Source of the DNA: Candidatus Woesearchaeota archaeon CG10_big_fil_rev_8_21_14_0_10_45_16
GTDB taxonomy: Archaea; Nanobdellota; Nanobdellia; Woesearchaeales; GW2011-AR9
Reading direction: 5' to 3'
Assembly (NCBI GenBank): GCA_002762785.1
Contig: PCXY01000005.1
Span: 314,796-378,795 of the forward strand
Length of the DNA stretch: 64,000 nt
Shown here: positions 1 through 64,000 of the stretch, piece after piece
Position numbering within the stretch: the stretch's first letter is position 1
Layout: each line of letters opens with the position of its first letter
Program-made: the position numbers and the translations under genes
The notes under the pieces: model-generated
Seen by the model: the letters and a program-made list of their open reading frames with translations, nothing else
What the model was told of the DNA's origin: nothing
The model's database searches: none

Positions 1-135
1 ATCGCCCTTGCTTACGCCTGGGACAAACAGGACGAAGCCTTTGACCCTGGCGATACCGTCCCCTTTTTCTCCAACGGAGTTGATCCAAACATCGTAATTT
101 TCGCCTGCGTTTACCGGCGCGCTTCTTTCATTCAT
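1..135 (-). CDS. TRAM-domain RNA-binding protein (N-terminal 45 residues; runs off the window)
   Basis: The visible 45 residues start MNERSAPVNAGENYDVWINS and continue through GEKGDGIARVKGF. This is the N-terminal strand pattern of a TRAM domain, a small RNA-binding barrel that occurs alone in many archaeal proteins and is also attached to tRNA-modifying enzymes. The ATG at 133-135 is preceded by an AGGAGG ribosome site at 143-149, about six bases upstream, which fixes the start. A TATA-like stretch (about 163-172) lies further upstream. Whether this is a stand-alone TRAM protein or a larger enzyme cannot be seen, because the gene continues beyond base 1. Confidence 0.8.
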   Translation of the reverse strand, partial: MNERSAPVNAGENYDVWINSVGEKGDGIARVKGFVLFVPGVSKGD

Positions 136-240
136 GTATGTAGCCTCCTGACAGTTTTAGATTTATATTCGACAGAATTAGATGACATTTGTTTTAGTAT
201 CCATATAATGCAGTCTGGGGGGTCTGCGTATTATTTAAAG

Positions 241-277
241 CTTTTGGAAGAAAAGAAGAAGAAGAAAAAAAGAAAAA
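241..277 (-). terminator. T-rich terminator after radA
   Basis: Directly after the radA stop the minus strand reads a long U-rich tract: runs of five and seven T, then TTCTTCTTC repeats. Archaeal RNA polymerase terminates on such tracts without needing a hairpin. Confidence 0.5.
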
Positions 278-1234
278 CTAATTGACATCTTCCAGCTTGC
301 TTTCCGTGACCATGAAATTGGTCTCAGCGTCAGGCAGGTTCGGTGCGTCGATCAGCTTGGCCACCCTCGATCCTTTCTTGCCTTTTCGCAGGTAGATCCT
401 GAACGTGGAAGCGTGGCCGACAACATGACCACCGATGGCAGTGGTCGGATCGCCGAAGAACTGGTCCGGCTTGGCCATGACCTGGTTAGTAACGTAGACG
501 CAGACGTTGTGGCTGTTAGCTAATTTCGACAAGATATGCATATGCCGATTGAGCTTCTGCTGTCGCTCTGCCAAGGTGCCGCGGCCGATAAACTCGGCAC
601 GGAAGTGCGATGTCAGTGAATCGACAACGACCAGCCTAACGTTCTTGCCCTGCTCAGTTATCAGTCCGTCAACTTTCTCTGCCAGGAGCATCTGGTGATC
701 TGAATTATACGCTTTAGCGACCATGATCCTTTGTAAAGCTTCTTCCGGATCAAGGTCGATGCCGGCGGCCAGCTGCTTGATCCTTTCGGGACGGAAAGTG
801 TTCTCAGTATCGATGTAGACGGCAACCGCATCGGGGTCTGTCTTTAAAGTCTGCACTGCCAGGATGTGGCCGATCTGGGTCTTGCCGCAGCCGAACTCGC
901 CAAAACATTCTGTTATCGCACCAGTTTCGAAACCGCCTTCCATCATCTCATCAAAGCCTTTACAACCAAGAGAGATCTTCATCACTTTCTGCCGCCGTTC
1001 CATGACGTCAGCGCCCGTCTCGAAGCCCATCTTCATGCTGTCTCTGGCCGCATTGATCATCTTCCTAGCCACTGCTTCGGAAACTCCCGCGGTCTCGCAG
1101 AGTTCGCCCAACGTCGCCACGGCGATAGACATCATGTCATGATATCCCGCTGATTCTAATTTTTCGGCAGTCGCTGCACCTACGCCCGGTAGATCCTGAA
1201 TCGTTATCTTTTCCATTTTTAGCTCCGTTTCCAT
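278..1234 (-). CDS. radA: DNA repair and recombination protein RadA
   Basis: This is the archaeal RecA/Rad51-family recombinase, which forms ATP-dependent filaments on single-stranded DNA for strand exchange. Residues 10-65 form the helix-hairpin-helix N-terminal domain (DLPGVGAATAEKL). Walker A is GEFGCGKT at 112-119 and Walker B is LVVVDS at 201-206. The DNA-binding loops follow, with GGHVVGHASTFRIYLRKGK near 268-286. The length, 318 residues, is normal. Two starts compete. The upstream ATG at 1234 is listed. A second ATG at 1216 (MEKITIQDLPGVG) has a GGAG ribosome site six bases before it and would give a 312-residue protein starting like typical RadA. No intein is present. A T-rich terminator follows the gene. 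Confidence 0.96.
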   Translation of the reverse strand: METELKMEKITIQDLPGVGAATAEKLESAGYHDMMSIAVATLGELCETAGVSEAVARKMINAARDSMKMGFETGADVMERRQKVMKISLGCKGFDEMMEGGFETGAITECFGEFGCGKTQIGHILAVQTLKTDPDAVAVYIDTENTFRPERIKQLAAGIDLDPEEALQRIMVAKAYNSDHQMLLAEKVDGLITEQGKNVRLVVVDSLTSHFRAEFIGRGTLAERQQKLNRHMHILSKLANSHNVCVYVTNQVMAKPDQFFGDPTTAIGGHVVGHASTFRIYLRKGKKGSRVAKLIDAPNLPDAETNFMVTESKLEDVN

Positions 1235-1254
1235 TTTGTATAATACCTCGTTTT

Positions 1255-1548
1255 TTAATAATTGTTATGCTGCAACACCAAGTGTTCATAGGCCTTTTGA
1301 AGCAATAAAGCTGCCTTCGGCAGGTCGTTGATGCGCAGGGAACCGGTGGTGTGCCATTTTCCCTCGCCGTCAGTATAGTTTCTCTCTAAAGAGATGGTGC
1401 TATACTCTGCTTCCTCGCCTTTGGCGTTCTGGCCTTTGTTACGCCAGATGGTGGTAGAAATCGCGCCGGCCCTGAATTTCTTCGCCGGCTGGTTCTGTGG
1501 TTCTTCTTTTGCTGGTACTTCTTTTACCAATACTTTTTGTGTTTTCAT
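1255..1548 (-). CDS. conserved hypothetical protein, possible nucleic-acid-binding fold
   Basis: This is a 97-residue soluble protein. It has a flexible K/E/P-rich first 23 residues and then a compact beta-rich part: KFRAGAISTTIWRN, YSTISLERNYTDGEGKWHTT and a final helix KAALLLQKAYEHLV. The FRAG-I-TIW pattern followed by a basic strand recalls small single-strand-binding proteins of the PC4/ssDNA-binding type, but that is only a resemblance. It lies 20 bases upstream of radA on the same strand, so the two may be co-transcribed, which would fit a DNA-linked role. The leader probably starts near 1625, after the TATAAA at 1652-1657, and contains a hairpin (CATCTG/CAGATG, 1587-1602). Confidence 0.7.
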   Translation of the reverse strand: MKTQKVLVKEVPAKEEPQNQPAKKFRAGAISTTIWRNKGQNAKGEEAEYSTISLERNYTDGEGKWHTTGSLRINDLPKAALLLQKAYEHLVLQHNNY

Positions 1549-1676
1549 TTTTGTTACCTCTTGCTTTCGCGTCTTATTTCAAACACCATCTGATTGCAGA
1601 TGATGCGAGGCGCAGCTGTTGTCAGTTGCAGAAATGTTTCTGGCCAGGTAGTTTATAAACTTCAGCTGGACTTGAC

Positions 1677-1753
1677 CAGTGCGTCCAGTGGCTTCCTTCA
1701 CCGGCTGAAATGCAGAAATTTTGAGGTTTCAGATCCTCTAGCACTGGACACTG
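1677..1753. ncRNA. candidate structured RNA or regulatory stem-loop
   Basis: CAGT (1677-1680) and GTCCAGTG (1683-1690) pair with CACTGGAC (1742-1749) and ACTG (1750-1753). This gives a 12-pair stem with one two-base bulge. Inside its loop CTGAAA (1705-1710) pairs with TTTCAG (1727-1732). The strand cannot be decided. The element could be a small RNA, or an operator upstream of the TATA box at about 1651-1658. I do not recognise a known RNA family. Confidence 0.3.
1716..1732 (+). repeat. 17-base inter-regional repeat, copy 1
   Basis: AAATTTTGAGGTTTCAG here is the exact reverse complement of 62610-62626. Both copies lie upstream of TATA boxes of minus-strand genes, so a shared regulator site is possible. 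Chance in A/T-rich DNA cannot be excluded. Confidence 0.35.
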
Positions 1754-1904
1754 TGATGTGGGGAGTGGGCCACCATAATTTTAATAAAAGTGTTCTAGGG
1801 AAGTGGTTCTATGAAGGTGGAAGAATGGAAAAGAAAGCAACATTATTGAGAATAGTAGCATTGATCGGAATCTATTCAAAATTTTTAAACAATTAACCTC
1901 ACCA

Positions 1905-2282
1905 TCACCGCAGATAGATCTCGCCGAAGTATAACTGCCGTGGCTCCGGCCTCTGAGGGGGCTGCTCGTAAACATACGCTACGTTCGTTATACCGATTTT
2001 AGCAGCAAGATAATCCCTCTCTCCAGTTTCCAGAAAACGAGAATGAAGTATCAATGTGCTAAACATCTCGAGATTAAAATCAGCATTAAGATTATCGACG
2101 ACAGACGACAGATCGGAACATCTGACCGGATGGAAAACTCTTCTAAAAGCATTAGCTCGATATATCCACACCCCATTATCCGGATAGACTTTCAGCTCAA
2201 GAACGCTGGAGGAACTGCGGGCCGCATCTATAGAGATAGGCTGACCAGAACTGGGAGGAAAAACTTTTCTGAAGAGGCTCAT
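1905..2282 (-). CDS. hypothetical protein
   Basis: This is a 125-residue soluble protein with no recognised domain. The middle part alternates strands and helices (ELKVYPDNGVWIYRAN, DLSSVVDNLNADFNLEMF), and the C-terminus is YVYEQPPQRPEPRQLYFGEI. Its ATG overlaps the stop of the preceding minus-strand gene by four bases (ATGA at 2279-2282), so the two are translationally coupled and probably act together. Confidence 0.6.
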   Translation of the reverse strand: MSLFRKVFPPSSGQPISIDAARSSSSVLELKVYPDNGVWIYRANAFRRVFHPVRCSDLSSVVDNLNADFNLEMFSTLILHSRFLETGERDYLAAKIGITNVAYVYEQPPQRPEPRQLYFGEIYLR

Positions 2283-2620
2283 TTTTTAAGCAGATCGGCG
2301 GTTGCATAAGGAACTTGTACAACGGCATCATACTCTTGAGGCAATGGTCCGTTCTCCGGCGTGAAATCTCCTTGAAGGTAGATGACGGATGCGCCCTGCT
2401 TCTTAGCAGCTCTCATCAACTCCCGGGCATCGCCGAAATAACGACGCTGCACACCCTGGGCGGTAAGGCTGACTGCTACAATGGCCGGTCTTTCATCTTT
2501 TAGATAAAGCTTAGCCAAGCCGAAATCATTGGTAAAACGAGCGGTGATGCCTTGTCTCTTTAATTCTGCTACTGATCCTGTTTTTTCATCAGCAGTTACC
2601 ACTAACAGATCAAGTGTCAT
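2279..2620 (-). CDS. hypothetical protein with receiver-like alpha/beta fold
   Basis: This 113-residue protein alternates hydrophobic strands and amphipathic helices: LDLLVVTAD, then ELKRQGITARF, PAIVAVSL, ARELMRAAKKQG, ASVIYLQGD and AVVQVPY. The order resembles a CheY-like or Rossmann-type fold, but the paired acidic residues and conserved Thr/Lys of a working receiver are not evident, so no phosphorelay role is claimed. It is the first gene of a two-gene unit with the 125-residue protein. Divergent promoters for this gene and the plus-strand gene share the space 2621-2707. Confidence 0.6.
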   Translation of the reverse strand: MTLDLLVVTADEKTGSVAELKRQGITARFTNDFGLAKLYLKDERPAIVAVSLTAQGVQRRYFGDARELMRAAKKQGASVIYLQGDFTPENGPLPQEYDAVVQVPYATADLLKK

Positions 2621-2640
2621 GAAACATCAAGAATAAGCTT

Positions 2641-2682
2641 TATTTTATAAGGATTTCCAGCCTGGATCAAGAAAAAATATTT
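2641..2682. promoter_or_regulatory. divergent promoter region
   Basis: TATTTTATAA (2641-2650) and AAATATTTAA (about 2673-2682) are TATA-like boxes. The second lies about 27 bases before the ATG at 2708, as expected for a leaderless transcript starting there. This favours that start over the upstream in-frame ATG at 2684, which overlaps the box. Confidence 0.45.
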
Positions 2683-2707
2683 AATGACCCGAAAAAGACT
2701 TTATGAC

Positions 2708-2941
2708 ATGAGCTTAACTCAACTGATCCAAGATGCGGCAACGATGCAGGAAGCTTTTGCGCTTCTTAAGAATCGGATAGTGGAAATCCACGTTTTCGCA
2801 AACACAGACCGGATGAAGGTCATCGATCCCAATGATGATTATGCCGTCGTGATGATCACCAGAGGAACTGGCCCTCTCAATACCGAAGCTCTCCACCCTT
2901 ACGGTAGTTCAGTCTGTTACTATCTCTCCGGACGCAGGTAA
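2708..2941 (+). CDS. small hypothetical protein
   Basis: This is a 77-residue protein (MSLTQLIQDAATMQEAFALL) with an N-terminal helix followed by strands (IVEIHVFANTDRMKVIDP, YAVVMITRGTGPL). No family is recognised. The start is chosen from the TATA box. An in-frame ATG at 2684 would add eight residues (MTRKRLYD). The gene ends 31 bases before the next plus-strand gene, which has its own TATA-like box at about 2942-2949, so the two are probably separate units. Confidence 0.5.
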   Translation: MSLTQLIQDAATMQEAFALLKNRIVEIHVFANTDRMKVIDPNDDYAVVMITRGTGPLNTEALHPYGSSVCYYLSGRR

Positions 2942-2972
2942 TTTTTTATAGGAACAAATAGTTTCAACCATC

Positions 2973-3527
2973 ATGCAGACTATCCATCCAAAAAGCAAGG
3001 AAGAGTGGCGGAAATGGTTAGAGAAAAACCATCTCAAAGAGGTTAAAGTCTGCCTTCTTAAACATAAGAAACATACTGGGAAGCCGACAATCACCAATCC
3101 GGAAGCGATGAGAGAAGCCATCTGTTTCGGCTGGATCGACACTACCGTGAAAAGGATAGATGAAGATACCTACTGCCAATTTTTTGCGAAACGGAACCAC
3201 AACAGCCGCTGGAGCAACAATACCCTGCGTTACGCAAAAGAACTTATCAAAGAGAAAAAGATGGCACCGCAGGGGCTCAAGATGTATAAAGAAGGGCTGC
3301 AGAAACCGACCCTCGATGAAGATGTCCCTCACACGCCCGAGATCCAGAAAGAGCTGAAAGTAGCTTTAGAAAAAAACAAAGAAGCGGCAGAAAAATTCGA
3401 TAGGCTGCCGCCATCCAGGAGAAAGGTGTACCTGCGCTGGATCGAGAAGGCTAAGAGAGATGAGACCAGGATGAAAAGGGTGGCGATGCTGGTCGATGCC
3501 CTGACAAAAGATAAAAAACTTTTTTGA
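2973..3527 (+). CDS. YdeI/OmdA-family protein
   Basis: The 184-residue sequence fits the YdeI/OmpD-associated (OmdA) family. The N-terminal part has EEWRKWLEKNH and the family hallmark REAICFGWIDTTVKRID at about residues 48-64, followed by FFAKRNHNSRWSNN. The C-terminal helix pair contains LPPSRRKVYLRWIEKAKRDETR, seen in many members. Bacterial relatives are linked to resistance to peptides and to metal stress, but their biochemical role is unknown, so no function is assigned. The ATG follows a TATA-like TTTTTTATAG by about 25 bases (leaderless). The gene converges with the lipoprotein gene that ends eight bases away. Confidence 0.85.
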   Translation: MQTIHPKSKEEWRKWLEKNHLKEVKVCLLKHKKHTGKPTITNPEAMREAICFGWIDTTVKRIDEDTYCQFFAKRNHNSRWSNNTLRYAKELIKEKKMAPQGLKMYKEGLQKPTLDEDVPHTPEIQKELKVALEKNKEAAEKFDRLPPSRRKVYLRWIEKAKRDETRMKRVAMLVDALTKDKKLF

Positions 3528-3534
3528 GACTGTT

Positions 3535-4470
3535 TTAGCTGATCTTTTCTTTCCAGGAATCCCAGGACCTCTTAGAAATTCCGTCAGTTTTGCGCAGGCC
3601 CATCGATCCGAAAGGCTCACGGAATGAAGGATCATGCATGAACGGCCAGATCACGAACTCTGTCGTCGGTTTTACCTCGAAGAAACGTTCGATGAAAGCA
3701 GCCTGTTCTTCTTCGCTGCTCTCCCAACCGGGAATGGCATCGGAAGACGGCCAGCCCATCTCGATGAAAGCGATCGGCTTGGAAGTGTGCTGCAAGATCT
3801 CTGTGTAATAATCATCGGGTATCTCCGAAGGATCTTTGTAGATCAGGCCGGGATAAGTCGTAAACACAGCCAGATCCGACTTGGGAACCCTTTCCAGCAG
3901 TTCCCATCTTGCCGGTCCGTTCTCTTTCCCAAACAGCCCATCGTGGCGCCCTTTGATATTTTCCAGCTGCCAGGCAGTAAACACTTTGGTCTTGGGAGAA
4001 ACTGCTTTGATAGCATCGTAAGCATGATCAAACAATTGCACAAACTCCTCGAAACCGTCTGGATTTGCAGCATAGATGCGGTCGATCTCTACCCCTAACC
4101 CAAGATAAGCCGGTTTGTATTTGACGGCGAAGTCAGCTGCGAGTTCTACATATCTGCCTGAATTTTCAGAGACGGGCTCAAACGGCTGATAGGTCTCCTG
4201 GCTGAACAGACCAAGAACGATGACCGGCTCGTACTTGTATTGTCTGGAAAATTCTGCCACAACATACGGTGCAGAACTTTTATCCTCTAGCGACCGCCAC
4301 TGGCCGGCCCAAGTGACCATATCACCAGTTTCTGTTGACAGCTCAAAGAAATGGACAAAATCGGCGCCCTCAAAACTCTGCGGAGAAAGGCTGACGCCGT
4401 AATGGTCATCTGTCGGCGCTGAACAGGATACAAAGAGCAGCAGTAACAAGACAATAAATACTTTTTTCAT
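3535..4470 (-). CDS. extracytoplasmic lipoprotein with glycoside-hydrolase-like barrel
   Basis: This is a 311-residue exported protein. MKKVFIVLLLLLFVSCSAP is a lipoprotein signal with the lipobox Cys at residue 16. The rest looks like a beta/alpha barrel of the glycosidase type: PVIVLGLFSQ, YKPAYLGLGVEIDRIY, KTKVFTAWQLENIKG, AVFTTYPGLIY, KPIAFIEMGWPSSD and FVIWPFMHD. GVEID and IEMGWP sit where acid and nucleophile carboxylates occur in clan-A glycosidases, so sugar-chain cleavage is plausible, though the substrate is unknown. The ATG at 4470 is preferred over TTG at 4476. A TATA-like AATTTTAAATAAT about 25 bases upstream suggests a leaderless transcript. It stands alone between convergent and divergent neighbours. 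Confidence 0.75.
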   Translation of the reverse strand: MKKVFIVLLLLLFVSCSAPTDDHYGVSLSPQSFEGADFVHFFELSTETGDMVTWAGQWRSLEDKSSAPYVVAEFSRQYKYEPVIVLGLFSQETYQPFEPVSENSGRYVELAADFAVKYKPAYLGLGVEIDRIYAANPDGFEEFVQLFDHAYDAIKAVSPKTKVFTAWQLENIKGRHDGLFGKENGPARWELLERVPKSDLAVFTTYPGLIYKDPSEIPDDYYTEILQHTSKPIAFIEMGWPSSDAIPGWESSEEEQAAFIERFFEVKPTTEFVIWPFMHDPSFREPFGSMGLRKTDGISKRSWDSWKEKIS

Positions 4471-4591
4471 GGACAAAGTGAATCAATTACATTATTTAAA
4501 ATTATTCTATGTTAAGGCTTTTATGAAACTCATGGTGCTTTGGTCTGACGTTTCTGAAAATAATATACACTATTGAACAATATGTAAGAAG

Positions 4592-4735
4592 ATGAAAAAG
4601 AGGCAGGTATTGTCTCTCCTTATCTTTATGTTGGTGTTGTATGGTATCGGCAGCTTCTTGGTTCTCATGATCCAGAAGCCAACCACTGCTGGCTGGAAGC
4701 AGCCACAAATCAAAAAAGTTATAAACCCCTGCTAA
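4592..4735 (+). CDS. 47-residue single-pass membrane protein
   Basis: The protein starts MKKRQVLSLLIFMLVLYGIG and has one hydrophobic helix at residues 6-27, flanked by an N-terminal basic patch. It ends in a short basic tail, QIKKVINPC. A TATA-like AATAATATAC (about 4558-4568) is placed 25-30 bases before the ATG, as for a leaderless gene. The end of the gene overlaps the TATA box of the SET-domain gene. No family is recognised, and the shortness makes coding status less certain. Confidence 0.5.
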   Translation: MKKRQVLSLLIFMLVLYGIGSFLVLMIQKPTTAGWKQPQIKKVINPC

Positions 4736-4748
4736 ATCCTCCAGCAAC

Positions 4749-5264
4749 ATGGAAACTACAACATCACCTTACATCATCGTCAAGAGTTCTTCAATCCATA
4801 ACAAAGGGATTTTCGCCAAGACCGACATCCCTAAAGATGCCCAGATCCTGGAATATGTCGGTGAAAAAATCACTAAGAAAGAAGCTGAACGGCGGGCTGA
4901 TCTCGTCTTGAATGCTTCCAAGAACGACAAGACCATGGGTGCTGTCTATCTGTTTGAACTGAACAAAAGATATGACATCGACGGCAACGTGCCGTACAAC
5001 ACGGCCAAGTACATCAACCATTCCTGCAAGCCCAACTGCGACGCAGACATCTACAAAGGCAAGATCTGGGTCACTGCCCTTCGCGATATAAAAGCGGGGG
5101 AAGAGCTGGGATACAACTACGGCTATGACTTGGAAGAGTTCAGGGATCATCCTTGCAAGTGCGGCTCAGAGAACTGCGTCGGTTATATCGTCAGGGAAGA
5201 AGACTGGGGCAAGCTCAAAGAACTTCTTAAAGAAGAGATGCCTAAAAAAGACGGGTCAGGATAA
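4749..5264 (+). CDS. SET-domain protein lysine methyltransferase
   Basis: This 171-residue stand-alone SET domain is of the eukaryotic type. It should transfer methyl groups from S-adenosylmethionine to lysine side chains. Visible motifs are GIFAKTDIPKDAQILEYVGE (N-SET strands, about 19-38), YINHSCKPNC (about 89-98, cofactor pocket), GEELGYNYGYDLEEF (about 117-131, catalytic Tyr) and a post-SET zinc cluster CKCGSENCVGY (about 135-145). All key residues are present. The archaeal substrate is unknown; candidates are chromatin proteins or ribosomal proteins. The start follows TTATAAAC at about 4719-4727 with normal leaderless spacing. Its 3' end overlaps the convergent DUF457 gene by 23 bases. 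Confidence 0.9.
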   Translation: METTTSPYIIVKSSSIHNKGIFAKTDIPKDAQILEYVGEKITKKEAERRADLVLNASKNDKTMGAVYLFELNKRYDIDGNVPYNTAKYINHSCKPNCDADIYKGKIWVTALRDIKAGEELGYNYGYDLEEFRDHPCKCGSENCVGYIVREEDWGKLKELLKEEMPKKDGSG

Positions 5265-5682
5265 ACACCACCAAAACCACCATTATCACATTCTCAGCAG
5301 GGCCGCCTACTCTAAAAGGGCCGCGCAGCGTGAACCTTGACAAAGGACGCAGCGGCTGCACGCCCATCGGTGTGATCCCGTCGCCGATGAGATGAGCTCC
5401 ATACCCCATCAGTAAGGCCCAGCCGTATTTCACCTGCCAAAACTTAAGACAGAGAAGAAACAAGATGGCGAAGAACCAGATGGAATGGAAGAAGCCGCGA
5501 TGTCTGTCCAGGGACGTGGCGATCTTGCCGATGAAACCGCTCCAACGGTTGATCTTACTGTTGCCTTCATCGATATCAGGTAATATCGCGCCTAGCAAGA
5601 CGATCAGCAGCATATCCACACCGCTGACACCTAAAGATAAATACATCGCCACACCTAACAGCAGATGAGTATAAAATAACAT
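5242..5682 (-). CDS. DUF457/YdjM-family membrane-bound hydrolase-like protein
   Basis: This 146-residue integral membrane protein has about four hydrophobic segments. The family's likely metal ligands are all present: PDIDE (about residues 34-38), DRHRGFFHS (about 57-65) and GYGAHLIGDGITPMGVQPL (about 92-110). Bacterial YdjM proteins are annotated as membrane-bound metal-dependent hydrolases, but substrates are unknown. The gene is monocistronic and converges with the SET-domain gene, with overlapping 3' ends. Confidence 0.85.
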   Translation of the reverse strand: MLFYTHLLLGVAMYLSLGVSGVDMLLIVLLGAILPDIDEGNSKINRWSGFIGKIATSLDRHRGFFHSIWFFAILFLLCLKFWQVKYGWALLMGYGAHLIGDGITPMGVQPLRPLSRFTLRGPFRVGGPAENVIMVVLVVFILTRLF

Positions 5683-5738
5683 AGCGGAAGGAAATTCTAA
5701 AAGTATTAATAGTTACTGGTTTTGAGTAAGGTTTTGGT

Positions 5739-6041
5739 TCATTGGTCTTCCGGCTCTCTTAGAAATCGAGTTATCTCTTCTCCCAATCTATCCAGCCTTT
5801 GCAGATCACGCCGTAACTGAGTATCAGAAGAATAAGCTGCCTCCGTCCGTCCATTATCGCAAAGAGGAGCATACGCAGCATCGTACATCCTTTTCATCGC
5901 TTCCAGGCCAGTAAATACTAAGATTTTCAACTCAGTTCTTTGATCCTCTGGAAACCCGTCCACTGATTCAAACACTGCGTTCAACAAGCCATAGCCTATC
6001 CTAAATTGCTTAGGATCATATCTTCTAGAAATATCACTCAT
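5739..6041 (-). CDS. hypothetical helical protein downstream of RPA
   Basis: This 100-residue protein is almost entirely helical by composition (FRIGYGLLNAVFESVDGF, RTELKILVFTGLEAMKRMYD, RRDLQRLDRLGEEITRFL), with no known motif. Its ATG overlaps the end of the RPA gene by eight bases, so it is translated with RPA and may bind to it or to DNA. No more can be said. Confidence 0.6.
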   Translation of the reverse strand: MSDISRRYDPKQFRIGYGLLNAVFESVDGFPEDQRTELKILVFTGLEAMKRMYDAAYAPLCDNGRTEAAYSSDTQLRRDLQRLDRLGEEITRFLREPEDQ

Positions 6042-6984
6042 CCTTCTCCAGCCTCTTCAGCTCTTTCTCAGGATCAGCTTTCTCTACCATCTGTACCGAG
6101 AATTCTAGACGGTCGAACATATCGTTACGGACAACCTTGCCCATCAGCCGGAACTGCTCGCCTAGTAGATCGGTCTTGACATCCTCAAACTTCCCCGGCT
6201 GTTCTTTGTACATGCCCATCTCTTCATCGCTCTTGGTGAGAAGATGGTTGGTCTGATTTTTCCAGAAGACACAGCGTACCGTGCCAGAACCGTCATCAAC
6301 TACGGCATTGGTGACATACGACAACACACCGCCGTCCTGCACCCGTTTGCCGGTCTCTACATCCACCATGAAATAGCGCGGATCAAATACCTGGACAACG
6401 GTACCCATGACTTCTACCCCTGTTTCCCCGGCAGAAAGGTCTTTGATCATCTTCCGCTGGAACTCAGTGCCTTTACGCACCGACTCTACTTTCTCTCCCT
6501 TCGGATTGATGTCCACAGATCCTCTCTCCCCTAGATGAAGCTCGCGATTGTTCCTGTTCTCGCGGGCATACGCATTATTGACAAGGATTATATCATCTTC
6601 ATTGATATCTTGTAATTGCGATACTTGATCGTTCCAGAACACTACCCGTATGGTTCCGGTCTCGTCGCCGATCAGCAATGAACCCACTTTTCCAGTAGAT
6701 TCGCCTTTGGCAAACTCGCGGACCTCGTATTTTTGCACGACCTTACCGACCGTGATGACTCCTTTCATCCCAGCATAGATCTCTTTGATCTTCAACTTGC
6801 CTTTATCAGGCGGAGTCATGTCCACACCTAACTCGTTGGCGATGATGTGAGCAGCCCCATCTTCACTGATCAAGCCTGACAATTCGTTGATCTTATCTTT
6901 GATCTTAGTCTCCAATTCTTCAGCAGAAATCTTTCCGGTAGAAACGATCTTTTCTTTCAGGTCTGCCAACGGTATCTTAAACAT
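6034..6984 (-). CDS. rpa: replication protein A (single-stranded DNA-binding protein)
   Basis: This 316-residue archaeal RPA protects single-stranded DNA in replication and repair. The first 60 residues are the helical N-terminal domain seen in Thermococcus-type RPA (KIVSTGKISAEELETKIKDK). Two OB folds follow. OB1, at about 65-165, reads IKEIYAGMKGVITVGKVVQK then GSLLIGDETGTIRVVFWNDQ. OB2, at about 185-300, reads VMGTVVQVFDPRYFMV then AVVDDGSGTVRCVFWKNQ. The DE/DDGSGT-R-FW pattern is diagnostic. A TATA box at about 7006-7014 lies 25 bases upstream of the ATG (leaderless). It is co-transcribed with the overlapping 100-residue gene. Confidence 0.93.
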   Translation of the reverse strand: MFKIPLADLKEKIVSTGKISAEELETKIKDKINELSGLISEDGAAHIIANELGVDMTPPDKGKLKIKEIYAGMKGVITVGKVVQKYEVREFAKGESTGKVGSLLIGDETGTIRVVFWNDQVSQLQDINEDDIILVNNAYARENRNNRELHLGERGSVDINPKGEKVESVRKGTEFQRKMIKDLSAGETGVEVMGTVVQVFDPRYFMVDVETGKRVQDGGVLSYVTNAVVDDGSGTVRCVFWKNQTNHLLTKSDEEMGMYKEQPGKFEDVKTDLLGEQFRLMGKVVRNDMFDRLEFSVQMVEKADPEKELKRLEKDE

Positions 6985-7045
6985 AAATTCTACCCTCTCC
7001 GCATTTTTATAAGCATTTAGATACTAAAGAAGATACTAAATAATC

Positions 7046-8227
7046 CTATTTGTTAAACAATATAAAGCCAGCTAACGGCGACGTTCCTTTCTCGGAAGTA
7101 TAGGATGCGGCGCCATATAGCTGCTCCGCCTGATCCAGCTCAAGAGCATAGACCAGCTCATCGTCACAAAGGTAAGGGACTTCCAAAGAGACAGCGATAC
7201 AGCTGCGTTCAAGGTTATCATTGACAAACTCTTTCTTCAGTAAGAACTCGCCGGCGCTTTCCAGCACGTTGATAGCTGCGGCATCTCCTTCATATCCAAG
7301 CAGACTTTCGGCATTGCTTACATAGATAGCATAAGATTGCGCTTTCTCGCTGTATGGAAAACGCAGCTCGAAGCGGTTTCCCTGCTTTACTGCGGATAAT
7401 GGCAACGGCAAAGGCCTGCCAGGCGTAAAATCAAGCAGTAACTGGCGGTCTTCTTGAAGATCAGCGCAGAATATCACCTGGCGATCGGTCTCTTTAAACC
7501 CAGGAACGATGCAGAGTCCAGGGCTAAGGATAGTAAGATCTTTTCCTGACAGGCAGTTCTCTAAATTGACAGCATCACGGCAGGAAGCTACCAGCACTCT
7601 CGCTTCTTGCTCCAGAGACTCTAGCGCCAGGACTTCTGCAGGCAGGCTCCAATGGAAATCCGGCCGGAATGAATAGACCATCAACTCCTCCTTGGAAATC
7701 TTTTCAAGAAGTCCCTCGTCAACTTCCATACCAAGATCCTCAAAAGATTTTTTGTTGTTCTCGTATCTCTCCCGGCTGCCGTTACTGCTGAAGACGATAG
7801 GTTCTTTGACTCTGCCGATGACCCCTTCATCTATAAGGGAAAGTTCATATTGTATATCTAACTGAGAGTTAAGTGGTGACAGATGCGAGTGGAAACTTTC
7901 CAGATAGCGGTGGCGCGCATCAAAACTGCAGAATGTATCAGGAGTGTTGAGTTTTATCATGCCTTCGACCAGGCCGCAACCTAGATCACTGCTGAAAACG
8001 GCATCGCTAAACTCCACCACAGCTCCGTCAGAAGCAAGATGCGCTATCTTCTCTAATTGCAAACTCTGTTTCTCAGCTTCATAGACATAATTTTTCAGAA
8101 AATCGTAATGCCAGCTGCCTACCAGCTCCTGATCCGGAGTGAACGATCTGCTGGTGATCAGGAAGAAGACGATGGCCGCCAACGCTATCAGGACGATCCA
8201 ATGGGTAAAAGCTCCCTTGCGGTTCAT
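7046..8227 (-). CDS. pilin-like surface protein with class III signal-like N-terminus (393 residues)
   Basis: MNRKGAFTHWIVLIALAAIV gives a K4-G5 class III-type cleavage motif, then one hydrophobic helix to about residue 25. The rest, about 365 residues, is predicted to be outside the cell. It contains eight cysteines, which could form four disulfides, and a C-terminal SPLAGFILFNK. This is the last and largest member of the short-pilin gene run, and its ATG overlaps the preceding stop by four bases. Its size suggests a tip or adhesive subunit, but that is inference. No enzyme motif is visible. Confidence 0.75.
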   Translation of the reverse strand: MNRKGAFTHWIVLIALAAIVFFLITSRSFTPDQELVGSWHYDFLKNYVYEAEKQSLQLEKIAHLASDGAVVEFSDAVFSSDLGCGLVEGMIKLNTPDTFCSFDARHRYLESFHSHLSPLNSQLDIQYELSLIDEGVIGRVKEPIVFSSNGSRERYENNKKSFEDLGMEVDEGLLEKISKEELMVYSFRPDFHWSLPAEVLALESLEQEARVLVASCRDAVNLENCLSGKDLTILSPGLCIVPGFKETDRQVIFCADLQEDRQLLLDFTPGRPLPLPLSAVKQGNRFELRFPYSEKAQSYAIYVSNAESLLGYEGDAAAINVLESAGEFLLKKEFVNDNLERSCIAVSLEVPYLCDDELVYALELDQAEQLYGAASYTSEKGTSPLAGFILFNK

Positions 8228-8469
8228 CCTACATCCCCCTCTTCAACGACTATCGGTCTGGCTTCCGGTACTGAATCATAGAAAACGGCTCTCTCGGAAG
8301 TGATCGCATCGTTGACAGCAGTTACAGTATTGCGCTGGAACACTGAAAGGTCATCGCGGTCATTCGCAGCGGATATCAACCCCACATATATCAACGTCAG
8401 CGTCAAGAAAACCATGATCATCATCGCGAAAAGGTCGAACCAGTCGGCTACCAATCCTTTCTTGTTCAT
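8224..8469 (-). CDS. short pilin-like protein (81 residues)
   Basis: The N-terminus MNKKGLVADWFDLFAMMIMV carries K4-G5 followed by a hydrophobic helix to about residue 33. The exposed part is only about 48 residues and has no cysteine (NDRDDLSVFQRNTVTAVNDA). The size fits a small structural or assembly subunit. Four-base overlaps on both sides (8466-8469 and 8224-8227) show translational coupling. Confidence 0.75.
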   Translation of the reverse strand: MNKKGLVADWFDLFAMMIMVFLTLTLIYVGLISAANDRDDLSVFQRNTVTAVNDAITSERAVFYDSVPEARPIVVEEGDVG

Positions 8470-8945
8470 GTTGGCAGCCTCGTCAATGATTCCTGGACAA
8501 AGATCTCCAGAACATCTTTTTTCATCTCACTGCCGTCCCAGACCATAACCTCTTTGGTGAAACGGTAGGTCTTGACCTGAAAATAATTGTTAGTCTTGGT
8601 CTCTTGGCCGGTATCCACCAGATGAAGACCGAAGTTGAACGTGCGGAACCCTTCTTCCTCTGGGGTCTTATAGCAATGGGCCATCTGTTCATCATTGAAC
8701 TTGCTAAGGTCGATCACGCCAGCATGGGTTCTCTTGGTGACGGGATCCTGATATGCAAAACAATCGGCAGTGTTGGTGAATCTCTGTGAGATCAGATCTG
8801 CTTTCAGTTCTCCGGGAACGCCGGTGATGCGGTCTTTGTAACTGCTGATCATGATCGTAAAAGCGATGATGATGATCGAGACGACGAAGATGACGATCCC
8901 CCAGAAGATGGTCTTTCCCGCTACATCAAAAACATCATCCGACAT
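8466..8945 (-). CDS. membrane-anchored exported protein of the pilin cluster (159 residues)
   Basis: One N-terminal helix (IFWGIVIFVVSIIIIAFTIM, about residues 13-32) anchors an exposed domain with two cysteines in the order ADCFAYQDP then MAHCYKTPEEEG, which probably form a disulfide. Unlike its neighbours it lacks a K-G cleavage site before the helix (MSDDVFDVAGKTIFWG), so it may stay as a membrane-bound assembly factor. The stop overlaps the next start by four bases. Confidence 0.7.
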   Translation of the reverse strand: MSDDVFDVAGKTIFWGIVIFVVSIIIIAFTIMISSYKDRITGVPGELKADLISQRFTNTADCFAYQDPVTKRTHAGVIDLSKFNDEQMAHCYKTPEEEGFRTFNFGLHLVDTGQETKTNNYFQVKTYRFTKEVMVWDGSEMKKDVLEIFVQESLTRLPT

Positions 8946-9360
8946 CGGGGCACCTCTGCAGCTTGATGATACGGCCTTCTTTGTTCAGGCAGATCCGTTC
9001 GGTCTTTTCCACGAAGCCGTTCTCAGTATCGACAGCGAAGTCTTCCGGCAGGATAAATTCACGGGTGACACGTTCGTTCTGGTTGATGACGACAACTGAA
9101 TTCGAAGCAAGGACAAACGTATACAGAGACATGTTGCCAGGATATTCCACTAAGGCATTGCCGGGAGATGCCGCAAGAGTATTAGCCATCATCGACAGAT
9201 CTTCGGCTGCTCTCACTTGCTTGATCGAATCAGCATCGCCCAACACTGAAGTCACCTGGAACAGGATCAGACCCACGGAGATGATGAAGACCACTTCAAA
9301 GATCATCAGGATGATACTGGTCCCCCGCTTATCTTTGAGAAGTGAGGACGATGTCGCCAT
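8935..9360 (-). CDS. pilin-like protein (141 residues)
   Basis: The motif DKRGTSIILMIFEVVFIISV places a K-R-G site at residues 11-13 before a hydrophobic helix. The helix is followed by a Ser/Ala-rich amphipathic stretch, SIKQVRAAEDLSMMANTLAA, as in the long N-terminal alpha helix of pilins. The C-terminus has two cysteines (ERICLNKEGRIIKLQRCPD). It overlaps its upstream neighbour by 32 bases and its downstream neighbour by 11. Confidence 0.75.
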   Translation of the reverse strand: MATSSSLLKDKRGTSIILMIFEVVFIISVGLILFQVTSVLGDADSIKQVRAAEDLSMMANTLAASPGNALVEYPGNMSLYTFVLASNSVVVINQNERVTREFILPEDFAVDTENGFVEKTERICLNKEGRIIKLQRCPDVG

Positions 9361-9985
9361 TGTCGTTCTTTACCTCCAGGAATGTTCTTCTCGGATCGTC
9401 CTCAGAGCGATAATGATAAAATTTCTTGACTGAAAGATCACCGATGGGACTGCAGAGGATCTGGGTGCAGGTGGCTGTCTCAAATACGACTTGGGCGCCT
9501 TCCTGCTGAGTCCCCTGCACCTCACGTTCCTGACAAAGGCAGATGCAATCTTTGCCAAAACATTGGTCAGGATAGGTGTAAGTCGTATGGATCTCTTTTC
9601 TCACCGGTGATACCGGCGTATCCTGATAGGTTATGCGGTAAGGTTTCTCTTCACAGGTTTCCACGCCGCTTTTCGACTCACAGGTGCGGTACGTCACCTC
9701 ATGACCCTTTCCTTTCTCAAAGGTCAGCAGCGCCGTATCACCATCCATGATCAAAAGGACGGTCTTGACGTCGCCTTCCTGCTGGGCCACCTGCTTGATC
9801 GTGGAAACAACATCGTTGAAATTATCTTTAGCCTGACTGCTCAACCTGAAAAATTTTGAACCGAAGATGCAGGTCGGGGTGAAGATCAAGATGGCCAGCA
9901 AGACCGATACTAAGAATTTTAGCATGATCCCTTTTCTGCTTGAAGGGAATAAAAAAGTCCTGATCCTCTTATCTTTTTTTGCCAT
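9329..9985 (-). CDS. pilin-like Cys-rich exported protein (218 residues)
   Basis: A basic N-terminus with SSRKGIMLKFLVSVLLAILI puts a K-G site at residues 18-19 and a helix to about 37. The exposed part has about ten cysteines in close pairs (TCESKSGVETCEE, QCFGKDCICLCQE, TCTQILCSP), so it is probably strongly disulfide-bonded. The end, RTFLEVKNDNGDIVLTSQR, overlaps the start of the next gene by 32 bases. No family is recognised. Confidence 0.72.
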   Translation of the reverse strand: MAKKDKRIRTFLFPSSRKGIMLKFLVSVLLAILIFTPTCIFGSKFFRLSSQAKDNFNDVVSTIKQVAQQEGDVKTVLLIMDGDTALLTFEKGKGHEVTYRTCESKSGVETCEEKPYRITYQDTPVSPVRKEIHTTYTYPDQCFGKDCICLCQEREVQGTQQEGAQVVFETATCTQILCSPIGDLSVKKFYHYRSEDDPRRTFLEVKNDNGDIVLTSQR

Positions 9986-10002
9986 GATCTATCTTAATCT
10001 AT

Positions 10003-10290
10003 TTACGAGATACAATCTGATCCTTTCTTGTCATTCACACAGGCTTTAGGGCATTCTTGACCGCTGGCCAGATTTTCCTGGATGCTGGGATCGCAGGGAC
10101 ACCTGTCAAAGATGTCGGCAACATGGTCTTTGTCGCAGTCGCTCAGTCCAGCGATGCTATTGTCGACAGATCCAAAAGCCTTCTCACCGCTGCCTTTGAC
10201 CCATACTAATAGGAAGATAATCACCAATAGAGCGATGACTGCCGCTGCGATGATCCACCATAATTGCGCATATCCTTTTTTCATCTTCAT
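10003..10290 (-). CDS. short Cys-rich pilin-like protein (95 residues)
   Basis: The ATG at 10290 is preferred over the GTG three bases earlier, because the GTG is part of a GGTGA ribosome site. After MKMKKGYAQLWWIIAAAVIA a 20-residue helix leads to a 60-residue Cys-rich head (LSDCDKDHVADIFDRCPCDP, then ECPKACVND). DxDxD-like spacing suggests a possible calcium-binding loop. It shares W-W-I-I, A-V-I-A-L and a G-L-S-D-C segment with the 120-residue protein at 12432-12794, so the two are paralogues. Confidence 0.72.
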   Translation of the reverse strand: MKMKKGYAQLWWIIAAAVIALLVIIFLLVWVKGSGEKAFGSVDNSIAGLSDCDKDHVADIFDRCPCDPSIQENLASGQECPKACVNDKKGSDCIS

Positions 10291-10293
10291 CAC

Positions 10294-11169
10294 CTATTTT
10301 CCCCCAATATCCGAGACGAATTCACATTTTTCGTTCATGGCCCGGCTGATCTCCTCATTGCTTAAGTCAACCAGCATGATCGCATCAACATTGCTTTTGG
10401 TGTCTGTGATCAGGTCAGAGATCAATGAATAGGCGCCGATACCAGCGAGAGCCGCGCCGCCACCCAGCAATGAACCGCCGATGCCGATAGTATAAAAGCC
10501 GATGGCGCCGATGCCGGCGCTAAGGCCGCCGCCAAGCAGCAGATCGCCGCCGCCTTCAGAATCTTGGGCTTTCGCTTTGAAGGCTATACCGTAACCGCGG
10601 CCAGGTTTTATCCCTTCCTCGCTCAGCAGTCCGACAACATACCCGGGACCGCCGCCGAACTGGAAATAATCAAGATAGGTCTGTTTCTTTTTGTCATAGG
10701 TTGTTTCCCGTAGGTATTGCTGGAACTCTTGACCGGAGATACCTTGGCTGTCGCGTTTGAAATCGCTGCTTTCATCGATAGCTATGGTGTAGCACATGAA
10801 GCATTTGTTGCCGCCGGCAAAAAGGTTGGTGTTGTCAAAAGCACCGGTCTTGTACGATCCTTCGCCGAAGATCTCCCAGCAACGGGCCATCTTCTGGGCG
10901 ATCTGACTTTCTACTTCCTCTTTGCTGCCGGATATCTTTTTATCGAGAGTCTTGCACAGCACTGGACTTACCCTGAACTCGGTCTCTTTGACATTGAGAG
11001 AAGTGGCTGCTCTAAGAGCGATGCTGTCTTTACACAATGTTTCAGCCTGCTTGTCCTCGGCACTGGACATGAAACGGAAGATGGTACCAGCTATCAGGAC
11101 GAACGCCGTCAGCACTATGATAACCGATACTAAAAATCCTGCTTCCATGCCTTTTCGTGTTATTCTCAT
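10294..11169 (-). CDS. pilin-like protein with Gly-rich C-terminal region (291 residues)
   Basis: The start is ATG 11169 (MRITRKGMEAGFLVSVIIVL), with a four-base overlap of the upstream stop. The longer frame from TTG 11181 is less likely. K6-G7 precedes the anchor helix. The exposed part contains CFMCYTIAID (a CxxC pair) and IAFKAKAQDSEGGGD. A glycine-rich hydrophobic stretch at about residues 205-250 (GGGLSAGIGAIGFYTIGIGG) could be a second membrane or assembly segment. No enzyme motif is seen. Confidence 0.72.
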   Translation of the reverse strand: MRITRKGMEAGFLVSVIIVLTAFVLIAGTIFRFMSSAEDKQAETLCKDSIALRAATSLNVKETEFRVSPVLCKTLDKKISGSKEEVESQIAQKMARCWEIFGEGSYKTGAFDNTNLFAGGNKCFMCYTIAIDESSDFKRDSQGISGQEFQQYLRETTYDKKKQTYLDYFQFGGGPGYVVGLLSEEGIKPGRGYGIAFKAKAQDSEGGGDLLLGGGLSAGIGAIGFYTIGIGGSLLGGGAALAGIGAYSLISDLITDTKSNVDAIMLVDLSNEEISRAMNEKCEFVSDIGGK

Positions 11170-12131
11170 CGCGCCTCGCAAGTCAATAGTTTTCCTAACC
11201 TGATCTGATTGATGATGTTGACCGACTCATACGGCGGGGTGTCTCCAGCTAAGCAGTCGTCATCCAGCCCTTCCGGATCGTTCTCTAGGAGCGTGGAAGG
11301 GATTATGTCTTCGGTTCTAAGCTGGTTAAGACGTTCCGATACTGTCTGGCCCTCTTCCCCATATATCTGAGCCTGGCTCAGGCGTTCCCAATCACATTTA
11401 TTGTCTCCTTGTATCGTCGGAAAGAAACAGATATGCTGGCCGTCTGGAGTGTATAATATACCGCCGTCAAAGAGATTATTTCCCTCGTCGTTGACGAGGT
11501 CAGCTGGGAATTCAGGAACAGAGATATGGTTGCCGTCAATGTCTCTCAGCGAATCAGAATAATAGATCTTCAGGGAATTGACAGGGATATAATGCCTTGG
11601 CTGGTAGCGTTGTATCTTCTCATTCCAAGGCAGTTCGTTAAGATAGATGTCAGTGAAACTCTTTACGTAACTTTCACTGCCGGCGATGACGCAAAGACCC
11701 ATGCCTTCGATGAATTCGGCTGAGACTTCCTGAAAGCCGCCTTTGCCGCCATTGACGATAAATTCTGCCCCTTCCACGCCATCTTTGTCCTTTCCAGTAG
11801 CCAAAGTAATAGAAGCTCCCTGCATATCAGGCAGTCCGGAACCGAAGATGTTGTCGCTATAAGTGGCGAAGCACGGTGTCTGTTTGGCGTTCATCATGGC
11901 TTTCATGGTCTTCTTCAAACTATTGACGCCTTGTGACTGCGCAGCCGGTAGTGATGGCTTCTGTCCGGAAACGGTCTCAGAGCCGACGGTTATCGGTACG
12001 CTGATCGATTTGCTGAAATCTTTGACTTTGTTGAACGCGCCGCCAGGATTATAGTAGAAGCCGAGCCATAGAGCTAAGATTATCAGCAGCAGTACGATAC
12101 CACCGATCTTCTCAAAACTGAATTCTGCCAT
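11166..12131 (-). CDS. pilin-cluster exported protein (321 residues)
   Basis: ATG 12131 (MAEFSFEKIGGIVLLLIILA) is chosen over GTG 12146, since the short form puts K-I-G-G right before the helix, as in the other members. About 290 exposed residues follow with five or six cysteines (TPCFATYSD, MGLCVIAGSE, HICFFPTIQGDNKCDW, DDDCLAGD, LLTCEAR). The family is unknown. Four-base coupling joins it to the next gene, and its start overlaps the stop region of the 46-residue gene upstream. Confidence 0.72.
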   Translation of the reverse strand: MAEFSFEKIGGIVLLLIILALWLGFYYNPGGAFNKVKDFSKSISVPITVGSETVSGQKPSLPAAQSQGVNSLKKTMKAMMNAKQTPCFATYSDNIFGSGLPDMQGASITLATGKDKDGVEGAEFIVNGGKGGFQEVSAEFIEGMGLCVIAGSESYVKSFTDIYLNELPWNEKIQRYQPRHYIPVNSLKIYYSDSLRDIDGNHISVPEFPADLVNDEGNNLFDGGILYTPDGQHICFFPTIQGDNKCDWERLSQAQIYGEEGQTVSERLNQLRTEDIIPSTLLENDPEGLDDDCLAGDTPPYESVNIINQIRLGKLLTCEAR

Positions 12132-12132
12132 C

Positions 12133-12273
12133 TTATAACAGGTCACCCAGTTTTCCCAGCAATCCTCCCAGGTCTTTATTCAAGCCGCTGAACCAGGCGA
12201 TGATGAACACAAGCAAAACTAAAGCTAAGATTATCAGGATCAGGTGCCATACCTCCATGCCTTTCTTGTTCAT
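12133..12273 (-). CDS. 46-residue pilin-like micro-protein
   Basis: MNKKGMEVWHLILIILALVL shows the K4-G5 motif and a helix to about residue 28. Only about 18 residues follow, ending LGGLLGKLGDLL, an amphipathic helix. It is far too small for a pilus shaft and might be a chaperone-like or helix-packing subunit. The gene starts inside the stop codon of the preceding gene (ATGA, 12270-12273) and ends two bases from the next ATG, so it is firmly embedded in the operon. Confidence 0.7.
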   Translation of the reverse strand: MNKKGMEVWHLILIILALVLLVFIIAWFSGLNKDLGGLLGKLGDLL

Positions 12274-12419
12274 GGCAGCAGCCTCCCTTTGAATCGGTAG
12301 GCATAATACAGAAGGAACAACCCGATGATGATGGCCAGGATGATGACGACAAGAGTGCCCGGACTAAGCATATCTTCTCCTTTCTTGTCCTGTGGTAAAT
12401 AACCGGTTATCCATCTCAT
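12270..12419 (-). CDS. 49-residue pilin-like micro-protein
   Basis: Read from ATG 12419, the protein has DKKGEDMLSPGTLVVIILAI: a K-K-G site at residues 12-14, then a helix, then a basic tail RFKGRLLP. A second in-frame ATG at 12371 has a closer GGAG ribosome site and would give only 33 residues, but it would drop the K-K-G motif shared by the neighbours. I therefore prefer the longer form. It overlaps the next start by four bases. Confidence 0.6.
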   Translation of the reverse strand: MRWITGYLPQDKKGEDMLSPGTLVVIILAIIIGLFLLYYAYRFKGRLLP

Positions 12420-12431
12420 CGATAATATGTC

Positions 12432-12794
12432 TCATTGACAATAGGTAACACCTTTGATCGTCAGTGCGCACCTGCGGCCTTGACTGCATTCGTCATCGGA
12501 AGTACAGCGTTTCGGGACGCCCAGGCAGCAGACACTGCCGGTAGTGCAGGCGAAGGCACTGTTCTGCAATGAACTTTGTGGACAGGGCTGGTTTCCCGGA
12601 ACACATAAGCCGCCTTTGCCCTCGCAGTCGCTAAGCCCGGTGTCCAGGGCACTGCTCTTGCTGGTGAAGATGACCATCAGCACGATCAAGACGATCAGGG
12701 CGATGACGGCCCCGATGATGATCCACCACATGTCGGCCGAACCTTTAGAAGAAAAAAAAGAAGTACGATGCTGTCTCAGTCCGGCGCCTGTCAT
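12432..12794 (-). CDS. Cys-rich pilin-like protein (120 residues)
   Basis: An S-S-K-G site near residues 15-18 is followed by a 22-residue helix (WWIIIGAVIALIVLIVLMVI). About ten cysteines are then spread as DCEGKGGLC, QPCPQ, FACTTGSVCCLG and RCTSDDECSQGRRC, with Cys near the end (TYCQ). This is a small knotted head resembling eukaryotic Cys-knot modules in spacing only. It is a paralogue of the 95-residue protein at 10003-10290. Three bases separate it from the upstream gene. Confidence 0.72.
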   Translation of the reverse strand: MTGAGLRQHRTSFFSSKGSADMWWIIIGAVIALIVLIVLMVIFTSKSSALDTGLSDCEGKGGLCVPGNQPCPQSSLQNSAFACTTGSVCCLGVPKRCTSDDECSQGRRCALTIKGVTYCQ

Positions 12795-12797
12795 GGC

Positions 12798-13163
12798 TTA
12801 CCCCCAGCGGCAGAACTGGTCCGTGTCACAACTGTCCTTGCTGGTGAAACCACGGCATCTGCTGACATCACTGTTAAGCTTGTCTTTGGCTTCGGCCATG
12901 CCTTGAGCTGATAGTGCTGCATCTTCTAGAGCATCGGCTTCATTGTATGCTGTGGAAAAAGCGCTTTCGGCAGCAGCGTTAGGATGACATTCGCCGTAGA
13001 GAGCTCTTGTCGCTCGTAATTCTGAATCGGCAGCACCGCCCAGACCTTGCTGGAAGACACCGATACGACCGGTAAAAACTAAGACTAGAACCACCAGCAC
13101 GATCAATGCCAGGGCTGCTACTATGATAACATTTAAAGAAAGACCTTGACCTCTTTTATCCAT
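12798..13163 (-). CDS. pilin-like protein, probable major subunit type (121 residues)
   Basis: MDKRGQGLSLNVIIVAALAL is a textbook class III N-terminus: K-R-G, then Q at +1, and a helix to about residue 30. After it comes an Ala-rich helical part and a C-terminal CRGFTSKDSCDTDQFCRWG with three clustered cysteines. Very similar N-termini are frequent in DPANN genomes. The GAGGTG ribosome site before the ATG and the TATA box at about 13239-13250 make this the first gene of a transcript, which would allow high expression. Confidence 0.78.
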   Translation of the reverse strand: MDKRGQGLSLNVIIVAALALIVLVVLVLVFTGRIGVFQQGLGGAADSELRATRALYGECHPNAAAESAFSTAYNEADALEDAALSAQGMAEAKDKLNSDVSRCRGFTSKDSCDTDQFCRWG

Positions 13164-13238
13164 TTGTCCACACCTCGTTTTTAAGTTTGATCCTTAAGTC
13201 TGATTAAAGACTATAATCTAATCTATAATGATAACGGT

Positions 13239-13250
13239 TTTCTATATAAA
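13239..13250 (-). promoter_or_regulatory. internal promoter of the pilin cluster
   Basis: On the minus strand the 138-base gap between 13164 and 13301 contains an A/T box (TTTATATAG) about 80 bases before the ATG at 13163. Transcription would start near 13215 and give a leader of about 50 bases. It is the only sizeable gap within the pilin gene run. Confidence 0.5.
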
Positions 13251-13301
13251 TGTAACGGCTTTAGAGGGGGCTATTTCAAGATAATCAGGAAAAGATTATC
13301 T

Positions 13302-13907
13302 TCAATCACAGATAAACAGCTGGCTCTGCAGCAATCCAACCTGCCTGATCTGCAGCGGGTAAAGGCCTGAACCGTCCCGGTCGCTGGCAAAGGATTTAGG
13401 ACAGCCGCCTGCCGCAGACCTTATCAGGAAGATGGTCTCCTGCTCGCCGCCCAGACGCAGCAGAGATACCTGCAGCTCGTATCTCTTGCCGACCCTTCCC
13501 ACGGCATCTTCCAGAACTGTCGACGCAGTCTCTTCAAAATACTGGCAGCTGTGCTTATTGTCACACAAAAAATCGGAACGCCCGTCATAATTTGGCGGAC
13601 CTGAACCATAATGTTGAGCGCAATCTTCTAGAATCTTGTCTCCCAAAGGTAGAGGAACGTCACTGCCGCTGCCGCATTCCTGCCCGGGAACCGTCAGCTT
13701 CAGCAAGGCGGCCATGGTGCTGCTGGCCAGCTCTTTTCGTGTGAAAACTTTTTTCTGCTCATCGGATTTCAATGCAAAGATAGCCAGGAAGATCATGCCT
13801 AAAGAGATCAAGATAACTATCACTACCAGTCCAACAACTTCCATCTGTCCCAACTTTCCACGGGGAGAGTCCAAAAACAGTCGATGTTTTGTAGGCTTTC
13901 TTTTCAT
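13302..13907 (-). CDS. pilin-like protein (201 residues)
   Basis: The anchor reads KLGQMEVVGLVVIVILISLG, with a K-L-G-Q cleavage motif after a long basic leader of about 20 residues. The exposed part carries a Cys set (GQECGSG, EDCAQHYG, FLCDNKHSCQYF, GGCPKSF, LFICD). It starts four bases inside the end of the preceding gene. Its stop is followed by the internal promoter region, so it ends the first pilin sub-transcript. Confidence 0.73.
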   Translation of the reverse strand: MKRKPTKHRLFLDSPRGKLGQMEVVGLVVIVILISLGMIFLAIFALKSDEQKKVFTRKELASSTMAALLKLTVPGQECGSGSDVPLPLGDKILEDCAQHYGSGPPNYDGRSDFLCDNKHSCQYFEETASTVLEDAVGRVGKRYELQVSLLRLGGEQETIFLIRSAAGGCPKSFASDRDGSGLYPLQIRQVGLLQSQLFICD

Positions 13908-14455
13908 TGGTACACTCCGACGGTCACCACACCAACTTTATACTCGGCTTTCCCCTGCGACTCATCTTTTAGGGTTACGACAAAACGGGTCTCTTCTTTC
14001 CGTTCCCAGATGACGTTGCCTTCCGCATCTTTTTTCTCACGATCGTATACCGGCCAGATTTTAGGAGAACTACTCTCATCACCGCTGAAGTCCTGTTCAT
14101 CTGGAAATACCTGTTCTACAGTTATCGTAGCGAAACCAAATATTTGGTAATAATAATCTATCTTCAGCAATTCTTCTGCCTGATTCAGTTTGAGGATGTC
14201 AAAGCAGAAATCTTCTGATTCCCCTTCGCCTTTTGTACATGATAGTTCCGGCAGGAACAGCACCTGCGTGGTCTTCTCGATAGCCTGGCGCTGAAAGATC
14301 TCTTCCTGTTTGTTCTGCAATGAACTTTTTTGAAACTGGTAATAGAAGACGATGCCGAATGTAAGAAGAACAAAGAAGATGAAGAGGATAGCCACTGTCT
14401 CGGTCATCTGGATCTGTGCTTTTCTGTCTCGTCCCATCTTTTTATTTTTTTTCAT
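13904..14455 (-). CDS. pilin-like protein (183 residues)
   Basis: After MKKNKKMGRDRKAQIQMTET the class III-like motif is K-A-Q, a permitted K/R-A form with Q at +1, and the helix runs to about residue 42. The next part, YYQFQKSSLQNKQEEIFQRQ, continues as the exposed half of a pilin-type long helix. Two cysteines (LSCTKGE, DFCFDILK) and a mainly beta C-terminal region follow. It is coupled by ATGA to the downstream gene. Confidence 0.73.
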   Translation of the reverse strand: MKKNKKMGRDRKAQIQMTETVAILFIFFVLLTFGIVFYYQFQKSSLQNKQEEIFQRQAIEKTTQVLFLPELSCTKGEGESEDFCFDILKLNQAEELLKIDYYYQIFGFATITVEQVFPDEQDFSGDESSSPKIWPVYDREKKDAEGNVIWERKEETRFVVTLKDESQGKAEYKVGVVTVGVYQ

Positions 14456-14495
14456 CTTATATCGTTTCCCTAACTTTCATCAATATGATGCGTGA

Positions 14496-15617
14496 TCAAT
14501 ATAATGTGCGGCAGGCTCCGGTCCGCAGCTGCTCGTTCCTGGTCTGGATATCTTTAGCATAGTTCCGTAGATCATCATGGCTGCATAACTGGTACGTCAG
14601 CTCGTTGCCGCATCTGGCTAAGCCCCCTTGTAATAATCCGATCCTTGTCATCGCGCTCTTGTCTCCTTCCTGTAAGAACGGCAGGCAGGCGCCTGGATCA
14701 TCCTGATATTGGGACACTAACGATTCGGTCTTGCCGATATAGGCTCGTGTCACCAACGAGGCCCTTTCAAAGGCTTTCTGCATGTTGCATTCGTAGATCT
14801 GCTTGCTGCCAGCGATGATGGAAGCATACTTGGCCACGTCACGCACCGGATCGACCGAAACTATCGGCACGGGACCTTCTGCTTCCCAGTTCGAACCTTT
14901 CTTATGGAAGAAAAAAACGTTGTTGCCGCGGAAACTTACGCCGGTTACACGAAGATCTTCCATCTGCAACAGTCCCGGAGGAAGAGGATTGCTGGCATCA
15001 ACGACGGAACCGTCCAGGTCAACAACCCGGACATTATAATTCCCTTCCGCATCAATTCCAGCATAATCGCCGGCAAGGACATATTCAATATTGATCTTGT
15101 TCCGTGGATCGGGATCGTCAGAAGCGTTGATAAACTCGTTGGCGAACTTGATGTCGCCGATGAGGAAATATTTGGTATTAGGAGAGGTGATCAGTAGGAA
15201 GTCAGTTATCTTATAGGGAAGCCGATACGGAAGGCTCCAGAGGATCAGCCGCGGAGTCTGTAATTCTGTCGGCGAAAAGATAGGGGCAAGGGGCGCTTCC
15301 GCCGAGCCGGAAGAATCCTTTATCCCGTAGGTCGTCACTTTATCTTCACATTTGAAATAGAGCGTGTAATCAGCCAACCCGGAAGTGTCGATCGGCGTCT
15401 TGGTCTTCTCGGAAGCCTGCGCTCCGGAGAAGATCGATTCCAGGATGTCGACAACCTCGATGCTTAACTGCTGCTCGGCACTGGCTTTTTGCTTGAAGAT
15501 GATGCCGACAAAGAAGAGAAGGATGACCGCTCCGGCCACCAGGATGTAGATCCAGTTGAAGGTTACCGAAACCTGGCCGCGGCGTTTCCAGTCTCTTTCT
15601 GCCCTCTTCGATCTCAT
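14496..15617 (-). CDS. pilin-like protein (373 residues)
   Basis: The start ATG 15617 overlaps the preceding stop by four bases. The longer frame to 15695 lies inside the upstream gene and is rejected. The N-terminus has KRRGQVSVTFNWIYILVAGA, that is R-R-G then Q at +1. About 340 exposed residues follow with cysteines near FKCED, YECNMQ, GACLPF, RCGNELTYQLCSH and GACRTLY. The position after a short pilin and the large head suggest a minor subunit. Confidence 0.74.
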   Translation of the reverse strand: MRSKRAERDWKRRGQVSVTFNWIYILVAGAVILLFFVGIIFKQKASAEQQLSIEVVDILESIFSGAQASEKTKTPIDTSGLADYTLYFKCEDKVTTYGIKDSSGSAEAPLAPIFSPTELQTPRLILWSLPYRLPYKITDFLLITSPNTKYFLIGDIKFANEFINASDDPDPRNKINIEYVLAGDYAGIDAEGNYNVRVVDLDGSVVDASNPLPPGLLQMEDLRVTGVSFRGNNVFFFHKKGSNWEAEGPVPIVSVDPVRDVAKYASIIAGSKQIYECNMQKAFERASLVTRAYIGKTESLVSQYQDDPGACLPFLQEGDKSAMTRIGLLQGGLARCGNELTYQLCSHDDLRNYAKDIQTRNEQLRTGACRTLY

Positions 15618-16180
15618 CGTGCCGGCGATATCTCCGTATGGGAACCTTTGCCTTCCAGGACCAAGGTGAACGATCCCTGGTAGATATCTTCGCATAAATA
15701 TCCCAGTGGCTGGCTGCCCTCATCAGTGATAGTGATATGGAAGACTTTGATGGGCACCCGGGCCTGCGGTATCAGGAAGACGTTCTGATCGACGCTGTCA
15801 TAAGCCGACTTGTCACCGCTTGATTTTTCTTGCTGAGCTGTCTGCCAAAGATCGCAGGCGACAGGATTTTCCGCGCATAATCCGGGGTCGTATTCGGCAT
15901 CCAGGTCGACAAAGCAGATCTTTTCAAAGCCGGCAGGGGCGTTGTACGTTGGTCTTCTGACGGAACCGTATTCGGTATAGATACGTTTGATGTCGCTTTC
16001 CAGATCGTTCTTGAACTGGACGAAGGCGACGTCTTCGGCGCTGGAGAGAAAATTGGCGACGGCTTTGTAGCCAAAGATAGCGATAAGAGCAAACGTCAAG
16101 GCTGCCACGATAAAGACAAAGACCTGGCCGATACCCATCCCTTTCTTATCCATCCGTTTCTTATCCATCTTTTTTCCCAT
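15614..16180 (-). CDS. pilin-like protein (188 residues), first of the short-pilin run
   Basis: Three ATG codons in the first eleven residues each open an M-D-K-K or M-G-K-K unit. The last, MDKKGMGIGQVFVFIVAALT at 16150, puts K-K-G directly before the helix and may be the true start. The exposed part has cysteines in KICFVDLDAEYDPGLCAEN, VACDLW and GYLCED. It lies 42 bases downstream of the 2039-residue gene with no clear TATA box, so it probably shares that transcript. Confidence 0.74.
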   Translation of the reverse strand: MGKKMDKKRMDKKGMGIGQVFVFIVAALTFALIAIFGYKAVANFLSSAEDVAFVQFKNDLESDIKRIYTEYGSVRRPTYNAPAGFEKICFVDLDAEYDPGLCAENPVACDLWQTAQQEKSSGDKSAYDSVDQNVFLIPQARVPIKVFHITITDEGSQPLGYLCEDIYQGSFTLVLEGKGSHTEISPAR

Positions 16181-16222
16181 CTTTTTTCTTCTAAAAATCT
16201 TGAAGATCGTTCTTTCCTTTTT

Positions 16223-19200
16223 TCATCCTTTCCTTTTTTGGGCCAGCTTCTTCAGCTTGGCGAAAATATCTTTGGCTTCTTCTGTTGAAGCCACCTCCTT
16301 GATGTCTTTGGTCTCGGTCTTCTTGGAGATGTCTTCCAGGCGCTTGAAGATGCTTTTCTCTTCGGGACGAAGACCCGGCTTGATCTCGTCTTTGTGTTCG
16401 ACATAACGGTCCGCTACCTGCTGTAGCTTGGATAGGTGTTGTTTGTTAGTATCTAATAATTTCTCGACGTGAGGGATCTTCTCTGATTCCTGTGAGAACG
16501 CGCTGAAAGCCTGCTGGCGGGCCAGCTGCTTCTGCCGCTGCGCCTTGCTTCTCGTCAGCGATGAAAACTTGTTCTTCCAGGTGTCGATGAAAGAGGGCTT
16601 GGCTGCTTTTGTTTCTTCTTTCTGTTCTTCCTTACTGGTTGAAGGACGGCCGACAGCCGACGAAGCAGCTGTCCTCATCCCTGGTTTTTTCCGGTAATAA
16701 TAAATTAGGTAACCGACACCGCCCGCAACCATGATCAGTCCTACCAATAAGAAAGTCCAAGCCCAGCCGTTGCCTCCCGTCGAGGCCGGTGGAGCGATAA
16801 TGGCGGAAGGCGCTTCCTGGTCAGGCTGCGTCAACGGCGCATCGGCCAGGCAAGGGTTGGTCTTAGCTAAATATTCATCATAGTTAGAATAACTGTCGCT
16901 GTCGTAATCTTCAAGATTGTCTGGAACACCGTTGCTGTCAGAATCGGGACTGACGTAGTTAAGCTCACAGCCGAAGGCCGAGTTGTGTTTCTCCCAGCTG
17001 TCTGGCAATCTGTCACCATCGGTGTCGACCATCTTATCGTCTTCAGAAACGTCGGCATCGGCACAGCCTTGCGCATCGACAAAGGCGGCGGCGGCTGAGA
17101 ACAAGCACTGGTCACAGTCATCCTTGACACCATCGCCGTCACCGTCAGCGAACGGTACTTTGTATTGTCCGTTAGCTTTGTTGCCGGCAGAGTCTGATAC
17201 TTCATAACAGACATAGCCTGGAGCGGTGAATGATAATTTCTGCCCGTTATATGGCAAAGTAGCGTTGCAATTGATAGAAGCGCTCTGCCCGTACTTGAAG
17301 CCGGAGCAGGCTAGCGGATCAGAACAGCGCATCTCGACCGTGGCAGCCCGGCAGTCGGAAGTGTTAGTGACAAATTCAACTTTCGGCGCCGTATCGTCTT
17401 CCCGACAGATAGAATATTGGTCGCTGGTGACGACGAAGCCGTTGCTTTCCACGGCTGCTCCGAGGTTGCCGGCGGCATCCTGGATCTGCACCCGGACGCT
17501 GTACTTGTGGCCTTCTTGTAATGTATCTAAAGGAAGTTCAAACGGATTGGTCGATTCGACGGAACCAGAGAAAGCCTGCTCATGGATAGCGGGACCAGCA
17601 CGATCGAAAGCGGTCACCGGCAGGCTGCCGTTGCTCTGGTTAGTGTCGTTGCGGATGATAACACCGGCTTGTTGGCCGAGATCGAATACTTCATACAGAT
17701 AGGTAGTGATGTTGGCTTCGTTGGAATGGACCATGATGCTGGCTGAAGGCTGGCCGCAGGTGAAGTTGCCATCATTTACTTCAGTGATCACTGGAGCAGT
17801 GCGGTCGATGACAAATGATATTTCTCCAGGCACGACCCGGTTGCCGCCCATACTGCACCTTAGCAAGTAGTTGTATTCTTTTTCGATGAGATTATTGAAA
17901 GGCTGGTTATGGATACGCCTGCCGCCAGTTTCTGCAAACGATACATATTCATCTAACGCCCGGTACTCACACATGGCGTTCTTGGAAGTCTCAACTTCGG
18001 CAGTTATGTCTGTCGCCCGAAGATGTTCGCCGGAGGGGTAGATCCTGATGATGTTGCCTTCCAGAGTGTAATCGACATGAAGGTTAAGGGCAGCCGGTTC
18101 TGATAACAAGCCGGCGCCGTTGCTGCAGACAGCGGTGATGGTATAATCGGCCTGCAGTCCTTGGAAGTTGATCGGGAACCTGGCCAGGTGTTCCGTCCGT
18201 AAGACACCATCTTCAAAGTCCGGGAAAGCGTAGCGCATCGTCTCATAAGTATCGCTTTGATCATCATAGCGGCAGACGGTCTTATCATCGGTCTGGATAT
18301 CCAAAGTAGTGCTGGAACCTTCGATGACTGGATCTGGATCCGCAGTAAACGATTCTATCTGCGGGGCGCTTGGATCATATTCCAGATGGATCGGCTTTTC
18401 GGGGCTCGTCAACCCTTGATCGTCTTGACAGCGGACATAGACCGTATAGGCGCCGCCATTTTCTGAATAAGCTGAGACACCGGCCGCTACCGGGAAACCA
18501 GCCACCGTGTAAAGGTTAGCCTGTTGCGGTTCCAATGAACGGATCAATGGAGTGTCTGCGTAGTCAAAGCCACTGCTGAAATCAAAGTGGCAGGCCTGCG
18601 TATTCACGCGGGTGAAAAAAGTCCAGTCAAACAATGGCTCCTGGCTGACGGCCCATTGTTCTCCCCTATAGGTAAATGCTTCGGGATGTAATGACGTGAT
18701 GCCGAAGCCGTCAACGACAAGAGAACCGCATTTTACATCATACAGGAACTCGCTGGAATTGGTCAGGCTTGACAGGGCATCGGTAGCATAATAACAGATG
18801 TGGGCTGATTCTTCTAACGTTAGCAGGTCGCCATACTCAGTAAATAAAGCTGGATCACGGCCGCGGCACTCATCCTCACCGTCAAGGCAGTAATAGAAAT
18901 TGTCGCAGTCGAAGCCTTCATCGTTGTTGGCGCAGACGAAGTCAACATCGACAGAACTGACGAAGAATGCTTCCCAATTATCTTCATTGTGCGTCTCTTC
19001 GCGCTCCCCTTCGCGCAGGATAACGCCAGCCTGGGCAGGCTGTGTGTCGACCACAAAGTTAGCAAATTCCTGATAATCTTCCCCAGACAGGAAGTCGCGG
19101 CAAGTCACGAGATAGCCAGTAACTTCTTCATAATCTCTAGGATAACGGTTGCCGATGTCCAAGACCTCAGTAGTATGCGAGAGACCATTCTCACTGGTGC

Positions 19201-22200
19201 TGAAATCAGTAACATAAATAAATGCAGGAGGACCGCGGGAAGTTTCTACGTAATGTAATTGACAGGTAGCTCCCACTAAAGTAGAAACTTCAAATGAAAC
19301 TTCCTTGCTGGTCAGGATCCCTTGCGGAGAGACCACATCAACGTTGCCTTCATGATCGAAGATAAACTCTTTTTTCTTGCTGTTGCTGTTGCCCTGTTCG
19401 TCCGTACAGGTGACGTTAAGATCGTATCTTATTCCCCGCAATGAGTCGAATCTCACTTCGATCTCGGCGATGTCGCGGGTAGTCTGCTTACTGACTATAT
19501 CGCCAAACGGCACGATCGATTGCATTTCAAAGTTACAGCTCATCGGCTCGGTAGTGTCTTCCAGATAGACGGTTAAGCTGGTGACATCAACGTTGGTCTC
19601 TGATTCGTCACGTATGGTGAATTCTGGCAGGACATTATCGACGAAGACAAAGGCTTCCTGAACCCGCTCTTGGTTCCTGAACTGGTCTTTAGAAAAAAAC
19701 TTGAGACGGTATGATTCGCCGTCAGTAGAAGCGGCAAATTCTGATAAGAGGTTGACGGCTACCGTCGTCTGGCGATCCGGATAGGCTGCTTCTGTGAAAT
19801 CGCTGAAGTCAGTACAGGTATCTTCGCCCATCGAAGTAAGACAATAGAACAGGCTTCCTAAAGTAACCCGCTCATCAATACCTTCAAAGACCACTTCGGG
19901 CGTAGCGAAAGAGACGATATGGGTGCCCTGGCCCTGGATAGTGGTCAGCGGCGGCGTGTTGTCAAGCTGGCAGATCTGCCGCAGGCCGCCGGTCAGCCCT
20001 TCACAATCACCTTGGTTGTCGCCGTCGCCGTCCTTGACACACTGGCCGGACTGCCAGGAACATCTGTTCCAGCCGCATTGGTCTTCAGATAATATCAATT
20101 GAGTGTTATCGCCACGTTCGGCGGGCTGGCCGCCGGTACATTCCAATTCTGATTGGTATTGGTAGCAGTTCGCTTCCTGCGTCGGTATTGGAGGACAGCT
20201 GAGGCACTTGCTCAAAGCAGGAGCTTGATAAGAAGGGTTAGAGAAACAACTGCCTAGTGAAGCGCAGACTTCCGGCGTGCAGAAATAATTTTCAAAGATA
20301 TTGGATTTCGGCCCACAGAGTTCGCACTTGTCAACGCCTTTGTAAGAGTCATCAACACAGTAGCCTGCTCCGGTCTCTGGCGTTACTAAACCAGGAATGT
20401 TGATATTTTCATAGCTGATGATCGGTTCAGTATACGAAGCGCCGTCCACCCAACTGCATTTGCTACCGATACAGCTGTTGACCTCACAGGCGCCTTTGCT
20501 CTTGTAATCGAAACAGCTTTCCACCTCTTCACAGCTGCTGCACTGGTTAGCTGTGGAAGTTTCAGTAAAGATTGCTGTTCCGGTTGAGCTGACCGAATTC
20601 TCTGCATAATCATAATAGCAGAAGTTGGCAACGGACTCATAGGGATCGGCAGAACCGTAGCAGACTTCTTCTGAATAATATAAGCCGAAAGGCGCCCCTT
20701 GTACGGAGCATTGGCCACGGCTTTTACAAGCTGCCTGACCTTCTCCTTCGGGAGCGCAGAAGAACGGCCCGTTGATAGCGCAGTCTTCTTCCGTCACCTG
20801 GTTCTGATCGTTGCAGCTGTAGACGACCTGCCGTTCGTTGACATTAGCAGTAACTGGATTATCGGCGGTGCAGAACTGTTCCCAGCCTGATCCGCTGCTG
20901 AACTTGTCTTCGCATCTGCTGTCACCTAGGGTGATGCTTATTTCTGCCGCTGCAGGTGCAGGACCATCAGGAAAGTTGGCAGTGATACGGTAAGTATAAG
21001 TCTGACCCCATTCGAGATCTTGGTCGTCAACATGGATGTGACCGGTAGCTGGCGGTGAGGGTGATAAGGTGATCTCTTCGCCGCCATGTAATCGGGTGAT
21101 AGTGTAGCCGTTGACTTCTGGGCAAGGCTTGACCCATTCCAGCTTTACTTTTTTCTCGCCAGGAACATGGCTGGCCGTGAATACTTCTACTGGTTTAAGC
21201 TCGTTAGGCGGACTGCATTCGCCGATCTTTAACTGCAATACTGGATTCACTTCAGTTGCCTGGCCGGACTGGATGCGGAAAGTTTCCTGTCCTTCAAAGC
21301 CTTGGAACTTCGCTACGAGGGTGATGTCGCGGTTCAGGAAAGAGTCATCCAATCTTATCTCAAAATTGCCGTCTGGATAGATGGACTTGCCACGGAACTG
21401 GCCATTGATAAAAAGGTTGACGTCTGATCTGCTTTGTCTTTGGCCGTCGCGTTCCAGAAATACTTTCCCTCGTATGCCCTGAAACTGCTGCCGGGCCAGA
21501 AAGAATTCTATTTCTGATGATCCGGCTTCCACAAGATCTGCCTGCCGTTGTTCCTGTTCATAATTGACTTTAGTTGCAGTGATGGTATAACTGCCGGCAG
21601 GCAGGTCTAAAAATTCGAAATTTCCTTCGATGTCAGTTTGGGTAGAAGCTTCAGCAGCACCTTGCAGGAACACCTGGGCCGAACGCAGCGGCAAGTTGTT
21701 ATTGGATTGGTCCAAGACCTGGCCAAAGATACGGCTTGTGCCCGCCTCACCCGTCGGCACTTGATCTTCGGGAGGCTGTGGCGGCTCGGCACCGCATAGG
21801 TTCAGGCAGCGGGCTTCATCCATGTTGGGACCGAACGGCGTCCACTGTCCGGCTTGAGTACTGCCAAACAATTGAGCTGAAGTCACTTCACACTGGTATT
21901 GGGTGTTGTAGATTTCGCAAGTGTTGCTGTCCGGGATGTAACAACAGCCGGTGCTGCATTGTAAGATCTCGTTGCTGACAGCTTCTCCAGGCAGTTCCAC
22001 CGAGAGGCCTTGACTCTCCCTGATCCCCTGCTCTACACACAAGCCAAGGGGGGTGTTAAACGAACAATCAACGTCGCATCTGACTAGTTCACACTCATCA
22101 AAATCAGAACAGGAACGATCTTCAAAGAAATAATTCTCGACATTGTCGCAGCCAGCCTGATCCAGACAGTCTTCTTCAGCCAGATCAAAGCGGATGTTGT

Positions 22201-22342
22201 CAGCGCAGTACAGGTCGTTGTCAGGATTGGGATAAAGGTAACAGCCCAGGGCATCGTTGTCTATGCTCAGGACGGATGTGGAGAAAAGAGCTAGAAATAT
22301 AGTGAAAGCTAGTACTATCATCCCTCTTTTTTGTAAATTCAT
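16223..22342 (-). CDS. giant Cys-rich cell-surface protein (2039 residues)
   Basis: A signal segment (KRGMIVLAFTIFLALFSTSV) is followed by a Cys-rich domain at about 30-165. Two carboxypeptidase-regulatory-like beta sandwiches come next (about 200-370; GNFEFLDLPAGSYTITATKV), then a fibronectin-III-like domain (about 375-470) and further Cys-rich modules (about 470-790). Serial Ig-like beta domains extend to about 1700. A thrombospondin type 3 or calcium-binding repeat (DGDGDGVKDDCDQC, DTDGDRLPDSWEKH) sits near 1755-1860. A C-terminal helix (WAWTFLLVGLIMVAGGVGYL) leads to a basic cytoplasmic tail of about 150 residues. The modules indicate adhesion. A TATA box at 22370-22378 gives it its own leaderless promoter. 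It shares domains and tail motifs with the next upstream gene. Confidence 0.85.
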   Translation of the reverse strand: MNLQKRGMIVLAFTIFLALFSTSVLSIDNDALGCYLYPNPDNDLYCADNIRFDLAEEDCLDQAGCDNVENYFFEDRSCSDFDECELVRCDVDCSFNTPLGLCVEQGIRESQGLSVELPGEAVSNEILQCSTGCCYIPDSNTCEIYNTQYQCEVTSAQLFGSTQAGQWTPFGPNMDEARCLNLCGAEPPQPPEDQVPTGEAGTSRIFGQVLDQSNNNLPLRSAQVFLQGAAEASTQTDIEGNFEFLDLPAGSYTITATKVNYEQEQRQADLVEAGSSEIEFFLARQQFQGIRGKVFLERDGQRQSRSDVNLFINGQFRGKSIYPDGNFEIRLDDSFLNRDITLVAKFQGFEGQETFRIQSGQATEVNPVLQLKIGECSPPNELKPVEVFTASHVPGEKKVKLEWVKPCPEVNGYTITRLHGGEEITLSPSPPATGHIHVDDQDLEWGQTYTYRITANFPDGPAPAAAEISITLGDSRCEDKFSSGSGWEQFCTADNPVTANVNERQVVYSCNDQNQVTEEDCAINGPFFCAPEGEGQAACKSRGQCSVQGAPFGLYYSEEVCYGSADPYESVANFCYYDYAENSVSSTGTAIFTETSTANQCSSCEEVESCFDYKSKGACEVNSCIGSKCSWVDGASYTEPIISYENINIPGLVTPETGAGYCVDDSYKGVDKCELCGPKSNIFENYFCTPEVCASLGSCFSNPSYQAPALSKCLSCPPIPTQEANCYQYQSELECTGGQPAERGDNTQLILSEDQCGWNRCSWQSGQCVKDGDGDNQGDCEGLTGGLRQICQLDNTPPLTTIQGQGTHIVSFATPEVVFEGIDERVTLGSLFYCLTSMGEDTCTDFSDFTEAAYPDRQTTVAVNLLSEFAASTDGESYRLKFFSKDQFRNQERVQEAFVFVDNVLPEFTIRDESETNVDVTSLTVYLEDTTEPMSCNFEMQSIVPFGDIVSKQTTRDIAEIEVRFDSLRGIRYDLNVTCTDEQGNSNSKKKEFIFDHEGNVDVVSPQGILTSKEVSFEVSTLVGATCQLHYVETSRGPPAFIYVTDFSTSENGLSHTTEVLDIGNRYPRDYEEVTGYLVTCRDFLSGEDYQEFANFVVDTQPAQAGVILREGEREETHNEDNWEAFFVSSVDVDFVCANNDEGFDCDNFYYCLDGEDECRGRDPALFTEYGDLLTLEESAHICYYATDALSSLTNSSEFLYDVKCGSLVVDGFGITSLHPEAFTYRGEQWAVSQEPLFDWTFFTRVNTQACHFDFSSGFDYADTPLIRSLEPQQANLYTVAGFPVAAGVSAYSENGGAYTVYVRCQDDQGLTSPEKPIHLEYDPSAPQIESFTADPDPVIEGSSTTLDIQTDDKTVCRYDDQSDTYETMRYAFPDFEDGVLRTEHLARFPINFQGLQADYTITAVCSNGAGLLSEPAALNLHVDYTLEGNIIRIYPSGEHLRATDITAEVETSKNAMCEYRALDEYVSFAETGGRRIHNQPFNNLIEKEYNYLLRCSMGGNRVVPGEISFVIDRTAPVITEVNDGNFTCGQPSASIMVHSNEANITTYLYEVFDLGQQAGVIIRNDTNQSNGSLPVTAFDRAGPAIHEQAFSGSVESTNPFELPLDTLQEGHKYSVRVQIQDAAGNLGAAVESNGFVVTSDQYSICREDDTAPKVEFVTNTSDCRAATVEMRCSDPLACSGFKYGQSASINCNATLPYNGQKLSFTAPGYVCYEVSDSAGNKANGQYKVPFADGDGDGVKDDCDQCLFSAAAAFVDAQGCADADVSEDDKMVDTDGDRLPDSWEKHNSAFGCELNYVSPDSDSNGVPDNLEDYDSDSYSNYDEYLAKTNPCLADAPLTQPDQEAPSAIIAPPASTGGNGWAWTFLLVGLIMVAGGVGYLIYYYRKKPGMRTAASSAVGRPSTSKEEQKEETKAAKPSFIDTWKNKFSSLTRSKAQRQKQLARQQAFSAFSQESEKIPHVEKLLDTNKQHLSKLQQVADRYVEHKDEIKPGLRPEEKSIFKRLEDISKKTETKDIKEVASTEEAKDIFAKLKKLAQKRKG

Positions 22343-22369
22343 ACTTACGTTTTCTGAGAAGAACTTATC

Positions 22370-22378
22370 GTTTATAAA
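22370..22378 (-). promoter_or_regulatory. TATA box of the giant surface-protein gene
   Basis: TTTATAAAC on the minus strand lies about 28 bases before the ATG at 22342, the spacing expected for a leaderless archaeal transcript. Confidence 0.55.
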
Positions 22379-22408
22379 CCTACCGTCTTGAAAAAAAGCC
22401 GTTTTCCA

Positions 22409-23338
22409 TTATTTTTCGTCTTCAATGTCTTTAAGTTTTTTGAAGATGTTTTCTTTTTTATTCTTGACCGCTACTGATTCTAATTTTTTGAACGGGTCGG
22501 TCTCTTCTTCGTGACTGCGGGTAACCTTTCTTAATCGGCGCAGCGGTCGTTCATTGATAGGTTCGCTGTTGAACTCGAGAAATTGCTTTTCTCCCCTCTC
22601 AGTTTTAGGCACTTCGTCAGGGGCACCTCTATCGGTTCTTTTTTCGGAGAAATTTTTAATATATCTCTTAATGATAAAACCTTTCTTCATAAGATAATAA
22701 ACCAGGACTGCAATCATGATTAAGATGAGTAAGGTGGTTGGAACTAATAAGGGGGTTTCGGAGTTAGTTGTTGGTTCTGCTGTAACAGGAGCATTTGTTC
22801 TTTCAAATGTTGGCAGCTGTTCAACCGGCTGTTTGGCCAGCCTACTGGTAGCATCAGCCGTAAGTCCAGCCGATTGTACACAGGCATCGCTGCACTGCTG
22901 CTTGGTAGCCAGTTCGAAACTAAATTCAGGGACGCCAATGTTTCTGGCTGCAGTTTCACAGCTACCCCGATCGTTTTCGTAAGAACAGAAATTCTGTCCT
23001 TCGGCGAAGAAGCGGCAGCAGCCCGGCGAGCACCAGGAGACGATCTGTTTCGGCTCGATGGAACCTTGCGAGCATCTACCGGCAGGGGTTTCCTGACAGG
23101 ATGATTTGCAGACGACTTTTTGACATTCGCTGAAAGTTGAACATTCTGCGTTTTGTATGTCGTCTGGAGCGCAATCTTCATAGGAACGGCATTCTGATTG
23201 CGCTGTTTGTTCGTCGAGATCAAGACAATAGAGAGGGCTTTCTTTATAGAGGAGACAGCTGTCAGCAGCGGCAGAGACCATGAAAAAGAGGAGGAACATC
23301 AGGGCGATATAGTTCAGTTTATTCGTCAATGGTTTCAT
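22409..23338 (-). CDS. Cys-rich type I membrane protein, short paralogue of the giant surface protein (309 residues)
   Basis: A signal peptide (LNYIALMFLLFFMVSAAADS) precedes a Cys-rich domain at about 28-155. Its spacing, C-x-L-Y ... L-Y-C-x-D ... C-S-x-F-x-E-C ... V-x-C ... C-S-x-G-C-C, matches the first domain of the 2039-residue protein. A linker, one helix (LLVPTTLLILIMIAVLVYYL, about 199-218) and a basic tail follow. The tail has PFKKLESV and IFKKLKDI, like IFKRLEDI and IFAKLKKL in the giant protein. It starts within the stop of the 851-residue gene (ATGA) and lies just upstream of the giant gene, which suggests a joint complex. Confidence 0.8.
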   Translation of the reverse strand: MKPLTNKLNYIALMFLLFFMVSAAADSCLLYKESPLYCLDLDEQTAQSECRSYEDCAPDDIQNAECSTFSECQKVVCKSSCQETPAGRCSQGSIEPKQIVSWCSPGCCRFFAEGQNFCSYENDRGSCETAARNIGVPEFSFELATKQQCSDACVQSAGLTADATSRLAKQPVEQLPTFERTNAPVTAEPTTNSETPLLVPTTLLILIMIAVLVYYLMKKGFIIKRYIKNFSEKRTDRGAPDEVPKTERGEKQFLEFNSEPINERPLRRLRKVTRSHEEETDPFKKLESVAVKNKKENIFKKLKDIEDEK

Positions 23339-25890
23339 CCTTGATCACCTGTTATCTCACAGCGTGCGCTTCTGCCGAAAGGCTTGACGCAATGTCCTTC
23401 GCCAAGTTCGAGGTCGAGGCAAGCCGAGCCTTGATTGTTGGAAGTGCAGGCTGAGTCAAACTGGCGGTTGTCGGGATTCTCTGGCAAGTTAGCAAAATTG
23501 TAACCAGGATTGTTTCTAGCAACAATCAACGTTGATACTTCTCGGTTGTTACCACAGCCAAGAGGACCAGCACACCACCAGCCTTCTTCTTTGTTAAGTG
23601 TCCATTGTGGTTGACCTGAACATTGGACCGCAACTTTTGAACAGGAAGTGGCCAAGTTAGGATCCGTCGTGATGTCAGCGCAGAATCCTGGATTGATTAA
23701 GTTTGTCTCCGCTTCTTTTTGATTGAGACAAGTATTACCCCTAACACCATCACAAGCATAGACAACAGATCTACTCTCTTCCAGATAGCCGGCTGGTTCG
23801 GAGATGTCGATGAGTTCTGGTGACTTACCACCACAACTGATATCTTCCGGAGAGGTAAAACAAGTTGTTCCTGCAGGCAGCGGCGTCCAGGTAGCGGCAT
23901 CACAGCAGGCGTGGGTTGCCAGGAAAGGGTTAATGGAGTCACCTTCTTTTATAGAATTTGGCTGATTATCGTTTTCTACTTCAACAAAATTCTGGAAAGG
24001 ATAAGGGAAGTTGTGTCCTTCAGTATTAACGTGAGGGATACAGCCGACGACTTTCAATGTTTTCTGCACGGCCGTTTCCTGTTTAGCTTCTTCACAGTAT
24101 GATGCTTCATAGTTTAACGACAGCTGTCCACCGATGGTATCGATCTGGTTGAAGATTGAAGAGTCTTGCCGTGACTGCAGTTGTTCTTTCCAGACTTCGA
24201 TCAAGGGTTTGCCTCCGATGTTGGTGTTGTATGATCCCAATGACTGCTGTTTCCAAGGATAAGCATAGACAACGTCATTAGATGTTCTGCCAAGCGTAAC
24301 TGGCTCTTCCACGAACGACTCCCGGCCGCTGTAAGATAAGGTTATGGTCGGATCGTCAAGAAGCCCTGTCTGGGAACTGGCCGGAGTCTTGACAGAAACT
24401 AGGAACGGATCTTCGGTCGATACCCAGTATTCCCTGCCTGAAAAGTATCCGCTGTAGGAGATAAGATTGCCATTTTCATCTTTGATGGTATAGCCAGTGT
24501 CGACGTTAAGATCGATATCTAAAGGACGGTCGATGAAGATGCGGACGTCCTGCTTGTCTTCTTTCTTGCCGTCGGAAGCGGTAACGATGATGTTGTAAAG
24601 TCCTGGTTCAACTGAAGGAAGGGCGTCGTTCTTAATCTCTAATTCAGGAATATCGCTTGTTGAGGGAAAAACAAAGTCTTGGATATCTCTTGACGGAAAT
24701 AATTTTTTAGTACCTTGTTCGAACGAATAAGTGATTTGGCTCTCGGGACCATCACCGATAGGTTTATCTTCGTCGGCATCATGGGCCTTGGGAGAGATGA
24801 ACAGGATGTTAAGATCGCTGTTATCCCCGGGAACTACTAAATAATCAAATTTGGCTGGACATTCCTTTCTGGAGATATAATCCAACGCAGGAGGGCGATC
24901 CTGCCGGGCAAAGCGGTAGCTGTACTCGCCGAAAGGATAGACGTCGGGAGCGGTAAATGTAAAGATCTCGTCACCAGTTTCGTCATCCTTCGCTTTTACC
25001 AGCTGGATGTTCATCTCATCATAACCCTCCATAGTAGGGAAGTCGCAGATCTGGAGGTTGTTCTCCTCACGACAGACCAGGTTGGGGTTGGCTTCCGGCG
25101 CCGCAAATGAAAACGTCGGCTGTTCTAGGTTGCCTTGTGAATAATCATAATCAACGTAGCGGGAATCCCAGATGATCGGATTCAGGACAGCTGCCCGCAT
25201 GAACCGGGGGAAATCTGTCTCGTAGAAAAATTCAAAGTTGGTCAGCTGAAAATAATTCTCGCCAGAAAGGCTGAACTCCAAAGGGAAATCGGCTTTGATG
25301 TCCAGACCGTTGAAATCCATGGAAACGTCAACCTCGATCTGTTCCGTGAGCAGTTCGGCCTCTTCAGAGATCTCTTCTTCGGTAAACTTGGAGACGCACT
25401 CCAGCACTTCACGAGAGACGTATCTCTGCAGGTTCGCCTGGATGTTCCGCAAAGTCAGATACGCGGTGCCGAAGGAAGCTTCCTGGGGATATCGATACTG
25501 ACAGAAAGCTGGTGGATCGTCTGCTGTCTGGCAGGGAAATGCTTCAGGATATTCGGAACTAGAAGACTGCCGGATAGCATAGAAGGTGGGAACATTTTGA
25601 TAGGTTATCCCATTCTCGTTTTCGGTAAAAGCATCACGACCACCTTGGTCCTCCCATAATGTTCCCTGCTGGCCAAGAGTCTTGAGACCTTCTTCCAGAG
25701 GGTCGTTGAGACAGTCTTGGATAAAGATGCGCGCCGCTTCTTTAGTCACAAGACCGCCGAACAGCTCTTCCTGCTGCGAGAGAAGCTGCTGTTTCTTAAG
25801 GCTGCTGCTGAACTGGATAAAGATGATAGCGATAAATAACAAGATGATCCCCAGGATGATAAATATGGTGACTTGTCCTCTTTTTTTCAT
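23335..25890 (-). CDS. large pilin-like surface protein (851 residues)
   Basis: MKKRGQVTIFIILGIILLFI is a clear class III-type N-terminus (K-R-G then Q). The helix is followed by an exposed region of about 820 residues. A cadherin/PKD-like beta domain lies at about 365-470 (GLYNIIVTASDGKKEDKQDV), and a Cys-rich C-terminal third has more than 20 cysteines (ACCDAATWTPLPAGTTC, WWCAGPLGCGNN, CEITGDQG). A pilin anchor on such a large head suggests a tip adhesin. A TATA-like TTTAAAAAG (about 25914-25923) gives leaderless spacing. It is coupled to the 309-residue gene. Confidence 0.8.
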   Translation of the reverse strand: MKKRGQVTIFIILGIILLFIAIIFIQFSSSLKKQQLLSQQEELFGGLVTKEAARIFIQDCLNDPLEEGLKTLGQQGTLWEDQGGRDAFTENENGITYQNVPTFYAIRQSSSSEYPEAFPCQTADDPPAFCQYRYPQEASFGTAYLTLRNIQANLQRYVSREVLECVSKFTEEEISEEAELLTEQIEVDVSMDFNGLDIKADFPLEFSLSGENYFQLTNFEFFYETDFPRFMRAAVLNPIIWDSRYVDYDYSQGNLEQPTFSFAAPEANPNLVCREENNLQICDFPTMEGYDEMNIQLVKAKDDETGDEIFTFTAPDVYPFGEYSYRFARQDRPPALDYISRKECPAKFDYLVVPGDNSDLNILFISPKAHDADEDKPIGDGPESQITYSFEQGTKKLFPSRDIQDFVFPSTSDIPELEIKNDALPSVEPGLYNIIVTASDGKKEDKQDVRIFIDRPLDIDLNVDTGYTIKDENGNLISYSGYFSGREYWVSTEDPFLVSVKTPASSQTGLLDDPTITLSYSGRESFVEEPVTLGRTSNDVVYAYPWKQQSLGSYNTNIGGKPLIEVWKEQLQSRQDSSIFNQIDTIGGQLSLNYEASYCEEAKQETAVQKTLKVVGCIPHVNTEGHNFPYPFQNFVEVENDNQPNSIKEGDSINPFLATHACCDAATWTPLPAGTTCFTSPEDISCGGKSPELIDISEPAGYLEESRSVVYACDGVRGNTCLNQKEAETNLINPGFCADITTDPNLATSCSKVAVQCSGQPQWTLNKEEGWWCAGPLGCGNNREVSTLIVARNNPGYNFANLPENPDNRQFDSACTSNNQGSACLDLELGEGHCVKPFGRSARCEITGDQG

Positions 25891-25947
25891 CTGACAGTCG
25901 TAGATTTTGTAACTTTTTAAATCTGATGGAAAGAGAAAGAAGAATAC

Positions 25948-28900
25948 CTACTCGATGCTCGGCCGTAATCTTGCTGTCAGCTGCGGCCAGAGGAAATTGG
26001 TTCCAGAAGTGGCCTCGATACGCTGGAGGTTCTCGTCCTCGGTGCAGGCAAAAGTATCAGGAGAGACAAAACCGCCTTCCTGCGCGATATTCTGTGATAA
26101 TCCTGTCGGCGTGACCAATCTTCCCGGCTTAAGATATTCGCAGACCGGTGTGTCGAAGTTCTCATATTCGGCTATCAAGGTCTGTTTTTCTCCCTGTATC
26201 TCTCGCACCGCCCTGACGCCAAGGTCTTGATCTTTCAGCACATAGACGTCGCGAAGGTTCTGGGACTCGGAGATGAAATTGCTGTTGTCTTCCGTATCGA
26301 GAACGTTCTCAGCGCCGAAGAGGCTGCTGAAAAAACCGCCGATGACATCAGCCACCCGGCCGAAGAAACCGCGTTCAAAGTTCTCTTTAGCGTAGATGAT
26401 CGAATTAAGATCTTTGGAATACCACAGGAACTCATCGCGATTGCCGATGTCACACTGCACGAAATCTCCCCCTTCCTGACAGTTGACCTGTTCTGGAGGG
26501 ATGTTTAAAGCCTGAGTAAATGAATTAGGATCGTTGATATCGATGTTCAGAGAGGTGGCCATCAGGGTCTTGAAATCGTTCCCATCTTTATATTGGAGAA
26601 GGCAGACGTTGTTGATGCAGGTGTTGTCTTCTGGAGGGACTAAAGGGTCATCTCCTGAGAACTGCTCGCCGCCAAAACAAGTCTGGATATTCTGCAGTCC
26701 TTCCTGTAACGGTTCGCTTTGGTCAACAGTAGGCGCCGCAGAGATCCCGCCGCCGATAAACTGTTCACTGTTATCAAGCTCGTTCAGAACATCCCGATAA
26801 TTGCCGCAGAGGAGTCGGTAGTCCCTATCGCCAGCGATCTCTAACAATGAGCCGGCCAGGAACTTGGTCCTGGAAGACCATTCGCCGTTCTCGCAAAGGT
26901 GGTCGAAGACATATTCGTTGTCATCGACGCAGTTAGGAACATCGCCGGTGTAGATGGTTTGGGCTGTGCCTTCTGCCGTTCCGTCTCCAGAGACCAGGCA
27001 TTGTTCTTTAGCTGAGCAGAAACCCCACTCATCATGATCCCAGTTCCAGCGGACCGGAAGAGCCTTCCAGTCACCTTGGACGCAGCGGTAGATACGCCCT
27101 TCGTCCACGACTTCGCCGATATTGGTAGCTTCGCTCATCGGTTCAGAACAGGCAAAGCCGTTCCAACAATAATTGGTAGGACAGCAGGCTAATGGCTGCC
27201 GGGCATCGTTGTTCTCCAGCTGATCTTCATAATCTCTTTCTCGGAAATTTTCAGCCGATGGGAATCCGGCTTCCACGATCTGCAGATAAGGTTTGCTGAT
27301 GTCACAAGGCCCATTGAAAGTTAATTGTAAGACCGAAGCATCGCCAGTGTTGAACTCTAACTCTTGGACTTCTCTTGATTGCATACCACCTAACAATACA
27401 AAAATCGGACGGCAGCTTCCTTCAGCAGAGAAATGGAGGTCAAAATTATCCACGGCAATACGCTCGGAACGAAGGGTGTCGCCTTCGTTGAGATGTAATA
27501 AATTATCAGCAAAGTTTTGTCTAACATCACTCAGAACTTGGCCGTTGGAAATCAATTCCCAATAAGGCATATCTCCTCCTGGCCTATTGAATAAAGCGTT
27601 TGATAAAAGGTTTCTTCCGGGGAAGATGGAGGTAAGATTGTCTCGTTCTAGATCTATCTCATTGACATTTAGGTCTCTCACGCCGAGATAGAGTTCAGTA
27701 AGGTCTTCAGGAATATCTCCTTCCGGCGCGACGGAACCGATCTTTGTCAAAGCTTCGCTGACCCAGGAGTTGACGATGGTCTTGCCGTCTTGCCGTACTG
27801 AAGGGCTGCAGAAAAGACTGCCGTAGACAGAACAAGAGTTAGTGTTGCTGAACCAAGTTCCGGCGCCGGCACCGACAAAGGCAGGGGCTTTACAGCCGCG
27901 GAAGCCGCGTTCGTTTTCAGTATCTGCTAAAAGCACCTGTTGGGATACGGCTGTCGCCAGGACGTTTCCTGGTCCCTCAAAAGGTCCGGCGCTGATAGGT
28001 TGACGTCCGGCTTCGTTGACAAACCACAATTCATATAGTTCAGGATGAGGATTGCTGATAACATACGGCCCTTCTCCTGGCAGCGGGAACAGGCATTCTG
28101 TTTCTGCGCAGGTGTAGGAGAAAGTCCCTGGTAATCGCGAAGCTTCCGGCATGCTGACCCTGATCGCTTCAGGACGGACTCTAAGTCTTACTTCTATGGG
28201 ATCGTAATTTTCTTTCAGGCCGAGTTCCCGTTGTGTTTTGGTGACAGTCGGCGGTTGACCTCTATCAACAAAAAATTCGCCTCCGGTTCTTGGATTGTAA
28301 AAATAGAAATCAAAGCCTTGCTCTAGAAAGACATTAGAAAATTCTTCAGTAGAACCCCCTTTGGGTCTTATGTCTCCCAGCCATAACTTGTGTTCGCGGT
28401 CTGGGTCAAGCGCAAAACGATGTGAGCCCATGAACTGCCCCTCCCTGCCATAGACGGAGTTATCGATGGTAAGATCATATTGTGATCGATTAGTTTGTTT
28501 TGTTCTCTCAAGAAAATAAGTCAGCGTGTACCCAATCTTATCACTTTCGGGATATTCGATGTCGATCGTTGCCGGTCTTTCCTGATAGGTCACTTCAAAC
28601 TCCACATCAGCTACCGTCTGCCCGGCCTGTACCACCTGCGAGTTCCAGCAGCCTTGTCCGTTGACAGATGAGCCGGCATAATACTCGTTGTCGGCATTGC
28701 CGCAACAGAGAGCGCTATCCTGGCTGGTCTCTTCGAACCAGGCAGTTTCGCCGAAATGGGCAATGCATAGATCTTTTCCTTGAGGAACATCATAATCGGT
28801 TATCCAGGCTCCTTTCTGCGCATCTAATTTTCCTGAACATAATACAGTCGGGTTTTCTTTATTGTTGAGATAGACGTTGCTGACACTGATCTTATTTTCA

Positions 28901-30702
28901 GAAGGGCTGCTGGTAAGCTTGACCGCTTCGACGTTTCTTAAGTTTTCTGGGATGGGCACGACTGCATGCATCGCGGAGGTCGGTGAGAACAGCTGGTTCT
29001 TGACATCTGAAAGGATGCTGCGGGAATAGATCACTTGGTTGTTGAAGCCGATGATCTCTAAGGTCAAGACGGCTGGTGCTTCTGGTGTGATATATTTTTC
29101 TGCCGGTGCTGCAGCCGCTTCTCCTTCTGCAGGTGGTTGTTCAGAAGGTTGTTCATCTGAAACATAGCCGAAGAAGATGTCCATCTGGTTGTAGCCGGAG
29201 AAATCAAAATATTCTGATTCAGGGATGATGTTAAGGACGTCATGTGAACCGGTAATCGGTGACAAAGCATACAATCCGTCCCCGGCTTTCCTGACTTTGT
29301 TTGGCAATGAGGATCCTTCCTGAGAGACAGTCTCGGTGTCGGCGCGGCATTCAGCCCAGCTCCATCGCTGGCCTTGCTGGTAGCAGTAAAATGATGTCGC
29401 TTTTTCTACATCGGTAACTCGCGGCGAGATCTCGGAACTGATGCCCAGCGTCCCTTCCGCTTCTGCTGAACAGATGTGCCAATTGACGCTGTCTGAGACG
29501 ACGTCTCTATTGTCTACTGAAATAATCTGGAGATCTGTGTTGCCGGCATCTATCCACTGCCAATGGCCAGTGGCAGTTGTCTGAGGATCTTCTGAAGACG
29601 GCTCGCTTTCTCCAGGGAGCGTCTCTTCGACAAGATCGGTATCAAGACAGACTTGCTGCAGTGGACTTCCTCTCGCAGTAGTTATGTCCAACAGGTCGCC
29701 GGGATTGTTGCCGCAGCAGTTGTTGCCGTTTTCCGCATCTTCCAACCAGTCATTGCCGCTGCCGATACAAGCTGCCCTGTCCTGCTCGCAGTTATCGACG
29801 TCTTCGCAAGTCAGCTCTCTTTGTTCCCAGATGTAACCAGTATCATCTTGGCTGCAGACCCAAGGCTGCACGGACTCTTGCTCAGCATCGGCTGATTCGA
29901 CAATGAACGATTTTCCAAGCGAATCGGCGTCACAAACATACCAGCGGAATTCGTCCTCTCTTTTTAAGCAGACAAAAGTTTGGTCAACCGGAGCCTGAAA
30001 AAGATGGTTATTAAAAGCGCAAATTGAGTGTTCATTATCAATGTAATTTTTTTCGGCTTCACCAGAGACGAGCATTGATTGCAGCTTGTTGCTGCCGAAA
30101 ACTCGCCCAAACGTATTTTCAGGGGGGACTTCTTCGCCAAAAAGGCTCTTTCCGGTTATGCCGGCCACAGTAGGATCGTTTCTGATGACGGTTCCTTCTG
30201 GGATAAAGAAACCGGCACAGTCGTTGGGGGTTGGCGCATCGTTTGATTTTCCGTCTTCTTCCTCACTTAAGAAATAACAGCCGGCTGTATTGGTCAGCGG
30301 AAGATCATCCCAAACACATTGGTACCTGTCGTTGATCTCTTCTCCCACTGCGGGGATGCGATTAAAGGTATTGCCAAGAGGATTATTATAGCTAAAAAAA
30401 GGAAAGGCCACACCCAACTTAACGCCTATCTTTTTAGTTTTCAGCACGTTAAAATTGATCACGTCATCGACATCACAGCTAGTGTCGTCGTCATTGCCCC
30501 AGACACCTAAAGCATAGGTAAAAGAAGTTCCGGCATCATCAAAGAAAATCTCATCGAAACTATCATCGTTGCCATCGGAATCATAAAAAGTAGAATCATA
30601 TTCTGTGGGAGCGCCATCCTCATATTCTAACTTTGCAAATACCAACGCACTCAAAACTAGCAAAAGAACTACAGCTATCAACATCCCTCTTTTTTTGTTC
30701 AT
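25948..30702 (-). CDS. giant exported Cys-rich protein (1584 residues)
   Basis: MNKKRGMLIAVVLLLVLSAL is a signal or class III-like leader ending near FAKLEYED. The mature part is acidic and rich in Cys, Trp and Asn. It contains repeated small Cys modules (CCGNNPGDLL, LCCGNADNEYYAG, ACCPTNYCWNGFAC) and beta-sandwich-like stretches. There is no C-terminal membrane helix, so it is either anchored by its N-terminus or released. No known domain is recognised with confidence. A TATA box (CTTTATAAAA, about 30730-30739) lies about 28 bases upstream. It is the first gene of the surface locus and precedes the 851-residue gene by 57 bases. Confidence 0.78.
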   Translation of the reverse strand: MNKKRGMLIAVVLLLVLSALVFAKLEYEDGAPTEYDSTFYDSDGNDDSFDEIFFDDAGTSFTYALGVWGNDDDTSCDVDDVINFNVLKTKKIGVKLGVAFPFFSYNNPLGNTFNRIPAVGEEINDRYQCVWDDLPLTNTAGCYFLSEEEDGKSNDAPTPNDCAGFFIPEGTVIRNDPTVAGITGKSLFGEEVPPENTFGRVFGSNKLQSMLVSGEAEKNYIDNEHSICAFNNHLFQAPVDQTFVCLKREDEFRWYVCDADSLGKSFIVESADAEQESVQPWVCSQDDTGYIWEQRELTCEDVDNCEQDRAACIGSGNDWLEDAENGNNCCGNNPGDLLDITTARGSPLQQVCLDTDLVEETLPGESEPSSEDPQTTATGHWQWIDAGNTDLQIISVDNRDVVSDSVNWHICSAEAEGTLGISSEISPRVTDVEKATSFYCYQQGQRWSWAECRADTETVSQEGSSLPNKVRKAGDGLYALSPITGSHDVLNIIPESEYFDFSGYNQMDIFFGYVSDEQPSEQPPAEGEAAAAPAEKYITPEAPAVLTLEIIGFNNQVIYSRSILSDVKNQLFSPTSAMHAVVPIPENLRNVEAVKLTSSPSENKISVSNVYLNNKENPTVLCSGKLDAQKGAWITDYDVPQGKDLCIAHFGETAWFEETSQDSALCCGNADNEYYAGSSVNGQGCWNSQVVQAGQTVADVEFEVTYQERPATIDIEYPESDKIGYTLTYFLERTKQTNRSQYDLTIDNSVYGREGQFMGSHRFALDPDREHKLWLGDIRPKGGSTEEFSNVFLEQGFDFYFYNPRTGGEFFVDRGQPPTVTKTQRELGLKENYDPIEVRLRVRPEAIRVSMPEASRLPGTFSYTCAETECLFPLPGEGPYVISNPHPELYELWFVNEAGRQPISAGPFEGPGNVLATAVSQQVLLADTENERGFRGCKAPAFVGAGAGTWFSNTNSCSVYGSLFCSPSVRQDGKTIVNSWVSEALTKIGSVAPEGDIPEDLTELYLGVRDLNVNEIDLERDNLTSIFPGRNLLSNALFNRPGGDMPYWELISNGQVLSDVRQNFADNLLHLNEGDTLRSERIAVDNFDLHFSAEGSCRPIFVLLGGMQSREVQELEFNTGDASVLQLTFNGPCDISKPYLQIVEAGFPSAENFRERDYEDQLENNDARQPLACCPTNYCWNGFACSEPMSEATNIGEVVDEGRIYRCVQGDWKALPVRWNWDHDEWGFCSAKEQCLVSGDGTAEGTAQTIYTGDVPNCVDDNEYVFDHLCENGEWSSRTKFLAGSLLEIAGDRDYRLLCGNYRDVLNELDNSEQFIGGGISAAPTVDQSEPLQEGLQNIQTCFGGEQFSGDDPLVPPEDNTCINNVCLLQYKDGNDFKTLMATSLNIDINDPNSFTQALNIPPEQVNCQEGGDFVQCDIGNRDEFLWYSKDLNSIIYAKENFERGFFGRVADVIGGFFSSLFGAENVLDTEDNSNFISESQNLRDVYVLKDQDLGVRAVREIQGEKQTLIAEYENFDTPVCEYLKPGRLVTPTGLSQNIAQEGGFVSPDTFACTEDENLQRIEATSGTNFLWPQLTARLRPSIE

Positions 30703-30761
30703 ATGATCAGAGGAAATAGAATCATTCTTTCTTTATAAAATTACCGACTGGAAAAAAAGGC

Positions 30762-31307
30762 TTACCTGCCGCTTTCCAGTTTGACGCCGCCCAGAACCCG
30801 CCAAAAAGCAGCTAAATCTTGCGTTGAGCGCAATCTTTCTTTGGAATCGGCAAATGTAGAAAAGAGCATCTTGACTTTATATTTCTGGCATAACTTGATA
30901 TTCTGCATCATCCGGCCCAGTAATCGACCTTTCTTATCGGAATCCTGGATCTCGGCAAAGGAAAAAGCGATCGTTTTGCCCTTCTCGGCAGCAATCCTGC
31001 AGGTAACTTGGTCTAGAGCACCGCGTAAGTAATGAAAACTATCTTTAGGATTGATCATCTCTTGACCAAAGATGATATCCACCCTAGAGTGTTCTAAAGC
31101 AAACCGAAGTAATTCTTCAGTAGCTGGTCGAAAAACCACTAACAGATTTTTTCTCTTAGCCTCATTGGTCTTCTTGAGCAGTTCTTTAGTAGTAACTGCT
31201 TCAACCACTGCGAAATCAGAATTGCTGAACAGGGTTTCAGTAAAACCAAGTTCGCCAGATAACTTTTCCGTATCTGGGTCTTTTTTCATCAGCAAGAGGT
31301 TCATCAT
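30762..31307 (-). CDS. rnp3: ribonuclease P protein component 3 (Rpp30)
   Basis: This 181-residue protein matches the TIM-barrel subunit Rpp30, which with Pop5 stabilises the catalytic RNA of RNase P for 5' processing of tRNA precursors. Recognisable parts are VVFRPATEELLRFALEHSRVD (about 58-78), IIFGQEMINPKDSFHYLRGALDQV (79-102), IAFSFAEIQDSDKKGRLLGRMM (112-133) and the end STQDLAAFWRVLGG. The length is slightly short but complete. A TATA box (ATTTATAAAA, about 31330-31339) before ATG 31307 indicates a leaderless gene, divergent from the sulfur-carrier operon. No RNase P RNA gene was recognised in the window. Confidence 0.85.
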   Translation of the reverse strand: MMNLLLMKKDPDTEKLSGELGFTETLFSNSDFAVVEAVTTKELLKKTNEAKRKNLLVVFRPATEELLRFALEHSRVDIIFGQEMINPKDSFHYLRGALDQVTCRIAAEKGKTIAFSFAEIQDSDKKGRLLGRMMQNIKLCQKYKVKMLFSTFADSKERLRSTQDLAAFWRVLGGVKLESGR

Positions 31308-31402
31308 AAGCGATTAAAATAGTAAAAACTTTTATAAATATACCCCCTAAAAAAGACCTATTCAAACAGTTGCCTCATTTGGAGACGGTTGGGAGAAAAA
31401 CT

Positions 31403-31606
31403 ATGAACATAACAGTACACTTCGAAAAAGAACAAACCACCAAGGATATCCTTCTTACAGGGACTTCTGTAAATGATCTTCTTGAACAGCTGAAGATAAA
31501 TCCAGAAACCGTATTGGTAGTCAGGAACAAAGAAGTGATCACTGAAGATGAAATTCTCTCCGAAAACGACAACCTCCAGATCCTGAGCGTCATTTCCGGA
31601 GGCTAA
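31403..31606 (+). CDS. ubiquitin-like sulfur carrier protein (ThiS/MoaD/SAMP type)
   Basis: A 67-residue beta-grasp protein (MNITVHFEKEQTTKDILLTG) ends in LQILSVISGG. The C-terminal Gly-Gly is the site where an E1-like enzyme adenylates the protein so that it can carry sulfur as a thiocarboxylate. The ATG at 31403 is used; the upstream TTG frame adds a poor tail. It is the first gene of a three-gene operon with the thiolase and the E1-like activator. The likely role is to donate sulfur for tRNA 2-thiouridine. Conjugation to proteins, as with haloarchaeal SAMPs, is also possible. Confidence 0.85.
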   Translation: MNITVHFEKEQTTKDILLTGTSVNDLLEQLKINPETVLVVRNKEVITEDEILSENDNLQILSVISGG

Positions 31607-31607
31607 G

Positions 31608-32540
31608 ATGCGGTGTCTCAAGTGTCAAAATAGCGCAGTCATCACCCTTCAGCATGGGGCTCTTTGCCGGAACCATTTTCTAAGCTACTTTGAAGAGAAG
31701 GTTTTCAAGACCATCCAGAAGTACCAGATGATCAGCCGGGACGACCGCATCTGCATCGCCACCTCCGGCGGCAAGGATTCCCTCACTGTCCTATACTTGA
31801 CCAGAAAATATCTGGAGAAAAATAACATACCCAAAGAAACCCTGCTGGCTTTAGCTATTGATGAAGGGATCGATAATTATCGGCAGACAACCTTAGAAGA
31901 TCTGAAGAAGTTCTGCCAGGAGCATGATGTACCGCTGCAGATCGTCAGCAACAAAGAAGAGTTTGGCCACACTTTAGATGAAGCGTATCCGATCGTCAAC
32001 AAAGATTCCAACAAGAAGCCGTGCAATATCTGCGGGGTCTGGCGGCGTTATCTGTTGAACAAGCATGCGCGGAAACATGGAGCGACGAAAGTGGTGACTG
32101 GCCACAACCTGGATGACGAAGCGCAGGCCGTCATCATGAATATTTTCAAGGCCAATACTAAACTATCGGCAAATCTCGGCCCGGTTTCCGGTGTTAAAGA
32201 ACACGACCTGTTCGTGCAAAGGGTCAAGCCGTTATATTTCTGTAGTGAGAAAGAGACGAGGCTGTATACTGTGCTGATGGAGTTCCAGGTTGATTTCACC
32301 GAATGTCCGTATGCTTCGGAAGGATTCAGGGCGCACGTCAGGGACATGCTCAACGACTTCGAACATAAGTACAAAGGGACGAAACAAGGTATCATCAACT
32401 CTTTCCTGGCTATATTGCCGCTGCTCAAGGAACAGGCTCAGGAATATGGAGAGATCAAGCGCTGCGTAAAGTGTGAAGAACCGGCTAACAATGAGATCTG
32501 CAATGCCTGCAAGATCAAGGAGGCTCTGCAGCATGGATAG
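31608..32540 (+). CDS. ncsA: tRNA 2-thiolation enzyme, NcsA/TtuA family
   Basis: This 310-residue PP-loop ATPase adenylates a tRNA uridine and replaces its oxygen with sulfur. Motifs are an N-terminal zinc finger with CLKCQ (3-7), the PP-loop SGGKDS (53-58), GHNLDDEAQ (165-173) and a C-terminal zinc finger CVKCEEPANNEICNACK (286-302). The three cysteines that hold the iron-sulfur cluster in TtuA are present: C139 and C142 (PCNICG) and C233 (DFTECPY). It starts one base after the sulfur-carrier stop and overlaps the E1-like gene by eight bases. Family members modify U34 or U54; this one cannot be assigned from sequence alone. Confidence 0.92.
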   Translation: MRCLKCQNSAVITLQHGALCRNHFLSYFEEKVFKTIQKYQMISRDDRICIATSGGKDSLTVLYLTRKYLEKNNIPKETLLALAIDEGIDNYRQTTLEDLKKFCQEHDVPLQIVSNKEEFGHTLDEAYPIVNKDSNKKPCNICGVWRRYLLNKHARKHGATKVVTGHNLDDEAQAVIMNIFKANTKLSANLGPVSGVKEHDLFVQRVKPLYFCSEKETRLYTVLMEFQVDFTECPYASEGFRAHVRDMLNDFEHKYKGTKQGIINSFLAILPLLKEQAQEYGEIKRCVKCEEPANNEICNACKIKEALQHG

Positions 32541-33480
32541 ATACGACCGCCAGAAACTTCTCCTGGGAGAAGAGAAGCAGAAGATCTTACAGGGCAAGAC
32601 GGCTGCGGTCGTCGGAGTCGGGGCTCTCGGTACAGTAGCGGCAGAACTGCTGGCCAGGGCCGGTGTATCGCTATTGTTGATAGACCGGGATGTAGTTGAG
32701 GAAAGTAATCTGCAACGTCAATTATTGTTTGATGAACAGGATGTAGGGAAGAGCAAAGCTATCGCGGCGAAGGAAAAATTAAGTAAAATAAATTCTTCAA
32801 TAACCATCATGGAAAAACCTGTCCAATTTGATAATCAGAATATCAAAATGCTAGATGACGTTGACATTGTACTAGACTGCACCGATAACTTGGAGACTAG
32901 ATTTTTGGTAAACGATCACTGCCGGAAACAGAAGATCCCTTGGATCTACGGAGCGGCCATCAAGACCTCCGGTTATGTCATGCCGATCGTTCCTGAAGGG
33001 CCTTGTCTAAGATGTTTCCTGAAAGAAGCTAACTTAGAAACCTGTGACACTGTTGGTGTGTTAAATACCGTAACGACCATCATCGCCGCTGAGCAAGCAA
33101 CTTTGGCCCTGAAAATCTTGCTGGGAGAAAATGTTGAACCGATCTTGTCATATCACGATGTCTGGAATGATGAACATAAAAAATTGATGATCACCAAGAA
33201 AGCTGGCTGTCCCGCCTGTAATGGTGTTTTTGAATATCTTGATAAGAAAGATACTGCTGTTTTAGTCAGGTTTTGCAGCGCCGGAAAGTTTCAGATCAGG
33301 GGAAACAAGCCAGACTTAGGATCTATCAAAGAAAGATGGAGTAAGATAGGCAAGGTCTACGGTGATGGACAGATGATCTGTTTCGGCAGCATCACCTTAT
33401 TTGAAGATGGAAGAGCTTTGGTAAGAGCTAAGACCAAAGAAGAGGCCTTGTCGATCTACTCTAGGCTTGTCGGAAATTAG
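32533..33480 (+). CDS. E1-like adenylyltransferase for the sulfur carrier (UbaA/MoeB/ThiF family)
   Basis: This 315-residue enzyme starts MDRYDRQKLLLGEEKQK. The nucleotide site is VVGVGALGTVAAELLARAG (about 29-47), followed by LIDRDVVEESNLQRQLLFDE. The catalytic Cys is probably in LETCDTVGVLNT (C174 region). Two CxxC pairs, CLRC and CPAC, bind zinc. It should activate the Gly-Gly tail of the carrier encoded two genes upstream. The C-terminal 80 residues form a small extra domain, not a rhodanese. The ATG at 32533 lies within the end of the thiolase gene. The 3' end overlaps the convergent ThiI-like gene by 20 bases. Confidence 0.9.
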   Translation: MDRYDRQKLLLGEEKQKILQGKTAAVVGVGALGTVAAELLARAGVSLLLIDRDVVEESNLQRQLLFDEQDVGKSKAIAAKEKLSKINSSITIMEKPVQFDNQNIKMLDDVDIVLDCTDNLETRFLVNDHCRKQKIPWIYGAAIKTSGYVMPIVPEGPCLRCFLKEANLETCDTVGVLNTVTTIIAAEQATLALKILLGENVEPILSYHDVWNDEHKKLMITKKAGCPACNGVFEYLDKKDTAVLVRFCSAGKFQIRGNKPDLGSIKERWSKIGKVYGDGQMICFGSITLFEDGRALVRAKTKEEALSIYSRLVGN

Positions 33481-34279
33481 AGAGTTGTTCCTTGATGTCT
33501 TCGTCACCATACGCGATAAGCGGCCGCATCGCTGGAAGGGAAAACTCATATCGGCCATATTTTTCAAAATTCTGGCCGCTGACGACAATGTTAGCCTTTT
33601 CTTTGACGGCAAGATCTTCGATCTCGCTTGCGTCTTTGATCATATGAAGTAAAAGCGGCCGGGGACTAAACTTTTGCAGCAGGTTGATGTCTCTGTCTTT
33701 GACAGATACAGGAACGATATCGGTGCCCCGCTTCATGAACAGTAATCCGGCCAGCAAACTGGCTTCCTCTTCCAAAAACAAGACCACTTTCCCCTCCACA
33801 CCCGTCGGTAATCCCCCGGAACAGACGACCTTGTCCACAAAGATAAAAGCCCCATCCTGGTTGATCTCAACGTTAAGTGTCTGAGGAGATTTCAGGCCGA
33901 AACGAAGATCGCTGTTCTCTTCGATATATTTGCCGACAAGAGAATTGATCTCAGGTGATTTGAGTGGAAAACGTTTATCGCTGCGCTGGGTCTCTACCCG
34001 AAAGCTGCCTGTTTTCCCTTTTAGGAGCTGGACGGCTGCCTGTTTTATCTCTTCTATGTCTTGCTGCGTCTTGACTGCCAGCGAATAAGACACTAAGCCA
34101 AAGACTCTCTTGAGAAGGTGGTGCTCTTCAAAATACGGCAGCAAAAGACGGCTGCGGATGTTTCGCGGTCGCTGACCGGTCATCTTCTCAATATTATTAA
34201 GAAGCCGTCTCTCAAAGACGCTGCGATTCTTCCCTTTCAGGAAGATCTCTCCATAGCGAAGCAGGACGTGAGTATACAT
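33461..34279 (-). CDS. ThiI-like THUMP protein lacking the PP-loop
   Basis: This 272-residue relative of the tRNA 4-thiouridine synthetase ThiI has the N-terminal ferredoxin-like part (VLLRYGEIFLKGKNRSVFER, 5-24). It also keeps the THUMP tRNA-binding domain (about 60-160) with SFRVETQRSDKRFPLKSPEI and VVCSGGLPTGVEGKV. Where active ThiI has the PP-loop SGGIDS, this protein reads LEEEAS (169-174), although the flanking V-V-L-F-L and AGLLFMKRG are kept. The rest of the catalytic domain is shortened by about 100 residues. It probably binds tRNA but cannot make adenylate by itself. The leaderless promoter is TTTTTAAAAG at about 34300-34310. Confidence 0.82.
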   Translation of the reverse strand: MYTHVLLRYGEIFLKGKNRSVFERRLLNNIEKMTGQRPRNIRSRLLLPYFEEHHLLKRVFGLVSYSLAVKTQQDIEEIKQAAVQLLKGKTGSFRVETQRSDKRFPLKSPEINSLVGKYIEENSDLRFGLKSPQTLNVEINQDGAFIFVDKVVCSGGLPTGVEGKVVLFLEEEASLLAGLLFMKRGTDIVPVSVKDRDINLLQKFSPRPLLLHMIKDASEIEDLAVKEKANIVVSGQNFEKYGRYEFSLPAMRPLIAYGDEDIKEQLSNFRQA

Positions 34280-34324
34280 ATTAGTATCCTGGAAAGAGGC
34301 TCTTTTAAAAACCTTCCGACGCTA

Positions 34325-34347
34325 TTTCCACCGGAAACCGGGGGGTG
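34325..34347 (+). promoter_or_regulatory. ORB-like Orc1/Cdc6 binding site between thiI-like and tbp
   Basis: TTTCC, three bases, GGAAAC and then a run of six G followed by TG matches the archaeal origin recognition box (TTCC-N3-GGAAAC with a downstream G-string). It lies about 110 bases upstream of the TBP start, and two further TATA-like boxes follow it. Confidence 0.6.
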
Positions 34348-34419
34348 CCATATATAAAGTATATGCTTCTCTGAAAATTTAGCAATTTATAAAGGCAATA
34401 TTTAAATAGAGGTGGCTGC

Positions 34420-34431
34420 TTTATAAATAAA
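34420..34431 (+). promoter_or_regulatory. TATA box of tbp
   Basis: CTTTATAAATAA lies about 30 bases before the ATG at 34457. It is followed by a GGGGGTCA ribosome site about four bases from the ATG. Because the TBP protein binds TATA boxes, autoregulation is possible. Confidence 0.55.
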
Positions 34432-34456
34432 ATATTACTTAAAACAGGGGGTCACA

Positions 34457-35032
34457 ATGGTAAAAGAAGTAAAAAAAGTTAAAGAAGGTAAAAAGAGCAT
34501 TCGTATCGTAAATATTGTTGTTTCTACTGCATTAGAAAAAGACATCCCATTAGAAAAGATGGCAGCGACATTGCCTAACACTGAATATAACCCAGAGCAG
34601 TTTCCAGGTCTTGTACTCAGGATAAAAGAGCCTAAGACGTCTGCTCTTATCTTCTCCAGCGGTAAGGTTGTCTGCACCGGCGCCAGAACACTGGAAGAAG
34701 TCGACAGAAGCATCCAGAGCATCATCAAAAGCCTTAAGAAACTGGATATCAATGTTACCATCAAACCGAAGATAACCGTCCAGAACATCGTTGCTTCGGG
34801 TAGTATCGGTATGGACTTAAACCTGAACGTCCTCGGTATCAAGTTGCCGAACACGGAATACGAACCGGAACAGTTCCCGGGCCTGGTCCACAAGCTGAAA
34901 GGCACCAATGCAACGTTCCTGCTGTTCAGCAACGGTAAGATCGTCTGTACCGGCACCAAGACCGAAGAGCAAGTTAACGAAGCCACCGATAAGCTTATCG
35001 AGAACCTTCAGAAACTTCTCCAGAAGAAATAA
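34457..35032 (+). CDS. tbp: TATA-box-binding protein
   Basis: This 191-residue general transcription factor recognises archaeal TATA boxes and bends DNA to recruit TFB and RNA polymerase. It consists of two imperfect repeats of about 90 residues. Repeat one has NTEYNPEQFPGLVLRIKEPK and SALIFSSGKVVCTGARTLEE. Repeat two has NTEYEPEQFPGLVHKLKGTN and TFLLFSNGKIVCTGTKTEEQ. The intercalating phenylalanine positions are kept. A short lysine-rich leader (about 15 residues) is unusual but mild. The gene stands alone, with its own promoter and a T-rich terminator. Confidence 0.96.
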   Translation: MVKEVKKVKEGKKSIRIVNIVVSTALEKDIPLEKMAATLPNTEYNPEQFPGLVLRIKEPKTSALIFSSGKVVCTGARTLEEVDRSIQSIIKSLKKLDINVTIKPKITVQNIVASGSIGMDLNLNVLGIKLPNTEYEPEQFPGLVHKLKGTNATFLLFSNGKIVCTGTKTEEQVNEATDKLIENLQKLLQKK

Positions 35033-35036
35033 GCTT

Positions 35037-35084
35037 TTTGCTTTCTTTTTATCTTGATTGTTCTTCTTTTTTTATCTTTTTCAT
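35037..35084 (+). terminator. T-rich terminator after tbp
   Basis: Several T runs of four to seven (TTTTT, CTTTTTAT, CTTTTTTT, CTTTTTC) directly follow the tbp stop, a typical archaeal termination region. Confidence 0.55.
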
Positions 35085-35087
35085 AGC

Positions 35088-35147
35088 AGTCTGGATCGAC
35101 AGACTACAGTTTGTCTGATAATGGCGTAAATGTGCTCTAAAACGCCA
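35088..35147. ncRNA. candidate structured element between tbp and mcm
   Basis: AGTCTG (35088-35093) pairs with CAGACT (35100-35105), and TGGCGT (35122-35127) pairs with ACGCCA (35142-35147). An alternative fold pairs CAGAC with GTCTG. Two perfect hairpins within 60 bases in a non-coding gap suggest a small RNA or a switch-like element, but no family is recognised and no clear promoter is seen. Confidence 0.25.
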
Positions 35148-35240
35148 AGTGAGACCATAAACAAGCTTCTTTCATGATGCCAGTACTGTATACAAAAAGA
35201 TATAAAGGCCTTGCGCTCCTGCCATGATCGGGGGTTTCTC

Positions 35241-37262
35241 ATGGAAGTTGACGAGCAAATAAAGATATTTCAGGAATTCATCGAGCAGAATTATTACCCT
35301 CAACTGCTGGAAGCGGTGCGTAAAGGACAAAGCCACCTGGTTCTTGATTTTGCGGAACTGGTCAAGTTCAATACCGAGATCGTGGAAGACCTGCTGGAAA
35401 CACCAGAAGAGGTGTTAAAAGCCGGCGAGATCGCCGTCAAGGAATTTGACCTGCCAAGAAAGATCACCCGTTTCTCCCTTAGATTCTTTAACCTTCCTGA
35501 TTCGCAGAAGATCCTTATCGGCGAGATGCGTAGCAAGCACCTTAACAAGTTTGTCTGGACCGAGGGTATCGTCAGACAAAAGTCGGATGTGCGGCCTCAC
35601 GTTACGGTCGCCAAGTTTGAATGTCCTTCCTGCGGCAACATCCTTAACGTGATGCAACTTGACAAAAAATATAAAGAGCCGACGCGCTGCGGCTGCGGGC
35701 GCAAGGGGAAATTTAGAGAGATCTCCAAAGAGCTGGTCGACGGACAAGGATTAGTGTTGGAAGAATCGCCGGACGATCTCGATGGATCACAGCCGAAGAG
35801 GATCAACGTTTTTCTGAAAGGAGACTTGGTTTCGCCCATCTCTGAGAAGAAAAGCAGCCCTGGTTCGAAAGTACAGCTGTTCGGCTGGCTGGCGGAAGTA
35901 CCGATAACCTTGCGCACCGGCGGACAAGCCACCAAGTTTGACCTTGTCCTGGAAGCCAACTATCTGCTGCCTTTGCAGGATGATTCTGCTGATCTTAAGA
36001 TCACTGAAAAAGAGCTGGAACAGATCAAAGAGATCGCTAAAGGAGAAAACCCTCTTTTCTCGCTGGCCAGCAGCATGGCTCCGTCTATTTATGGGCATGA
36101 TAAAATTAAAGAAGCGTTAGTATTGCAATTAGCTGGCGGTTGTCGTAAGGAGAGACCCGACGGTGTTGTAACCAGAGGAGATATGCATATGCTCCTTATT
36201 GGAGATCCGGGATCAGGAAAATCACAATTATTGAAACGAATCACGGCCATCGCGCCGAAAGCAAGGTTCACCAGTGGAAAGAGCGCCACGGGGGCTGGCC
36301 TGACTGCTTCCGTCGTTAAAGACGAATTCTTAGGTGGTTGGAGTTTAGAAGCAGGTACTTTGGTCTTGGCTAACCGCGGTTTCGCGATCATCGACGAGTT
36401 AGACAAGATGGGAAAAGAAGACCGTTCCGCCTTACACGAGGCGCTTGAACAGCAGACTATCAGCATCGCTAAAGCCAACATCCAAGCTACGCTGCGCTGC
36501 GAAACGACTGTGCTGGCAGCAGCCAATCCTAAGTTCGGCCGCTTTGATCCCTACGATCTGGTCGCTAATCAGATAAACCTGCCGCCGACGTTGATCAACC
36601 GGTTCGACCTGATCTTCCCAGTAAAGGACCTGCCGCACCGTGAGAAAGACGAGAAGATGGCTGATTTCATATTGAAGCTTCACCAAAGTCCTGAATCGGC
36701 AGTGGCCGATATCCCCTCAGAACTGATGCGAAAATATTTTGCCTACATTCGCAAGAACATGCATCCGCAGATGACCAACACCGCAGTTGATGAGATCAAA
36801 AATTATTATATCACCATGCGTAATTCTGGAAAAGGCGAAGAAGCAGGAATGAAAAGCATCCCCATCACGGCCCGGCAGCTGGAAGGACTGGTACGTCTTT
36901 CTGAAGCTGCGGCCAAGGTACGGCTTTCAACTAAGGTGACGAAACAAGATGCGCAAAAAGCCATCGAGCTGGTCGATTACTGCCTTAACCAGATCGCCAA
37001 AGATTCGGAAACCGGACAGATCGATATCGACCGCCTCGGAGGAAGGATGACTGCTTCCCAGAGAGGGGGCATCAGCGTCATCAAAGAGATCATCCATGCT
37101 CTCGAAGAGCAGACCAATGAAAAGATCATCCCGATCGAAAATATTGTTGAGGCGGCTAAAGAGAAGAGCCTAAGCCAGGAGAAAGTGGAAGAGGCTCTTG
37201 AAAAATTACGGCGCTCTGGTGATATCTTCGAACCAAAACGTGGTTTTATCCAAAGACTATAG
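35241..37262 (+). CDS. mcm: replicative DNA helicase MCM
   Basis: This 673-residue hexameric helicase unwinds DNA ahead of the fork. The order is an N-terminal domain with a zinc site (FECPSCGN at about 131-138, then CGCGRKG), an OB-fold region, and an AAA+ module with Walker A GDPGSGKS (about 326-333), Walker B FAIIDELDKM, sensor 1 AAANPKFGR and arginine finger LINRFDLIF. A C-terminal winged helix ends the protein. All motifs are intact, with no intein. The ATG at 35241 follows a GGGGGT ribosome site, and a TATA-like AGATATAAAGG lies near 35199. It runs into the OB-fold gene 12 bases downstream. Confidence 0.96.
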   Translation: MEVDEQIKIFQEFIEQNYYPQLLEAVRKGQSHLVLDFAELVKFNTEIVEDLLETPEEVLKAGEIAVKEFDLPRKITRFSLRFFNLPDSQKILIGEMRSKHLNKFVWTEGIVRQKSDVRPHVTVAKFECPSCGNILNVMQLDKKYKEPTRCGCGRKGKFREISKELVDGQGLVLEESPDDLDGSQPKRINVFLKGDLVSPISEKKSSPGSKVQLFGWLAEVPITLRTGGQATKFDLVLEANYLLPLQDDSADLKITEKELEQIKEIAKGENPLFSLASSMAPSIYGHDKIKEALVLQLAGGCRKERPDGVVTRGDMHMLLIGDPGSGKSQLLKRITAIAPKARFTSGKSATGAGLTASVVKDEFLGGWSLEAGTLVLANRGFAIIDELDKMGKEDRSALHEALEQQTISIAKANIQATLRCETTVLAAANPKFGRFDPYDLVANQINLPPTLINRFDLIFPVKDLPHREKDEKMADFILKLHQSPESAVADIPSELMRKYFAYIRKNMHPQMTNTAVDEIKNYYITMRNSGKGEEAGMKSIPITARQLEGLVRLSEAAAKVRLSTKVTKQDAQKAIELVDYCLNQIAKDSETGQIDIDRLGGRMTASQRGGISVIKEIIHALEEQTNEKIIPIENIVEAAKEKSLSQEKVEEALEKLRRSGDIFEPKRGFIQRL

Positions 37263-37274
37263 GTTTTGATAAAG

Positions 37275-37943
37275 ATGGAAAAGACAAATTATCTTAGGCA
37301 CCCTGCAGTGAAGACGACGATACGTTCCATCATTAAAGGTCGCTTCGTCCAGGAGAACGATCAGAACCCAAATTATATCTTGACTGAAGAGCAGGAAAAG
37401 ATCTACCGCTTTAATGTTGTTGCGGTTGTCGTCCAGAAAGAAAACGTGGGATCTATCAGCAACCTGCTCCTTGATGACGGCAGCGGACGTATCATCCTTC
37501 GTTCGTTCGAAGAAAGCCGGGCGATTGAATCTCTGCAGGTCGGCGAAGCCGTACTGTGTATCGGCAAGGTTCGAGCCTACAATGAAGAAAAATATCTTTC
37601 TCCGGAGATCGTCAAGAAAGTTGATGTGGCCTGGCTGAAAGTAAGGAATCTCGAGTGCCCACATCCTGTTGAGATGGAAGGAGCGGCAGAAGAGCCGGCT
37701 GCAGAAGAAGAGTTGCCGACAGATGAGCAGGAAGAAGAGATAGAGGATCTGCCGCAACAGAACTTGCAGCTGCCTCACGATAAGATCAATAATCTTATCA
37801 AAGAACTGGACGCCGGCAGCGGCGCTCTGATTGAAGAGATTATAGAGAAATCGCCCTTACAAGATACTGAAAAGATTCTAGAAAAGATGATGGAGAGCGG
37901 CGAGATTTTTCAATGCCAGCCCGGCCGGGTGAAAGTGTTGTGA
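37275..37943 (+). CDS. OB-fold RPA-associated protein (RPA32-like)
   Basis: This 222-residue protein has an N-terminal OB fold at about 35-125, with FNVVAVVVQKENVGSISNLL and LLDDGSGRIILRSFE, the same D-D-G-S-G-R pattern as RPA. An acidic linker at about 130-160 (EEPAAEEELPTDEQEEEIED) and a C-terminal winged-helix-like part with IIEKSPLQDTEKILEKMMES follow. This layout (OB, acidic linker, winged helix) is that of the RPA32 subunit or archaeal RPA-associated proteins. ATG 37275 is used; TTG 37266 is the alternative. It is co-transcribed with mcm. Confidence 0.82.
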   Translation: MEKTNYLRHPAVKTTIRSIIKGRFVQENDQNPNYILTEEQEKIYRFNVVAVVVQKENVGSISNLLLDDGSGRIILRSFEESRAIESLQVGEAVLCIGKVRAYNEEKYLSPEIVKKVDVAWLKVRNLECPHPVEMEGAAEEPAAEEELPTDEQEEEIEDLPQQNLQLPHDKINNLIKELDAGSGALIEEIIEKSPLQDTEKILEKMMESGEIFQCQPGRVKVL

Positions 37944-37957
37944 TCTTGTTGTGATTC

Positions 37958-38818
37958 TCATGCAAACAATGCCGGCGTGATAAACACCTCAACTACTGCA
38001 GCCACGAAAAGGATGCCTAGGCTGATGAGGACCATATCTAACACATCGATCAATACCCGGTCTTCTTGAAAATTGTGTTTGATCAAAGCCACCGAGATGA
38101 TGCCCCCAGCCAACCCTGCAACAAAATATGCAGCAATCTCTAGGATGCCGTGGGTCATGTAGCGGAAGAAACCATGGGTCACAGATGAAAAATAGACAGA
38201 TAAGGTGGTGGCACCAGTAAGGTTGATAGCTTCGGAAACATTGTTACGGACAATACTGCCGAACGCCGCAGCGATGACCGAAGAGTTCCAAGTGAGGATG
38301 AACAAGGCGCCAGTACCATATAATAAAGAGAATACTAAGCAGAAGAAAAGCACTTTGATGTTGTTCATAAAGATCCTATTCAAAAAATCGAGCCGGGTGA
38401 TGCCACCCGTAAGACTAGCCTGAAGGTTGCTATTGACACTGATGATGGCCTGCTCCTGTAAAGCGAAGGTGGTCTGGACCGTCGCTTCCGGCAGGAAAAC
38501 ATAACAGGCAGTAAGGCCCAAAGTGGTGCCGAAAAAAAGGAAGAGCAAGAACAATAACACTTTGGAATGCTCTTTAAGAAGGCTCCACTCCCCTTGATAG
38601 CTAAGGTCGAGATCAAGCTCTTCTTCGTTTTTGATAGTTACGTAAAGCATCGGCAGCAAAGAAAGGACGATCAGAAAGACCAGCAGCAGACTGGCTCCTT
38701 CTTTAAAGACAACGTTTGACAGTAAGACGGCGACTAATGAGTTGAAGAAACCTGCGAAAAACATCTCCCAAGGCCTTCTTTTAAGAGCGAAAGGATTAAG
38801 CAGCGATTCCAAAACCAT
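37958..38818 (-). CDS. SpoIIM-family (DUF95) membrane protein
   Basis: This 286-residue protein has about six membrane helices (LLVFLIVLSLLPMLYVTI, VLLFLLFLFFGTTLGLTACY, VLFFCLVFSLLYGTGALFIL, GILEIAAYFVAGLAGGIISV, VLIDVLDMVLISLGILFVAA). Its arrangement, including FFRYMTHGILEIAAYFVAGL, is typical of stage II sporulation protein M relatives. In bacteria these act in membrane engulfment or envelope remodelling. In archaea they are frequent but unstudied. A TATA box at about 38841-38852 gives leaderless spacing. The gene points away from the probable origin. Confidence 0.85.
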   Translation of the reverse strand: MVLESLLNPFALKRRPWEMFFAGFFNSLVAVLLSNVVFKEGASLLLVFLIVLSLLPMLYVTIKNEEELDLDLSYQGEWSLLKEHSKVLLFLLFLFFGTTLGLTACYVFLPEATVQTTFALQEQAIISVNSNLQASLTGGITRLDFLNRIFMNNIKVLFFCLVFSLLYGTGALFILTWNSSVIAAAFGSIVRNNVSEAINLTGATTLSVYFSSVTHGFFRYMTHGILEIAAYFVAGLAGGIISVALIKHNFQEDRVLIDVLDMVLISLGILFVAAVVEVFITPALFA

Positions 38819-38881
38819 AGCTACACAAAGTGTTCTTCATTATATAAACATTTCTTACTAAAGGGTTTCCCGGTTTTTCCT

Positions 38882-38904
38882 GCCCCCTTGGTTTCCGATG
38901 GAAG
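38882..38904 (-). promoter_or_regulatory. ORB-like Orc1/Cdc6 binding site 1
   Basis: On the minus strand: CTTCC, three bases, GGAAAC, then AAGGGGG. This fits the archaeal origin recognition box, with its dyad half and G-string. Confidence 0.65.
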
Positions 38905-39511
38905 TCTTTCTCAGAAGAAAAAAGTATTCTGACGGCTTGGTTTTTTGTTTTTATTGGATGAAAAAGGTTGGTGGGAGTTAGTTTTAGAGAAAAAAAAGAC
39001 CAAAAAGACAATAGAAAAGATTTACTACGATCAATTTCCGGTAGAAAAAATAAGATGTTAAGCGTAATCAACGATAGTGGTGCTGCAAATATGAGACAGA
39101 ACTGTTCTTAAAATTGTTTTGACCGGTCCAAATAACTAACTGTTCCCTTTCTTCTTCTTTCTTCTATTCTTTTCCTTTTCTTTCTTCTTCTGTCTCTTCA
39201 TCTCATCAACCATCAAAAAAATCAATCACCGGCCTTTCTTTTTTAATCTTATTATTATTATTTACTATATTGAAAATAATATATAATATATATAATAAAA
39301 AACAAAATACTTTTTACTCAAAGAGAGAATCTTGACTACTTCAGACAGTTTTCAACGAACAGTACCTAATGTTAAAATAGAGTGCATCTTTACGGCTGCT
39401 CCTGAGAGAAAGTCGTCACTACTTACTAATTCAACGATAACTATTTATAGAAGCTCCACCAGAAACAAGGGTGTCTGGTATATAGCTGACGATTGTTATT
39501 TCCTATTTCAG

Positions 39512-39524
39512 CATAGTTTATATA
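39512..39524 (+). promoter_or_regulatory. TATA box of orc1/cdc6
   Basis: AGTTTATATAAAT lies about 85 bases before the orc1 ATG. The transcript would start near 39545 and carry the second ORB-like site in its leader region. Confidence 0.45.
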
Positions 39525-39576
39525 AATTTGGTCTGGACAGAGTGATGACAACAACAAAACCACAACAAGGTTGTTG

Positions 39577-39600
39577 TTTCCATACGAAATGAAGGGGGTG
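39577..39600 (+). promoter_or_regulatory. ORB-like Orc1/Cdc6 binding site 2
   Basis: TTTCC, three bases, GAAAT, then GAAGGGGGTG resembles the ORB consensus with one change in the inner dyad. The GGGGGTG end lies four bases before the orc1 ATG and also serves as the ribosome site. Just upstream, ACAACAAGGTTGTTGT is a near-palindrome (39562-39577). Confidence 0.55.
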
Positions 39601-39604
39601 CAGT

Positions 39605-40804
39605 ATGGGGATAAGTAATTTTTTTGAAAATTATTTGAAAAAGGACTCTTTTTTTGTCGACAAGTCCGTACTTTTGTCTTCCTACATGCCCGAAGAAGTA
39701 ATCTTTAGGGAAAACCTGATCCAGGAAGCGGCCAATATCCTGGCTCCTGCCCTTAGGGAAGAGAAACCATCTAATCTTTTTGTTTACGGCAAGACCGGCA
39801 CCGGCAAGACCCTCTCTGTGAAATATCTGCTGCGAACGATGAAAGAGATTGCTGAGAAAAACAACATCAATATCGTCTCGATCTATATCAACTGCAAGCT
39901 GAAGAGGGTTGCCGACACCGAATATCGGCTTATCGCCCGGCTTATCAAAGAGTTTGGGGAAGAAGTTCCGGCCACCGGCTTACCGACAGATGAGGTTTAT
40001 AATATATTTTACACCTTGCTTGACAAGAAGAAACAAGTGGTCCTTCTGGTGTTGGATGAGATAGACCAGCTTACTAAGAAGATCGGTGACGAGATATTAT
40101 ACAACTTGACTCGGATCAATGCCGAGCTAAAAAACTCACAGATCTGTCTCATCGGCATCTCCAACAGCCTCATATTCTCAGAAAATCTTGATCCGCGTGT
40201 GAGAAGCAGTCTTTCGGAGGAAGAATTGATCTTTCCTCCTTATAACGCCTTGCAGATCCAGGACATCCTCCGTAAAAGAGGAACGATTGCGTTCAAGGAA
40301 GGCGCCGTTGAGGCCGGTCTGATAGAGAAGTGTGCTGCCTATGCTGCGCGCGAACATGGGGATGTCCGCAGAGCCATAGACCTTTTGCGGGTGGCCGGCG
40401 AATTAGCCGAACGTGCCGGCTCGCAGACTATCCCTATAACTTATCTTGATGAAGCAGAGAGAAAAGTGGAATCAGACCGCATCATCAATGCCACCATCAG
40501 CCAACCCAAACAGTTCCAGAGTGTCCTTTATGCGTTGTTATATGTCTCTCCACAGAAAAAGAACTTCTTTACCGGTGAGATCTACGAGGTATACCAAGGG
40601 GTCTGTCGCAAATGTCGGCTTAACGTGCTGACCCAGCGTCGTGTTTCCGATATCCTGGCAGAACTTGATATGTTAGGCATCATCAACGCCAAGATCATCT
40701 CCAAAGGTAGATACGGGCGCACCCGGGAAATTTCTCTTTCGCTGGAAGAAGGCCTGGAACGGCGTCTGCGTGAAGTTCTGGAAAAATCACTGGGCTTGGC
40801 ATAA
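39605..40804 (+). CDS. cdc6: origin-binding initiator Orc1/Cdc6
   Basis: This 399-residue AAA+ protein binds origin recognition boxes and loads the MCM helicase. Walker A is YGKTGTGKTLSVKYLL (about 56-71), Walker B is VLLVLDEIDQL (about 141-151), and sensor 1 is CLIGISNSLIF. Sensor 2 is HGDVRRAIDLLRVAGELAE (about 257-275). The C-terminal winged helix with RVSDILAELDMLGIINAKI contacts DNA. All parts are present at normal length. Placement next to inverted ORB-like sites supports an origin here. It is followed after 21 bases by the PolD small subunit gene, so initiator and polymerase may be one transcript. Confidence 0.95.
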   Translation: MGISNFFENYLKKDSFFVDKSVLLSSYMPEEVIFRENLIQEAANILAPALREEKPSNLFVYGKTGTGKTLSVKYLLRTMKEIAEKNNINIVSIYINCKLKRVADTEYRLIARLIKEFGEEVPATGLPTDEVYNIFYTLLDKKKQVVLLVLDEIDQLTKKIGDEILYNLTRINAELKNSQICLIGISNSLIFSENLDPRVRSSLSEEELIFPPYNALQIQDILRKRGTIAFKEGAVEAGLIEKCAAYAAREHGDVRRAIDLLRVAGELAERAGSQTIPITYLDEAERKVESDRIINATISQPKQFQSVLYALLYVSPQKKNFFTGEIYEVYQGVCRKCRLNVLTQRRVSDILAELDMLGIINAKIISKGRYGRTREISLSLEEGLERRLREVLEKSLGLA

Positions 40805-40825
40805 GCACCTTATTTTATCATTACT

Positions 40826-42541
40826 ATGAAAGATCCAAAAAACGACGACAAGAGGGCAAGGATAGAGGAGCTGTTCGAGAAAGGGCTGCTTGTCAGCGAA
40901 GACATTCTCGAGCGCAATCTAGAAGGCACTCTTTTAGACAAGATAGAAACAGAGTCAGACCTTATCGTCATCAATTCCGATTATGCTGATGTTATAGAAC
41001 AACAAGCGTCGTTGGTGGACTGGTACGAGGTAGACAAACAAAGGGTCACCGCCGAGAAAGAACGCGACGAAGAGCTATATCAAGCCCAGCTGCAGCATTT
41101 CAAGAAGTCGCAAGTTTCGGTCGTACCGTTGCAGCAGGATGAAGAAGGGATAGAGAAAGTCACATTTGAAGTGTCCAGCATAGAGGCCGATCTTAGCGTA
41201 TCGACGCCGGCAAGCAGCTTTTCGACCGAAACCTCTTCTGTTGTCGAGGAAGAAAAAGGCGGCGCGTTTGTCCCTTCTGTGAGTTCAGCCGTCACGGTTG
41301 TCCTTTCGTATGAAAACATCCCTAAAAAATATGCACCGGACGATTTTGCCACCTTTTTCATGAGTCGTTATCGGTTCATCGAAGGTATCCTCCGTCATCG
41401 CCAGGAACTAGAAAATACGTTGTCTATAAACCGGGTTTCCGCCAAAAAAGAGAAAGAAAACATCTCAGTTATTGGATTAGTAGCTGAGATCAATGAGACG
41501 GCCAAGGGCAACGTGATCCTCACTTTAGAGGACCCTACTGGACGCATCAAGATCCTTATCATGAAAGACAAGAAAGACCTGTATGCCCTTTCCCAAGACT
41601 TGGTCGTTGACGAAGTCATCGGTGTCTCTGGGACTTCAGGAGACAACATCATCTTTGCCAACAATATTGTCTGGCCCGACATTCCTGCGTCTCACGTCCT
41701 TAAAAAAGGGCCGGAGGAGGAATATGCGGTTTTTCTCTCTGATGTTCACGTCGGCTCTAAACTGTTCCTTGGCAAGGAGTTTGGTAAGTTTATCAGCTGG
41801 GTCAACGGTACTGCAGGCACGGAGGAACAGCAGCAGATCGCCCGAAAAGTGAAATATATCTTTGTAGCCGGCGATCTGGTCGATGGCGTCGGTATCTATC
41901 CTTCACAAGAAGAGGAGTTAGAGATACCGGACATAAAAGGCCAGTATGCCGAATTTGCTCGACTTATCTCTCAGATCTCAAAGGACAAGCAGATCATCCT
42001 CTGTCCCGGGAACCACGACTGTGTGCATCTGGCAGAACCGCAGCCGGTCTTCTACCAAGAGTTTGCTCCAGACCTCTTCACGCTGCCCAACGTCACGGCC
42101 GTCACTAACCCAGCTATCGTCAACATCGGCAAGAAAGAAGGCTTTGAAGGGTTTGATGTTCTTCTTTACCACGGCTACAGTTTTGATTACTATGTTGCCA
42201 ACGTCTCTTCTATCCGAACTGGCGGCGGCTACCACCGCTCTGATTTGATAATGAAGTTCCTTCTTAAAAGGAGACATCTTGCTCCGTCTTTTACCTCCAC
42301 ACCATACTATCCTTCTCACGACGAAGACCCCTTACTTATCAAGAAGATCCCCGATTTTTTCATCACCGGTCACATCCATTACTCCAGCGTCGCTAACTAT
42401 AAAGGGGTTACGATGATCAGTGGCAGCTGCTGGCAGGCCAAGACCTCATTCCAGGAAAAGCTTGGTCATGAGCCGGAGCCCGCCCGAGTTCCAGTGGTCA
42501 ACCTCAAGACCCGGGAGATAAAGATCCTGCGTTTTGGTTAA
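40826..42541 (+). CDS. polB: DNA polymerase D small subunit (DP1), 3'-5' exonuclease
   Basis: This 571-residue proofreading subunit of the archaeal replicative polymerase PolD has an N-terminal part (1-190) with low-complexity Ser/Thr/Glu linkers. An OB fold (about 200-290, VIGLVAEINETAKGNVILTL) and a calcineurin-like nuclease domain (about 300-560) follow. All metal-binding motifs are intact: FLSDVHVGS, VAGDLVDGVG, CPGNHDC, YHGYSFD and ITGHIHYSS. The enzyme should therefore be an active exonuclease. It lies between orc1 and the large subunit gene, 30 bases before the latter. Confidence 0.94.
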   Translation: MKDPKNDDKRARIEELFEKGLLVSEDILERNLEGTLLDKIETESDLIVINSDYADVIEQQASLVDWYEVDKQRVTAEKERDEELYQAQLQHFKKSQVSVVPLQQDEEGIEKVTFEVSSIEADLSVSTPASSFSTETSSVVEEEKGGAFVPSVSSAVTVVLSYENIPKKYAPDDFATFFMSRYRFIEGILRHRQELENTLSINRVSAKKEKENISVIGLVAEINETAKGNVILTLEDPTGRIKILIMKDKKDLYALSQDLVVDEVIGVSGTSGDNIIFANNIVWPDIPASHVLKKGPEEEYAVFLSDVHVGSKLFLGKEFGKFISWVNGTAGTEEQQQIARKVKYIFVAGDLVDGVGIYPSQEEELEIPDIKGQYAEFARLISQISKDKQIILCPGNHDCVHLAEPQPVFYQEFAPDLFTLPNVTAVTNPAIVNIGKKEGFEGFDVLLYHGYSFDYYVANVSSIRTGGGYHRSDLIMKFLLKRRHLAPSFTSTPYYPSHDEDPLLIKKIPDFFITGHIHYSSVANYKGVTMISGSCWQAKTSFQEKLGHEPEPARVPVVNLKTREIKILRFG

Positions 42542-42571
42542 GGCAGCAGTCGGCCAAGATGATAAAGGTGC

Positions 42572-45500
42572 ATGATGATAGCTTCCCCAGAGATAAACCA
42601 GTACTTCCAGAACCTGGACACTGAGATAAAAAGGTGCTACGAGGTAGCGAAAGCCGCCCGGAGCAAGGGGCTTGATCCAGACAAGGCAGTTTCCATCCCT
42701 TTGGCTAAAAACATGGCTGAAAGGGTTGTCGGTCTAGTGTCTGTCGTCTATCCGCAGATAACTGAAACTACAGTTACAGAAAGGATCAGTGAGCTCGAAA
42801 AAGAATACGGTCTTCTTGACTGGCGGGTGGCTCTCAAGATCGCCGAAGAGGTAGCTAAGGAAAAGTTCTGTAAATTTGAGAACAAACAGCAGGCATTGGA
42901 GATCGGCATCAGGGTCGGTTTTGCCTATCTAACTTTGGGCATCGTCTCGGCGCCGATCGAGGGTTTTATCGGCATCAAGATCAAGAAAAGGCACGATGGC
43001 AAGGAATACTTCGCATTGCAGTATGCTGGCCCGATCAGGGGAGCAGGAGGCACAGCCGCTTCTACCTCAGTCATCCTTTCTGATTACGTCAGGGTCAAGA
43101 TGGGTTATGCACCGTACGATCCTGATGATAAAGAAGTCAGCCGTTACACTGCCGAAGTTCACGATTATCATGAAAGGGTCACCAACCTGCAATACCACCC
43201 TTCTGACGAAGAGCTGAAGTTTATGGTTTCGCACGTGCCGGTGGAGATCGACGGCGATCCGACTGAGCGTTTCGAAGTTTCTAACTATAAAGACCTGCCG
43301 CGTATCGAGACAAACCTCATCAGAGGGGGGATGGCACTGGTTCTTGCAGAAGGCTTATGCCAAAAAGCACCCAAGCTCTGGAAACGTCTTTCCAAATGGG
43401 GCAAGGACTTCGACCTGGAATGGGGTTTCCTAAAAGAGTTTCTGGAACTGAAAGAGAAGATCCACGCTGCTTCTTCCAGCAATGAAAAAGAAGCTGACGG
43501 CAAGGAAGAGAAGAAGCAGGTCAAGGCTAATAATACTTTTATCATGGATCTTGTCGCGGGACGTCCGATCCTGACCCATCCTTTAGCAGCAGGCGGCTTC
43601 CGCCTTCGTTATGGAAGAAACAGGACGTCTGGTTTCTCAGCCACAGCTTTACATCCGGCAACCCTTATAGTCCTTGACAGGTTTATTGCCGTCGGCACTC
43701 AGCTGAAGATGGAACGTCCTGGGAAAGCGGCCACCGTAACTTTATGCGACACCTTGGAAGGGCCGATCGTACGGCTTGAAGACGGGACGGTCTTGAAACT
43801 GAACAGCGAGGAGGAAGCAAAAGTACACAACAAGAAAGTAGAGTCGATCCTTTTTCTGGGAGACATCCTCTTCAATTACGGCGACTTCTCAGAGAACGGC
43901 CAGGCGCTGGTCCCTCCTGGTTATTGTCCGGAGTGGTGGTCGCTGGAGCTGGATAAGGCCTGCAAGGAGAAGTTTCCAGAAGACACTAGGAACCAGGCAG
44001 CAGCATTATTACAGGTTGAAGTTTCACGTCTGGGTTCTTTCCTCGACGAGCCTTTGTTTATCGTGCCGACCTGGGAAGAGTCGCTGTCGATCAGCGAGAA
44101 TCTGAAAGTGCCGCTGCATCCAGATTACACCGCTTACTGGAAGCTGGCTTCTGCTCAAGATCTGAAGGTTCTACAAGAATGGTTGCAGGAAGCCAAAGTT
44201 ACCGAAGGGGCGGAAAAGATAATCCTTCCTTTCAATACTCATAAAGAAAAGCACTTGCTGGGGAAAAGCATCTTTGAGAACATCGGCCTGCCGCATCAAG
44301 TTGTATCTAAAGAGAATGTTGTGCTGGAACGCAAAGAAGCGAAAGCCTTGGCTCACCTTTTCCATCTTGGTCAGCCGGAGAAGATAGAGATACCGGACGG
44401 GGAGAACGCGCTGGAAGCGCTTAGCAAGGTCTCGACGATCATTCTCCGCGACAAGGCCGGAACATTCGTCGGCGCCCGCATGGGGAGACCAGAGAAAGCC
44501 AAGATGCGCCATCTTACTGGAAGTCCGCAGGTGATGTTTCCCGTCGGCGACGAAGGCGGGCGGCTGCGCAGCTTCCAGTCAGCATTGGAAGCCAAGAAAG
44601 TCACCAGCTCTTTTCCAATGTTTTATTGTCTGGAATGCAAGACCGATTCTATCTATCCATCATGCGAAGAATGCGGCCGTGATTGCGGCAAGAATTATCA
44701 CTGCCGGATCTGCGGCGACCTTAACAAAGACAGCTGCCGACATGGGCCGGCCAGTTCTTTCAAGACACAGGAGATAGATATCGATTATTACATCAAGAAA
44801 GCGAAGAAGCGCGTGGACGAATCGCTTCCGAACCTGATAAAAGGTATCCGAGGAACATCGAACAGGAATCATGTTGTCGAACATCTTTCCAAAGGCCTGC
44901 TGCGGGCCAAACATACTATCTATGTCAATAAAGATGGCACCACCAGATACGACTGCACCGAGCTTCCGTTGACCCATTTCAAGCCGAAGGAAGTCAACAC
45001 TTCCGTAGAGAAATTGCGTTCGATAGGCTACACTCACGATATCAAAGGCAAAGAGCTAGCCGACGACAATCAACTTTTGGAACTGAAACCACAGGATATT
45101 GTCCTTCCAGGATTCGACTCATTGGAAGAATCCGCTCCAAAAGTGTTGATGAACGTAGCCAAGTTTATCGATGACTTACTGCAGAAGTTCTATGGGCTTC
45201 CTCCTTTTTACAACATCAGAAAAAAAGAAGATCTCGTCGGCCATCTGGTGATCGGCCTGGCTCCTCATATCTCCGCTGGCTTGGTGGGAAGGATCGTCGG
45301 CTTTTCAGAGACGCAAGGGCTGCTGGCCCATCCGATGTATCATGCCGGTCTGCGTCGGGACTGCGACGGCGACGAAGCTGCAGTGCTGCTGCTGCTAGAC
45401 GGACTGATCAATTTTTCCAGACAGTTCCTTCCTACTAGCCGCGGTTCAACCATGGACTCTCCTTTGGTGCTTACCTCTTTTTTGGACCCGACCGAAGTTG

Positions 45501-46129
45501 ACGATCAGGTACATGGGATAGATGTAGAGTGGCGTTATCCACTGGAGCTGTATGAAGCGGCGATGGAGATGAAACGGCCGTGGGAAGTGACTTTTGACAA
45601 TGGCAGGAAGATCCAGCAGCTTAGCCATCGTCTCGGCAAACCAGAACAGTATGAAGGATTCGGCTTCACGCACCACGTTGACAATTTCAACAAAGGGGTC
45701 TGCTGCTCAGCCTACAAGACTTTGCCGTCGATGGCAGAAAAGCTGGTAGGTCAGATGGAGATAGCAAAAAAAGTGAGGGCTGTTGACATGGATGACGTAG
45801 CTCAGTTGGTAATAAAAAAACATTTCCTGAAAGACATCAAAGGCAACCTTAGAAAGTTTTCCATGCAGCAGTTCCGCTGCGTCAAATGCAACGAGAAATA
45901 CCGTCGTCCGCCGTTGAATTCTGCCTGCCTGTCCTGTGGCGGCCGTCTGCTGTTCACTATATCGCACGGTTCGGTCATCAAGTACCTCGGGCCGTCGCTG
46001 ATGCTGGCTGAGAAATACGACTTCTCGCCGTATCTAAAACAGACCTTGAACATGCTGCAGGCCGATGTTGACCATATCTTCGGCCGTGAGAAAGAGAAGC
46101 AGGTAGGATTGGGAGAGTTTATGGGGTGA
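42572..46129 (+). CDS. polC: DNA polymerase D large subunit (DP2), catalytic
   Basis: This 1185-residue polymerase subunit is found only in archaea and uses an RNA-polymerase-like double-psi barrel core. The N-terminal region includes EGFIGIKIKKRHDGKEYFAL and QYAGPIRGAGGTAAS. A zinc region lies near 685-725 (CLECKTDSIYPSCEECGRDC, then CRICGDLNKDSC). The catalytic acidic loop is in GLRRDCDGDEAAVLLLLDGL near 927-946. A C-terminal zinc finger (CVKCNEKYRR, CLSCGG) precedes the PCNA/primase-binding tail. No intein is present, unlike some other archaea. The ATG follows GGTG closely. Confidence 0.95.
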   Translation: MMIASPEINQYFQNLDTEIKRCYEVAKAARSKGLDPDKAVSIPLAKNMAERVVGLVSVVYPQITETTVTERISELEKEYGLLDWRVALKIAEEVAKEKFCKFENKQQALEIGIRVGFAYLTLGIVSAPIEGFIGIKIKKRHDGKEYFALQYAGPIRGAGGTAASTSVILSDYVRVKMGYAPYDPDDKEVSRYTAEVHDYHERVTNLQYHPSDEELKFMVSHVPVEIDGDPTERFEVSNYKDLPRIETNLIRGGMALVLAEGLCQKAPKLWKRLSKWGKDFDLEWGFLKEFLELKEKIHAASSSNEKEADGKEEKKQVKANNTFIMDLVAGRPILTHPLAAGGFRLRYGRNRTSGFSATALHPATLIVLDRFIAVGTQLKMERPGKAATVTLCDTLEGPIVRLEDGTVLKLNSEEEAKVHNKKVESILFLGDILFNYGDFSENGQALVPPGYCPEWWSLELDKACKEKFPEDTRNQAAALLQVEVSRLGSFLDEPLFIVPTWEESLSISENLKVPLHPDYTAYWKLASAQDLKVLQEWLQEAKVTEGAEKIILPFNTHKEKHLLGKSIFENIGLPHQVVSKENVVLERKEAKALAHLFHLGQPEKIEIPDGENALEALSKVSTIILRDKAGTFVGARMGRPEKAKMRHLTGSPQVMFPVGDEGGRLRSFQSALEAKKVTSSFPMFYCLECKTDSIYPSCEECGRDCGKNYHCRICGDLNKDSCRHGPASSFKTQEIDIDYYIKKAKKRVDESLPNLIKGIRGTSNRNHVVEHLSKGLLRAKHTIYVNKDGTTRYDCTELPLTHFKPKEVNTSVEKLRSIGYTHDIKGKELADDNQLLELKPQDIVLPGFDSLEESAPKVLMNVAKFIDDLLQKFYGLPPFYNIRKKEDLVGHLVIGLAPHISAGLVGRIVGFSETQGLLAHPMYHAGLRRDCDGDEAAVLLLLDGLINFSRQFLPTSRGSTMDSPLVLTSFLDPTEVDDQVHGIDVEWRYPLELYEAAMEMKRPWEVTFDNGRKIQQLSHRLGKPEQYEGFGFTHHVDNFNKGVCCSAYKTLPSMAEKLVGQMEIAKKVRAVDMDDVAQLVIKKHFLKDIKGNLRKFSMQQFRCVKCNEKYRRPPLNSACLSCGGRLLFTISHGSVIKYLGPSLMLAEKYDFSPYLKQTLNMLQADVDHIFGREKEKQVGLGEFMG

Positions 46130-46218
46130 TGACCAGCTCTTGACCAGCAGCTCGTATCCACGATGCAGATCAGAATGCGGCAGGTAGTCCCAAGGCAAGG
46201 GGATCGGCGGCGCTATCC

Positions 46219-46518
46219 CTACCCTTCCACTACCACTTCAGCATGCGGCACACCTTGCACAAATAGGATCTTCTGTGGATCGACATAATCCTGTTCGACG
46301 CCGATGGCTACTGCGCCTTTTCCGGTAAGATGAAGGTGGCTGAACTTTTTCAACACGGCGACAACTTCTTCCTTGTTCTTTTCTTCACCTTTATAGAATT
46401 CTTTACTGAGGTCAAGCTGTAATTTTCCTTCTTCAAAAGTCTTGCCGAGAATGTCGCTGTCAGTGACCACAAGGACCGATCCATGCGGGCCTTGTTTTTG
46501 TGAGATCGTAAACATCAT
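46219..46518 (-). CDS. DUF424 family protein
   Basis: This 99-residue protein (MMFTISQKQGPHGSVLVVTD) has the DUF424 pattern GKTFEEGKLQLDLSKEFYKG and a final PQKILFVQGVPHAEVVVEG. Archaeal members are small alpha/beta proteins, often near translation genes; their role is unknown. Here the ATG overlaps the aIF2-beta stop (ATGA, 46515-46518), so it is translated with that initiation factor, which hints at a function in translation. The longer frame to 46557 lies inside the aIF2-beta gene and is not used. Confidence 0.82.
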   Translation of the reverse strand: MMFTISQKQGPHGSVLVVTDSDILGKTFEEGKLQLDLSKEFYKGEEKNKEEVVAVLKKFSHLHLTGKGAVAIGVEQDYVDPQKILFVQGVPHAEVVVEG

Positions 46519-46922
46519 AGGTTCTTCACTGGCTTCTTGGCACCGCAGGCCTGGCATTTAAGGTAAGTGACGCCTTTTTCCTCTTCCAGTTTTGTATCCG
46601 GCTTGTTGCATTCAGAACAGTACAAAAACTCACTGGCATACTTCTTGATCTTTTTGTTTATCATGGAAGCCGCGACTTTTGTACCGAAGATAGTCCTTTC
46701 TCCGACAAATTTCCCCGGCGTTGCCAATTCACGTAAAAGGTATTTCAACAGATGCTCCGGACTACGCTGTAAATCTTTCGCTATCTTCTTTAGGTTGACC
46801 AGGACGGTCTTGTTACCTTCCAGGTGGCCTTTGACCTTCTCGATAGTAAAGCGTTGATCTCCTTGCGTCTGCTCCGGCAGCTCTCCCTGAGCTTTTTCCA
46901 GAAGTTCTTCGTAGCTTGGCAT
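46515..46922 (-). CDS. translation initiation factor aIF2 subunit beta
   Basis: This 135-residue beta subunit of the heterotrimeric factor that brings initiator tRNA to the ribosome has an N-terminal helix (YEELLEKAQGEL) and a central alpha/beta domain with VLVNLKKIAKDLQRSPEHLL and RTIFGTKVAASMINKKIKKY. The C-terminal zinc ribbon is CSECNKP then CQACGAK (about 103-128). All four Cys are present, and the length is normal. A TATA box about 25 bases upstream gives a leaderless start. It is coupled to the DUF424 gene. Confidence 0.93.
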   Translation of the reverse strand: MPSYEELLEKAQGELPEQTQGDQRFTIEKVKGHLEGNKTVLVNLKKIAKDLQRSPEHLLKYLLRELATPGKFVGERTIFGTKVAASMINKKIKKYASEFLYCSECNKPDTKLEEEKGVTYLKCQACGAKKPVKNL

Positions 46923-47035
46923 TTTATGGTAAAAGAAACTGCCTCTTTTATAAATGTTTAGCGTGGGAAACTTTCCGCAACTTTTATATAGTGTAGAAGC
47001 AACCCTTCAACTACTTACAAAAAGAGGTGTTGACG

Positions 47036-47239
47036 ATGGCTGAATTAGAATTTGCGGCATTTACTCTCGCAGTATTTTTTGGGATCTTACTGGCGATAAT
47101 CTATTCCTTGCGCGTCCTCGTTGCGTTAGAAAGGCGGGTAGCCAGTATGGAAGCGAACATCCAGCGCATGACGGCGAAAGTGCTGAAGGAAGAAGGCGTT
47201 ATCGAAAGAAAAATTTCCAAAAACAGAAAACGACGCTAA
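47036..47239 (+). CDS. 67-residue membrane protein with basic tail
   Basis: MAELEFAAFTLAVFFGILLA starts a single hydrophobic helix (about 7-28). A short coiled-coil-like segment (VALERRVASMEANIQRMTAK) and a strongly basic end (ERKISKNRKRR) follow. The basic end should lie in the cytoplasm and might bind nucleic acid or membrane. ATG 47036 is chosen; an upstream TTG at 47027 is less likely. A TTTTATATAG box and a GAGGTG site precede it. No family is known. Confidence 0.6.
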   Translation: MAELEFAAFTLAVFFGILLAIIYSLRVLVALERRVASMEANIQRMTAKVLKEEGVIERKISKNRKRR

Positions 47240-47244
47240 GTCGT

Positions 47245-47994
47245 TTATATTTTCTTTTTTACGGTTTTTTTCCGCGCTGTTGTTTTCCCTTTTTTCTCGG
47301 TGGTCTTCTTTTTGACGGAAGTTGTTTTCTTTACCGCTTTCTTTTTCACAGAAATTGTTTTTGCTGAAGGTTTCTTCTTTGCAGCTGTCTTCTTTTTTAC
47401 AACCTTCTTCTTGACTGCCGCTTTTTTCTTGGTAGCTACCTTCTTGGCTCGCTCCCGGACTACCCTTCTGCGTTCTTTTCGCTGTTCCTGAAGTTTCTCC
47501 AACTCCTCTTTGATCTCGCCGATCCTTTTCTTCAGACCGATGACCTTCTCGGCACTATCGTCCTGACCTAGCAGTTCGCCACATTCCGGACAATGGAACT
47601 CAAAGTCCATAGCTTGGTCAAAATTCAGCCTTACACAACTGTTAGGACAGGAGAAAAACAGCTCTTTCTCTTCCTGTTCCAGCCGGTGCTCTAGACGTTC
47701 CAGGACGTTTCGTTTCATCTTGAAGTAGCTGAACCTAACGCTGTCTGGCAGCAAGGTCCAATAATAAATGTACCAGCCTTTTTGCTTGTCTTTCTTACGA
47801 TTAAAACCGACTAGATTATGGTTGTAGAGAATGTAAAGCATCTTACGCACGACTTTGATGTCGCTCTTGATCTTCTTAGCGAGGTCAAATTCAGAAACAT
47901 TTTCTTTGCCGTTAAGTTCCTGGATGAGCGGAAGACCTTCTTCACCAAGGATAGAGACCAGTATCTCTTCGATTTTCTTTTGGGTCAGGCGCAT
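47245..47994 (-). CDS. tfe: transcription factor E (TFE/TFIIE-alpha) with long basic tail
   Basis: TFE helps open promoter DNA and stabilises the transcription bubble. Residues 1-95 are the extended winged helix (EFDLAKKIKSDIKVVRKMLY, NHNLVGFNRKKDKQKGWYIY). The zinc ribbon is at about 115-142 (FSCPNSCVRLNFDQAMDFEF, then HCPECGELL), and a coiled coil follows at about 150-178. From about residue 180 to the end (249) the chain is almost only Lys, Ala, Thr, Val and Ser, like a histone H1 tail. Typical archaeal TFE ends near residue 180, so this tail is an extension. A TATA box about 25 bases upstream gives a leaderless start. Confidence 0.9.
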   Translation of the reverse strand: MRLTQKKIEEILVSILGEEGLPLIQELNGKENVSEFDLAKKIKSDIKVVRKMLYILYNHNLVGFNRKKDKQKGWYIYYWTLLPDSVRFSYFKMKRNVLERLEHRLEQEEKELFFSCPNSCVRLNFDQAMDFEFHCPECGELLGQDDSAEKVIGLKKRIGEIKEELEKLQEQRKERRRVVRERAKKVATKKKAAVKKKVVKKKTAAKKKPSAKTISVKKKAVKKTTSVKKKTTEKKGKTTARKKTVKKKI

Positions 47995-48083
47995 TATCCA
48001 TTTACAATGAGTGATAACACTTTTAAACCTTTCGGTGTGCAGAGGTAAAAGTTATAACCTGCAGGGAATTCTTTCTCCTTTAC

Positions 48084-48485
48084 ATGCCTGGGATCAACCG
48101 CAAAGCCAAAGGGACCAAAGGAGAACGTGACCTCATCAGGTTCTTCAACGAAGCCGGCTGGTCGGCTATCAGGTCCGCCGGCTCTGGATCCAGTAGGTAT
48201 CCTTCTCCTGACATCCTGGCTGCTAATGCTATCAGGAGGCTGGCCATCGAGTGTAAAGTCACTAAAGATGGCAAGAAGTATTTCCAGAATGCCGAGATCG
48301 AACAATTACTTACTTTTTCCAGGAAATTCGGCGCCGAAAGCTGGATCGGAGTCAAGTTCCCCAACGATCCTTGGTATTTCATCATGCCGGAGGATCTGGA
48401 GGAGACTGGAGTCTGTAAGGCAGTTTCAGTAGAATTGGCGAAGAGAAGGGGTCTTACTTTTCAGGAACTGATGGGGCGCGATTAG
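48084..48485 (+). CDS. hjc: Holliday junction resolvase Hjc
   Basis: This 133-residue nuclease resolves four-way DNA junctions. The family core is complete: GTKGERDLIRFFNEAGW with catalytic Glu (about 12-28), GSGSSRYPSPDILAAN with catalytic Asp (about 39-54), and RRLAIECKVTKDGKKYF with the E-x-K pair (about 56-72). The C-terminal part (WIGVKFPNDPWYFIMPEDL) is also typical. A TTATAAC box lies about 30 bases before the ATG. The 3' end overlaps the convergent RNase Z gene by four bases. Confidence 0.93.
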   Translation: MPGINRKAKGTKGERDLIRFFNEAGWSAIRSAGSGSSRYPSPDILAANAIRRLAIECKVTKDGKKYFQNAEIEQLLTFSRKFGAESWIGVKFPNDPWYFIMPEDLEETGVCKAVSVELAKRRGLTFQELMGRD

Positions 48486-49372
48486 ATGGTGATCTTCATG
48501 AAGTCTTCTGCGATGGTGCTGTCTGGAAAATACTGCTGCGCCTCTTCCAGCAGCTGAGAACTGGTCTTGTACCTTTGGCTGATGTGGGTGACGATAAGCT
48601 TCTTGGCGTTATTTTCAGAGGCGATCAAGGCCGCCTGCTTGACCGTGAGATGTTTGGTCTTGACAGCGTTGCTTTTAAGGTCGTCCATCAAAGTTCCTTC
48701 TAATACCAGCACGTCGCAGTCTTTAGCCAACGTGTTGACGCCGTCACAGCGCATGGTATCGGTAACGTAGCTTACTGTCTTACCGCTGACCAGATAAGTA
48801 ACCTCGTCTGCTTTGATCTTCCTGCTGCCGACTACAACATCTTTACCTTGCTGCAGCTTTCCCAGGATCGGTCCTTCTAACCCCAGCTTCTTGGCTGCCG
48901 CTACTCTGATCCGCCTTCTGTCTTTCTCGACAAAGCGGTAGCCGATGCAGGGCACCGAATGTTTCAACGGCTGCGCTTCCAGCAGGAACTCATCATTCTC
49001 AAAGATAACTCCCGATTCCACTTCAGTGATATCATGTTCGATGATATCTTTGGCCGCAAATGATCTCCAAAGGTTCTCCAGATATTTTTTGGTTCCCTTC
49101 GGTCCATAAACATGCAATTTGCCGGCAAACTGATCCGCTCCCATGCTGCTCATCAGTCCAGGGATGCCGAAAACATGGTCGCCATGGAAATGGCTGATGC
49201 ACAGCTTGGTAACTTTTGCTGGTTTTATCCCGGCCATCCGCATCTGCCGTTGGATACCTTCGCCGCAGTCGAAGAGGATGTTCTCTGCTTTAAACTGCAG
49301 CAGTACGCCGGCGTGGTTGCGCATCTTGGTAGGCTGCATGCACCCGGTCCCTAGGAATAATAGTTCAGTCAT
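48482..49372 (-). CDS. rnz: ribonuclease Z
   Basis: This 296-residue metallo-beta-lactamase-fold nuclease cuts the 3' trailer from tRNA precursors. The metal motif is HFHGDHVFGIPGL (about 62-74), with LKHSVPCIGYRF near 134-145, YVTDTMRCDG near 206-215 and IVTHISQRYK near 261-270. The exosite region, about 150-200, is of normal size. tRNA-Pro in this window lacks an encoded CCA end, so this cut followed by CCA addition is needed. The start overlaps the upstream HAD gene stop (ATGA). Confidence 0.94.
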   Translation of the reverse strand: MTELLFLGTGCMQPTKMRNHAGVLLQFKAENILFDCGEGIQRQMRMAGIKPAKVTKLCISHFHGDHVFGIPGLMSSMGADQFAGKLHVYGPKGTKKYLENLWRSFAAKDIIEHDITEVESGVIFENDEFLLEAQPLKHSVPCIGYRFVEKDRRRIRVAAAKKLGLEGPILGKLQQGKDVVVGSRKIKADEVTYLVSGKTVSYVTDTMRCDGVNTLAKDCDVLVLEGTLMDDLKSNAVKTKHLTVKQAALIASENNAKKLIVTHISQRYKTSSQLLEEAQQYFPDSTIAEDFMKITI

Positions 49373-50001
49373 AGTTCGTTTTCCAGTTCTCTAAGGTTTA
49401 GTATCTTCGATTTAAAATCCTGCCGGTCTTTCCTATCGATCAGGATGGCTTTGATTCCGGCATTTTGAGCAGCCAGCATGTCGCTTTGGAGGCTGTCTCC
49501 TACCAAGATGCAGTCTTCCGGTCTCAGATCAGCTTTTGCCAGAGCTGTTCGTAGGAATTCTTCATCGGTCTTCAAGAGGCCGAGGTTATAGGAGAGGAAG
49601 ATGTGGCTGAAATAATCCCGCAGCTTGAATTTCTCCAAGACGTTGTCGATAGAGAAAGGATCGGTATTGGAGACTAGTATCAGCGTGTATTTCTGGTTAA
49701 GGCCGTTGAGGACACTTTCTACCTCTTCATACGGCCGGGCCAACATCCATGATTTGTTCCACATGCCGATAAGGTCCTGTATCTTCTGCTCGTCTGCCTT
49801 GATCCTGAACTCATTGCAGACTTTTTCAAACGCTTCCCGCAAAGTCTTATTCTTGCCGGCCATCATGGCCCGCTCCATCCTTACGACGTACTCTGAGAAC
49901 GGCACTTCGATGTTCAGGATCTTCCTGACCTGTTTTATTGGGCTCCAGACCCCGTTCTCTACTAGCGTACCCCAAAAATCAAAGATTATGGCTTTTACCA
50001 T
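49369..50001 (-). CDS. HAD-superfamily hydrolase
   Basis: This 210-residue enzyme starts MVKAIIFDFWGTLVENGVWS. Motif I has FDFWGT: the nucleophile Asp is present, while the usual second Asp is Trp, as in the dehalogenase-type branch. Motif II is ILVSNTDPFS, motif III the Lys in GLLKTDEEF, and motif IV ILVGDSLQSDMLAAQNAGI. It probably removes phosphate from a small metabolite; the substrate cannot be told. ATG 50001 follows a run of seven G as ribosome site. A TATA-like box at 50039-50050 may serve both this gene and the candidate RNA on the other strand. Confidence 0.88.
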   Translation of the reverse strand: MVKAIIFDFWGTLVENGVWSPIKQVRKILNIEVPFSEYVVRMERAMMAGKNKTLREAFEKVCNEFRIKADEQKIQDLIGMWNKSWMLARPYEEVESVLNGLNQKYTLILVSNTDPFSIDNVLEKFKLRDYFSHIFLSYNLGLLKTDEEFLRTALAKADLRPEDCILVGDSLQSDMLAAQNAGIKAILIDRKDRQDFKSKILNLRELENEL

Positions 50002-50038
50002 ATATATATCCCCCCCGAAACAGGCTAGGGACAATCTG

Positions 50039-50050
50039 TTTTTATATTTT
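50039..50050. promoter_or_regulatory. possible bidirectional TATA box
   Basis: TTTTTATATTTT is followed on the plus strand, about 26 bases on, by the first base of the long stem at 50071. On the minus strand its complement lies about 45 bases before the HAD gene ATG. Confidence 0.4.
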
Positions 50051-50070
50051 ACTGAAAATGCGGTCGATAG

Positions 50071-50208
50071 GGCTCTGTAGAAAATCTCTCTGAGGGGTCA
50101 CAGCCAACTCGCTCTTTTGCTGTTGCGCTTCCCCCTGTCGCAAACTGCCATCACAAATTGTTAGCACCGCTCGTCTTTAGGCGGTGACCTTTCGTTTTCT
50201 ACAGAGCT
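50071..50208 (+). ncRNA. candidate structured non-coding RNA (multi-branch)
   Basis: GCTCTGTAGAAAA (50072-50084) pairs perfectly with TTTTCTACAGAGC (50195-50207) and closes a 110-base interior. Inside, AGGGGTC (50093-50099) pairs with GACCTTT (50186-50192), with two G-U pairs. Three hairpins follow: ACAGC/GCTGT (50100-50104 with 50119-50123), TTGCG/CGCAA (50123-50127 with 50139-50143) and ACCGC/GCGGT (50166-50170 with 50181-50185). A TATA-like box ends about 20 bases before the stem, and a T run follows near 50223. No protein frame fits. I do not recognise RNase P, SRP or a C/D or H/ACA guide. Confidence 0.5.
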
Positions 50209-50255
50209 GGTTGATAAGAGAAATTTTTATATAGAAACCAACCTCCGAGAAAGGT

Positions 50256-50675
50256 ATGGTTCTGGAATACTGTGCTGATGCTATCGCGTTGTATCAAAGT
50301 CAACTTGTTCTTATCGAACGGCTTTCTGAACCAAAAGGTATCGCTATACCTGGCGGCCGCAGGGACAGGGATGCTAGAAATGAACTGGAAAGCGTCGCGG
50401 TCTGTGCAATCAGGGAATTTGAAGAGGAAACGGGATTGATATTGACGATAGACTGTTTTCTTGGCACGTACGACAATCCTGGCAGAGATCCACGAGGTCC
50501 GAAGATTTCTGATGTGGTATATGGAACGGCGGCGGGAACCATCCGCAATGAAGAAGGCAAGACCAGGGTATTTCTGATGGATCCAGCTGAGATAGATAGC
50601 AACAGAGAGCGCTTCGTGTTTGATCATTACCAGATCCTATGTGACTGGCGCAAAGAACATCACCAGGAAAGGTAA
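50256..50675 (+). CDS. NUDIX hydrolase
   Basis: This 139-residue enzyme should hydrolyse a nucleoside diphosphate linked to another group. The Nudix box is complete: GGRRDRDARNELESVAVCAI continues directly into REFEEETGL (about residues 33-61), giving the G-x5-E-x7-R-E-x-x-E-E-x-G core. The opening ADAIALYQSQLVLIERLSEP and the insertion YDNPGRDPRGPKISDVVYGT are as in small ADP-ribose or 8-oxo-dGTP-type enzymes, but the substrate is open. A TTTTTATATAG box about 27 bases upstream marks a leaderless start. The gene ends 31 bases before the TyrRS start. Confidence 0.92.
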   Translation: MVLEYCADAIALYQSQLVLIERLSEPKGIAIPGGRRDRDARNELESVAVCAIREFEEETGLILTIDCFLGTYDNPGRDPRGPKISDVVYGTAAGTIRNEEGKTRVFLMDPAEIDSNRERFVFDHYQILCDWRKEHHQER

Positions 50676-50706
50676 ATATTTAAACCAGCTTCCCTTCCTG
50701 AAGAAG

Positions 50707-51717
50707 ATGACACCAGAAGAGCGGCTCGCTTTATTGAAACGCAACACGCAGGAGATCGTCACCGAGGAAGAACTCCTGAACTTACTGAAGCAGAAGAAAA
50801 AACCGGTCGTCTATCTGGGAACAGCCGTCACCGGCCGGCCGCACATCGGCTACTTTGTTTGGGTGTTGAAGATGGCTGATTTTATCAAAGCTGGATTTAC
50901 CGTGAAATTATTGCTGGCCGATCTTCACGGCGCTCTTGACAACTGCCCCTGGGATGTTCTTGAAAAGAGATATAAGTATTATTCCGAAGTTATCCCGCTG
51001 ATGTTCAAGGCCGTCGGCGCAGACACCAAATCATTAGAGATAGTCAAAGGCTCTTCCTACCAGCTTGATAAGAAATATACTCTTGACCTTCTGAAGATGT
51101 CGACGTTCACTTCCATCAATGATGCTAAAAGGGCCGGTTCGGAAGTGGTTAAGTTCGGTGACAATCCCAAGTTAAGCGGTCTTTTATACCCGTTGATGCA
51201 GGCGTTGGATGAAGAGTATTTGCAGGTAGACGTCCAATACGGCGGCGTGGACCAGAGAAAGATCCTGATGTTTGCCAGAGAGAACCTGCCTAAAGTCGGA
51301 TATAGACCAAGAGTGGAAGTGATGACACCTCTGCTTCCAGGATTGCTGGGCAAGAAAATGTCCGCTTCCGACCCTAAATCGAAGGTAGATCTGCTTGATG
51401 ATGAGAAGACCGTACAGCAGAAATTGCGTTCTGCCTACTGTGAAGAAGGCAAGGTTGACGACAACGGTGTGCTGGCATTCCTGAAACATGTGGTCATGGT
51501 CCTTAAACAGGACCGGAAGGAGAAGTTCGTGATCGAACGGCCGGAAAAATTTGGCGGGAACGTGGAATTTAAAAGCTACGAAGAACTGGAGAAAGCCTAC
51601 CTGCAGAAAAAAATCCATCCGTTGGACCTGAAGAACGCGACCGCCAAGGAGATCAGTTCATTATTATCAATATTCGACGGCAAGAAAGCGAAAACACTGG
51701 CAGAAGAAGCGTACTGA
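50707..51717 (+). CDS. tyrS: tyrosyl-tRNA synthetase, eukaryote-like
   Basis: This 336-residue class I synthetase charges tRNA-Tyr. The HIGH region is GTAVTGRPHIGYF (about 38-50), and the KMSKS loop is GKKMSASDP. Between them ADLHGALDN, SSYQLDKKYTLDLLKM, GLLYPLMQALDEEYLQVDVQ and GGVDQRKILMFA form the catalytic fold. Several of these (G-T-A-x-T-G-R-P-H, L-L-Y-P-x-x-Q-A-L-D-E-E-Y) are those of eukaryotic cytosolic TyrRS rather than of the Methanocaldococcus type. ATG 50707 is chosen because TAAATATTTAAA lies about 27 bases upstream and the family starts at MTPEERLALLKRNT. The stop abuts the convergent peptidase stop. Confidence 0.92.
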   Translation: MTPEERLALLKRNTQEIVTEEELLNLLKQKKKPVVYLGTAVTGRPHIGYFVWVLKMADFIKAGFTVKLLLADLHGALDNCPWDVLEKRYKYYSEVIPLMFKAVGADTKSLEIVKGSSYQLDKKYTLDLLKMSTFTSINDAKRAGSEVVKFGDNPKLSGLLYPLMQALDEEYLQVDVQYGGVDQRKILMFARENLPKVGYRPRVEVMTPLLPGLLGKKMSASDPKSKVDLLDDEKTVQQKLRSAYCEEGKVDDNGVLAFLKHVVMVLKQDRKEKFVIERPEKFGGNVEFKSYEELEKAYLQKKIHPLDLKNATAKEISSLLSIFDGKKAKTLAEEAY

Positions 51718-52920
51718 TCACCGGCCTTCTACGATCACTACAGCCGGATTCTTGAAATATTTCTTGGCAACTTTTTTGACCTGCTCTAGAGTAACTTTCC
51801 TGATATTGTGAACATATTCTTTCATCCTCTTGGCGTCATCGACCTGCTCCCAGAACAACAACTGGTCTGCTTGTTTCTGCACGTCTTCGATGTCCAGGAG
51901 AAATTCACCTTCCAGATAGGTCTTAGCTTCCTGCAGGTCCTTTTCAGTGGTCGACTGTACGTTCTCCAGTTCCTGCTCGATGACTTTTCGGGTCGTGGCC
52001 AGGTTTTTCTTGTCGATGCTGGCGAACGCTGCGAAGTAGCCGAAACTTCTTTCCGCTACATGTTCCGTACCTACTTCATAGGCCAAGCCGCGTTTGCTGC
52101 GGATCTCGGTGAACATCTTACCGCTCTGTCCTCGTCCCAGGATGGCGTTGATGACCTCTAAGGCATAAGTGTTTTTATGCGGCTGTCCGATAGTCTTGAA
52201 GCCATAGATAAGATGAGTGTTGGTGATCTTTTTCTTTTCCTTGGCGACAACCATCTTTTTGGCTGCCGGTTCACTGATCTTCTTCCTGATTGGAATTTTT
52301 CCTTTGGGAAACATGAAATTATCTTTGATGGTCTTCTGCCAGCCTTTGATATCGCCGACGATAGCGATAGTCATGTTGCCGGGAACGTAATACTTGCTTA
52401 GGTACGCTTGGATCTGTTTTCTGGTAAGATTATTGATGACTTTGCGGTCTCCATAGGTCGGGAAGCGGCAAGGGTGTTTTTTGTATAAAGTGCGATGCAA
52501 AAGATGCCATTGGTAATACCGCGGTTCATCGTCGATCATGTCGATCTCTTTCAGGACGATCTTCTTTTCCTTCTCGATGTGTTCTTCCTTGAGAAGGGAA
52601 TTTTGCAGGATATCGGCCAGTACCTCTACTCCTTTGGCAAAATGTTTCTTGACTACTTTAACATAATAGATGGTCCGTTCGTTGGTCGTATAAGCGTTGA
52701 AATCGCCGCCGAGGCTCTCAATCTCGTTGGAGATCAGCTGGTTAGTCGGCCTTTTAGCGGTCCCTTCAAACAGCACGTGTTCCAGAAAGTGGGAGAGACC
52801 CCGCTCTTCTGGCAGTTCATCATTACTACCGACGTTTATCATAACCTCTATAACAACGGCATTACCTTTCTTTTTCTCGTACAATACGGTCAGACCGTTG
52901 GCTAATCGGATCTTTTGCAT
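51718..52920 (-). CDS. M16-family zinc metallopeptidase
   Basis: This 400-residue insulinase/mitochondrial-processing-peptidase relative has the inverted zinc motif HFLEH (about 44-48) within ERGLSHFLEHVLFEGTAKRP, and the third ligand Glu in HIEKEKKIVLKEIDMI (near 120). The second half (about 200-400) carries TIGQPHKNTYALEVINAILG and the substrate-binding R/Y pair in RSKRGLAYEVGTEH. One M16 repeat pair is present, so it probably works as a dimer. There is no signal peptide. An inverted repeat lies between TATA box and start codon. Confidence 0.92.
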   Translation of the reverse strand: MQKIRLANGLTVLYEKKKGNAVVIEVMINVGSNDELPEERGLSHFLEHVLFEGTAKRPTNQLISNEIESLGGDFNAYTTNERTIYYVKVVKKHFAKGVEVLADILQNSLLKEEHIEKEKKIVLKEIDMIDDEPRYYQWHLLHRTLYKKHPCRFPTYGDRKVINNLTRKQIQAYLSKYYVPGNMTIAIVGDIKGWQKTIKDNFMFPKGKIPIRKKISEPAAKKMVVAKEKKKITNTHLIYGFKTIGQPHKNTYALEVINAILGRGQSGKMFTEIRSKRGLAYEVGTEHVAERSFGYFAAFASIDKKNLATTRKVIEQELENVQSTTEKDLQEAKTYLEGEFLLDIEDVQKQADQLLFWEQVDDAKRMKEYVHNIRKVTLEQVKKVAKKYFKNPAVVIVEGR

Positions 52921-52942
52921 ACTGGAATGATTTTTTTCCAGT
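52921..52942. promoter_or_regulatory. inverted repeat at the M16 peptidase start
   Basis: ACTGGAA (52921-52927) and TTCCAGT (52936-52942) form a perfect 7-base inverted repeat with 8 bases between. It lies directly between the minus-strand TATA (TATTATAAA, about 52941-52950) and the ATG at 52920, a position suited to a repressor operator. Confidence 0.4.
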
Positions 52943-53021
52943 TTATAATAGTTTTGAATGGGAGATCGGCAGCGGAAGCGTCAGGCAAACTATTTTATAG
53001 TAGGATGAACTACCATGCCCC

Positions 53022-54053
53022 ATGAAACTATCTGTTCTTCAAGTAAAGTTAAAACAAGATCAGCTGGACGTTGCCGTCTTTTTCCATCCCGATCCTAATT
53101 TGACCTACCTCACCCAATATGTGCCGTCACAAGGGTTTCTTTGCGTGAGCCAAAAAGAAGCCGTTTTCTACGTCTCTCCTTTAGACAAGCCGCCAAAACG
53201 ACCGTTTACGGTAAAGGCGATGAACAAAGGTTGGGAAAAAGAGCTTCCACCTAAATTCATGAAGATAGGTATCAACAAAGAATCTCTTACTTTAGGGAAT
53301 CTGGAGAAGCTGAAAAAAATCTTCCCTAAAGCAAAATTTACGGATGTTTCTGCTGTTTTAAAAGACCTGAGAAGACAGAAATTACCACAAGAGATCAAAC
53401 ATATCGCCAAAGCCTGCCAGATCACCAGCAAGGCATTTCAGGCTCTCATCAAAGAACTGCCTAAAAAGACCCTGAAAACTGAGCAGGACGTGGCTTTCTT
53501 CCTGGAGAAGTTCATGAAACAGAAAAGCTGCGGCCTGGCTTTTCCTACGATCGTTGCCATGGGCAGGAATGCAGCGATTCCGCATCATCAGACTGGTTCT
53601 AGCAAGTTACAAAGAGGCTTTCTCCTCTGTGACTTTGGCGGATCTTATAACAACTATTGTGCTGACATGACCAGGATGGTGTTTCTAGGAAAACCGTCGG
53701 CAGAAGAAAGGGGGCTTTACGCGTTGCTTCTGGAAGCACAGGAGCTAGGCATCTCTCTTATCGCTACAGGCAAGAAGTTTAAAGAGATTGACGGGGAAGT
53801 GCGCAAGAAGCTCGGCAAGTATGCCAAGAACTATATCCATTCTCTAGGCCATGGCGTCGGCGTGGAAGTTCACGAGGAGCCTTCTTACAAAGATTCAGCA
53901 GTTGTTGAAGAGAATACGGTCTTTACCATCGAACCCGGCATCTATTTTCCCGGAAAGATGGGCTTCAGGATCGAGGACACGGTCTTCTTTGATGGGAGAG
54001 TAAAGATCTTGACTACGGCTTCCAAGGAATTGCCAGTGGTGGAAAAGTTCTGA
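53022..54053 (+). CDS. M24-family Xaa-Pro aminopeptidase
   Basis: This 343-residue enzyme removes N-terminal residues before proline. The N-terminal creatinase-like domain covers about 1-120 (DVAVFFHPDPNLTYLTQYVP). The catalytic pita-bread fold starts near 125. Metal ligands are visible: the Asp in CDFGGSYNNYCADMTRM, where both D are conserved, the His in HSLGHGVGVEVHEEP, the Glu in VFTIEPGIYFPG and the Glu in GFRIEDTVFF. All are present, so an active two-metal enzyme is likely. A TTTTATAG box about 28 bases upstream suggests a leaderless start. Confidence 0.93.
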   Translation: MKLSVLQVKLKQDQLDVAVFFHPDPNLTYLTQYVPSQGFLCVSQKEAVFYVSPLDKPPKRPFTVKAMNKGWEKELPPKFMKIGINKESLTLGNLEKLKKIFPKAKFTDVSAVLKDLRRQKLPQEIKHIAKACQITSKAFQALIKELPKKTLKTEQDVAFFLEKFMKQKSCGLAFPTIVAMGRNAAIPHHQTGSSKLQRGFLLCDFGGSYNNYCADMTRMVFLGKPSAEERGLYALLLEAQELGISLIATGKKFKEIDGEVRKKLGKYAKNYIHSLGHGVGVEVHEEPSYKDSAVVEENTVFTIEPGIYFPGKMGFRIEDTVFFDGRVKILTTASKELPVVEKF

Positions 54054-54105
54054 GAATAGCGAAACCTTTTAAAATAAACCCGAAATTAGCATTCTGTCTT
54101 TGATT

Positions 54106-54130
54106 TCGGCGTTTTCTCAAAAAATGCCGA
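54106..54130 (+). terminator. 10-pair hairpin after the M24 peptidase gene
   Basis: TCGGCGTTTT pairs with AAAATGCCGA around a five-base loop, with one G-T pair. It lies just before the TATA box of the tRNA gene. It may end the peptidase transcript or insulate the tRNA promoter. Confidence 0.4.
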
Positions 54131-54133
54131 TAT

Positions 54134-54145
54134 CTTTATAAATAC
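54134..54145 (+). promoter_or_regulatory. TATA box of the tRNA-Pro gene
   Basis: TCTTTATAAATA lies 6-17 bases before the first tRNA base. The spacing is short, so transcription would start at or just after the mature 5' end, or use an upstream A/T box. Confidence 0.35.
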
Positions 54146-54150
54146 GCTAC

Positions 54151-54300
54151 GGGGCTGTAGTGTAGCCTGGCCGTGAGAAACCTCGGGAAGCTTTCTGAGG
54201 TTGCCTGCGAGGTAACTATCACTAATGGTTTGGGTGAGCTTCGGTGATGACCGGAAAACAAAAAAACCATTGAACCCCGGTTCGAATCCGGGCAGCCCCA
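54151..54300 (+). tRNA. tRNA-Pro (anticodon UGG) with two apparent introns
   Basis: The acceptor GGGGCTG (54151-54157) pairs with CAGCCCC (54293-54299), with A73 at 54300. The D arm has GTG (54160-54162) with CAC (54220-54222). The anticodon stem is AATGG (54224-54228) with CCATT (54267-54271), and the loop TTTGGG holds TGG at 54231-54233. The T arm is CCCGG, TTCGAAT, CCGGG. A 31-base intron (about 54235-54265) follows position 37; it has its own hairpin, and TTTG/CAAA pairing suits a relaxed bulge-helix-bulge. A second insertion of about 45 bases (about 54172-54216) interrupts the D loop and can form two hairpins. The mature length is then about 74-75. CCA is not encoded. Confidence 0.8.
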
Positions 54301-54324
54301 CTTTTCATTCAGGAGGAATCAAAA

Positions 54325-54519
54325 ATGCCAACGAAACGTTTCGGTGCTCGCTACGGGCGCAAGCCAAAGACCAAGTTCGCCAAGATCGAAAAAGAACAAC
54401 GAGCTAAACATAAAAGTCCTTTCTGCAACAAGATGAGCGTGAGACGCATCGCTGCAGGTATCTGGGTCTGCACCAAGACCGGCATAAAATTCACTGGCAA
54501 GGCTTATACGCCTAAATGA
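54325..54519 (+). CDS. rpl37ae: large-subunit ribosomal protein eL43 (L37Ae), degenerate zinc ribbon
   Basis: This 64-residue protein (MPTKRFGARYGRKPKTKFAK) matches eL43: SPFCNKMSVRRIAAGIWVC aligns with the usual C-P-x-C, V-K-R, G-I-W-x-C order, and GKAYTPK with the G-G-A-Y end. Only two cysteines remain, one at each half (PFC and WVC). The partners are replaced (S-P-F-C and C-T-K-T), so the zinc site is probably lost. An AGGAGGA ribosome site precedes the ATG. The gene directly follows the tRNA and is grouped with Rpo12 and prefoldin. Confidence 0.85.
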   Translation: MPTKRFGARYGRKPKTKFAKIEKEQRAKHKSPFCNKMSVRRIAAGIWVCTKTGIKFTGKAYTPK

Positions 54520-54527
54520 GGTTCAAA

Positions 54528-54662
54528 ATGTATTATGTCTGTTTCGATTGCGGTAAAAAAGTTGACGAAGAATATACTAAGACTAAGGTCCGCTGCCCTT
54601 ACTGCGGCGGCAAGATCTTATATAAAGACAGACGCACCGTCGTGACCGTCAAGGCGCGCTGA
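54528..54662 (+). CDS. rpo12: RNA polymerase subunit Rpo12 (RpoP)
   Basis: This 44-residue zinc-ribbon subunit of RNA polymerase starts MYYVCFDCGKKVDEEYTKTK. The four zinc ligands are C5 and C8 (VCFDCG) and C26 and C29 (RCPYCG). The basic end KILYKDRRTVVTVKAR is typical. It begins eight bases after the eL43 stop and is 14 bases before the prefoldin gene, forming the common archaeal set eL43-rpo12-prefoldin beta. Confidence 0.93.
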   Translation: MYYVCFDCGKKVDEEYTKTKVRCPYCGGKILYKDRRTVVTVKAR

Positions 54663-54676
54663 TCACTTCTTGTACC

Positions 54677-55000
54677 ATGGCCTCAGCAAACGTAAGCCAA
54701 CTTCAATTACTGCAGCAGAATCTAGAGAGCATCCAACTGCAGAAACAACAGTTACAATCACAGCTGGTCGAGCTTGATTCGGCCGTCTCAGAGCTTTCTT
54801 CTACAGAAAAATCGTATCGGATCATCGGTAAGATCATGGTCGCAGCTTCGAAAGACAAGCTGCAGAAAGAGCTGCAGGAGAAAAAAGACATGGTCAAGAT
54901 CAGGCTCAACAACTTCAGTAAGCAGGAAGAGAAGATCAAACAGAATCTCCAAGAAGCGCAGAAAGCGGTCATGGAGGAGATGAAGAAAGATGGGCAATGA
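54677..55000 (+). CDS. pfdB: prefoldin subunit beta
   Basis: This 107-residue subunit of the jellyfish-shaped chaperone holds unfolded proteins for the thermosome. Two long coiled-coil helices (about 5-45 and 62-105; LQLLQQNLESIQLQKQQLQS, KEKKDMV-type heptads) flank a beta-hairpin region with TEKSYRIIGKIMVAASKDKL. This matches the beta type. Its 3' end overlaps the UPF0147 gene by 11 bases, as in many archaea. Confidence 0.92.
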   Translation: MASANVSQLQLLQQNLESIQLQKQQLQSQLVELDSAVSELSSTEKSYRIIGKIMVAASKDKLQKELQEKKDMVKIRLNNFSKQEEKIKQNLQEAQKAVMEEMKKDGQ

Positions 55001-55232
55001 GATCATTGAAGAAGCAGTCGAAAACCTTACTGCTCTTATGGAAGATTCTGATATCAGTAAGAAGTGCAAGGAAAAAGTAGAGAAGATAATCGAGATCCTT
55101 CACAGCGATGTTAACTTGTCCGTAGAGAAAGCGTTAGACGCTTTAGAAGAGATGAGTTCCTCTGACATCTCATCGTACCATCGCACCCAGATCTGGGGCA
55201 TCATCAGCATCCTGGAAACGGCAAAGAACTAA
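54990..55232 (+). CDS. UPF0147 family protein
   Basis: This 80-residue all-helical protein (MGNEIIEEAVENLTALMEDS) has the archaeal UPF0147 pattern of four helices and LDALEEMSSSDISSYHRTQI. Its function is unknown. The constant position after prefoldin beta suggests a link with protein folding or with the ribosome. It overlaps the prefoldin gene by 11 bases and the convergent MscS gene by four. Confidence 0.85.
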   Translation: MGNEIIEEAVENLTALMEDSDISKKCKEKVEKIIEILHSDVNLSVEKALDALEEMSSSDISSYHRTQIWGIISILETAKN

Positions 55233-55756
55233 TTTCTTACCCACATCTTTGATTTGACGAATAAAGAATTAGGCACATAGAGGACGTCACCGTTCTCCGT
55301 CTTGATCTCGGTCTCCAAGTAACCGACACGTTCGACCCGGCCGCTGATCTCTCTCACTTCGATGCGGCTGCCTTCTTTGACCTTTCTACGAAGGATCGTC
55401 CACGCGAAGAAATTAGGGATGACATCCTTCAGACCTACTAGCAGGGTCAGGATAAGAAGCATCAGCATTCCGCCGACCACCAGATATACAACGTAGGAGG
55501 TGACGCCCAGATTTTCAAGGAAAAACAAGACCGTCACCAAGTAGATCACATACGAAGCGATGGTGCTTATACCTTTTTCAACATTAGATGTTATTCCGAC
55601 TTTACTCATGATCTTGTTGAGCTCTACTTCTTTCAGCACTTTAGAAAGGAATTTCTTGGCCAGTATGCCTAGTCCGAAGCCGACCAGTAGGATTACCACA
55701 CTGCTGATTATCGTGTAGAGATAATTTTGCGCTTCCTGCAGCAATTCTGGTGCCAT
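55229..55756 (-). CDS. small mechanosensitive channel, MscS family
   Basis: This 175-residue channel opens under membrane tension to release solutes. Three helices are visible (IISSVVILLVGFGLGILAKK, ASYVIYLVTVLFFLENLG, YLVVGGMLMLLILTLLVGLK); the last continues into the pore region DVIPNFFAWTILRRK. A beta domain (GSRIEVREISGRVERVGYLE) and VLYVPNSLFVKSKMWVRN close the chain. The C-terminal vestibule domain of E. coli MscS is missing, as in other short family members. Confidence 0.88.
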   Translation of the reverse strand: MAPELLQEAQNYLYTIISSVVILLVGFGLGILAKKFLSKVLKEVELNKIMSKVGITSNVEKGISTIASYVIYLVTVLFFLENLGVTSYVVYLVVGGMLMLLILTLLVGLKDVIPNFFAWTILRRKVKEGSRIEVREISGRVERVGYLETEIKTENGDVLYVPNSLFVKSKMWVRN

Positions 55757-55853
55757 GATACTTTTACCGGTTTAGGCTATATAAATATTACGTTGAACCA
55801 GTTTAGATAGAAAACTAGGAAACCTTAAAAACCCGGAGCGCAGATATGGCTGT

Positions 55854-56951
55854 ATGGTTGATTATAAAGAGCAGATCAAGGCTTTGCAGGATGAACTGAA
55901 GAAGACTAAGTACAACAAAGCTACCCAAGGTCATATCGGTATCGTCAAGGCCAAGATCGCTCAGCTGAAAGAGAAACAAGAATCGCGCAGCCAGAAGAAA
56001 ACAGGAAAATCAGAGCACGGCTATTCTGTCAGAAAATCTGGTGACGGCACCGTGTTATTATTGGGTTTTCCTTCCGCTGGGAAATCGACGCTGGTGAACA
56101 AATTGACCGGCACCAAGTCGGAGGTTGCGGCCTATGCCTTTACCACGCTTAGTGTCATCCCTGGGATGATGGAATACAAGCAGGCTAAGATCCAAATCCT
56201 CGACGTTCCAGGAATCGTTGCCGGCGCCGCTTCCGGTAAAGGTAGAGGGAGGGAAGTACTGACGGTTATCCATAACGCAGACTTGGTGTTGATAGTGGTT
56301 GATGTCAATCATCCTGAACATTTTCCAGCAATCCTGCGTGAGGTATGGGAGGCCAGGATCAGGTTGAACAAGACCAAGCCGGAAGTTTTCATCAAGAAGA
56401 AAGCCTACGGAGGCATCCAGATAGGAAAGACTGTCCCCACAGAAGTTGATGATGAGACTTTGAGGAGGGTGTTACGCGAGTTCAAGGTCGTCAGCGCTGA
56501 TGTCCTTATCCGCAGTCCCATCGATGTTGATGATTTCATCGATTGTATCGAAGGCAACAAAAAATACGTGCCGGCGCTGGTCTGTGTCAGCAAAGCTGAT
56601 CTTGCCTCTGCTGCCACAGTGCAGAAAGTGAAGAAAGAGCTGAATGCGGACTTAGCCATCTCGGCAGAGCAGGATGTTAACATTGAAACATTGAAAGAGA
56701 TGATCTTCCAGAAACTTGACTTTATCCGCGTCTATATGAAAGAGCCTCGGAAAGAAGCCGACATGAACGAACCATTGATAATCCAGCGTGATTCTACTAT
56801 CAACGATGTCTGCAGCAAATTACATAAAGATTTTATCAAGAAATTTAAGTTTGCCCGAATTTGGGGCAAGTCAGCCAAGTTTGACGCGCAGCGGGTGATG
56901 CTGCCGCATGTCCTGCAGGATGGAGATGTCTTAGAGATACATTTACGGTGA
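55854..56951 (+). CDS. DRG-family GTPase with TGS domain
   Basis: This 365-residue Obg-type GTPase is of the developmentally regulated group. It associates with ribosomes in eukaryotes and probably aids translation under stress. A helical N-terminus (1-60) is followed by the G domain with G1 GFPSAGKSTL (about 72-81), G3 DVPGIVAGAASGKGRGREVL (about 117-136) and G4 SKAD (about 248-251). The C-terminal TGS domain (about 290-365) ends HVLQDGDVLEIHLR. The S5D2L insert seen in eukaryotes is present in the middle. All G motifs are complete. Confidence 0.94.
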   Translation: MVDYKEQIKALQDELKKTKYNKATQGHIGIVKAKIAQLKEKQESRSQKKTGKSEHGYSVRKSGDGTVLLLGFPSAGKSTLVNKLTGTKSEVAAYAFTTLSVIPGMMEYKQAKIQILDVPGIVAGAASGKGRGREVLTVIHNADLVLIVVDVNHPEHFPAILREVWEARIRLNKTKPEVFIKKKAYGGIQIGKTVPTEVDDETLRRVLREFKVVSADVLIRSPIDVDDFIDCIEGNKKYVPALVCVSKADLASAATVQKVKKELNADLAISAEQDVNIETLKEMIFQKLDFIRVYMKEPRKEADMNEPLIIQRDSTINDVCSKLHKDFIKKFKFARIWGKSAKFDAQRVMLPHVLQDGDVLEIHLR

Positions 56952-56985
56952 AACTTTTATAAATCCTCTTCTAAAATAACCACTT

Positions 56986-59040
56986 ATGTGTGGTATAATC
57001 GGCGTATTCAATCATAAAGATGCTGTCCAGCAGGCTGAAATGGCTTTAGCCATCCTTAAGAACAGAGGAAAGGATGGTTCTAATATCGTCACGTTGGATA
57101 AAGTGAACGTTCTGGGTCATACTCTGCATGCTGTCGTCAACCATGTCCTGCAGCCGATCAAGAAAGAAGGTATCCTGACAGCCAACTGCGAGATCTATAA
57201 TTGGGAAGAGCTGAATAAGAAGTACGGCTTTTCTGCCGAGAATGATGCCGAACTACTGTTACAGTTCTTAGACAGATCTGGTGTTGAGAAGATTGAAGAA
57301 TTAGACGGGGTCTTTGCATTCGGCTATCTTAAAGATAATATTTTGATCTTAGCAAGAGACCTTCTCGGTGTTAAACCGCTCTGGTTAGTCCACACGACAG
57401 ATGGTTTTGCCTTTGCGTCGGAGAAAAAAGCGTTAGAGAAATTGGGTCATGTTGATATTCAAGAATTAAATCCACGAAGTATCCTCTTTTACAATATTAA
57501 AGATAACAACCTGGAAGTCAAGAAAAGGAAGTTCTTTGACCATCTTCCCGAACATACGGAAAGTTATGGATCAATAAAGGAAAAGACAGAGGAACTCTTA
57601 GAAAAAGCTATCCAAAAGAGGATTCCCAACAAGAAATTCGGCCTGTTGTTCTCCGGCGGCATCGATTCCACCTTTTTGGCGAAGCATTTCAAAGACAAAG
57701 GTTATGATTTCACCTGCTATACTGCTGTGTTGGAATCGGAGACAGTTCCGTCAGACTTAGAATCAGCACAGAAAGTTGCCAAAGAACTGGGTCTTACTCT
57801 GAAGATCAAGAAAATAAAACAAGAAGATGTGCCAGCCTATCTCCAGAAGATAGTACCGTTGATCGAAGATTCTAATGTGGTGAAAGTCGGCGTGGCCTTG
57901 ACTTTTTACTTAGCTTGTGAGATGGCAAAGGAAGACGGCTGTAAAGTGATCTTCTCTGGATTAGGCAGCGAGGAGATCTTCGCCGGCTACGAACGGCATA
58001 AGAGATCAGCTAACATCAACCAGGAATGTGTTTCAGGATTGCTGAAGATGTATGAACGGGATCTCTATCGGGATGATGTGTTGACCATGGACAATAATCT
58101 GGAGTTGCGGCTGCCGTTCCTGGACAAAAAGTTGGTTGATTATTGTTTAAAGATATCTGAAAAACATAAGATCAAAGAAGATGTGACTAAATATATTCTT
58201 AGAGATATTGCCGAAGGGAAAGGTTTACCTCATGAGTTTGCCTTCCGTAAAAAGACCGCAGCCCAGTACGGCTCCAGGTTTGATAATGCTCTGGGGAAGT
58301 TAGCTCGGCAAAATAGCTTCTCTTCAAAGTCTTCCTATCTGAGAACCTTCTATCATTCACACAACTTGAAATTGGGTGTGTTATTCTCCTCAGGGAAAGA
58401 TTCCTTGTCTGCCGCTTACATCATGCAAAAACAAAATTACGGTTTGGCTTGCTTGATAACGTTAAAGTCAAAGAATCCAGATTCGTACATGTTTCAGACG
58501 GCCGGAACAGAACTGGTCGAGTTACAGGCGGAAGCGATGGGCCTGCCGTTGGTTGAAGTGGAAACCGCCGGCGAGAAAGAGTTAGAGTTGCAGGATCTCG
58601 AGAAGGCCATCAGCTTAGCGAAAGAACAGTATAAAGTTGAGGGGATAGTTTCCGGCGCCTTGTTTTCGACGTATCAGAGAGATCGGATAGAAAAAATTTG
58701 TGATAAATTAGGCCTGAAAATATTCTCTCCGTTATGGCACAAGCCGCAGGAACAGCACATGAAAGAAGTTATCGGGAATAAGTTGGAAGTAGTGATAACT
58801 GCCGTCGCCGCTGACGGTTTCGATAGATCATGGCTTGGTCGCAGAGTGGATGAAAAGATGTTGAGCGATCTGCAAAAATTGAACTTGAATGTTGCCGGTG
58901 AAGGCGGAGAGTTCGAATCGTTGGTGCTTGATTCTCCGTTGTTCCATAAAAAGATAAAGTTGGTGAAGACGCGGAAAGAGATGGATTCTGCCTGTTCCGG
59001 AAGATTAATAATCGAAGAAGCGGAGTTGATGGAGAAATGA
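56986..59040 (+). CDS. fusion of asparagine synthetase B and diphthine-ammonia ligase (Dph6)
   Basis: This 684-residue protein has three domains. Residues 1 to about 190 are a class II glutamine amidotransferase with nucleophile Cys2 (MCGIIGVFNH). About 195-445 are an asparagine-synthetase ATP-PPase with SGGIDS (223-228), FSGLGSEEIFAGYERH (323-338) and LELRLPFLDKKLVDY (372-386). About 460-684 form a second PP-loop enzyme of the Dph6 type, with SSGKDS (468-473), VSGALFSTYQRDRIE and GEGGEFESLVLDSPLF (638-653). Dph6 adds ammonia to diphthine on elongation factor 2. Fusion could channel ammonia from glutamine to either step. A TATA box (CTTTTATAAA) 25-30 bases upstream gives a leaderless start. 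It overlaps the next gene by four bases. Confidence 0.88.
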   Translation: MCGIIGVFNHKDAVQQAEMALAILKNRGKDGSNIVTLDKVNVLGHTLHAVVNHVLQPIKKEGILTANCEIYNWEELNKKYGFSAENDAELLLQFLDRSGVEKIEELDGVFAFGYLKDNILILARDLLGVKPLWLVHTTDGFAFASEKKALEKLGHVDIQELNPRSILFYNIKDNNLEVKKRKFFDHLPEHTESYGSIKEKTEELLEKAIQKRIPNKKFGLLFSGGIDSTFLAKHFKDKGYDFTCYTAVLESETVPSDLESAQKVAKELGLTLKIKKIKQEDVPAYLQKIVPLIEDSNVVKVGVALTFYLACEMAKEDGCKVIFSGLGSEEIFAGYERHKRSANINQECVSGLLKMYERDLYRDDVLTMDNNLELRLPFLDKKLVDYCLKISEKHKIKEDVTKYILRDIAEGKGLPHEFAFRKKTAAQYGSRFDNALGKLARQNSFSSKSSYLRTFYHSHNLKLGVLFSSGKDSLSAAYIMQKQNYGLACLITLKSKNPDSYMFQTAGTELVELQAEAMGLPLVEVETAGEKELELQDLEKAISLAKEQYKVEGIVSGALFSTYQRDRIEKICDKLGLKIFSPLWHKPQEQHMKEVIGNKLEVVITAVAADGFDRSWLGRRVDEKMLSDLQKLNLNVAGEGGEFESLVLDSPLFHKKIKLVKTRKEMDSACSGRLIIEEAELMEK

Positions 59041-59444
59041 CCACCGTAATGTGTTTCGGCACCTTCGACATCCTGCACTTAGGACATCTGGACTATTTCA
59101 AGCAGGCCAAAAGATATGGTGATAAGCTCATCATCGTCATCGCCAGAGATGCCGGCAAAGCAGAAAAACCGACTTTCTCGGAAGAAGAACGAAGAGAGCT
59201 GGCGCAAAGCCTGAAAATAGTCGATGAAGCGGTCTTAGGATATCCTGACGATCATCTTAAGATAATAAAAGAAAAGAGGCCTGATATCCTCTGTCTGGGT
59301 TATGATCATCCAATAAAAGAAGAAGAATTACAGCGAAAACTGGCGAAACTCGGTCTTCATCCTAAGATAGAAAGGATGAAACCTTACAAGATATCCAGCC
59401 ACAAGAGCAGTATTCTCAAAGAAGTTATCCTCCGTAAAACATAA
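59037..59444 (+). CDS. RibL-like nucleotidyltransferase (FAD synthetase type)
   Basis: This 135-residue enzyme transfers a nucleotide to a phosphorylated small molecule. The signature GTFDILHLGHLDYFKQAKRY (about 8-27) has the H-x-G-H motif, DILCLGYDH lies near 81-89, and YKISSHKSSILKE carries the second motif. Archaeal RibL proteins make FAD from FMN, and glycerol-3-phosphate cytidylyltransferases look alike, so the substrate is not certain. The ATGA overlap with the asparagine synthetase-Dph6 gene suggests one transcript. Confidence 0.85.
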   Translation: MTTVMCFGTFDILHLGHLDYFKQAKRYGDKLIIVIARDAGKAEKPTFSEEERRELAQSLKIVDEAVLGYPDDHLKIIKEKRPDILCLGYDHPIKEEELQRKLAKLGLHPKIERMKPYKISSHKSSILKEVILRKT

Positions 59445-59493
59445 AGCTTTTTAAGACAAAGCTACTCTTCGGTCTTACATTGGAGGTGTCTAT

Positions 59494-59895
59494 ATGACAA
59501 TCAAAAAATATGCAGATAAATACAAGTCAGGATTATACGTATTGTTTAGGCTTTTGGTGGGCTTGATGTTCTTCATGCACGGTTCCATGAAACTCTTCGG
59601 CTGGTTTGGCGGCTCAGCACAGCAGCTGATGAGCTTGATGGGAGTTGCCGGCGTCGTCGAAACTCTTGCAGGCCTGGGAATCTTCTTCGGCTTCTTCGGC
59701 AGGTTAAGTGCGCTCGGCGGTCTGATCACCATGATCGTAGCATTTTTCATGGTCCATTTCCCAAACGGTTGGAATCCTTTAGCTAACGGCGGAGAATTGG
59801 CTTTGGTCTATTTTGCATCGTTCCTGATCGTTCTGGTCATGGGCAATGGCGCCTGGAGCCTGGAAAAAGTCCTGTTAAATAAGGAGGTCTTTTAA
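59494..59895 (+). CDS. DoxX-family membrane protein
   Basis: This 133-residue protein has four membrane helices (LYVLFRLLVGLMFFMHGSMK, VAGVVETLAGLGIFFGFFGR, ALGGLITMIVAFFMVHFPNG, ALVYFASFLIVLVMGNGAWS). The family feature is R-L-x-x-G-x-x-F-x-x-H-G at 15-26. DoxX proteins are linked to quinone or thiosulfate chemistry and oxidative stress in other organisms, but the function here is open. A GGAGGTG ribosome site lies six bases before the ATG. It starts the redox-related group. Confidence 0.88.
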   Translation: MTIKKYADKYKSGLYVLFRLLVGLMFFMHGSMKLFGWFGGSAQQLMSLMGVAGVVETLAGLGIFFGFFGRLSALGGLITMIVAFFMVHFPNGWNPLANGGELALVYFASFLIVLVMGNGAWSLEKVLLNKEVF

Positions 59896-59914
59896 TTTTT
59901 TTTAAATTTATAAG

Positions 59915-60367
59915 ATGAAGACGACAATCATAGTATTGGCCATCTTGGCTTTGTTTGTAACAGCCTGCTCGCCGCAGGAAATTCCACAGACAGATGATCC
60001 CACTGTAGATGTACAAGACGTTGAACCGGTCATGGAAGAACCAGCAGTCTCGGAAGCGGAGGCTGCTCCCGTTGAAGAACCTTCAACATCTGCCGTCAAA
60101 GAATTTACCATGACTGCTGAGCAATGGCAGTTCTCTCCTTCAAGCGTAAAGGTCAATGAAGGTGACACCGTCAGGATAACTATCAAAAGTACTGATGTTG
60201 CCCATGGTTTTGCCTTGGCCGAATTCGGCGTATTCCAGCGTCTCGAACCGGGCGAAGAGCATACTGTCGAGTTCGTCGCAGATAAAGCAGGAACCTATAC
60301 CTATTTCTGCAACGTCCCTTGCGGTTCCGGACACAGGTCCATGAAAGGAACGCTGGTTGTGGAATGA
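59915..60367 (+). CDS. CuA-type cupredoxin lipoprotein
   Basis: This 150-residue exported protein has MKTTIIVLAILALFVTACSP as a lipoprotein signal with Cys18. A Glu/Pro-rich linker (about 20-62) tethers a cupredoxin domain (about 65-150). The metal site is VAHGFALAEF, with the first His, and FCNVPCGSGHRSMKG, giving C-x3-C-x3-H-x2-M. That is the full ligand set of the binuclear CuA centre of cytochrome oxidase subunit II, but the transmembrane hairpin of that protein is missing. It should carry electrons or copper outside the membrane. No oxidase is seen nearby. Confidence 0.88.
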   Translation: MKTTIIVLAILALFVTACSPQEIPQTDDPTVDVQDVEPVMEEPAVSEAEAAPVEEPSTSAVKEFTMTAEQWQFSPSSVKVNEGDTVRITIKSTDVAHGFALAEFGVFQRLEPGEEHTVEFVADKAGTYTYFCNVPCGSGHRSMKGTLVVE

Positions 60368-60418
60368 TCTTTCTTTTTTTTTCAAAACCTTATTAAATGT
60401 GAGGACTCTTAACATACC

Positions 60419-60832
60419 ATGAAATCAAAATCAACTAAGATATTTTCGATAGGTCTTGTCATCCTCCTGCTCTTGTTAGTAGGATGTAACTCTACAAAAT
60501 ATGATGCTTTTGCCCAATGCCTTGCAGACAGCGGCGTCAAAGAATATGGCGCTTTCTGGTGCCCTCACTGCGCTGATCAGAAAAGGATGTTCTCTGACAG
60601 CTTCCAGTATGTCAATTACGTTGAATGTTCTCTTCCTGACAGGTCGGGTCAGACCGAAGTCTGCGCAAGAGCAGGCATCCCCTCCTACCCTGTATGGGAA
60701 TTCCAGGAGGACATGGAGATCCCTTTTGATCTTGCAAATCGTAAGATGACAGGTCCGAACGGGGAGAACCGTATCTCTGGCGTCCTGCCGTTAGAAAGGC
60801 TTGCAGAGATCTCAGGGTGTTCACTACCATGA
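60419..60832 (+). CDS. thioredoxin-like lipoprotein
   Basis: This 137-residue exported protein has the signal IFSIGLVILLLLLVGCNSTK with lipid Cys22. The thioredoxin-like part has the active site AFWCPHCADQK (C47, C50) and the cis-proline loop GIPSYPVWEF. Extra cysteines (QCLADSG, VECSLPD, EVCARAG, SGCSLP) are typical of relatives that work with or are fused to VKOR-type oxidases. No VKOR gene is in the window. It probably exchanges disulfides outside the cell. Confidence 0.87.
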   Translation: MKSKSTKIFSIGLVILLLLLVGCNSTKYDAFAQCLADSGVKEYGAFWCPHCADQKRMFSDSFQYVNYVECSLPDRSGQTEVCARAGIPSYPVWEFQEDMEIPFDLANRKMTGPNGENRISGVLPLERLAEISGCSLP

Positions 60833-61302
60833 GATTTTTTATCTTCTTTTTCTTTTTATTGTTGCTTCTGCCTTTTTCGCTGGCGCATCTTGACGGCGGG
60901 GTGGACATAGAGACCGATCTTTACACTATCGACTTCGGCTATTCACCTGAGCAGCCGCTTCTCGGTTCACCTGTGTCATTGTCGTTCAGCCTTCTTGACA
61001 AAGGGTCGCAAGAATTCGTCAATCTTAACACGGTCTGGGTCAGGATCGCTGATGCCGATACTGTTTATTTCGCCGGCAACATTGAACCGACAGCAGGAAA
61101 TGCCGCTTTGAATTATGTCTTCCCCCAAACTGGAGAGTACACGCTTACGGTCCGCTTCATCAAGAACAAGGTTCTGGCCGAGCATGATTTCACATTGAAT
61201 GTAGAAGGTTTGGCTGGATCAACAGGGTCTGATCTCTTCTTACCATCATTAACTTTTATCGGCGGCCTGATCATTGGTTTTCTGGCTAGAAAGAAGAGAT
61301 AA
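60829..61302 (+). CDS. exported beta-sandwich protein with C-terminal membrane anchor
   Basis: This 157-residue protein has the signal peptide MRFFIFFFFLLLLLPFSLAH. An Ig-like domain with LGSPVSLSFSLLDKGSQEF and FPQTGEYTLTVRFIKNKV and a C-terminal helix (LFLPSLTFIGGLIIGFLARK) follow. Ig-like exported domains near cupredoxins often take part in copper handling, which is a possibility only. ATG 60829 sits in the stop of the thioredoxin gene (ATGA); GTG 60817 is the alternative. Confidence 0.75.
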   Translation: MRFFIFFFFLLLLLPFSLAHLDGGVDIETDLYTIDFGYSPEQPLLGSPVSLSFSLLDKGSQEFVNLNTVWVRIADADTVYFAGNIEPTAGNAALNYVFPQTGEYTLTVRFIKNKVLAEHDFTLNVEGLAGSTGSDLFLPSLTFIGGLIIGFLARKKR

Positions 61303-61303
61303 G

Positions 61304-61795
61304 TTAGGCTTTACAGCTCTTTGTCGTTATTTTCTTGCAAAGATAGATTATTGATACGCCTAGCAAAGTGATGCCTAACACACCTATCTCTAATCCTTTA
61401 AACGGCAGGTAACCGATTATGCTGCTTAACCCTAAAAAACCGATCAAGCCGAGAGCACAAGATGAACAACCTGGAGCGATGACGCCCATAATGATCGCGA
61501 CCATACCCGCGCCGGCCGCTTGTTTTATCTGTCTCCTGATCTGATATATAGCTAGGCTCAGAGTAATTCCAGTCAAGATCGATACTGTCGATAGGTAAAG
61601 ATAAGAAAGCAGAGGCATACTCTGGATAGAGCCTATCAGCAGAGCCCAAGTTAACTTTAGGTCGAATTCTGCCACCAGCCGATAATTGTGAAGAAGGACA
61701 TTGAATGAGTAGATAACGATGCTGAAAATGACAGCGAGTATTACATAATTCTTGTTACTAAAGACTTCCTTGAATGCATCTTTGATGAATCTCAT
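61304..61795 (-). CDS. polytopic membrane protein with CSSC motif
   Basis: This 163-residue protein has about four helices (YVILAVIFSIVIYSFNVLL, MPLLSYLYLSTVSILTGITL, AGMVAIIMGVIAPGCSSC, EIGVLGITLLGVSIIYLCKK). The P-G-C-S-S-C pair sits in or at the edge of the third helix. The gene follows the DsbA-like gene by 20 bases on the same strand, so a role in recycling DsbA disulfides is attractive but unproven. No DsbB or VKOR signature is present. The function is unknown. Confidence 0.72.
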   Translation of the reverse strand: MRFIKDAFKEVFSNKNYVILAVIFSIVIYSFNVLLHNYRLVAEFDLKLTWALLIGSIQSMPLLSYLYLSTVSILTGITLSLAIYQIRRQIKQAAGAGMVAIIMGVIAPGCSSCALGLIGFLGLSSIIGYLPFKGLEIGVLGITLLGVSIIYLCKKITTKSCKA

Positions 61796-61815
61796 AAGAA
61801 AAAGAAAGAAAAAAA

Positions 61816-62523
61816 TTAATTGAGCATCTGCTCAATCAACTGTTCAAAGACTGGGTAGGGCTGAGCGCCGCTGACCATCACGCCGTTGACAAAGAACGAT
61901 GGTGTTCCCTGGACGCCAGCTGCGGTACCGTCCATCAGGTCTTTTTGGATCTCTGCTTTCTGAGCAGGATCGTTTCGACAGGTGTTCCAGTCAGCCGTGT
62001 TCAGACCAAGCTGCTGCGCCCACTGACCGAGAGCCGATTCGCTAAGGACTGCCTGGTTGGCGAAGATCAAGTCATGGTACTCATAGTACTTGCCTTGTTC
62101 ACCGGCGCAATTTGCAGCGATAGCGGCTGGTTCAGCCATCGGATGGAAACTTAACGGGAAGTCTCTGTAGACCAGATTAACTTTGCCGGTATCGATGTAT
62201 TTGCTTCTTATCGAAGGCAGGGTTTCCTGGTGGAAGCGTCCGCAGAAAGGACATTGGTAGTCCGAAAATTCGATGATAGTAACAGTTGCATCAGGATTTC
62301 CTAAGACATAATCATCATCAGCGCTGACATCTGCGGTAGGAGCAGCTGCAGCCGGTAGATCACCAGCTACGACATTTCCCGTCGGCAAGGTGCCAGTCTC
62401 TAAGTTTGATACTTTCACAGCAACGAAGACCAGCAGCAATAGCTGGATGACAGCTCCTACTACTAAGATCGTGTGAAGTCTTTCTGGACCAGAAGATCCT
62501 TTCACGTCATTATGTTGTTCCAT
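61816..62523 (-). CDS. membrane-anchored DsbA-family thiol oxidoreductase
   Basis: This 235-residue protein has an N-terminal anchor (LHTILVVGAVIQLLLLVFVA, about 17-36) and a Thr/Ala linker. The DsbA-like domain carries EFSDYQCPFCGRFHQETLP (active site CPFC) and the cis-proline loop GVQGTPSFFVNGVMV. Two further cysteines (ANCAGE, NTCRND) may form a structural disulfide. It should introduce disulfides into exported proteins, and the Cys-rich surface proteins at 7-30 kb are obvious clients. The promoter is AATATATAAAC at about 62565-62577, and a GAGGT site precedes the ATG. Confidence 0.92.
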   Translation of the reverse strand: MEQHNDVKGSSGPERLHTILVVGAVIQLLLLVFVAVKVSNLETGTLPTGNVVAGDLPAAAAPTADVSADDDYVLGNPDATVTIIEFSDYQCPFCGRFHQETLPSIRSKYIDTGKVNLVYRDFPLSFHPMAEPAAIAANCAGEQGKYYEYHDLIFANQAVLSESALGQWAQQLGLNTADWNTCRNDPAQKAEIQKDLMDGTAAGVQGTPSFFVNGVMVSGAQPYPVFEQLIEQMLN

Positions 62524-62609
62524 GGTAATAACCTCTGTAATCTTTTTAGGGTTGAGATACGAGCTTGTTTATATATTCTTTTGGGTGAAAACGAAGAGCT
62601 TCAAAACGG

Positions 62610-62626
62610 CTGAAACCTCAAAATTT
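62610..62626 (-). repeat. 17-base inter-regional repeat, copy 2
   Basis: On the minus strand this reads AAATTTTGAGGTTTCAG, identical to 1716-1732. It lies 35-60 bases upstream of the TATA box of the DsbA-like gene, a place suited to an activator site. Confidence 0.35.
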
Positions 62627-62668
62627 GGGGGATAGAACGTTCATCTTCAGAAAAAAGCATAAAAGCCA

Positions 62669-63172
62669 CTATTCCTCGAAGCTGTAATATACTTTAAATG
62701 TCTTGCCCTCTTGTTCCCGGGCGATCAGGTCTTTCTTCTCCAGTTCGCTGAGGGTCTGGCTTAATTTGGCTTTCGACATCTTGACTCTTAATCGTAAAGT
62801 GCTCTGGGTGATCCCGCTTTGGTCACGGACGGCAACCAGTGTTTCCCGCTCAAATTCATTAAGACCTTTGATAAGGATGGCAAACTTCTCCTCGTTCAGT
62901 TTCTTGTTGGTATCTGCTTCCAAGCGTTGGATCACCGCTTTCTCTCCTTGAGAGAAAAAAATCAGGTAGAAACCAAGGGCAAAGAGGAAGCCGAAGATGC
63001 CGAAGGCCGCGTGGACGATGCTGAGAGAGTTCTCTACATCACCGCAGCCTGGATTCTGGAAGCAACCCATAGCTTCGATGTCTTTGTTGAGGATACTGAT
63101 GGCAAAGATGAACAAGCCTAGAAGGACGATGGACAGGATCAACAGCAGTACACCTATCTTTTTATTGTTCAT
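62669..63172 (-). CDS. membrane-bound winged-helix regulator
   Basis: This 167-residue protein has two N-terminal helices (IGVLLLILSIVLLGLFIFAI, AFGIFGFLFALGFYLIFFSQ) with a loop between them that contains two cysteines (MGCFQNPGCGD). After a linker, a MarR/ArsR-like winged helix covers about 105-165 (LVAVRDQSGITQSTLRLRVK, LSQTLSELEKKDLIAREQEG). The loop cysteines lie outside the membrane and could sense redox state. That fits the neighbouring DsbA, but it is inference. Confidence 0.8.
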   Translation of the reverse strand: MNNKKIGVLLLILSIVLLGLFIFAISILNKDIEAMGCFQNPGCGDVENSLSIVHAAFGIFGFLFALGFYLIFFSQGEKAVIQRLEADTNKKLNEEKFAILIKGLNEFERETLVAVRDQSGITQSTLRLRVKMSKAKLSQTLSELEKKDLIAREQEGKTFKVYYSFEE

Positions 63173-63288
63173 GTTGTTTTAGAATGGCCGTCTACTTATT
63201 AATATTTTGGAAATAAGAAAGAAAAATAGTCGATCATCATTTTCCGATTTAAGCAACATTTATATCTATCAAGAGACTCCTACCTCTC

Positions 63289-63744
63289 ATGAAAAAGTTG
63301 TTCTGGGCGCTGGTACTTGTGGTGATCTTAGTGGCTGCTTGGTATCTTATATCTCCAGCATTCCAGACCATTGAACTCGATGAGCAGCTGCCGATAGAGA
63401 CCGACGAAGCCATGCCTTCACAGCTTTCGGTCTTGTCTGAGGGTCTTTTTCAGGCTGGTGCTCACGAAGTAGAAGGTAAAGCCCTGCTGATCGAGACAGC
63501 TTCAGGGAGAGTCATCCGTCTGGAAGATTTTGATACTATCAACGGACCGGACCTGCACATCTATCTGTCGGCTGATCTGGAAAGCCAGGATTACATCGAT
63601 CTCGGTCCTATCAAAGCCACCAAAGGAAATGTAAATTATGAAGTTCCTGCTGAAGTTGATACGGCTAAATATAACAAAGTGCTGGTGTGGTGTGTTCCTT
63701 TCAAAGTGCTGTTCAGCTATGTGGAATTAGAGGAGCGATCATGA
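63289..63744 (+). CDS. DM13-domain exported protein
   Basis: This 151-residue protein has an N-terminal anchor (MKKLFWALVLVVILVAAWYL). The DM13 domain, about 50-148, contains LFQAGAHEVEGKALLIETAS, IRLEDFDTINGPDLHIYLSA and KVLVWCVPFKVLFSYVEL. DM13 domains carry one conserved Cys and are thought to take part in extracellular redox reactions. A TTTATATCTA box about 27 bases upstream gives a leaderless start. It overlaps the next gene by four bases. Confidence 0.85.
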   Translation: MKKLFWALVLVVILVAAWYLISPAFQTIELDEQLPIETDEAMPSQLSVLSEGLFQAGAHEVEGKALLIETASGRVIRLEDFDTINGPDLHIYLSADLESQDYIDLGPIKATKGNVNYEVPAEVDTAKYNKVLVWCVPFKVLFSYVELEERS

Positions 63745-64000
63745 AGATGGAATGGCTGATCTATGCATTACTGGGGATGTTGTTTTTCTCAGGGATGATC
63801 TTGTTGTTTAAGAAAATCACTTTATCGGGAGTGACTCCAGCTACGTTGATGCTGTTTGTCGCTATCTTCTTGACAGTTTTCTATACATTGCATGTTGTTT
63901 TGACTAGATCGGCGGCCAAAGTTAATGGTTCTGTCTTGGTTCTTATCATTATAGCTGCCTTTTTGAGCTACCTAGCCAACCTGTTCTATACCAAGTCGAT
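63741..64000 (+). CDS. EamA/DMT-type small membrane transporter (partial)
   Basis: The first 86 residues are visible (MKMEWLIYALLGMLFFSGMI). Three hydrophobic helices occur in the order and spacing of EamA-like transporters (LMLFVAIFLTVFYTLHVVL, GSVLVLIIIAAFLSYLANLF). The start lies in the stop of the DM13 gene (ATGA). The gene continues beyond the window, so the family and substrate remain open. Confidence 0.6.
   Translation, partial: MKMEWLIYALLGMLFFSGMILLFKKITLSGVTPATLMLFVAIFLTVFYTLHVVLTRSAAKVNGSVLVLIIIAAFLSYLANLFYTKS

Follow-up and report, generated by a model that had tools for sequence, protein, structure and literature searches.

The window (the whole 64,000-nucleotide stretch that was analysed) lies on contig C3 of an uncultivated Woesearchaeota-like (DPANN) archaeon. 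Between positions 7046 and 30702 its minus strand carries a block of about 20 genes, which encode about 17 distinct pilus-type subunits and three large Cys-rich surface proteins. The block is flanked by an RNase P p30 gene on one side and an RPA-like gene (6034-6984) on the other, and RadA is found at 278-1234. The initial annotation had read sixteen small ORFs (7046-16180) and an 851-aa ORF (23335-25890) as tightly packed on one strand, and the distances between neighbouring genes of the block (-4, -4, -11, -32, 17, 0, -16, -14, -4, 12, 3, 138, -4, 40, -4, 42, 66, -4 and 57 bp) bore this out. Scanning the window for Rfam families and tRNAs gave no matches, and examination of the 138-bp gap (13164-13301) revealed no small gene of note. 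The genes are listed below; a slash marks the predicted cleavage site of the class III (prepilin) signal, and the evidence follows the semicolon.

25948-30702, minus strand: P10, 1584 aa, Sec-exported, second TM absent; homologues at the same place in relatives
23335-25890, minus strand: P11, 851 aa, long-necked pilin-like adhesin, class III signal KKRG/QVTIF; signal, model
22409-23338, minus strand: P12, 309 aa, Cys-rich exodomain, C-terminal TM, basic tail; TM analysis
16223-22342, minus strand: P13, 2039 aa, Sec-exported giant; domain searches, conservation
15614-16180, minus strand: P14, 188 aa, pilin-like (DKKG/MGIGQVF); motif, helix conservation
14496-15617, minus strand: P15, 373 aa, pilin-like (KRRG/QVSVT); homologue starts, AlphaFold model
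13904-14455, minus strand: P16, 183 aa, pilin-like (DRKA/QIQMTETVA); Gln at +1 in 17/17
13302-13907, minus strand: P17, 201 aa, pilin-like (GKLG/QMEVVG); synteny, helix conservation
12798-13163, minus strand: P18, 121 aa, small pilin-like (DKRG/QGLSLN); helix conservation
12432-12794, minus strand: P19, 120 aa, small Cys-rich pilin-like (SSKG/SADMWW); motif, paralogy, helix conservation
12270-12419, minus strand: P20, 49 aa, one-helix micro-pilin-like (DKKG/EDMLSPG); found at 11 loci
12133-12273, minus strand: P21, 46 aa, one-helix micro-pilin-like (NKKG/MEVWHL); motif, N-helix paralogy
11166-12146, minus strand: P22, 326 aa, one N-terminal helix, class III motif absent; scan
10294-11181, minus strand: P23, 295 aa, pilin-like (TRKG/MEAGF); motif scan
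10003-10293, minus strand: P24, 96 aa, small pilin-like (MKKG/YAQLWW); N-helix paralogy
9329-9985, minus strand: P25, 218 aa, pilin-like (SRKG/IMLKFL); motif scan
8935-9360, minus strand: P26, 141 aa, pilin-like (DKRG/TSIILMIFE); motif present, strict scan negative
8466-8945, minus strand: P27, 159 aa, one-helix protein, motif absent in the source genome; motif in 9/13 relatives
8224-8469, minus strand: P28, 81 aa, pilin-like (NKKG/LVADWF); motif scan
7046-8227, minus strand: P29, 393 aa, pilin-like (NRKG/AFTHWI), last gene of the block; motif scan

Comparison with relatives showed that the gene order was kept in 485 of 490 adjacent pairs across 32 Woesearchaeota/Nanoarchaeota species. Many further families of the same order also had a near-identical arrangement, and another order of the class shared the core block. 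Thus, synteny is conserved in relatives, distant families included.

The class III feature that was tested consists of a K/R-rich leader, Gly or Ala at -1 and a retained hydrophobic helix. By eye and scan, an N-terminus of this type was present in 15 of the 17 products of the window, so the earlier statement that all but one carry the motif was right for most of them, but two (P22 and P27) had no usable K/R..G/A motif. The motif was seen in only one of 14 P22 homologues, and P19 and P26 have it, yet they failed the strict scan in the source genome. In 17 relatives the scan was positive for 179 of 225 operon genes versus 5 of 199 flanking genes, which together with the kept gene order means that the observation is not due to chance. 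The motif by itself is no proof, because in P10 and P13 a KRG motif also stands before a Sec signal. Conservation analysis showed that the 22-residue stretch behind the predicted cut was the best-conserved part of P11 and P14-P19 (ratio 1.5-2.3 versus the rest), and Gln stood at +1 in all aligned P11 (20/20), P15, P16, P17 and P18, whereas in the Sec-exported proteins the N-terminal segment was the less conserved part (ratio 0.63 for P10 and 0.75 for P13). Matches among families other than P12/P13 lay mainly within the first 25-60 residues, a pattern typical of pilins.

The ORF of P15 was first called as 14496-15695 (399 aa), but its start is most likely at 15617, which is the start position of its homologues. 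P15 is a single-copy marker found in 276 of 371 genomes of the phylum. Its AlphaFold model (pLDDT 89.6) had a 47-residue N-terminal helix (22-68) followed by a beta ectodomain and a helical C-terminus, and Foldseek against the PDB gave no fold match at E <= 0.001, so the ectodomain could not be named. The N-helix of P18 is paralogous to those of P19, P24 and P21, and P18/P19-type subunits occur in 2-4 copies in other families. The ectodomains varied in several proteins: that of P22 is highly variable in length among relatives (228-683 aa), that of P29 is fast-evolving, P24 homologues reach 493 aa, and many relatives have a second hydrophobic segment in P23. Searches of the small proteins against Pfam, NCBIfam and PDB sequences returned sub-threshold chance matches only. 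No window protein matched PF07790 (Pilin_N, the archaeal pilin N-terminus) above the cut-off; the P23 homologue of G060, a relative from another family, matched it below the cut-off (E 0.0015), and P21 had a weak Flp1-like match (E 0.022).

Three large exported Cys-rich proteins had been described, and P10, P12 and P13 are indeed present, but P12 and P13 also have a C-terminal TM and a cytosolic tail, which is conserved in P13. P10 contains 46 Cys, of which 32 are conserved, and it is possibly a non-pilin tip or adhesin protein. P13 has 77 conserved Cys, carboxypeptidase-regulatory-like, fn3 and Ig-like domains and acidic DxDxDG repeats, and its N-terminal region (29-185) is paralogous to the N-domain of P12 (23-155; hhalign probability 99.4). 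The AlphaFold model of P11 (pLDDT 78) had an N-terminal helix of about 72 residues (4-75) and a beta-rich ectodomain with an Ig/cadherin-like middle and a Cys-rich C-terminus, and its structure matches were Ig/cadherin folds generally. A lytic transglycosylase has been described in a large Woesearchaeota family (PMC8204110); such an enzyme was unsupported in the enlarged P22/P24 or the 3,000-aa P13 homologues, where only Ig-like, CARDB and TSP3 hints were obtained.

No ATPase or TadC-like protein had been visible beside these genes; this holds for the window, but other contigs of the genome encode an ATPase and a putative, diverged TadC-like platform. Contig C4 encodes one VirB11/FlaI/TadA-type ATPase of 763 aa (PF00437, E 2.2e-15). 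It most resembled the FlaI profile (E 1.6e-34), but the 119.5 bits are far under the FlaI cut-off of 550 bits, and among PDB structures it matched 2oap, an ATPase of archaeal type II secretion (2e-34), CpaF (6e-24) and FlaI (1e-21). A prepilin peptidase (A24, E 1.1e-14) was found on contig C6, where its gene adjoins two further class-III-type proteins. The diverged TadC-like platform was traced through weak matches (E <= 10) in 720-760-aa frames, which led to one multi-TM protein of 723 aa on contig C5. This protein had no Pfam match, PF00482 included, and is 57% identical to the G060 protein encoded directly after the ATPase gene; the family also adjoins the ATPase in G067. Its T2SSF signal is weak (matches in 3 of the 6 members of the family, lowest E 3.5e-4; hhalign probability 74). 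The peptidase was present in 353 and the platform in 362 of 371 genomes of the phylum, and both were kept even at 0.4-0.6 Mb. The motor parts are therefore dispersed, and none adjoins the pilin genes. In Haloferax an ATPase/TadC pair can serve pilins whose genes lie in trans (PMC4858521), so adjacency of motor genes is usual but not obligatory. Although its genes are unlinked to the operon, this motor probably serves it, as judged from exclusion, co-occurrence and family knowledge.

The analysis shows the genes, their order and conservation, the signals, the motor genes and the predicted folds. We consider it probable that the genes of the block specify the filament and the surface components of a pilin-rich archaeal machine of the type IV filament (T4P-like) kind, which carries disulfide-rich adhesins. 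The initial reading as pilins is supported by the synteny, the peptidase, the ATPase, the putative diverged platform, the conserved retained helix and two models with pilin layout. We infer prepilin processing, polymerisation, division of labour and use as follows. The 15-17 one-helix proteins would enter the membrane as prepilins and be cut by the single A24 peptidase, and the hydrophobic helix would stay on the mature protein. The ATPase and the platform would then draw the subunits from the membrane into a heteromeric fibre, short or long. The best shaft candidates are the small, repeatedly duplicated P18/P19/P24-type subunits, P14-P17 as the most conserved ones are candidates for the initiating or minor-pilin complex, and P11 with its long neck and its Ig-like and Cys-rich domains is a candidate tip adhesin. 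The secreted P10 and the membrane-anchored P13/P12 may form a disulfide-stiffened adhesive cap or a surface scaffold around the fibre, which would likely be used for contact with another cell or a surface.

The subunits could instead build a secretion pseudopilus. Like its counterpart in bacterial type II secretion, it would work as a short piston within the envelope and expel P10 or another Cys-rich cargo, and no fibre would extend outside. The diversity of the subunits, none of which stands out as an abundant major pilin, the Sec-exported secreted giant P10 in the same block and 2oap as the nearest structure to the ATPase are in line with this, but we regard it as unlikely, since P10-P13, with Ig-like and fn3 domains and a TM anchor among them, resemble adhesins that stay on the cell surface, several families have extra copies of P18/P19-type subunits, which would suit a shaft, and to our knowledge the lone archaeal membrane offers no secretin through which to push cargo. 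It is more improbable still that uncleaved single-pass proteins form a static complex that anchors or shapes an S-layer-like Cys-rich coat of P10, P12 and P13: the large proteins do dominate the block, P13 stays within the colinear block in most relatives and P22 and P27 lack the cleavage motif in the source genome, but the motif enrichment, the Gln at +1, the preferential helix conservation and the retention of peptidase and platform in almost every genome of the phylum, those of 0.4-0.6 Mb included, argue against it. A DNA- or nutrient-uptake (Com-like) pilus for presumed auxotrophs is the least probable reading. The RPA-like and RadA genes do stay with the block in G060, which is in its favour, but they are, like RNase P p30, housekeeping genes, and DNA uptake through ComEC was rejected, as PF03772 was absent from all 60 relatives, the source genome included (archaeal controls also lack it, so this covers the ComEC-type channel alone).

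The type IV filament reading finds a close parallel in the complex T4P of Thermoproteales subclade 4G, which has a diverged ATPase and TadC, many diverse small predicted pilins, two large proteins, of which one has a C-terminal TM and the other a signal peptide, and many conserved cysteines (PMC4858521; Makarova, Koonin and Albers 2016). The subclade 4G components evolve fast even among close genera (PMC4858521), whereas here about 17 pilin-like families keep one order across an archaeal order, the genes for ATPase, platform and peptidase lie scattered, and none of the pilins reaches the cut-off of a PilA-family profile. The euryarchaeal T4P (PilA/PilB3 of Haloferax) are similar in their in trans pilins, A24 peptidase and class III signals, but have PilA-family major pilins (arCOG02416), in contrast to the weak PF07790 match in one relative here. 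In bacterial T4aP, PilY1 is a large secreted non-pilin protein that works with minor pilins; P10 and the minor-pilin set recall this by analogy alone, as no sequence similarity was found for P10. The Myxococcus Kil (Tad-type) pilus has exchangeable minor-pilin tips with variable disulfide-rich distal domains and serves cell contact (PMC12075869); by description it likewise has several minor-pilin complexes with such domains, but it is bacterial, serves predation and has far fewer subunits per tip. Module 98 (Castelle et al. 2021, PMC8204110) comprises 51 Woesearchaeota/Pacearchaeota families, mostly of unknown function, is widespread in exactly these lineages and includes very large surface proteins; it was defined through co-occurrence, and the word "pilin" is absent from that paper. 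The genes of the block may be among its families.

Characterised systems have a handful of pilin-type subunits, which is far exceeded by about 17 distinct ones in one conserved order. A literature search, with preprints and most subscription papers outside its coverage, found no description of the cluster. The 2016 census of archaeal T4P listed nanoarchaeal ATPases for which identifiable cognate pilins were absent (PMC4858521), and a later paper on Nanohaloarchaeota (DPANN) again reported motor genes with no annotated pilins (PMC9563170). For one of the largest groups of uncultivated archaea, the locus is a strong candidate source of these missing pilins. More tentatively, and with somewhat more doubt than confidence, the block may encode a nanomachine for host contact that defines the Nanoarchaeota (Woesearchaeota and relatives) as a lineage. 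In it, about 15-17 pilins, none able to replace another, would form an obligate heteropolymer with giant disulfide-bonded adhesins as its cap, and the machine would be kept even in 0.5-0.7 Mb genomes because the cells could not live without attachment to a partner. The locus also supplies marker proteins (P14-P18, with P15 in single copy), and its concrete targets for imaging and proteomics make partner contact by these cells testable.

The window belongs to contig C3 of a 1.18-Mb genome (98% complete, six contigs). Twenty genes were found packed on the minus strand from 30702 to 7046 with nearly no intergenic space, which confirmed the initial annotation of sixteen small genes and an 851-aa gene lying tightly packed on one strand with three large exported Cys-rich proteins:

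P10, minus strand, 1584 aa, Sec-exported, Cys-rich
P11, minus strand, 851 aa, one N-terminal hydrophobic helix
P12, 22409-23338, minus strand, 309 aa, Sec-exported, Cys-rich, with terminal TM segment and basic cytosolic tail
P13, 16223-22342, minus strand, 2039 aa, Sec-exported, Cys-rich, with terminal TM segment and basic cytosolic tail
P14 to P29, minus strand, sixteen small genes after P13

The block lies between an RNase P p30 gene upstream and an RPA-like OB-fold gene downstream. These housekeeping flanks (278-6984 and 30762-32540; RadA, SET-domain protein, RPA-like, RNase P p30, PP-loop ATPase) were partly retained beside the block in G060, a genome of another family. P12 and P13 have a homologous Cys-rich N-terminal domain in common, P12 being a short paralogue of this part of P13 with a similar TM segment and C-terminal tail, which suggests partner or competitor proteins.

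The 17 block proteins other than P10, P12 and P13 each have a single N-terminal hydrophobic helix. A prepilin leader (K/R-rich patch, then G/A before the cut) had been claimed for all but one of them, and in this genome it held for 15 but failed for P22 and P27. The class III motif scan was positive for 179 of 225 operon genes versus 5 of 199 flanking genes. The Sec signals of P10 and P13 likewise begin KRG, so the 22 residues after the motif were compared in conservation with the remainder of each protein. In P11 and P14-P19 they were 1.5-2.3 times as conserved as the remainder, and Gln stood at +1 (first residue after the predicted cut) in all aligned P11, P15, P16, P17 and P18; in P10 and P13 they were less conserved than the remainder (0.63 and 0.75), as for a signal that would be discarded. 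P22, P23, P24, P26 and P27 showed no raised conservation (ratio 0.76-1.05), partly because of poor alignments, and their candidacy as pilins rests on position, plus the motif here or in relatives for all except P22. AlphaFold modeled P15 as a 47-residue helix with a beta/alpha ectodomain (pLDDT 89.6), and P11 as an approximately 72-residue helix followed by domains matching Ig and cadherin folds (pLDDT 78). Motif, helix conservation and models supported the pilin-like reading. The P15 ectodomain had no PDB match at E ≤ 0.001, and profile comparison linked the families chiefly via their N-terminal helices. The largest differences in ectodomain length were seen for P22, at 228-683 aa, and for P24, at 81-493 aa; these may be exposed, partner-facing parts.

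A P11 search hit 89 of 96 relatives, and in most family members the hit was strong. When 15-40 kb were read around 20 of these matches, 17 regions had the same gene order, G060 among them, so that the proposed synteny search in DPANN genomes was positive; in one of the 17 the contig stopped after P13. The P11 homologue was apart from the block in G002, G003 and G015 (L040, L053, L039). Region L124 carries a second P11-like gene after P29. Nineteen further, distant regions centred on P15 contained much of the block, shortened or with P18/P19 types duplicated, and in G125, a genome from a different order within the class, P11, P13, P14, P15, P16 and P17 stay together. An independent scan with a P13 alignment against 84,980 named species returned 39 loci, every one titled Woesearchaeota, Nanoarchaeota or unassigned archaeon; 32 of them had at least 8 block genes, and of the 490 pairs of neighbours in these, 485 kept the order. 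The proteins share on average only 24-54% identity with those of the window, so the order has been preserved over long times.

The absence of a visible ATPase or TadC-like protein was true of the window but not of the genome, in which we detected one FlaI/TadA-type ATPase and, in answer to the proposed check, one prepilin peptidase (A24). An initial T2SSF search of the genome found nothing; a weak match was later obtained in a 723-aa frame, 57% identical to a 731-aa protein directly after the ATPase gene in G060. The pair of ATPase and putative platform is adjacent in G067 also, and appears to be split apart in the source genome. The T2SSF signal was weak in other members of this diverged platform family (best 3.5e-4). 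Of the same 371 phylum genomes, 362 have the putative platform, 353 have the peptidase and 276 have P15. Class-level families without a P15 match mostly had weak platform matches too, to which we give little weight, since functional link and simple distance both fit.

Several neighbours of these genes were seen. Directly 3' of the peptidase gene (L034:9301-11562, contig C6) are two class-III-type proteins of 187 and 179 aa with NKKG/SKKG leaders, and 4 kb from it (L034:14170-15330) is a 386-aa membrane protein whose C-terminal stretch resembles a lytic transglycosylase domain by eye, with no recognition by Pfam. Beside the ATPase (L033:12498-15396, contig C4; L106:10040-12389) are two coiled-coil genes and three multi-TM proteins of about 190 aa, possible accessory machine parts, at least partly retained beside the G060 pair. 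The putative platform gene has as its neighbour a gene (L105:8756-10024) for a secreted protein of 422 aa, in which a permuted papain-like (C92) domain was weakly matched.

A Com-type DNA uptake pilus is very improbable, as ComEC was not found in 60 relatives, own genome included; the archaeal controls lacked it too, and a different type of channel in archaea would have escaped this search. The best-supported reading is that the locus encodes pilins in trans for a type IV filament machine, as in Haloferax (Makarova and colleagues, PMC4858521); putative shaft, tip and scaffold roles were assigned solely by subunit size, number of copies, degree of conservation and domain content. The superfamily of the machine is already known, and the Thermoproteales subclade 4G complex T4P are the nearest described relatives in plan. 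Our searches of mainly open-access journal literature found no account of the locus, and a 2016 census listed nanoarchaeal ATPases without identifiable cognate pilins (PMC4858521). The locus stands out for subunit number, conserved order and breadth. Cultivated DPANN archaea live in dependence on a host, and from this and the adhesin-type domains, the likely role of the putative filament would be attaching to a partner cell.

Follow-up and report, generated by a model that had tools for sequence, protein, structure and literature searches.

An asparagine-synthetase-like module with altered active-site residues fused to Dph6 in a Woesearchaeota archaeon and other archaea

The window, a stretch of 64,000 nucleotides from a Candidatus Woesearchaeota genome, encodes a protein in which a class II glutamine-amidotransferase-like (GAT) domain, an asparagine-synthetase-like (AS-like) domain and Dph6, the diphthine--ammonia ligase, follow one another in one chain. 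What does a module shaped like AsnB do in front of Dph6? The question bears on where archaea obtain the ammonia for diphthamide. A preliminary description of the locus suggested that ammonia is channelled from glutamine to diphthamide, or that asparagine supply is linked to translation. Neither the architecture nor the main idea is new, because both were published in 2012: AsnB (GAT-II plus AS)-DUF71 fusions with the same three-domain order are known from Methanohalophilus mahii, Methanosalsum zhilinae and Nanosalinarum, where both PP-loop domains were proposed to receive NH3 from the GAT (de Crecy-Lagard et al. 2012, PMC3541065). In the same article, L. Aravind raised, as a reviewer, the question of which PP-loop consumes the NH3 and what the AS-like domain catalyses. 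The sections of PMC3541065 considered here treat the N-terminal half as AsnB, and no mention was found in them of the missing Arg-48 and Glu-364, of members with a dead GAT, of split forms or of a gatCAB link; relative to those sections, the residue replacements, the dead-GAT members, the split forms and the gatCAB linkage are new in this study. No description of the gatCAB-linked AS gene or of a DPANN Dph6 fusion beyond that article was found in the open-access literature. The residue signatures turn the 2012 question of what the AS-like PP-loop does beside Dph6 into concrete tests.

The fusion is a single open frame of 684 codons with an ATG start. Its features and its two conserved neighbours are as follows.

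55854..56951, forward strand: DRG-type GTPase (MMR_HSR1 + TGS; Pfam), upstream conserved neighbour, also in L038, L040, L041 and L042
56986..59040, forward strand: GAT-AS-like-Dph6 fusion, 684 aa (ORF; Pfam/NCBIfam domains; AF2 model)
56986..57501, forward strand: class II glutamine-amidotransferase-like (GAT, Ntn) domain, residues 1-172 (Pfam GATase_7, 2.6e-18)
56989..56991, forward strand: Cys2, candidate N-terminal nucleophile, invariant in 50/50 window-type non-redundant proteins
57118..57129, forward strand: HTLH (45-48), where class II domains have HxR (aligned by HMMER with 6gq3 and 1ct9)
57184..57204, forward strand: NCEIYNW (67-73), oxyanion Asn67 kept, Cys68 at the Gly-75 position (alignment)
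57571..58341, forward strand: AS-like PP-loop domain, residues 196-452 (Pfam Asn_synthase, 1.3e-44)
57652..57669, forward strand: SGGIDS PP-loop of the AS-like domain, residues 223-228 (motif)
57955..57975, forward strand: SGLGSEE (324-330), Leu326 at the human ASNS Glu-364 position, Glu329 at the Asp-367 position (alignment)
58252..58275, forward strand: KTAAQYGS (423-430), catalytic Lys kept (human Lys-466), followed by the AAQYGS family signature (alignment)
58369..59037, forward strand: Dph6 domain, residues 462-684 (Diphthami_syn_2, 1.5e-60; TIGR03679)
58387..58404, forward strand: SSGKDS PP-loop of Dph6, residues 468-473 (motif)
58897..58920, forward strand: GEGGEFES (GEGGEFESLVLD, from residue 638), proposed diphthine/EF-2 contact glutamates (PF0828 E183, E186, E188)
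59037..59444, forward strand: cytidylyltransferase-like gene (PF01467, 5.5e-20), downstream conserved neighbour, also in L038-L042; it overlaps the fusion stop by 4 bases

Both PP-loop families were confirmed in this one frame by the domain search, and the four motifs named in the preliminary description (Cys2, SGGIDS, SSGKDS and GEGGEFESLVLD) were all found. Matches of the AS-like domain to DUF7411/PRK14561 represent weak PP-loop similarity. In comparisons made with the AlphaFold (AF2) model of the 684-aa fusion (pLDDT 94.7, pTM 0.91), residues 2 to about 460 matched AsnB 1ct9_B with the two-domain AsnB fold (Z 42.2, 452 residues, 2.5 Å), and residues 461-684 matched Pyrococcus Dph6 PF0828 (3rk1_A; Z 32.8, 216 residues, 1.4 Å, 47% identity). 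The protein has the two-domain fold, the PP-loop, the catalytic Lys and Cys2 in common with AsnB and human ASNS (TIGR01536), but carries Dph6 in place of their C-terminal tail. Similarly, the fold, the PP-loop and the proposed EF-2 contact residues are those of PF0828 and PH1257 (TIGR03679, PF01902), whose structures are single-domain, whereas the window Dph6 is preceded by the AsnB-like module. The AsnB fold is re-used for another amide-forming reaction in beta-lactam synthetase (Z 36) and carbapenam synthetase (Z 31). The GAT of these two enzymes is inactive; the window GAT, in contrast, keeps Cys2, and no sign of their substrates was found in the window sequence. Most archaea use Dph6 alone, and the AS-like module is thus not needed for diphthamide in general. 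In eukaryotes, Dph6 has C-terminal RidA domains instead (PMC3541065).

A trivial explanation would be that a sequencing or assembly error joined two genes. Nothing in the window speaks for it, and its probability is negligible. The survey of archaea recovered the fusion across several phyla: dozens of assemblies made independently of one another, from Woesearchaeota, Nanohaloarchaea, Micrarchaeota, Diapherotrites, Altiarchaeota and Methanosarcinaceae, contain it, which rules out an assembly error behind the window fusion. About 48 further fused proteins, again from independent assemblies (47 without L022), show neither a stop nor a frameshift at the junction; the frame is real. Close relatives, for which separate genes had been considered, are fused too, and most genomes of the window's family carry the same fusion. 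Frames of at least 600 codons, a proxy for architecture rather than a domain check, account for 64 of the 150 AS-like matches in the window's phylum and for 48 of the best 60 Halobacteriota matches. Only L022 (L022:40-3153, one MAG) shows a join of the suspected kind, with the upstream GTPase: a DRG GTPase lies in frame with the fusion, and the end of the GTPase and the beginning of the GAT, with Cys2, are missing, which reads as an in-frame deletion or misassembly.

The Dph6 identity of the C-terminal domain holds. It scores 256.4 bits against the cut-off of 197.3 for Dph6_archaeal (TIGR03679), and all eight PF0828 residues compared (S44, Y45, E78, Y103, Q104, E183, E186 and E188) are identical in it. 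A role in diphthine/EF-2 contact was proposed for E183, E186 and E188 (PMC3541065). Seven of this contact and PP-loop set are invariant in window-type proteins, with Tyr501 at 78%; Glu639, Glu642 and Glu644 are present in 50/50. The genome also encodes Dph5 (G000:C2:198033-198779), a Dph2 (PF01866) divided between two ORFs, a short one for the N-terminal part and a longer one for the C-terminal part (G000:C3:21606-21782 and 21842-22504), and an EF-2 whose diphthamide-loop motif LHEDAIHRG (DCTLHEDAIHRGPAQ) has the modifiable His. A host lacking the diphthamide pathway is ruled out by these three components. Dph2 is likewise split in most relatives (G006, G043, G044, G047, G049 and G055), with the halves on different contigs or far apart in several genomes; G008, G013, G015 and G021 each have one near-full-length Dph2 match. 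In G010, a relative with a 96% complete genome, AS-only, dph6 and dph5 are present, and a Dph2 match was not found.

The N-terminal half is less conventional. It was aligned with HMMER to human ASNS (6gq3) and E. coli AsnB (1ct9), the alignments were extended to 130 proteins, and conservation in window-type proteins was calculated over 50 non-redundant sequences. These alignments contradict the earlier statement that all key motifs are kept. In the GAT, the glutamine-contacting Arg-48 of human ASNS (E. coli AsnB Arg49) is Leu47 in 50/50 window-type proteins, followed by a new and equally invariant His48, and Gly-75 is Cys68 in 50/50, where AsnB has NGEIY. The oxyanion Asn67 is present in 50/50; together with it, Cys2, Arg27 and Asp87 are nearly invariant in the window lineage, indicating that its GAT pocket does something. 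At least 95% conservation is found in 34/172 GAT columns of window-type proteins. In this lineage the pocket is strongly constrained, yet altered. In the AS-like domain, Glu-364 of human ASNS is replaced by Leu326 in 43/50 window-type proteins and by S, I or T in the rest; across the family this position is L, S, Q, A, N, I or T, and never Glu. Asp-367 corresponds to Glu329; the exchanges at Arg-48, Gly-75, Glu-364 and Asp-367 are all family-wide. The EQFSDGV stretch of AsnB has become AAQYGS. The ATP-site residues (SGGxDS, Lys402 and Lys423) are nearly invariant, with Gly225, Asp227 and Ser228 in 50/50 window-type proteins and Ser223 and Gly224 at a conservation of 0.98. L072 from Methanosarcinaceae shares the GAT and QYGS signatures with the window protein, whereas the window-type SGLGSEE is SGSGADE in Methanosarcinaceae. 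Canonical AsnBs in the same genomes keep HERL, NGE and GEG[AS]DE.

Relatives with an altered gene arrangement show which parts stay together. In several of them the GAT is missing, separate or visibly dead, and the AS-like domain and Dph6 are intact and linked. An AS-only gene of about 300 aa adjoins dph6 on the opposite strand (divergently) in five relatives (L038-L042). In the four of these five split loci for which the upstream flank was captured (L038, L040, L041 and L042), the AS-only gene sits exactly between the same DRG GTPase and downstream nucleotidyltransferase genes that flank the fusion in the window. GAT-AS and dph6 are adjoining or overlapping genes in L107, L108, L110 and L112 of the Halobacteriota, and L078 encodes its GAT in a small ORF apart from the rest. 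Many Halobacteriota fusions have a dead GAT, with Cys2 replaced by Thr, Ser or Gly and/or Asn67 by Asp; most of them retain the Dph6 motifs SSGKDS, SYMF, YQ and GEGGEFES as well as the AS PP-loop. In this GAT-dead set, 7/172 GAT columns and 34/257 AS columns are at least 95% conserved. The GAT is dispensable, and the AS-like domain is the constant partner of Dph6. In the tree of AS domains, the AS-like family is separate from canonical AsnB (SH-aLRT 100), and AS-only forms are nested among fused forms. The tree needs several independent GAT inactivations: at its starred branches, the GAT-dead label must change six times or more. This label was given to 20 fused proteins, one of them the in-frame join L022. 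The base of this quick tree is uncertain in detail because of its long branches.

Outside the Dph6-linked group, the closest relatives are GAT-less AS-only genes with GQGADE and K.A.QYGS. In 21/28 sampled Halobacteriota loci, the sum of 7/8 loci and 14/20 further loci (L099-L104, L109, L155-L160, L162, L164, L166, L169-L172 and L174), they immediately precede gatC-gatA-gatB (or gatA-gatB), often with an overlap. This linkage suggests that the AS-like clade serves translation-linked amidation rather than the supply of free asparagine, and that it forms part of a wider archaeal family of this kind. In the window genome, GatB above the cut-off was not found; a GatE-sized protein of 604 aa gave a partial match only.

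We tentatively favour, at slightly less than an even chance, a diphthine-ammonia ligase with a repurposed, non-asparagine AS-like amidoligase and an optional, altered GAT as ammonia source. The C-terminal Dph6 domain would adenylate diphthine on EF-2 and then amidate it. The AS-like PP-loop domain of the K.A.QYGS clade would probably still make an acyl-AMP from ATP, on a substrate other than free aspartate; alternatively, it may handle ammonia for translation-linked amidation. The analysis shows the architecture, the conservation, the residue replacements, the repeated loss of the GAT and the gene linkage; the acyl-AMP chemistry, its substrate and the delivery of ammonia to Dph6 are what we infer here. 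The GAT, with its altered donor pocket, would supply ammonia in certain lineages only; it would work in that of the window and have been lost in others. Other ATP-dependent amidoligases likewise occur in glutamine- and ammonia-dependent forms; the glutaminase domain of NAD synthetase, for example, is found in certain lineages and missing from others (PMC3376133). The glutamine-dependent diphthamide synthetase of the preliminary description and the 2012 article (PMC3541065), in which the GAT hydrolyses Gln and the ammonia reaches Dph6 either through the AS-like domain or around it, is possible but clearly less probable. It agrees with the retained AsnB fold and the nearly invariant Cys2, Arg27, Asn67 and Asp87, and an AS domain without the acceptor Glu may not use the ammonia itself; it is at odds with the leucine at the Arg-48 position and with the relatives that keep AS-like and Dph6 with a missing or dead GAT, and it leaves the conserved AS PP-loop unexplained. 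His45 and His48 might stand in for the lost arginine, in which case ordinary glutamine would still be bound. Since the glutamine-contacting residue is gone and the new His/Cys set is invariant, the window-type Ntn domain may instead use an amide donor other than free glutamine. Coupled with the idea that the QYGS clade is an undescribed translation-linked amidoligase (GatCAB partner in Halobacteriota, Dph6 elsewhere), this makes a bolder proposal that we consider rather unlikely.

In another reading, which is rather unlikely, the AS-like domain is a regulatory or structural module that catalyses nothing itself but adjusts Dph6 (or GatCAB) on binding ATP/AMP or an amino acid, and the GAT is a remnant. 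The conservation that fits the favoured ligase would also fit a purely regulatory role; the lost acceptor-pocket Glu, the repeated GAT decay and the association with two unrelated amidating enzymes speak for it, but the retention of Lys423 and a full PP-loop even beside a dead GAT exceeds the needs of a sensor. A bifunctional enzyme combining glutamine-dependent asparagine synthetase with Dph6, the asparagine-supply link suggested earlier, is quite improbable. The window protein does pass the TIGR01536 asparagine synthase equivalog marginally (270.3 against a cut-off of 267.1, +3 bits), and in several relatives the fusion is the sole query match, that is, there is no separate AsnB. However, the Glu-364 equivalent is lost throughout, and E364A and E364Q human ASNS are inactive, with even ammonia-dependent activity abolished (PMC6748925, which also gives functional data on Asp-367). 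Moreover, the window genome has a separate canonical AsnB (G000:C6) with HERL, NGE and GEGADE. The link to asparagine supply is thus unsupported, and the AsnB-shaped half, judged from its missing residues, probably makes no asparagine. Fusion proteins that pass the cut-off may be taken for enzymes of asparagine biosynthesis when reduced DPANN genomes are annotated; wrong annotation is likely, because the window protein passes it without the Glu-364 and Arg-48 equivalents.

In a small group of Halobacteriota, the GAT and Dph6 are degenerate (the Dph6 PP-loop is lost) and the AS-like PP-loop is intact (L124 and L125), so the AS-like domain may have a job independent of Dph6; L118 and L119 of the same group also have a degenerate GAT. 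In L051 (1328-2185) and L055 (1838-2743), an AS-only gene adjoins the DRG GTPase gene even without dph6 nearby.
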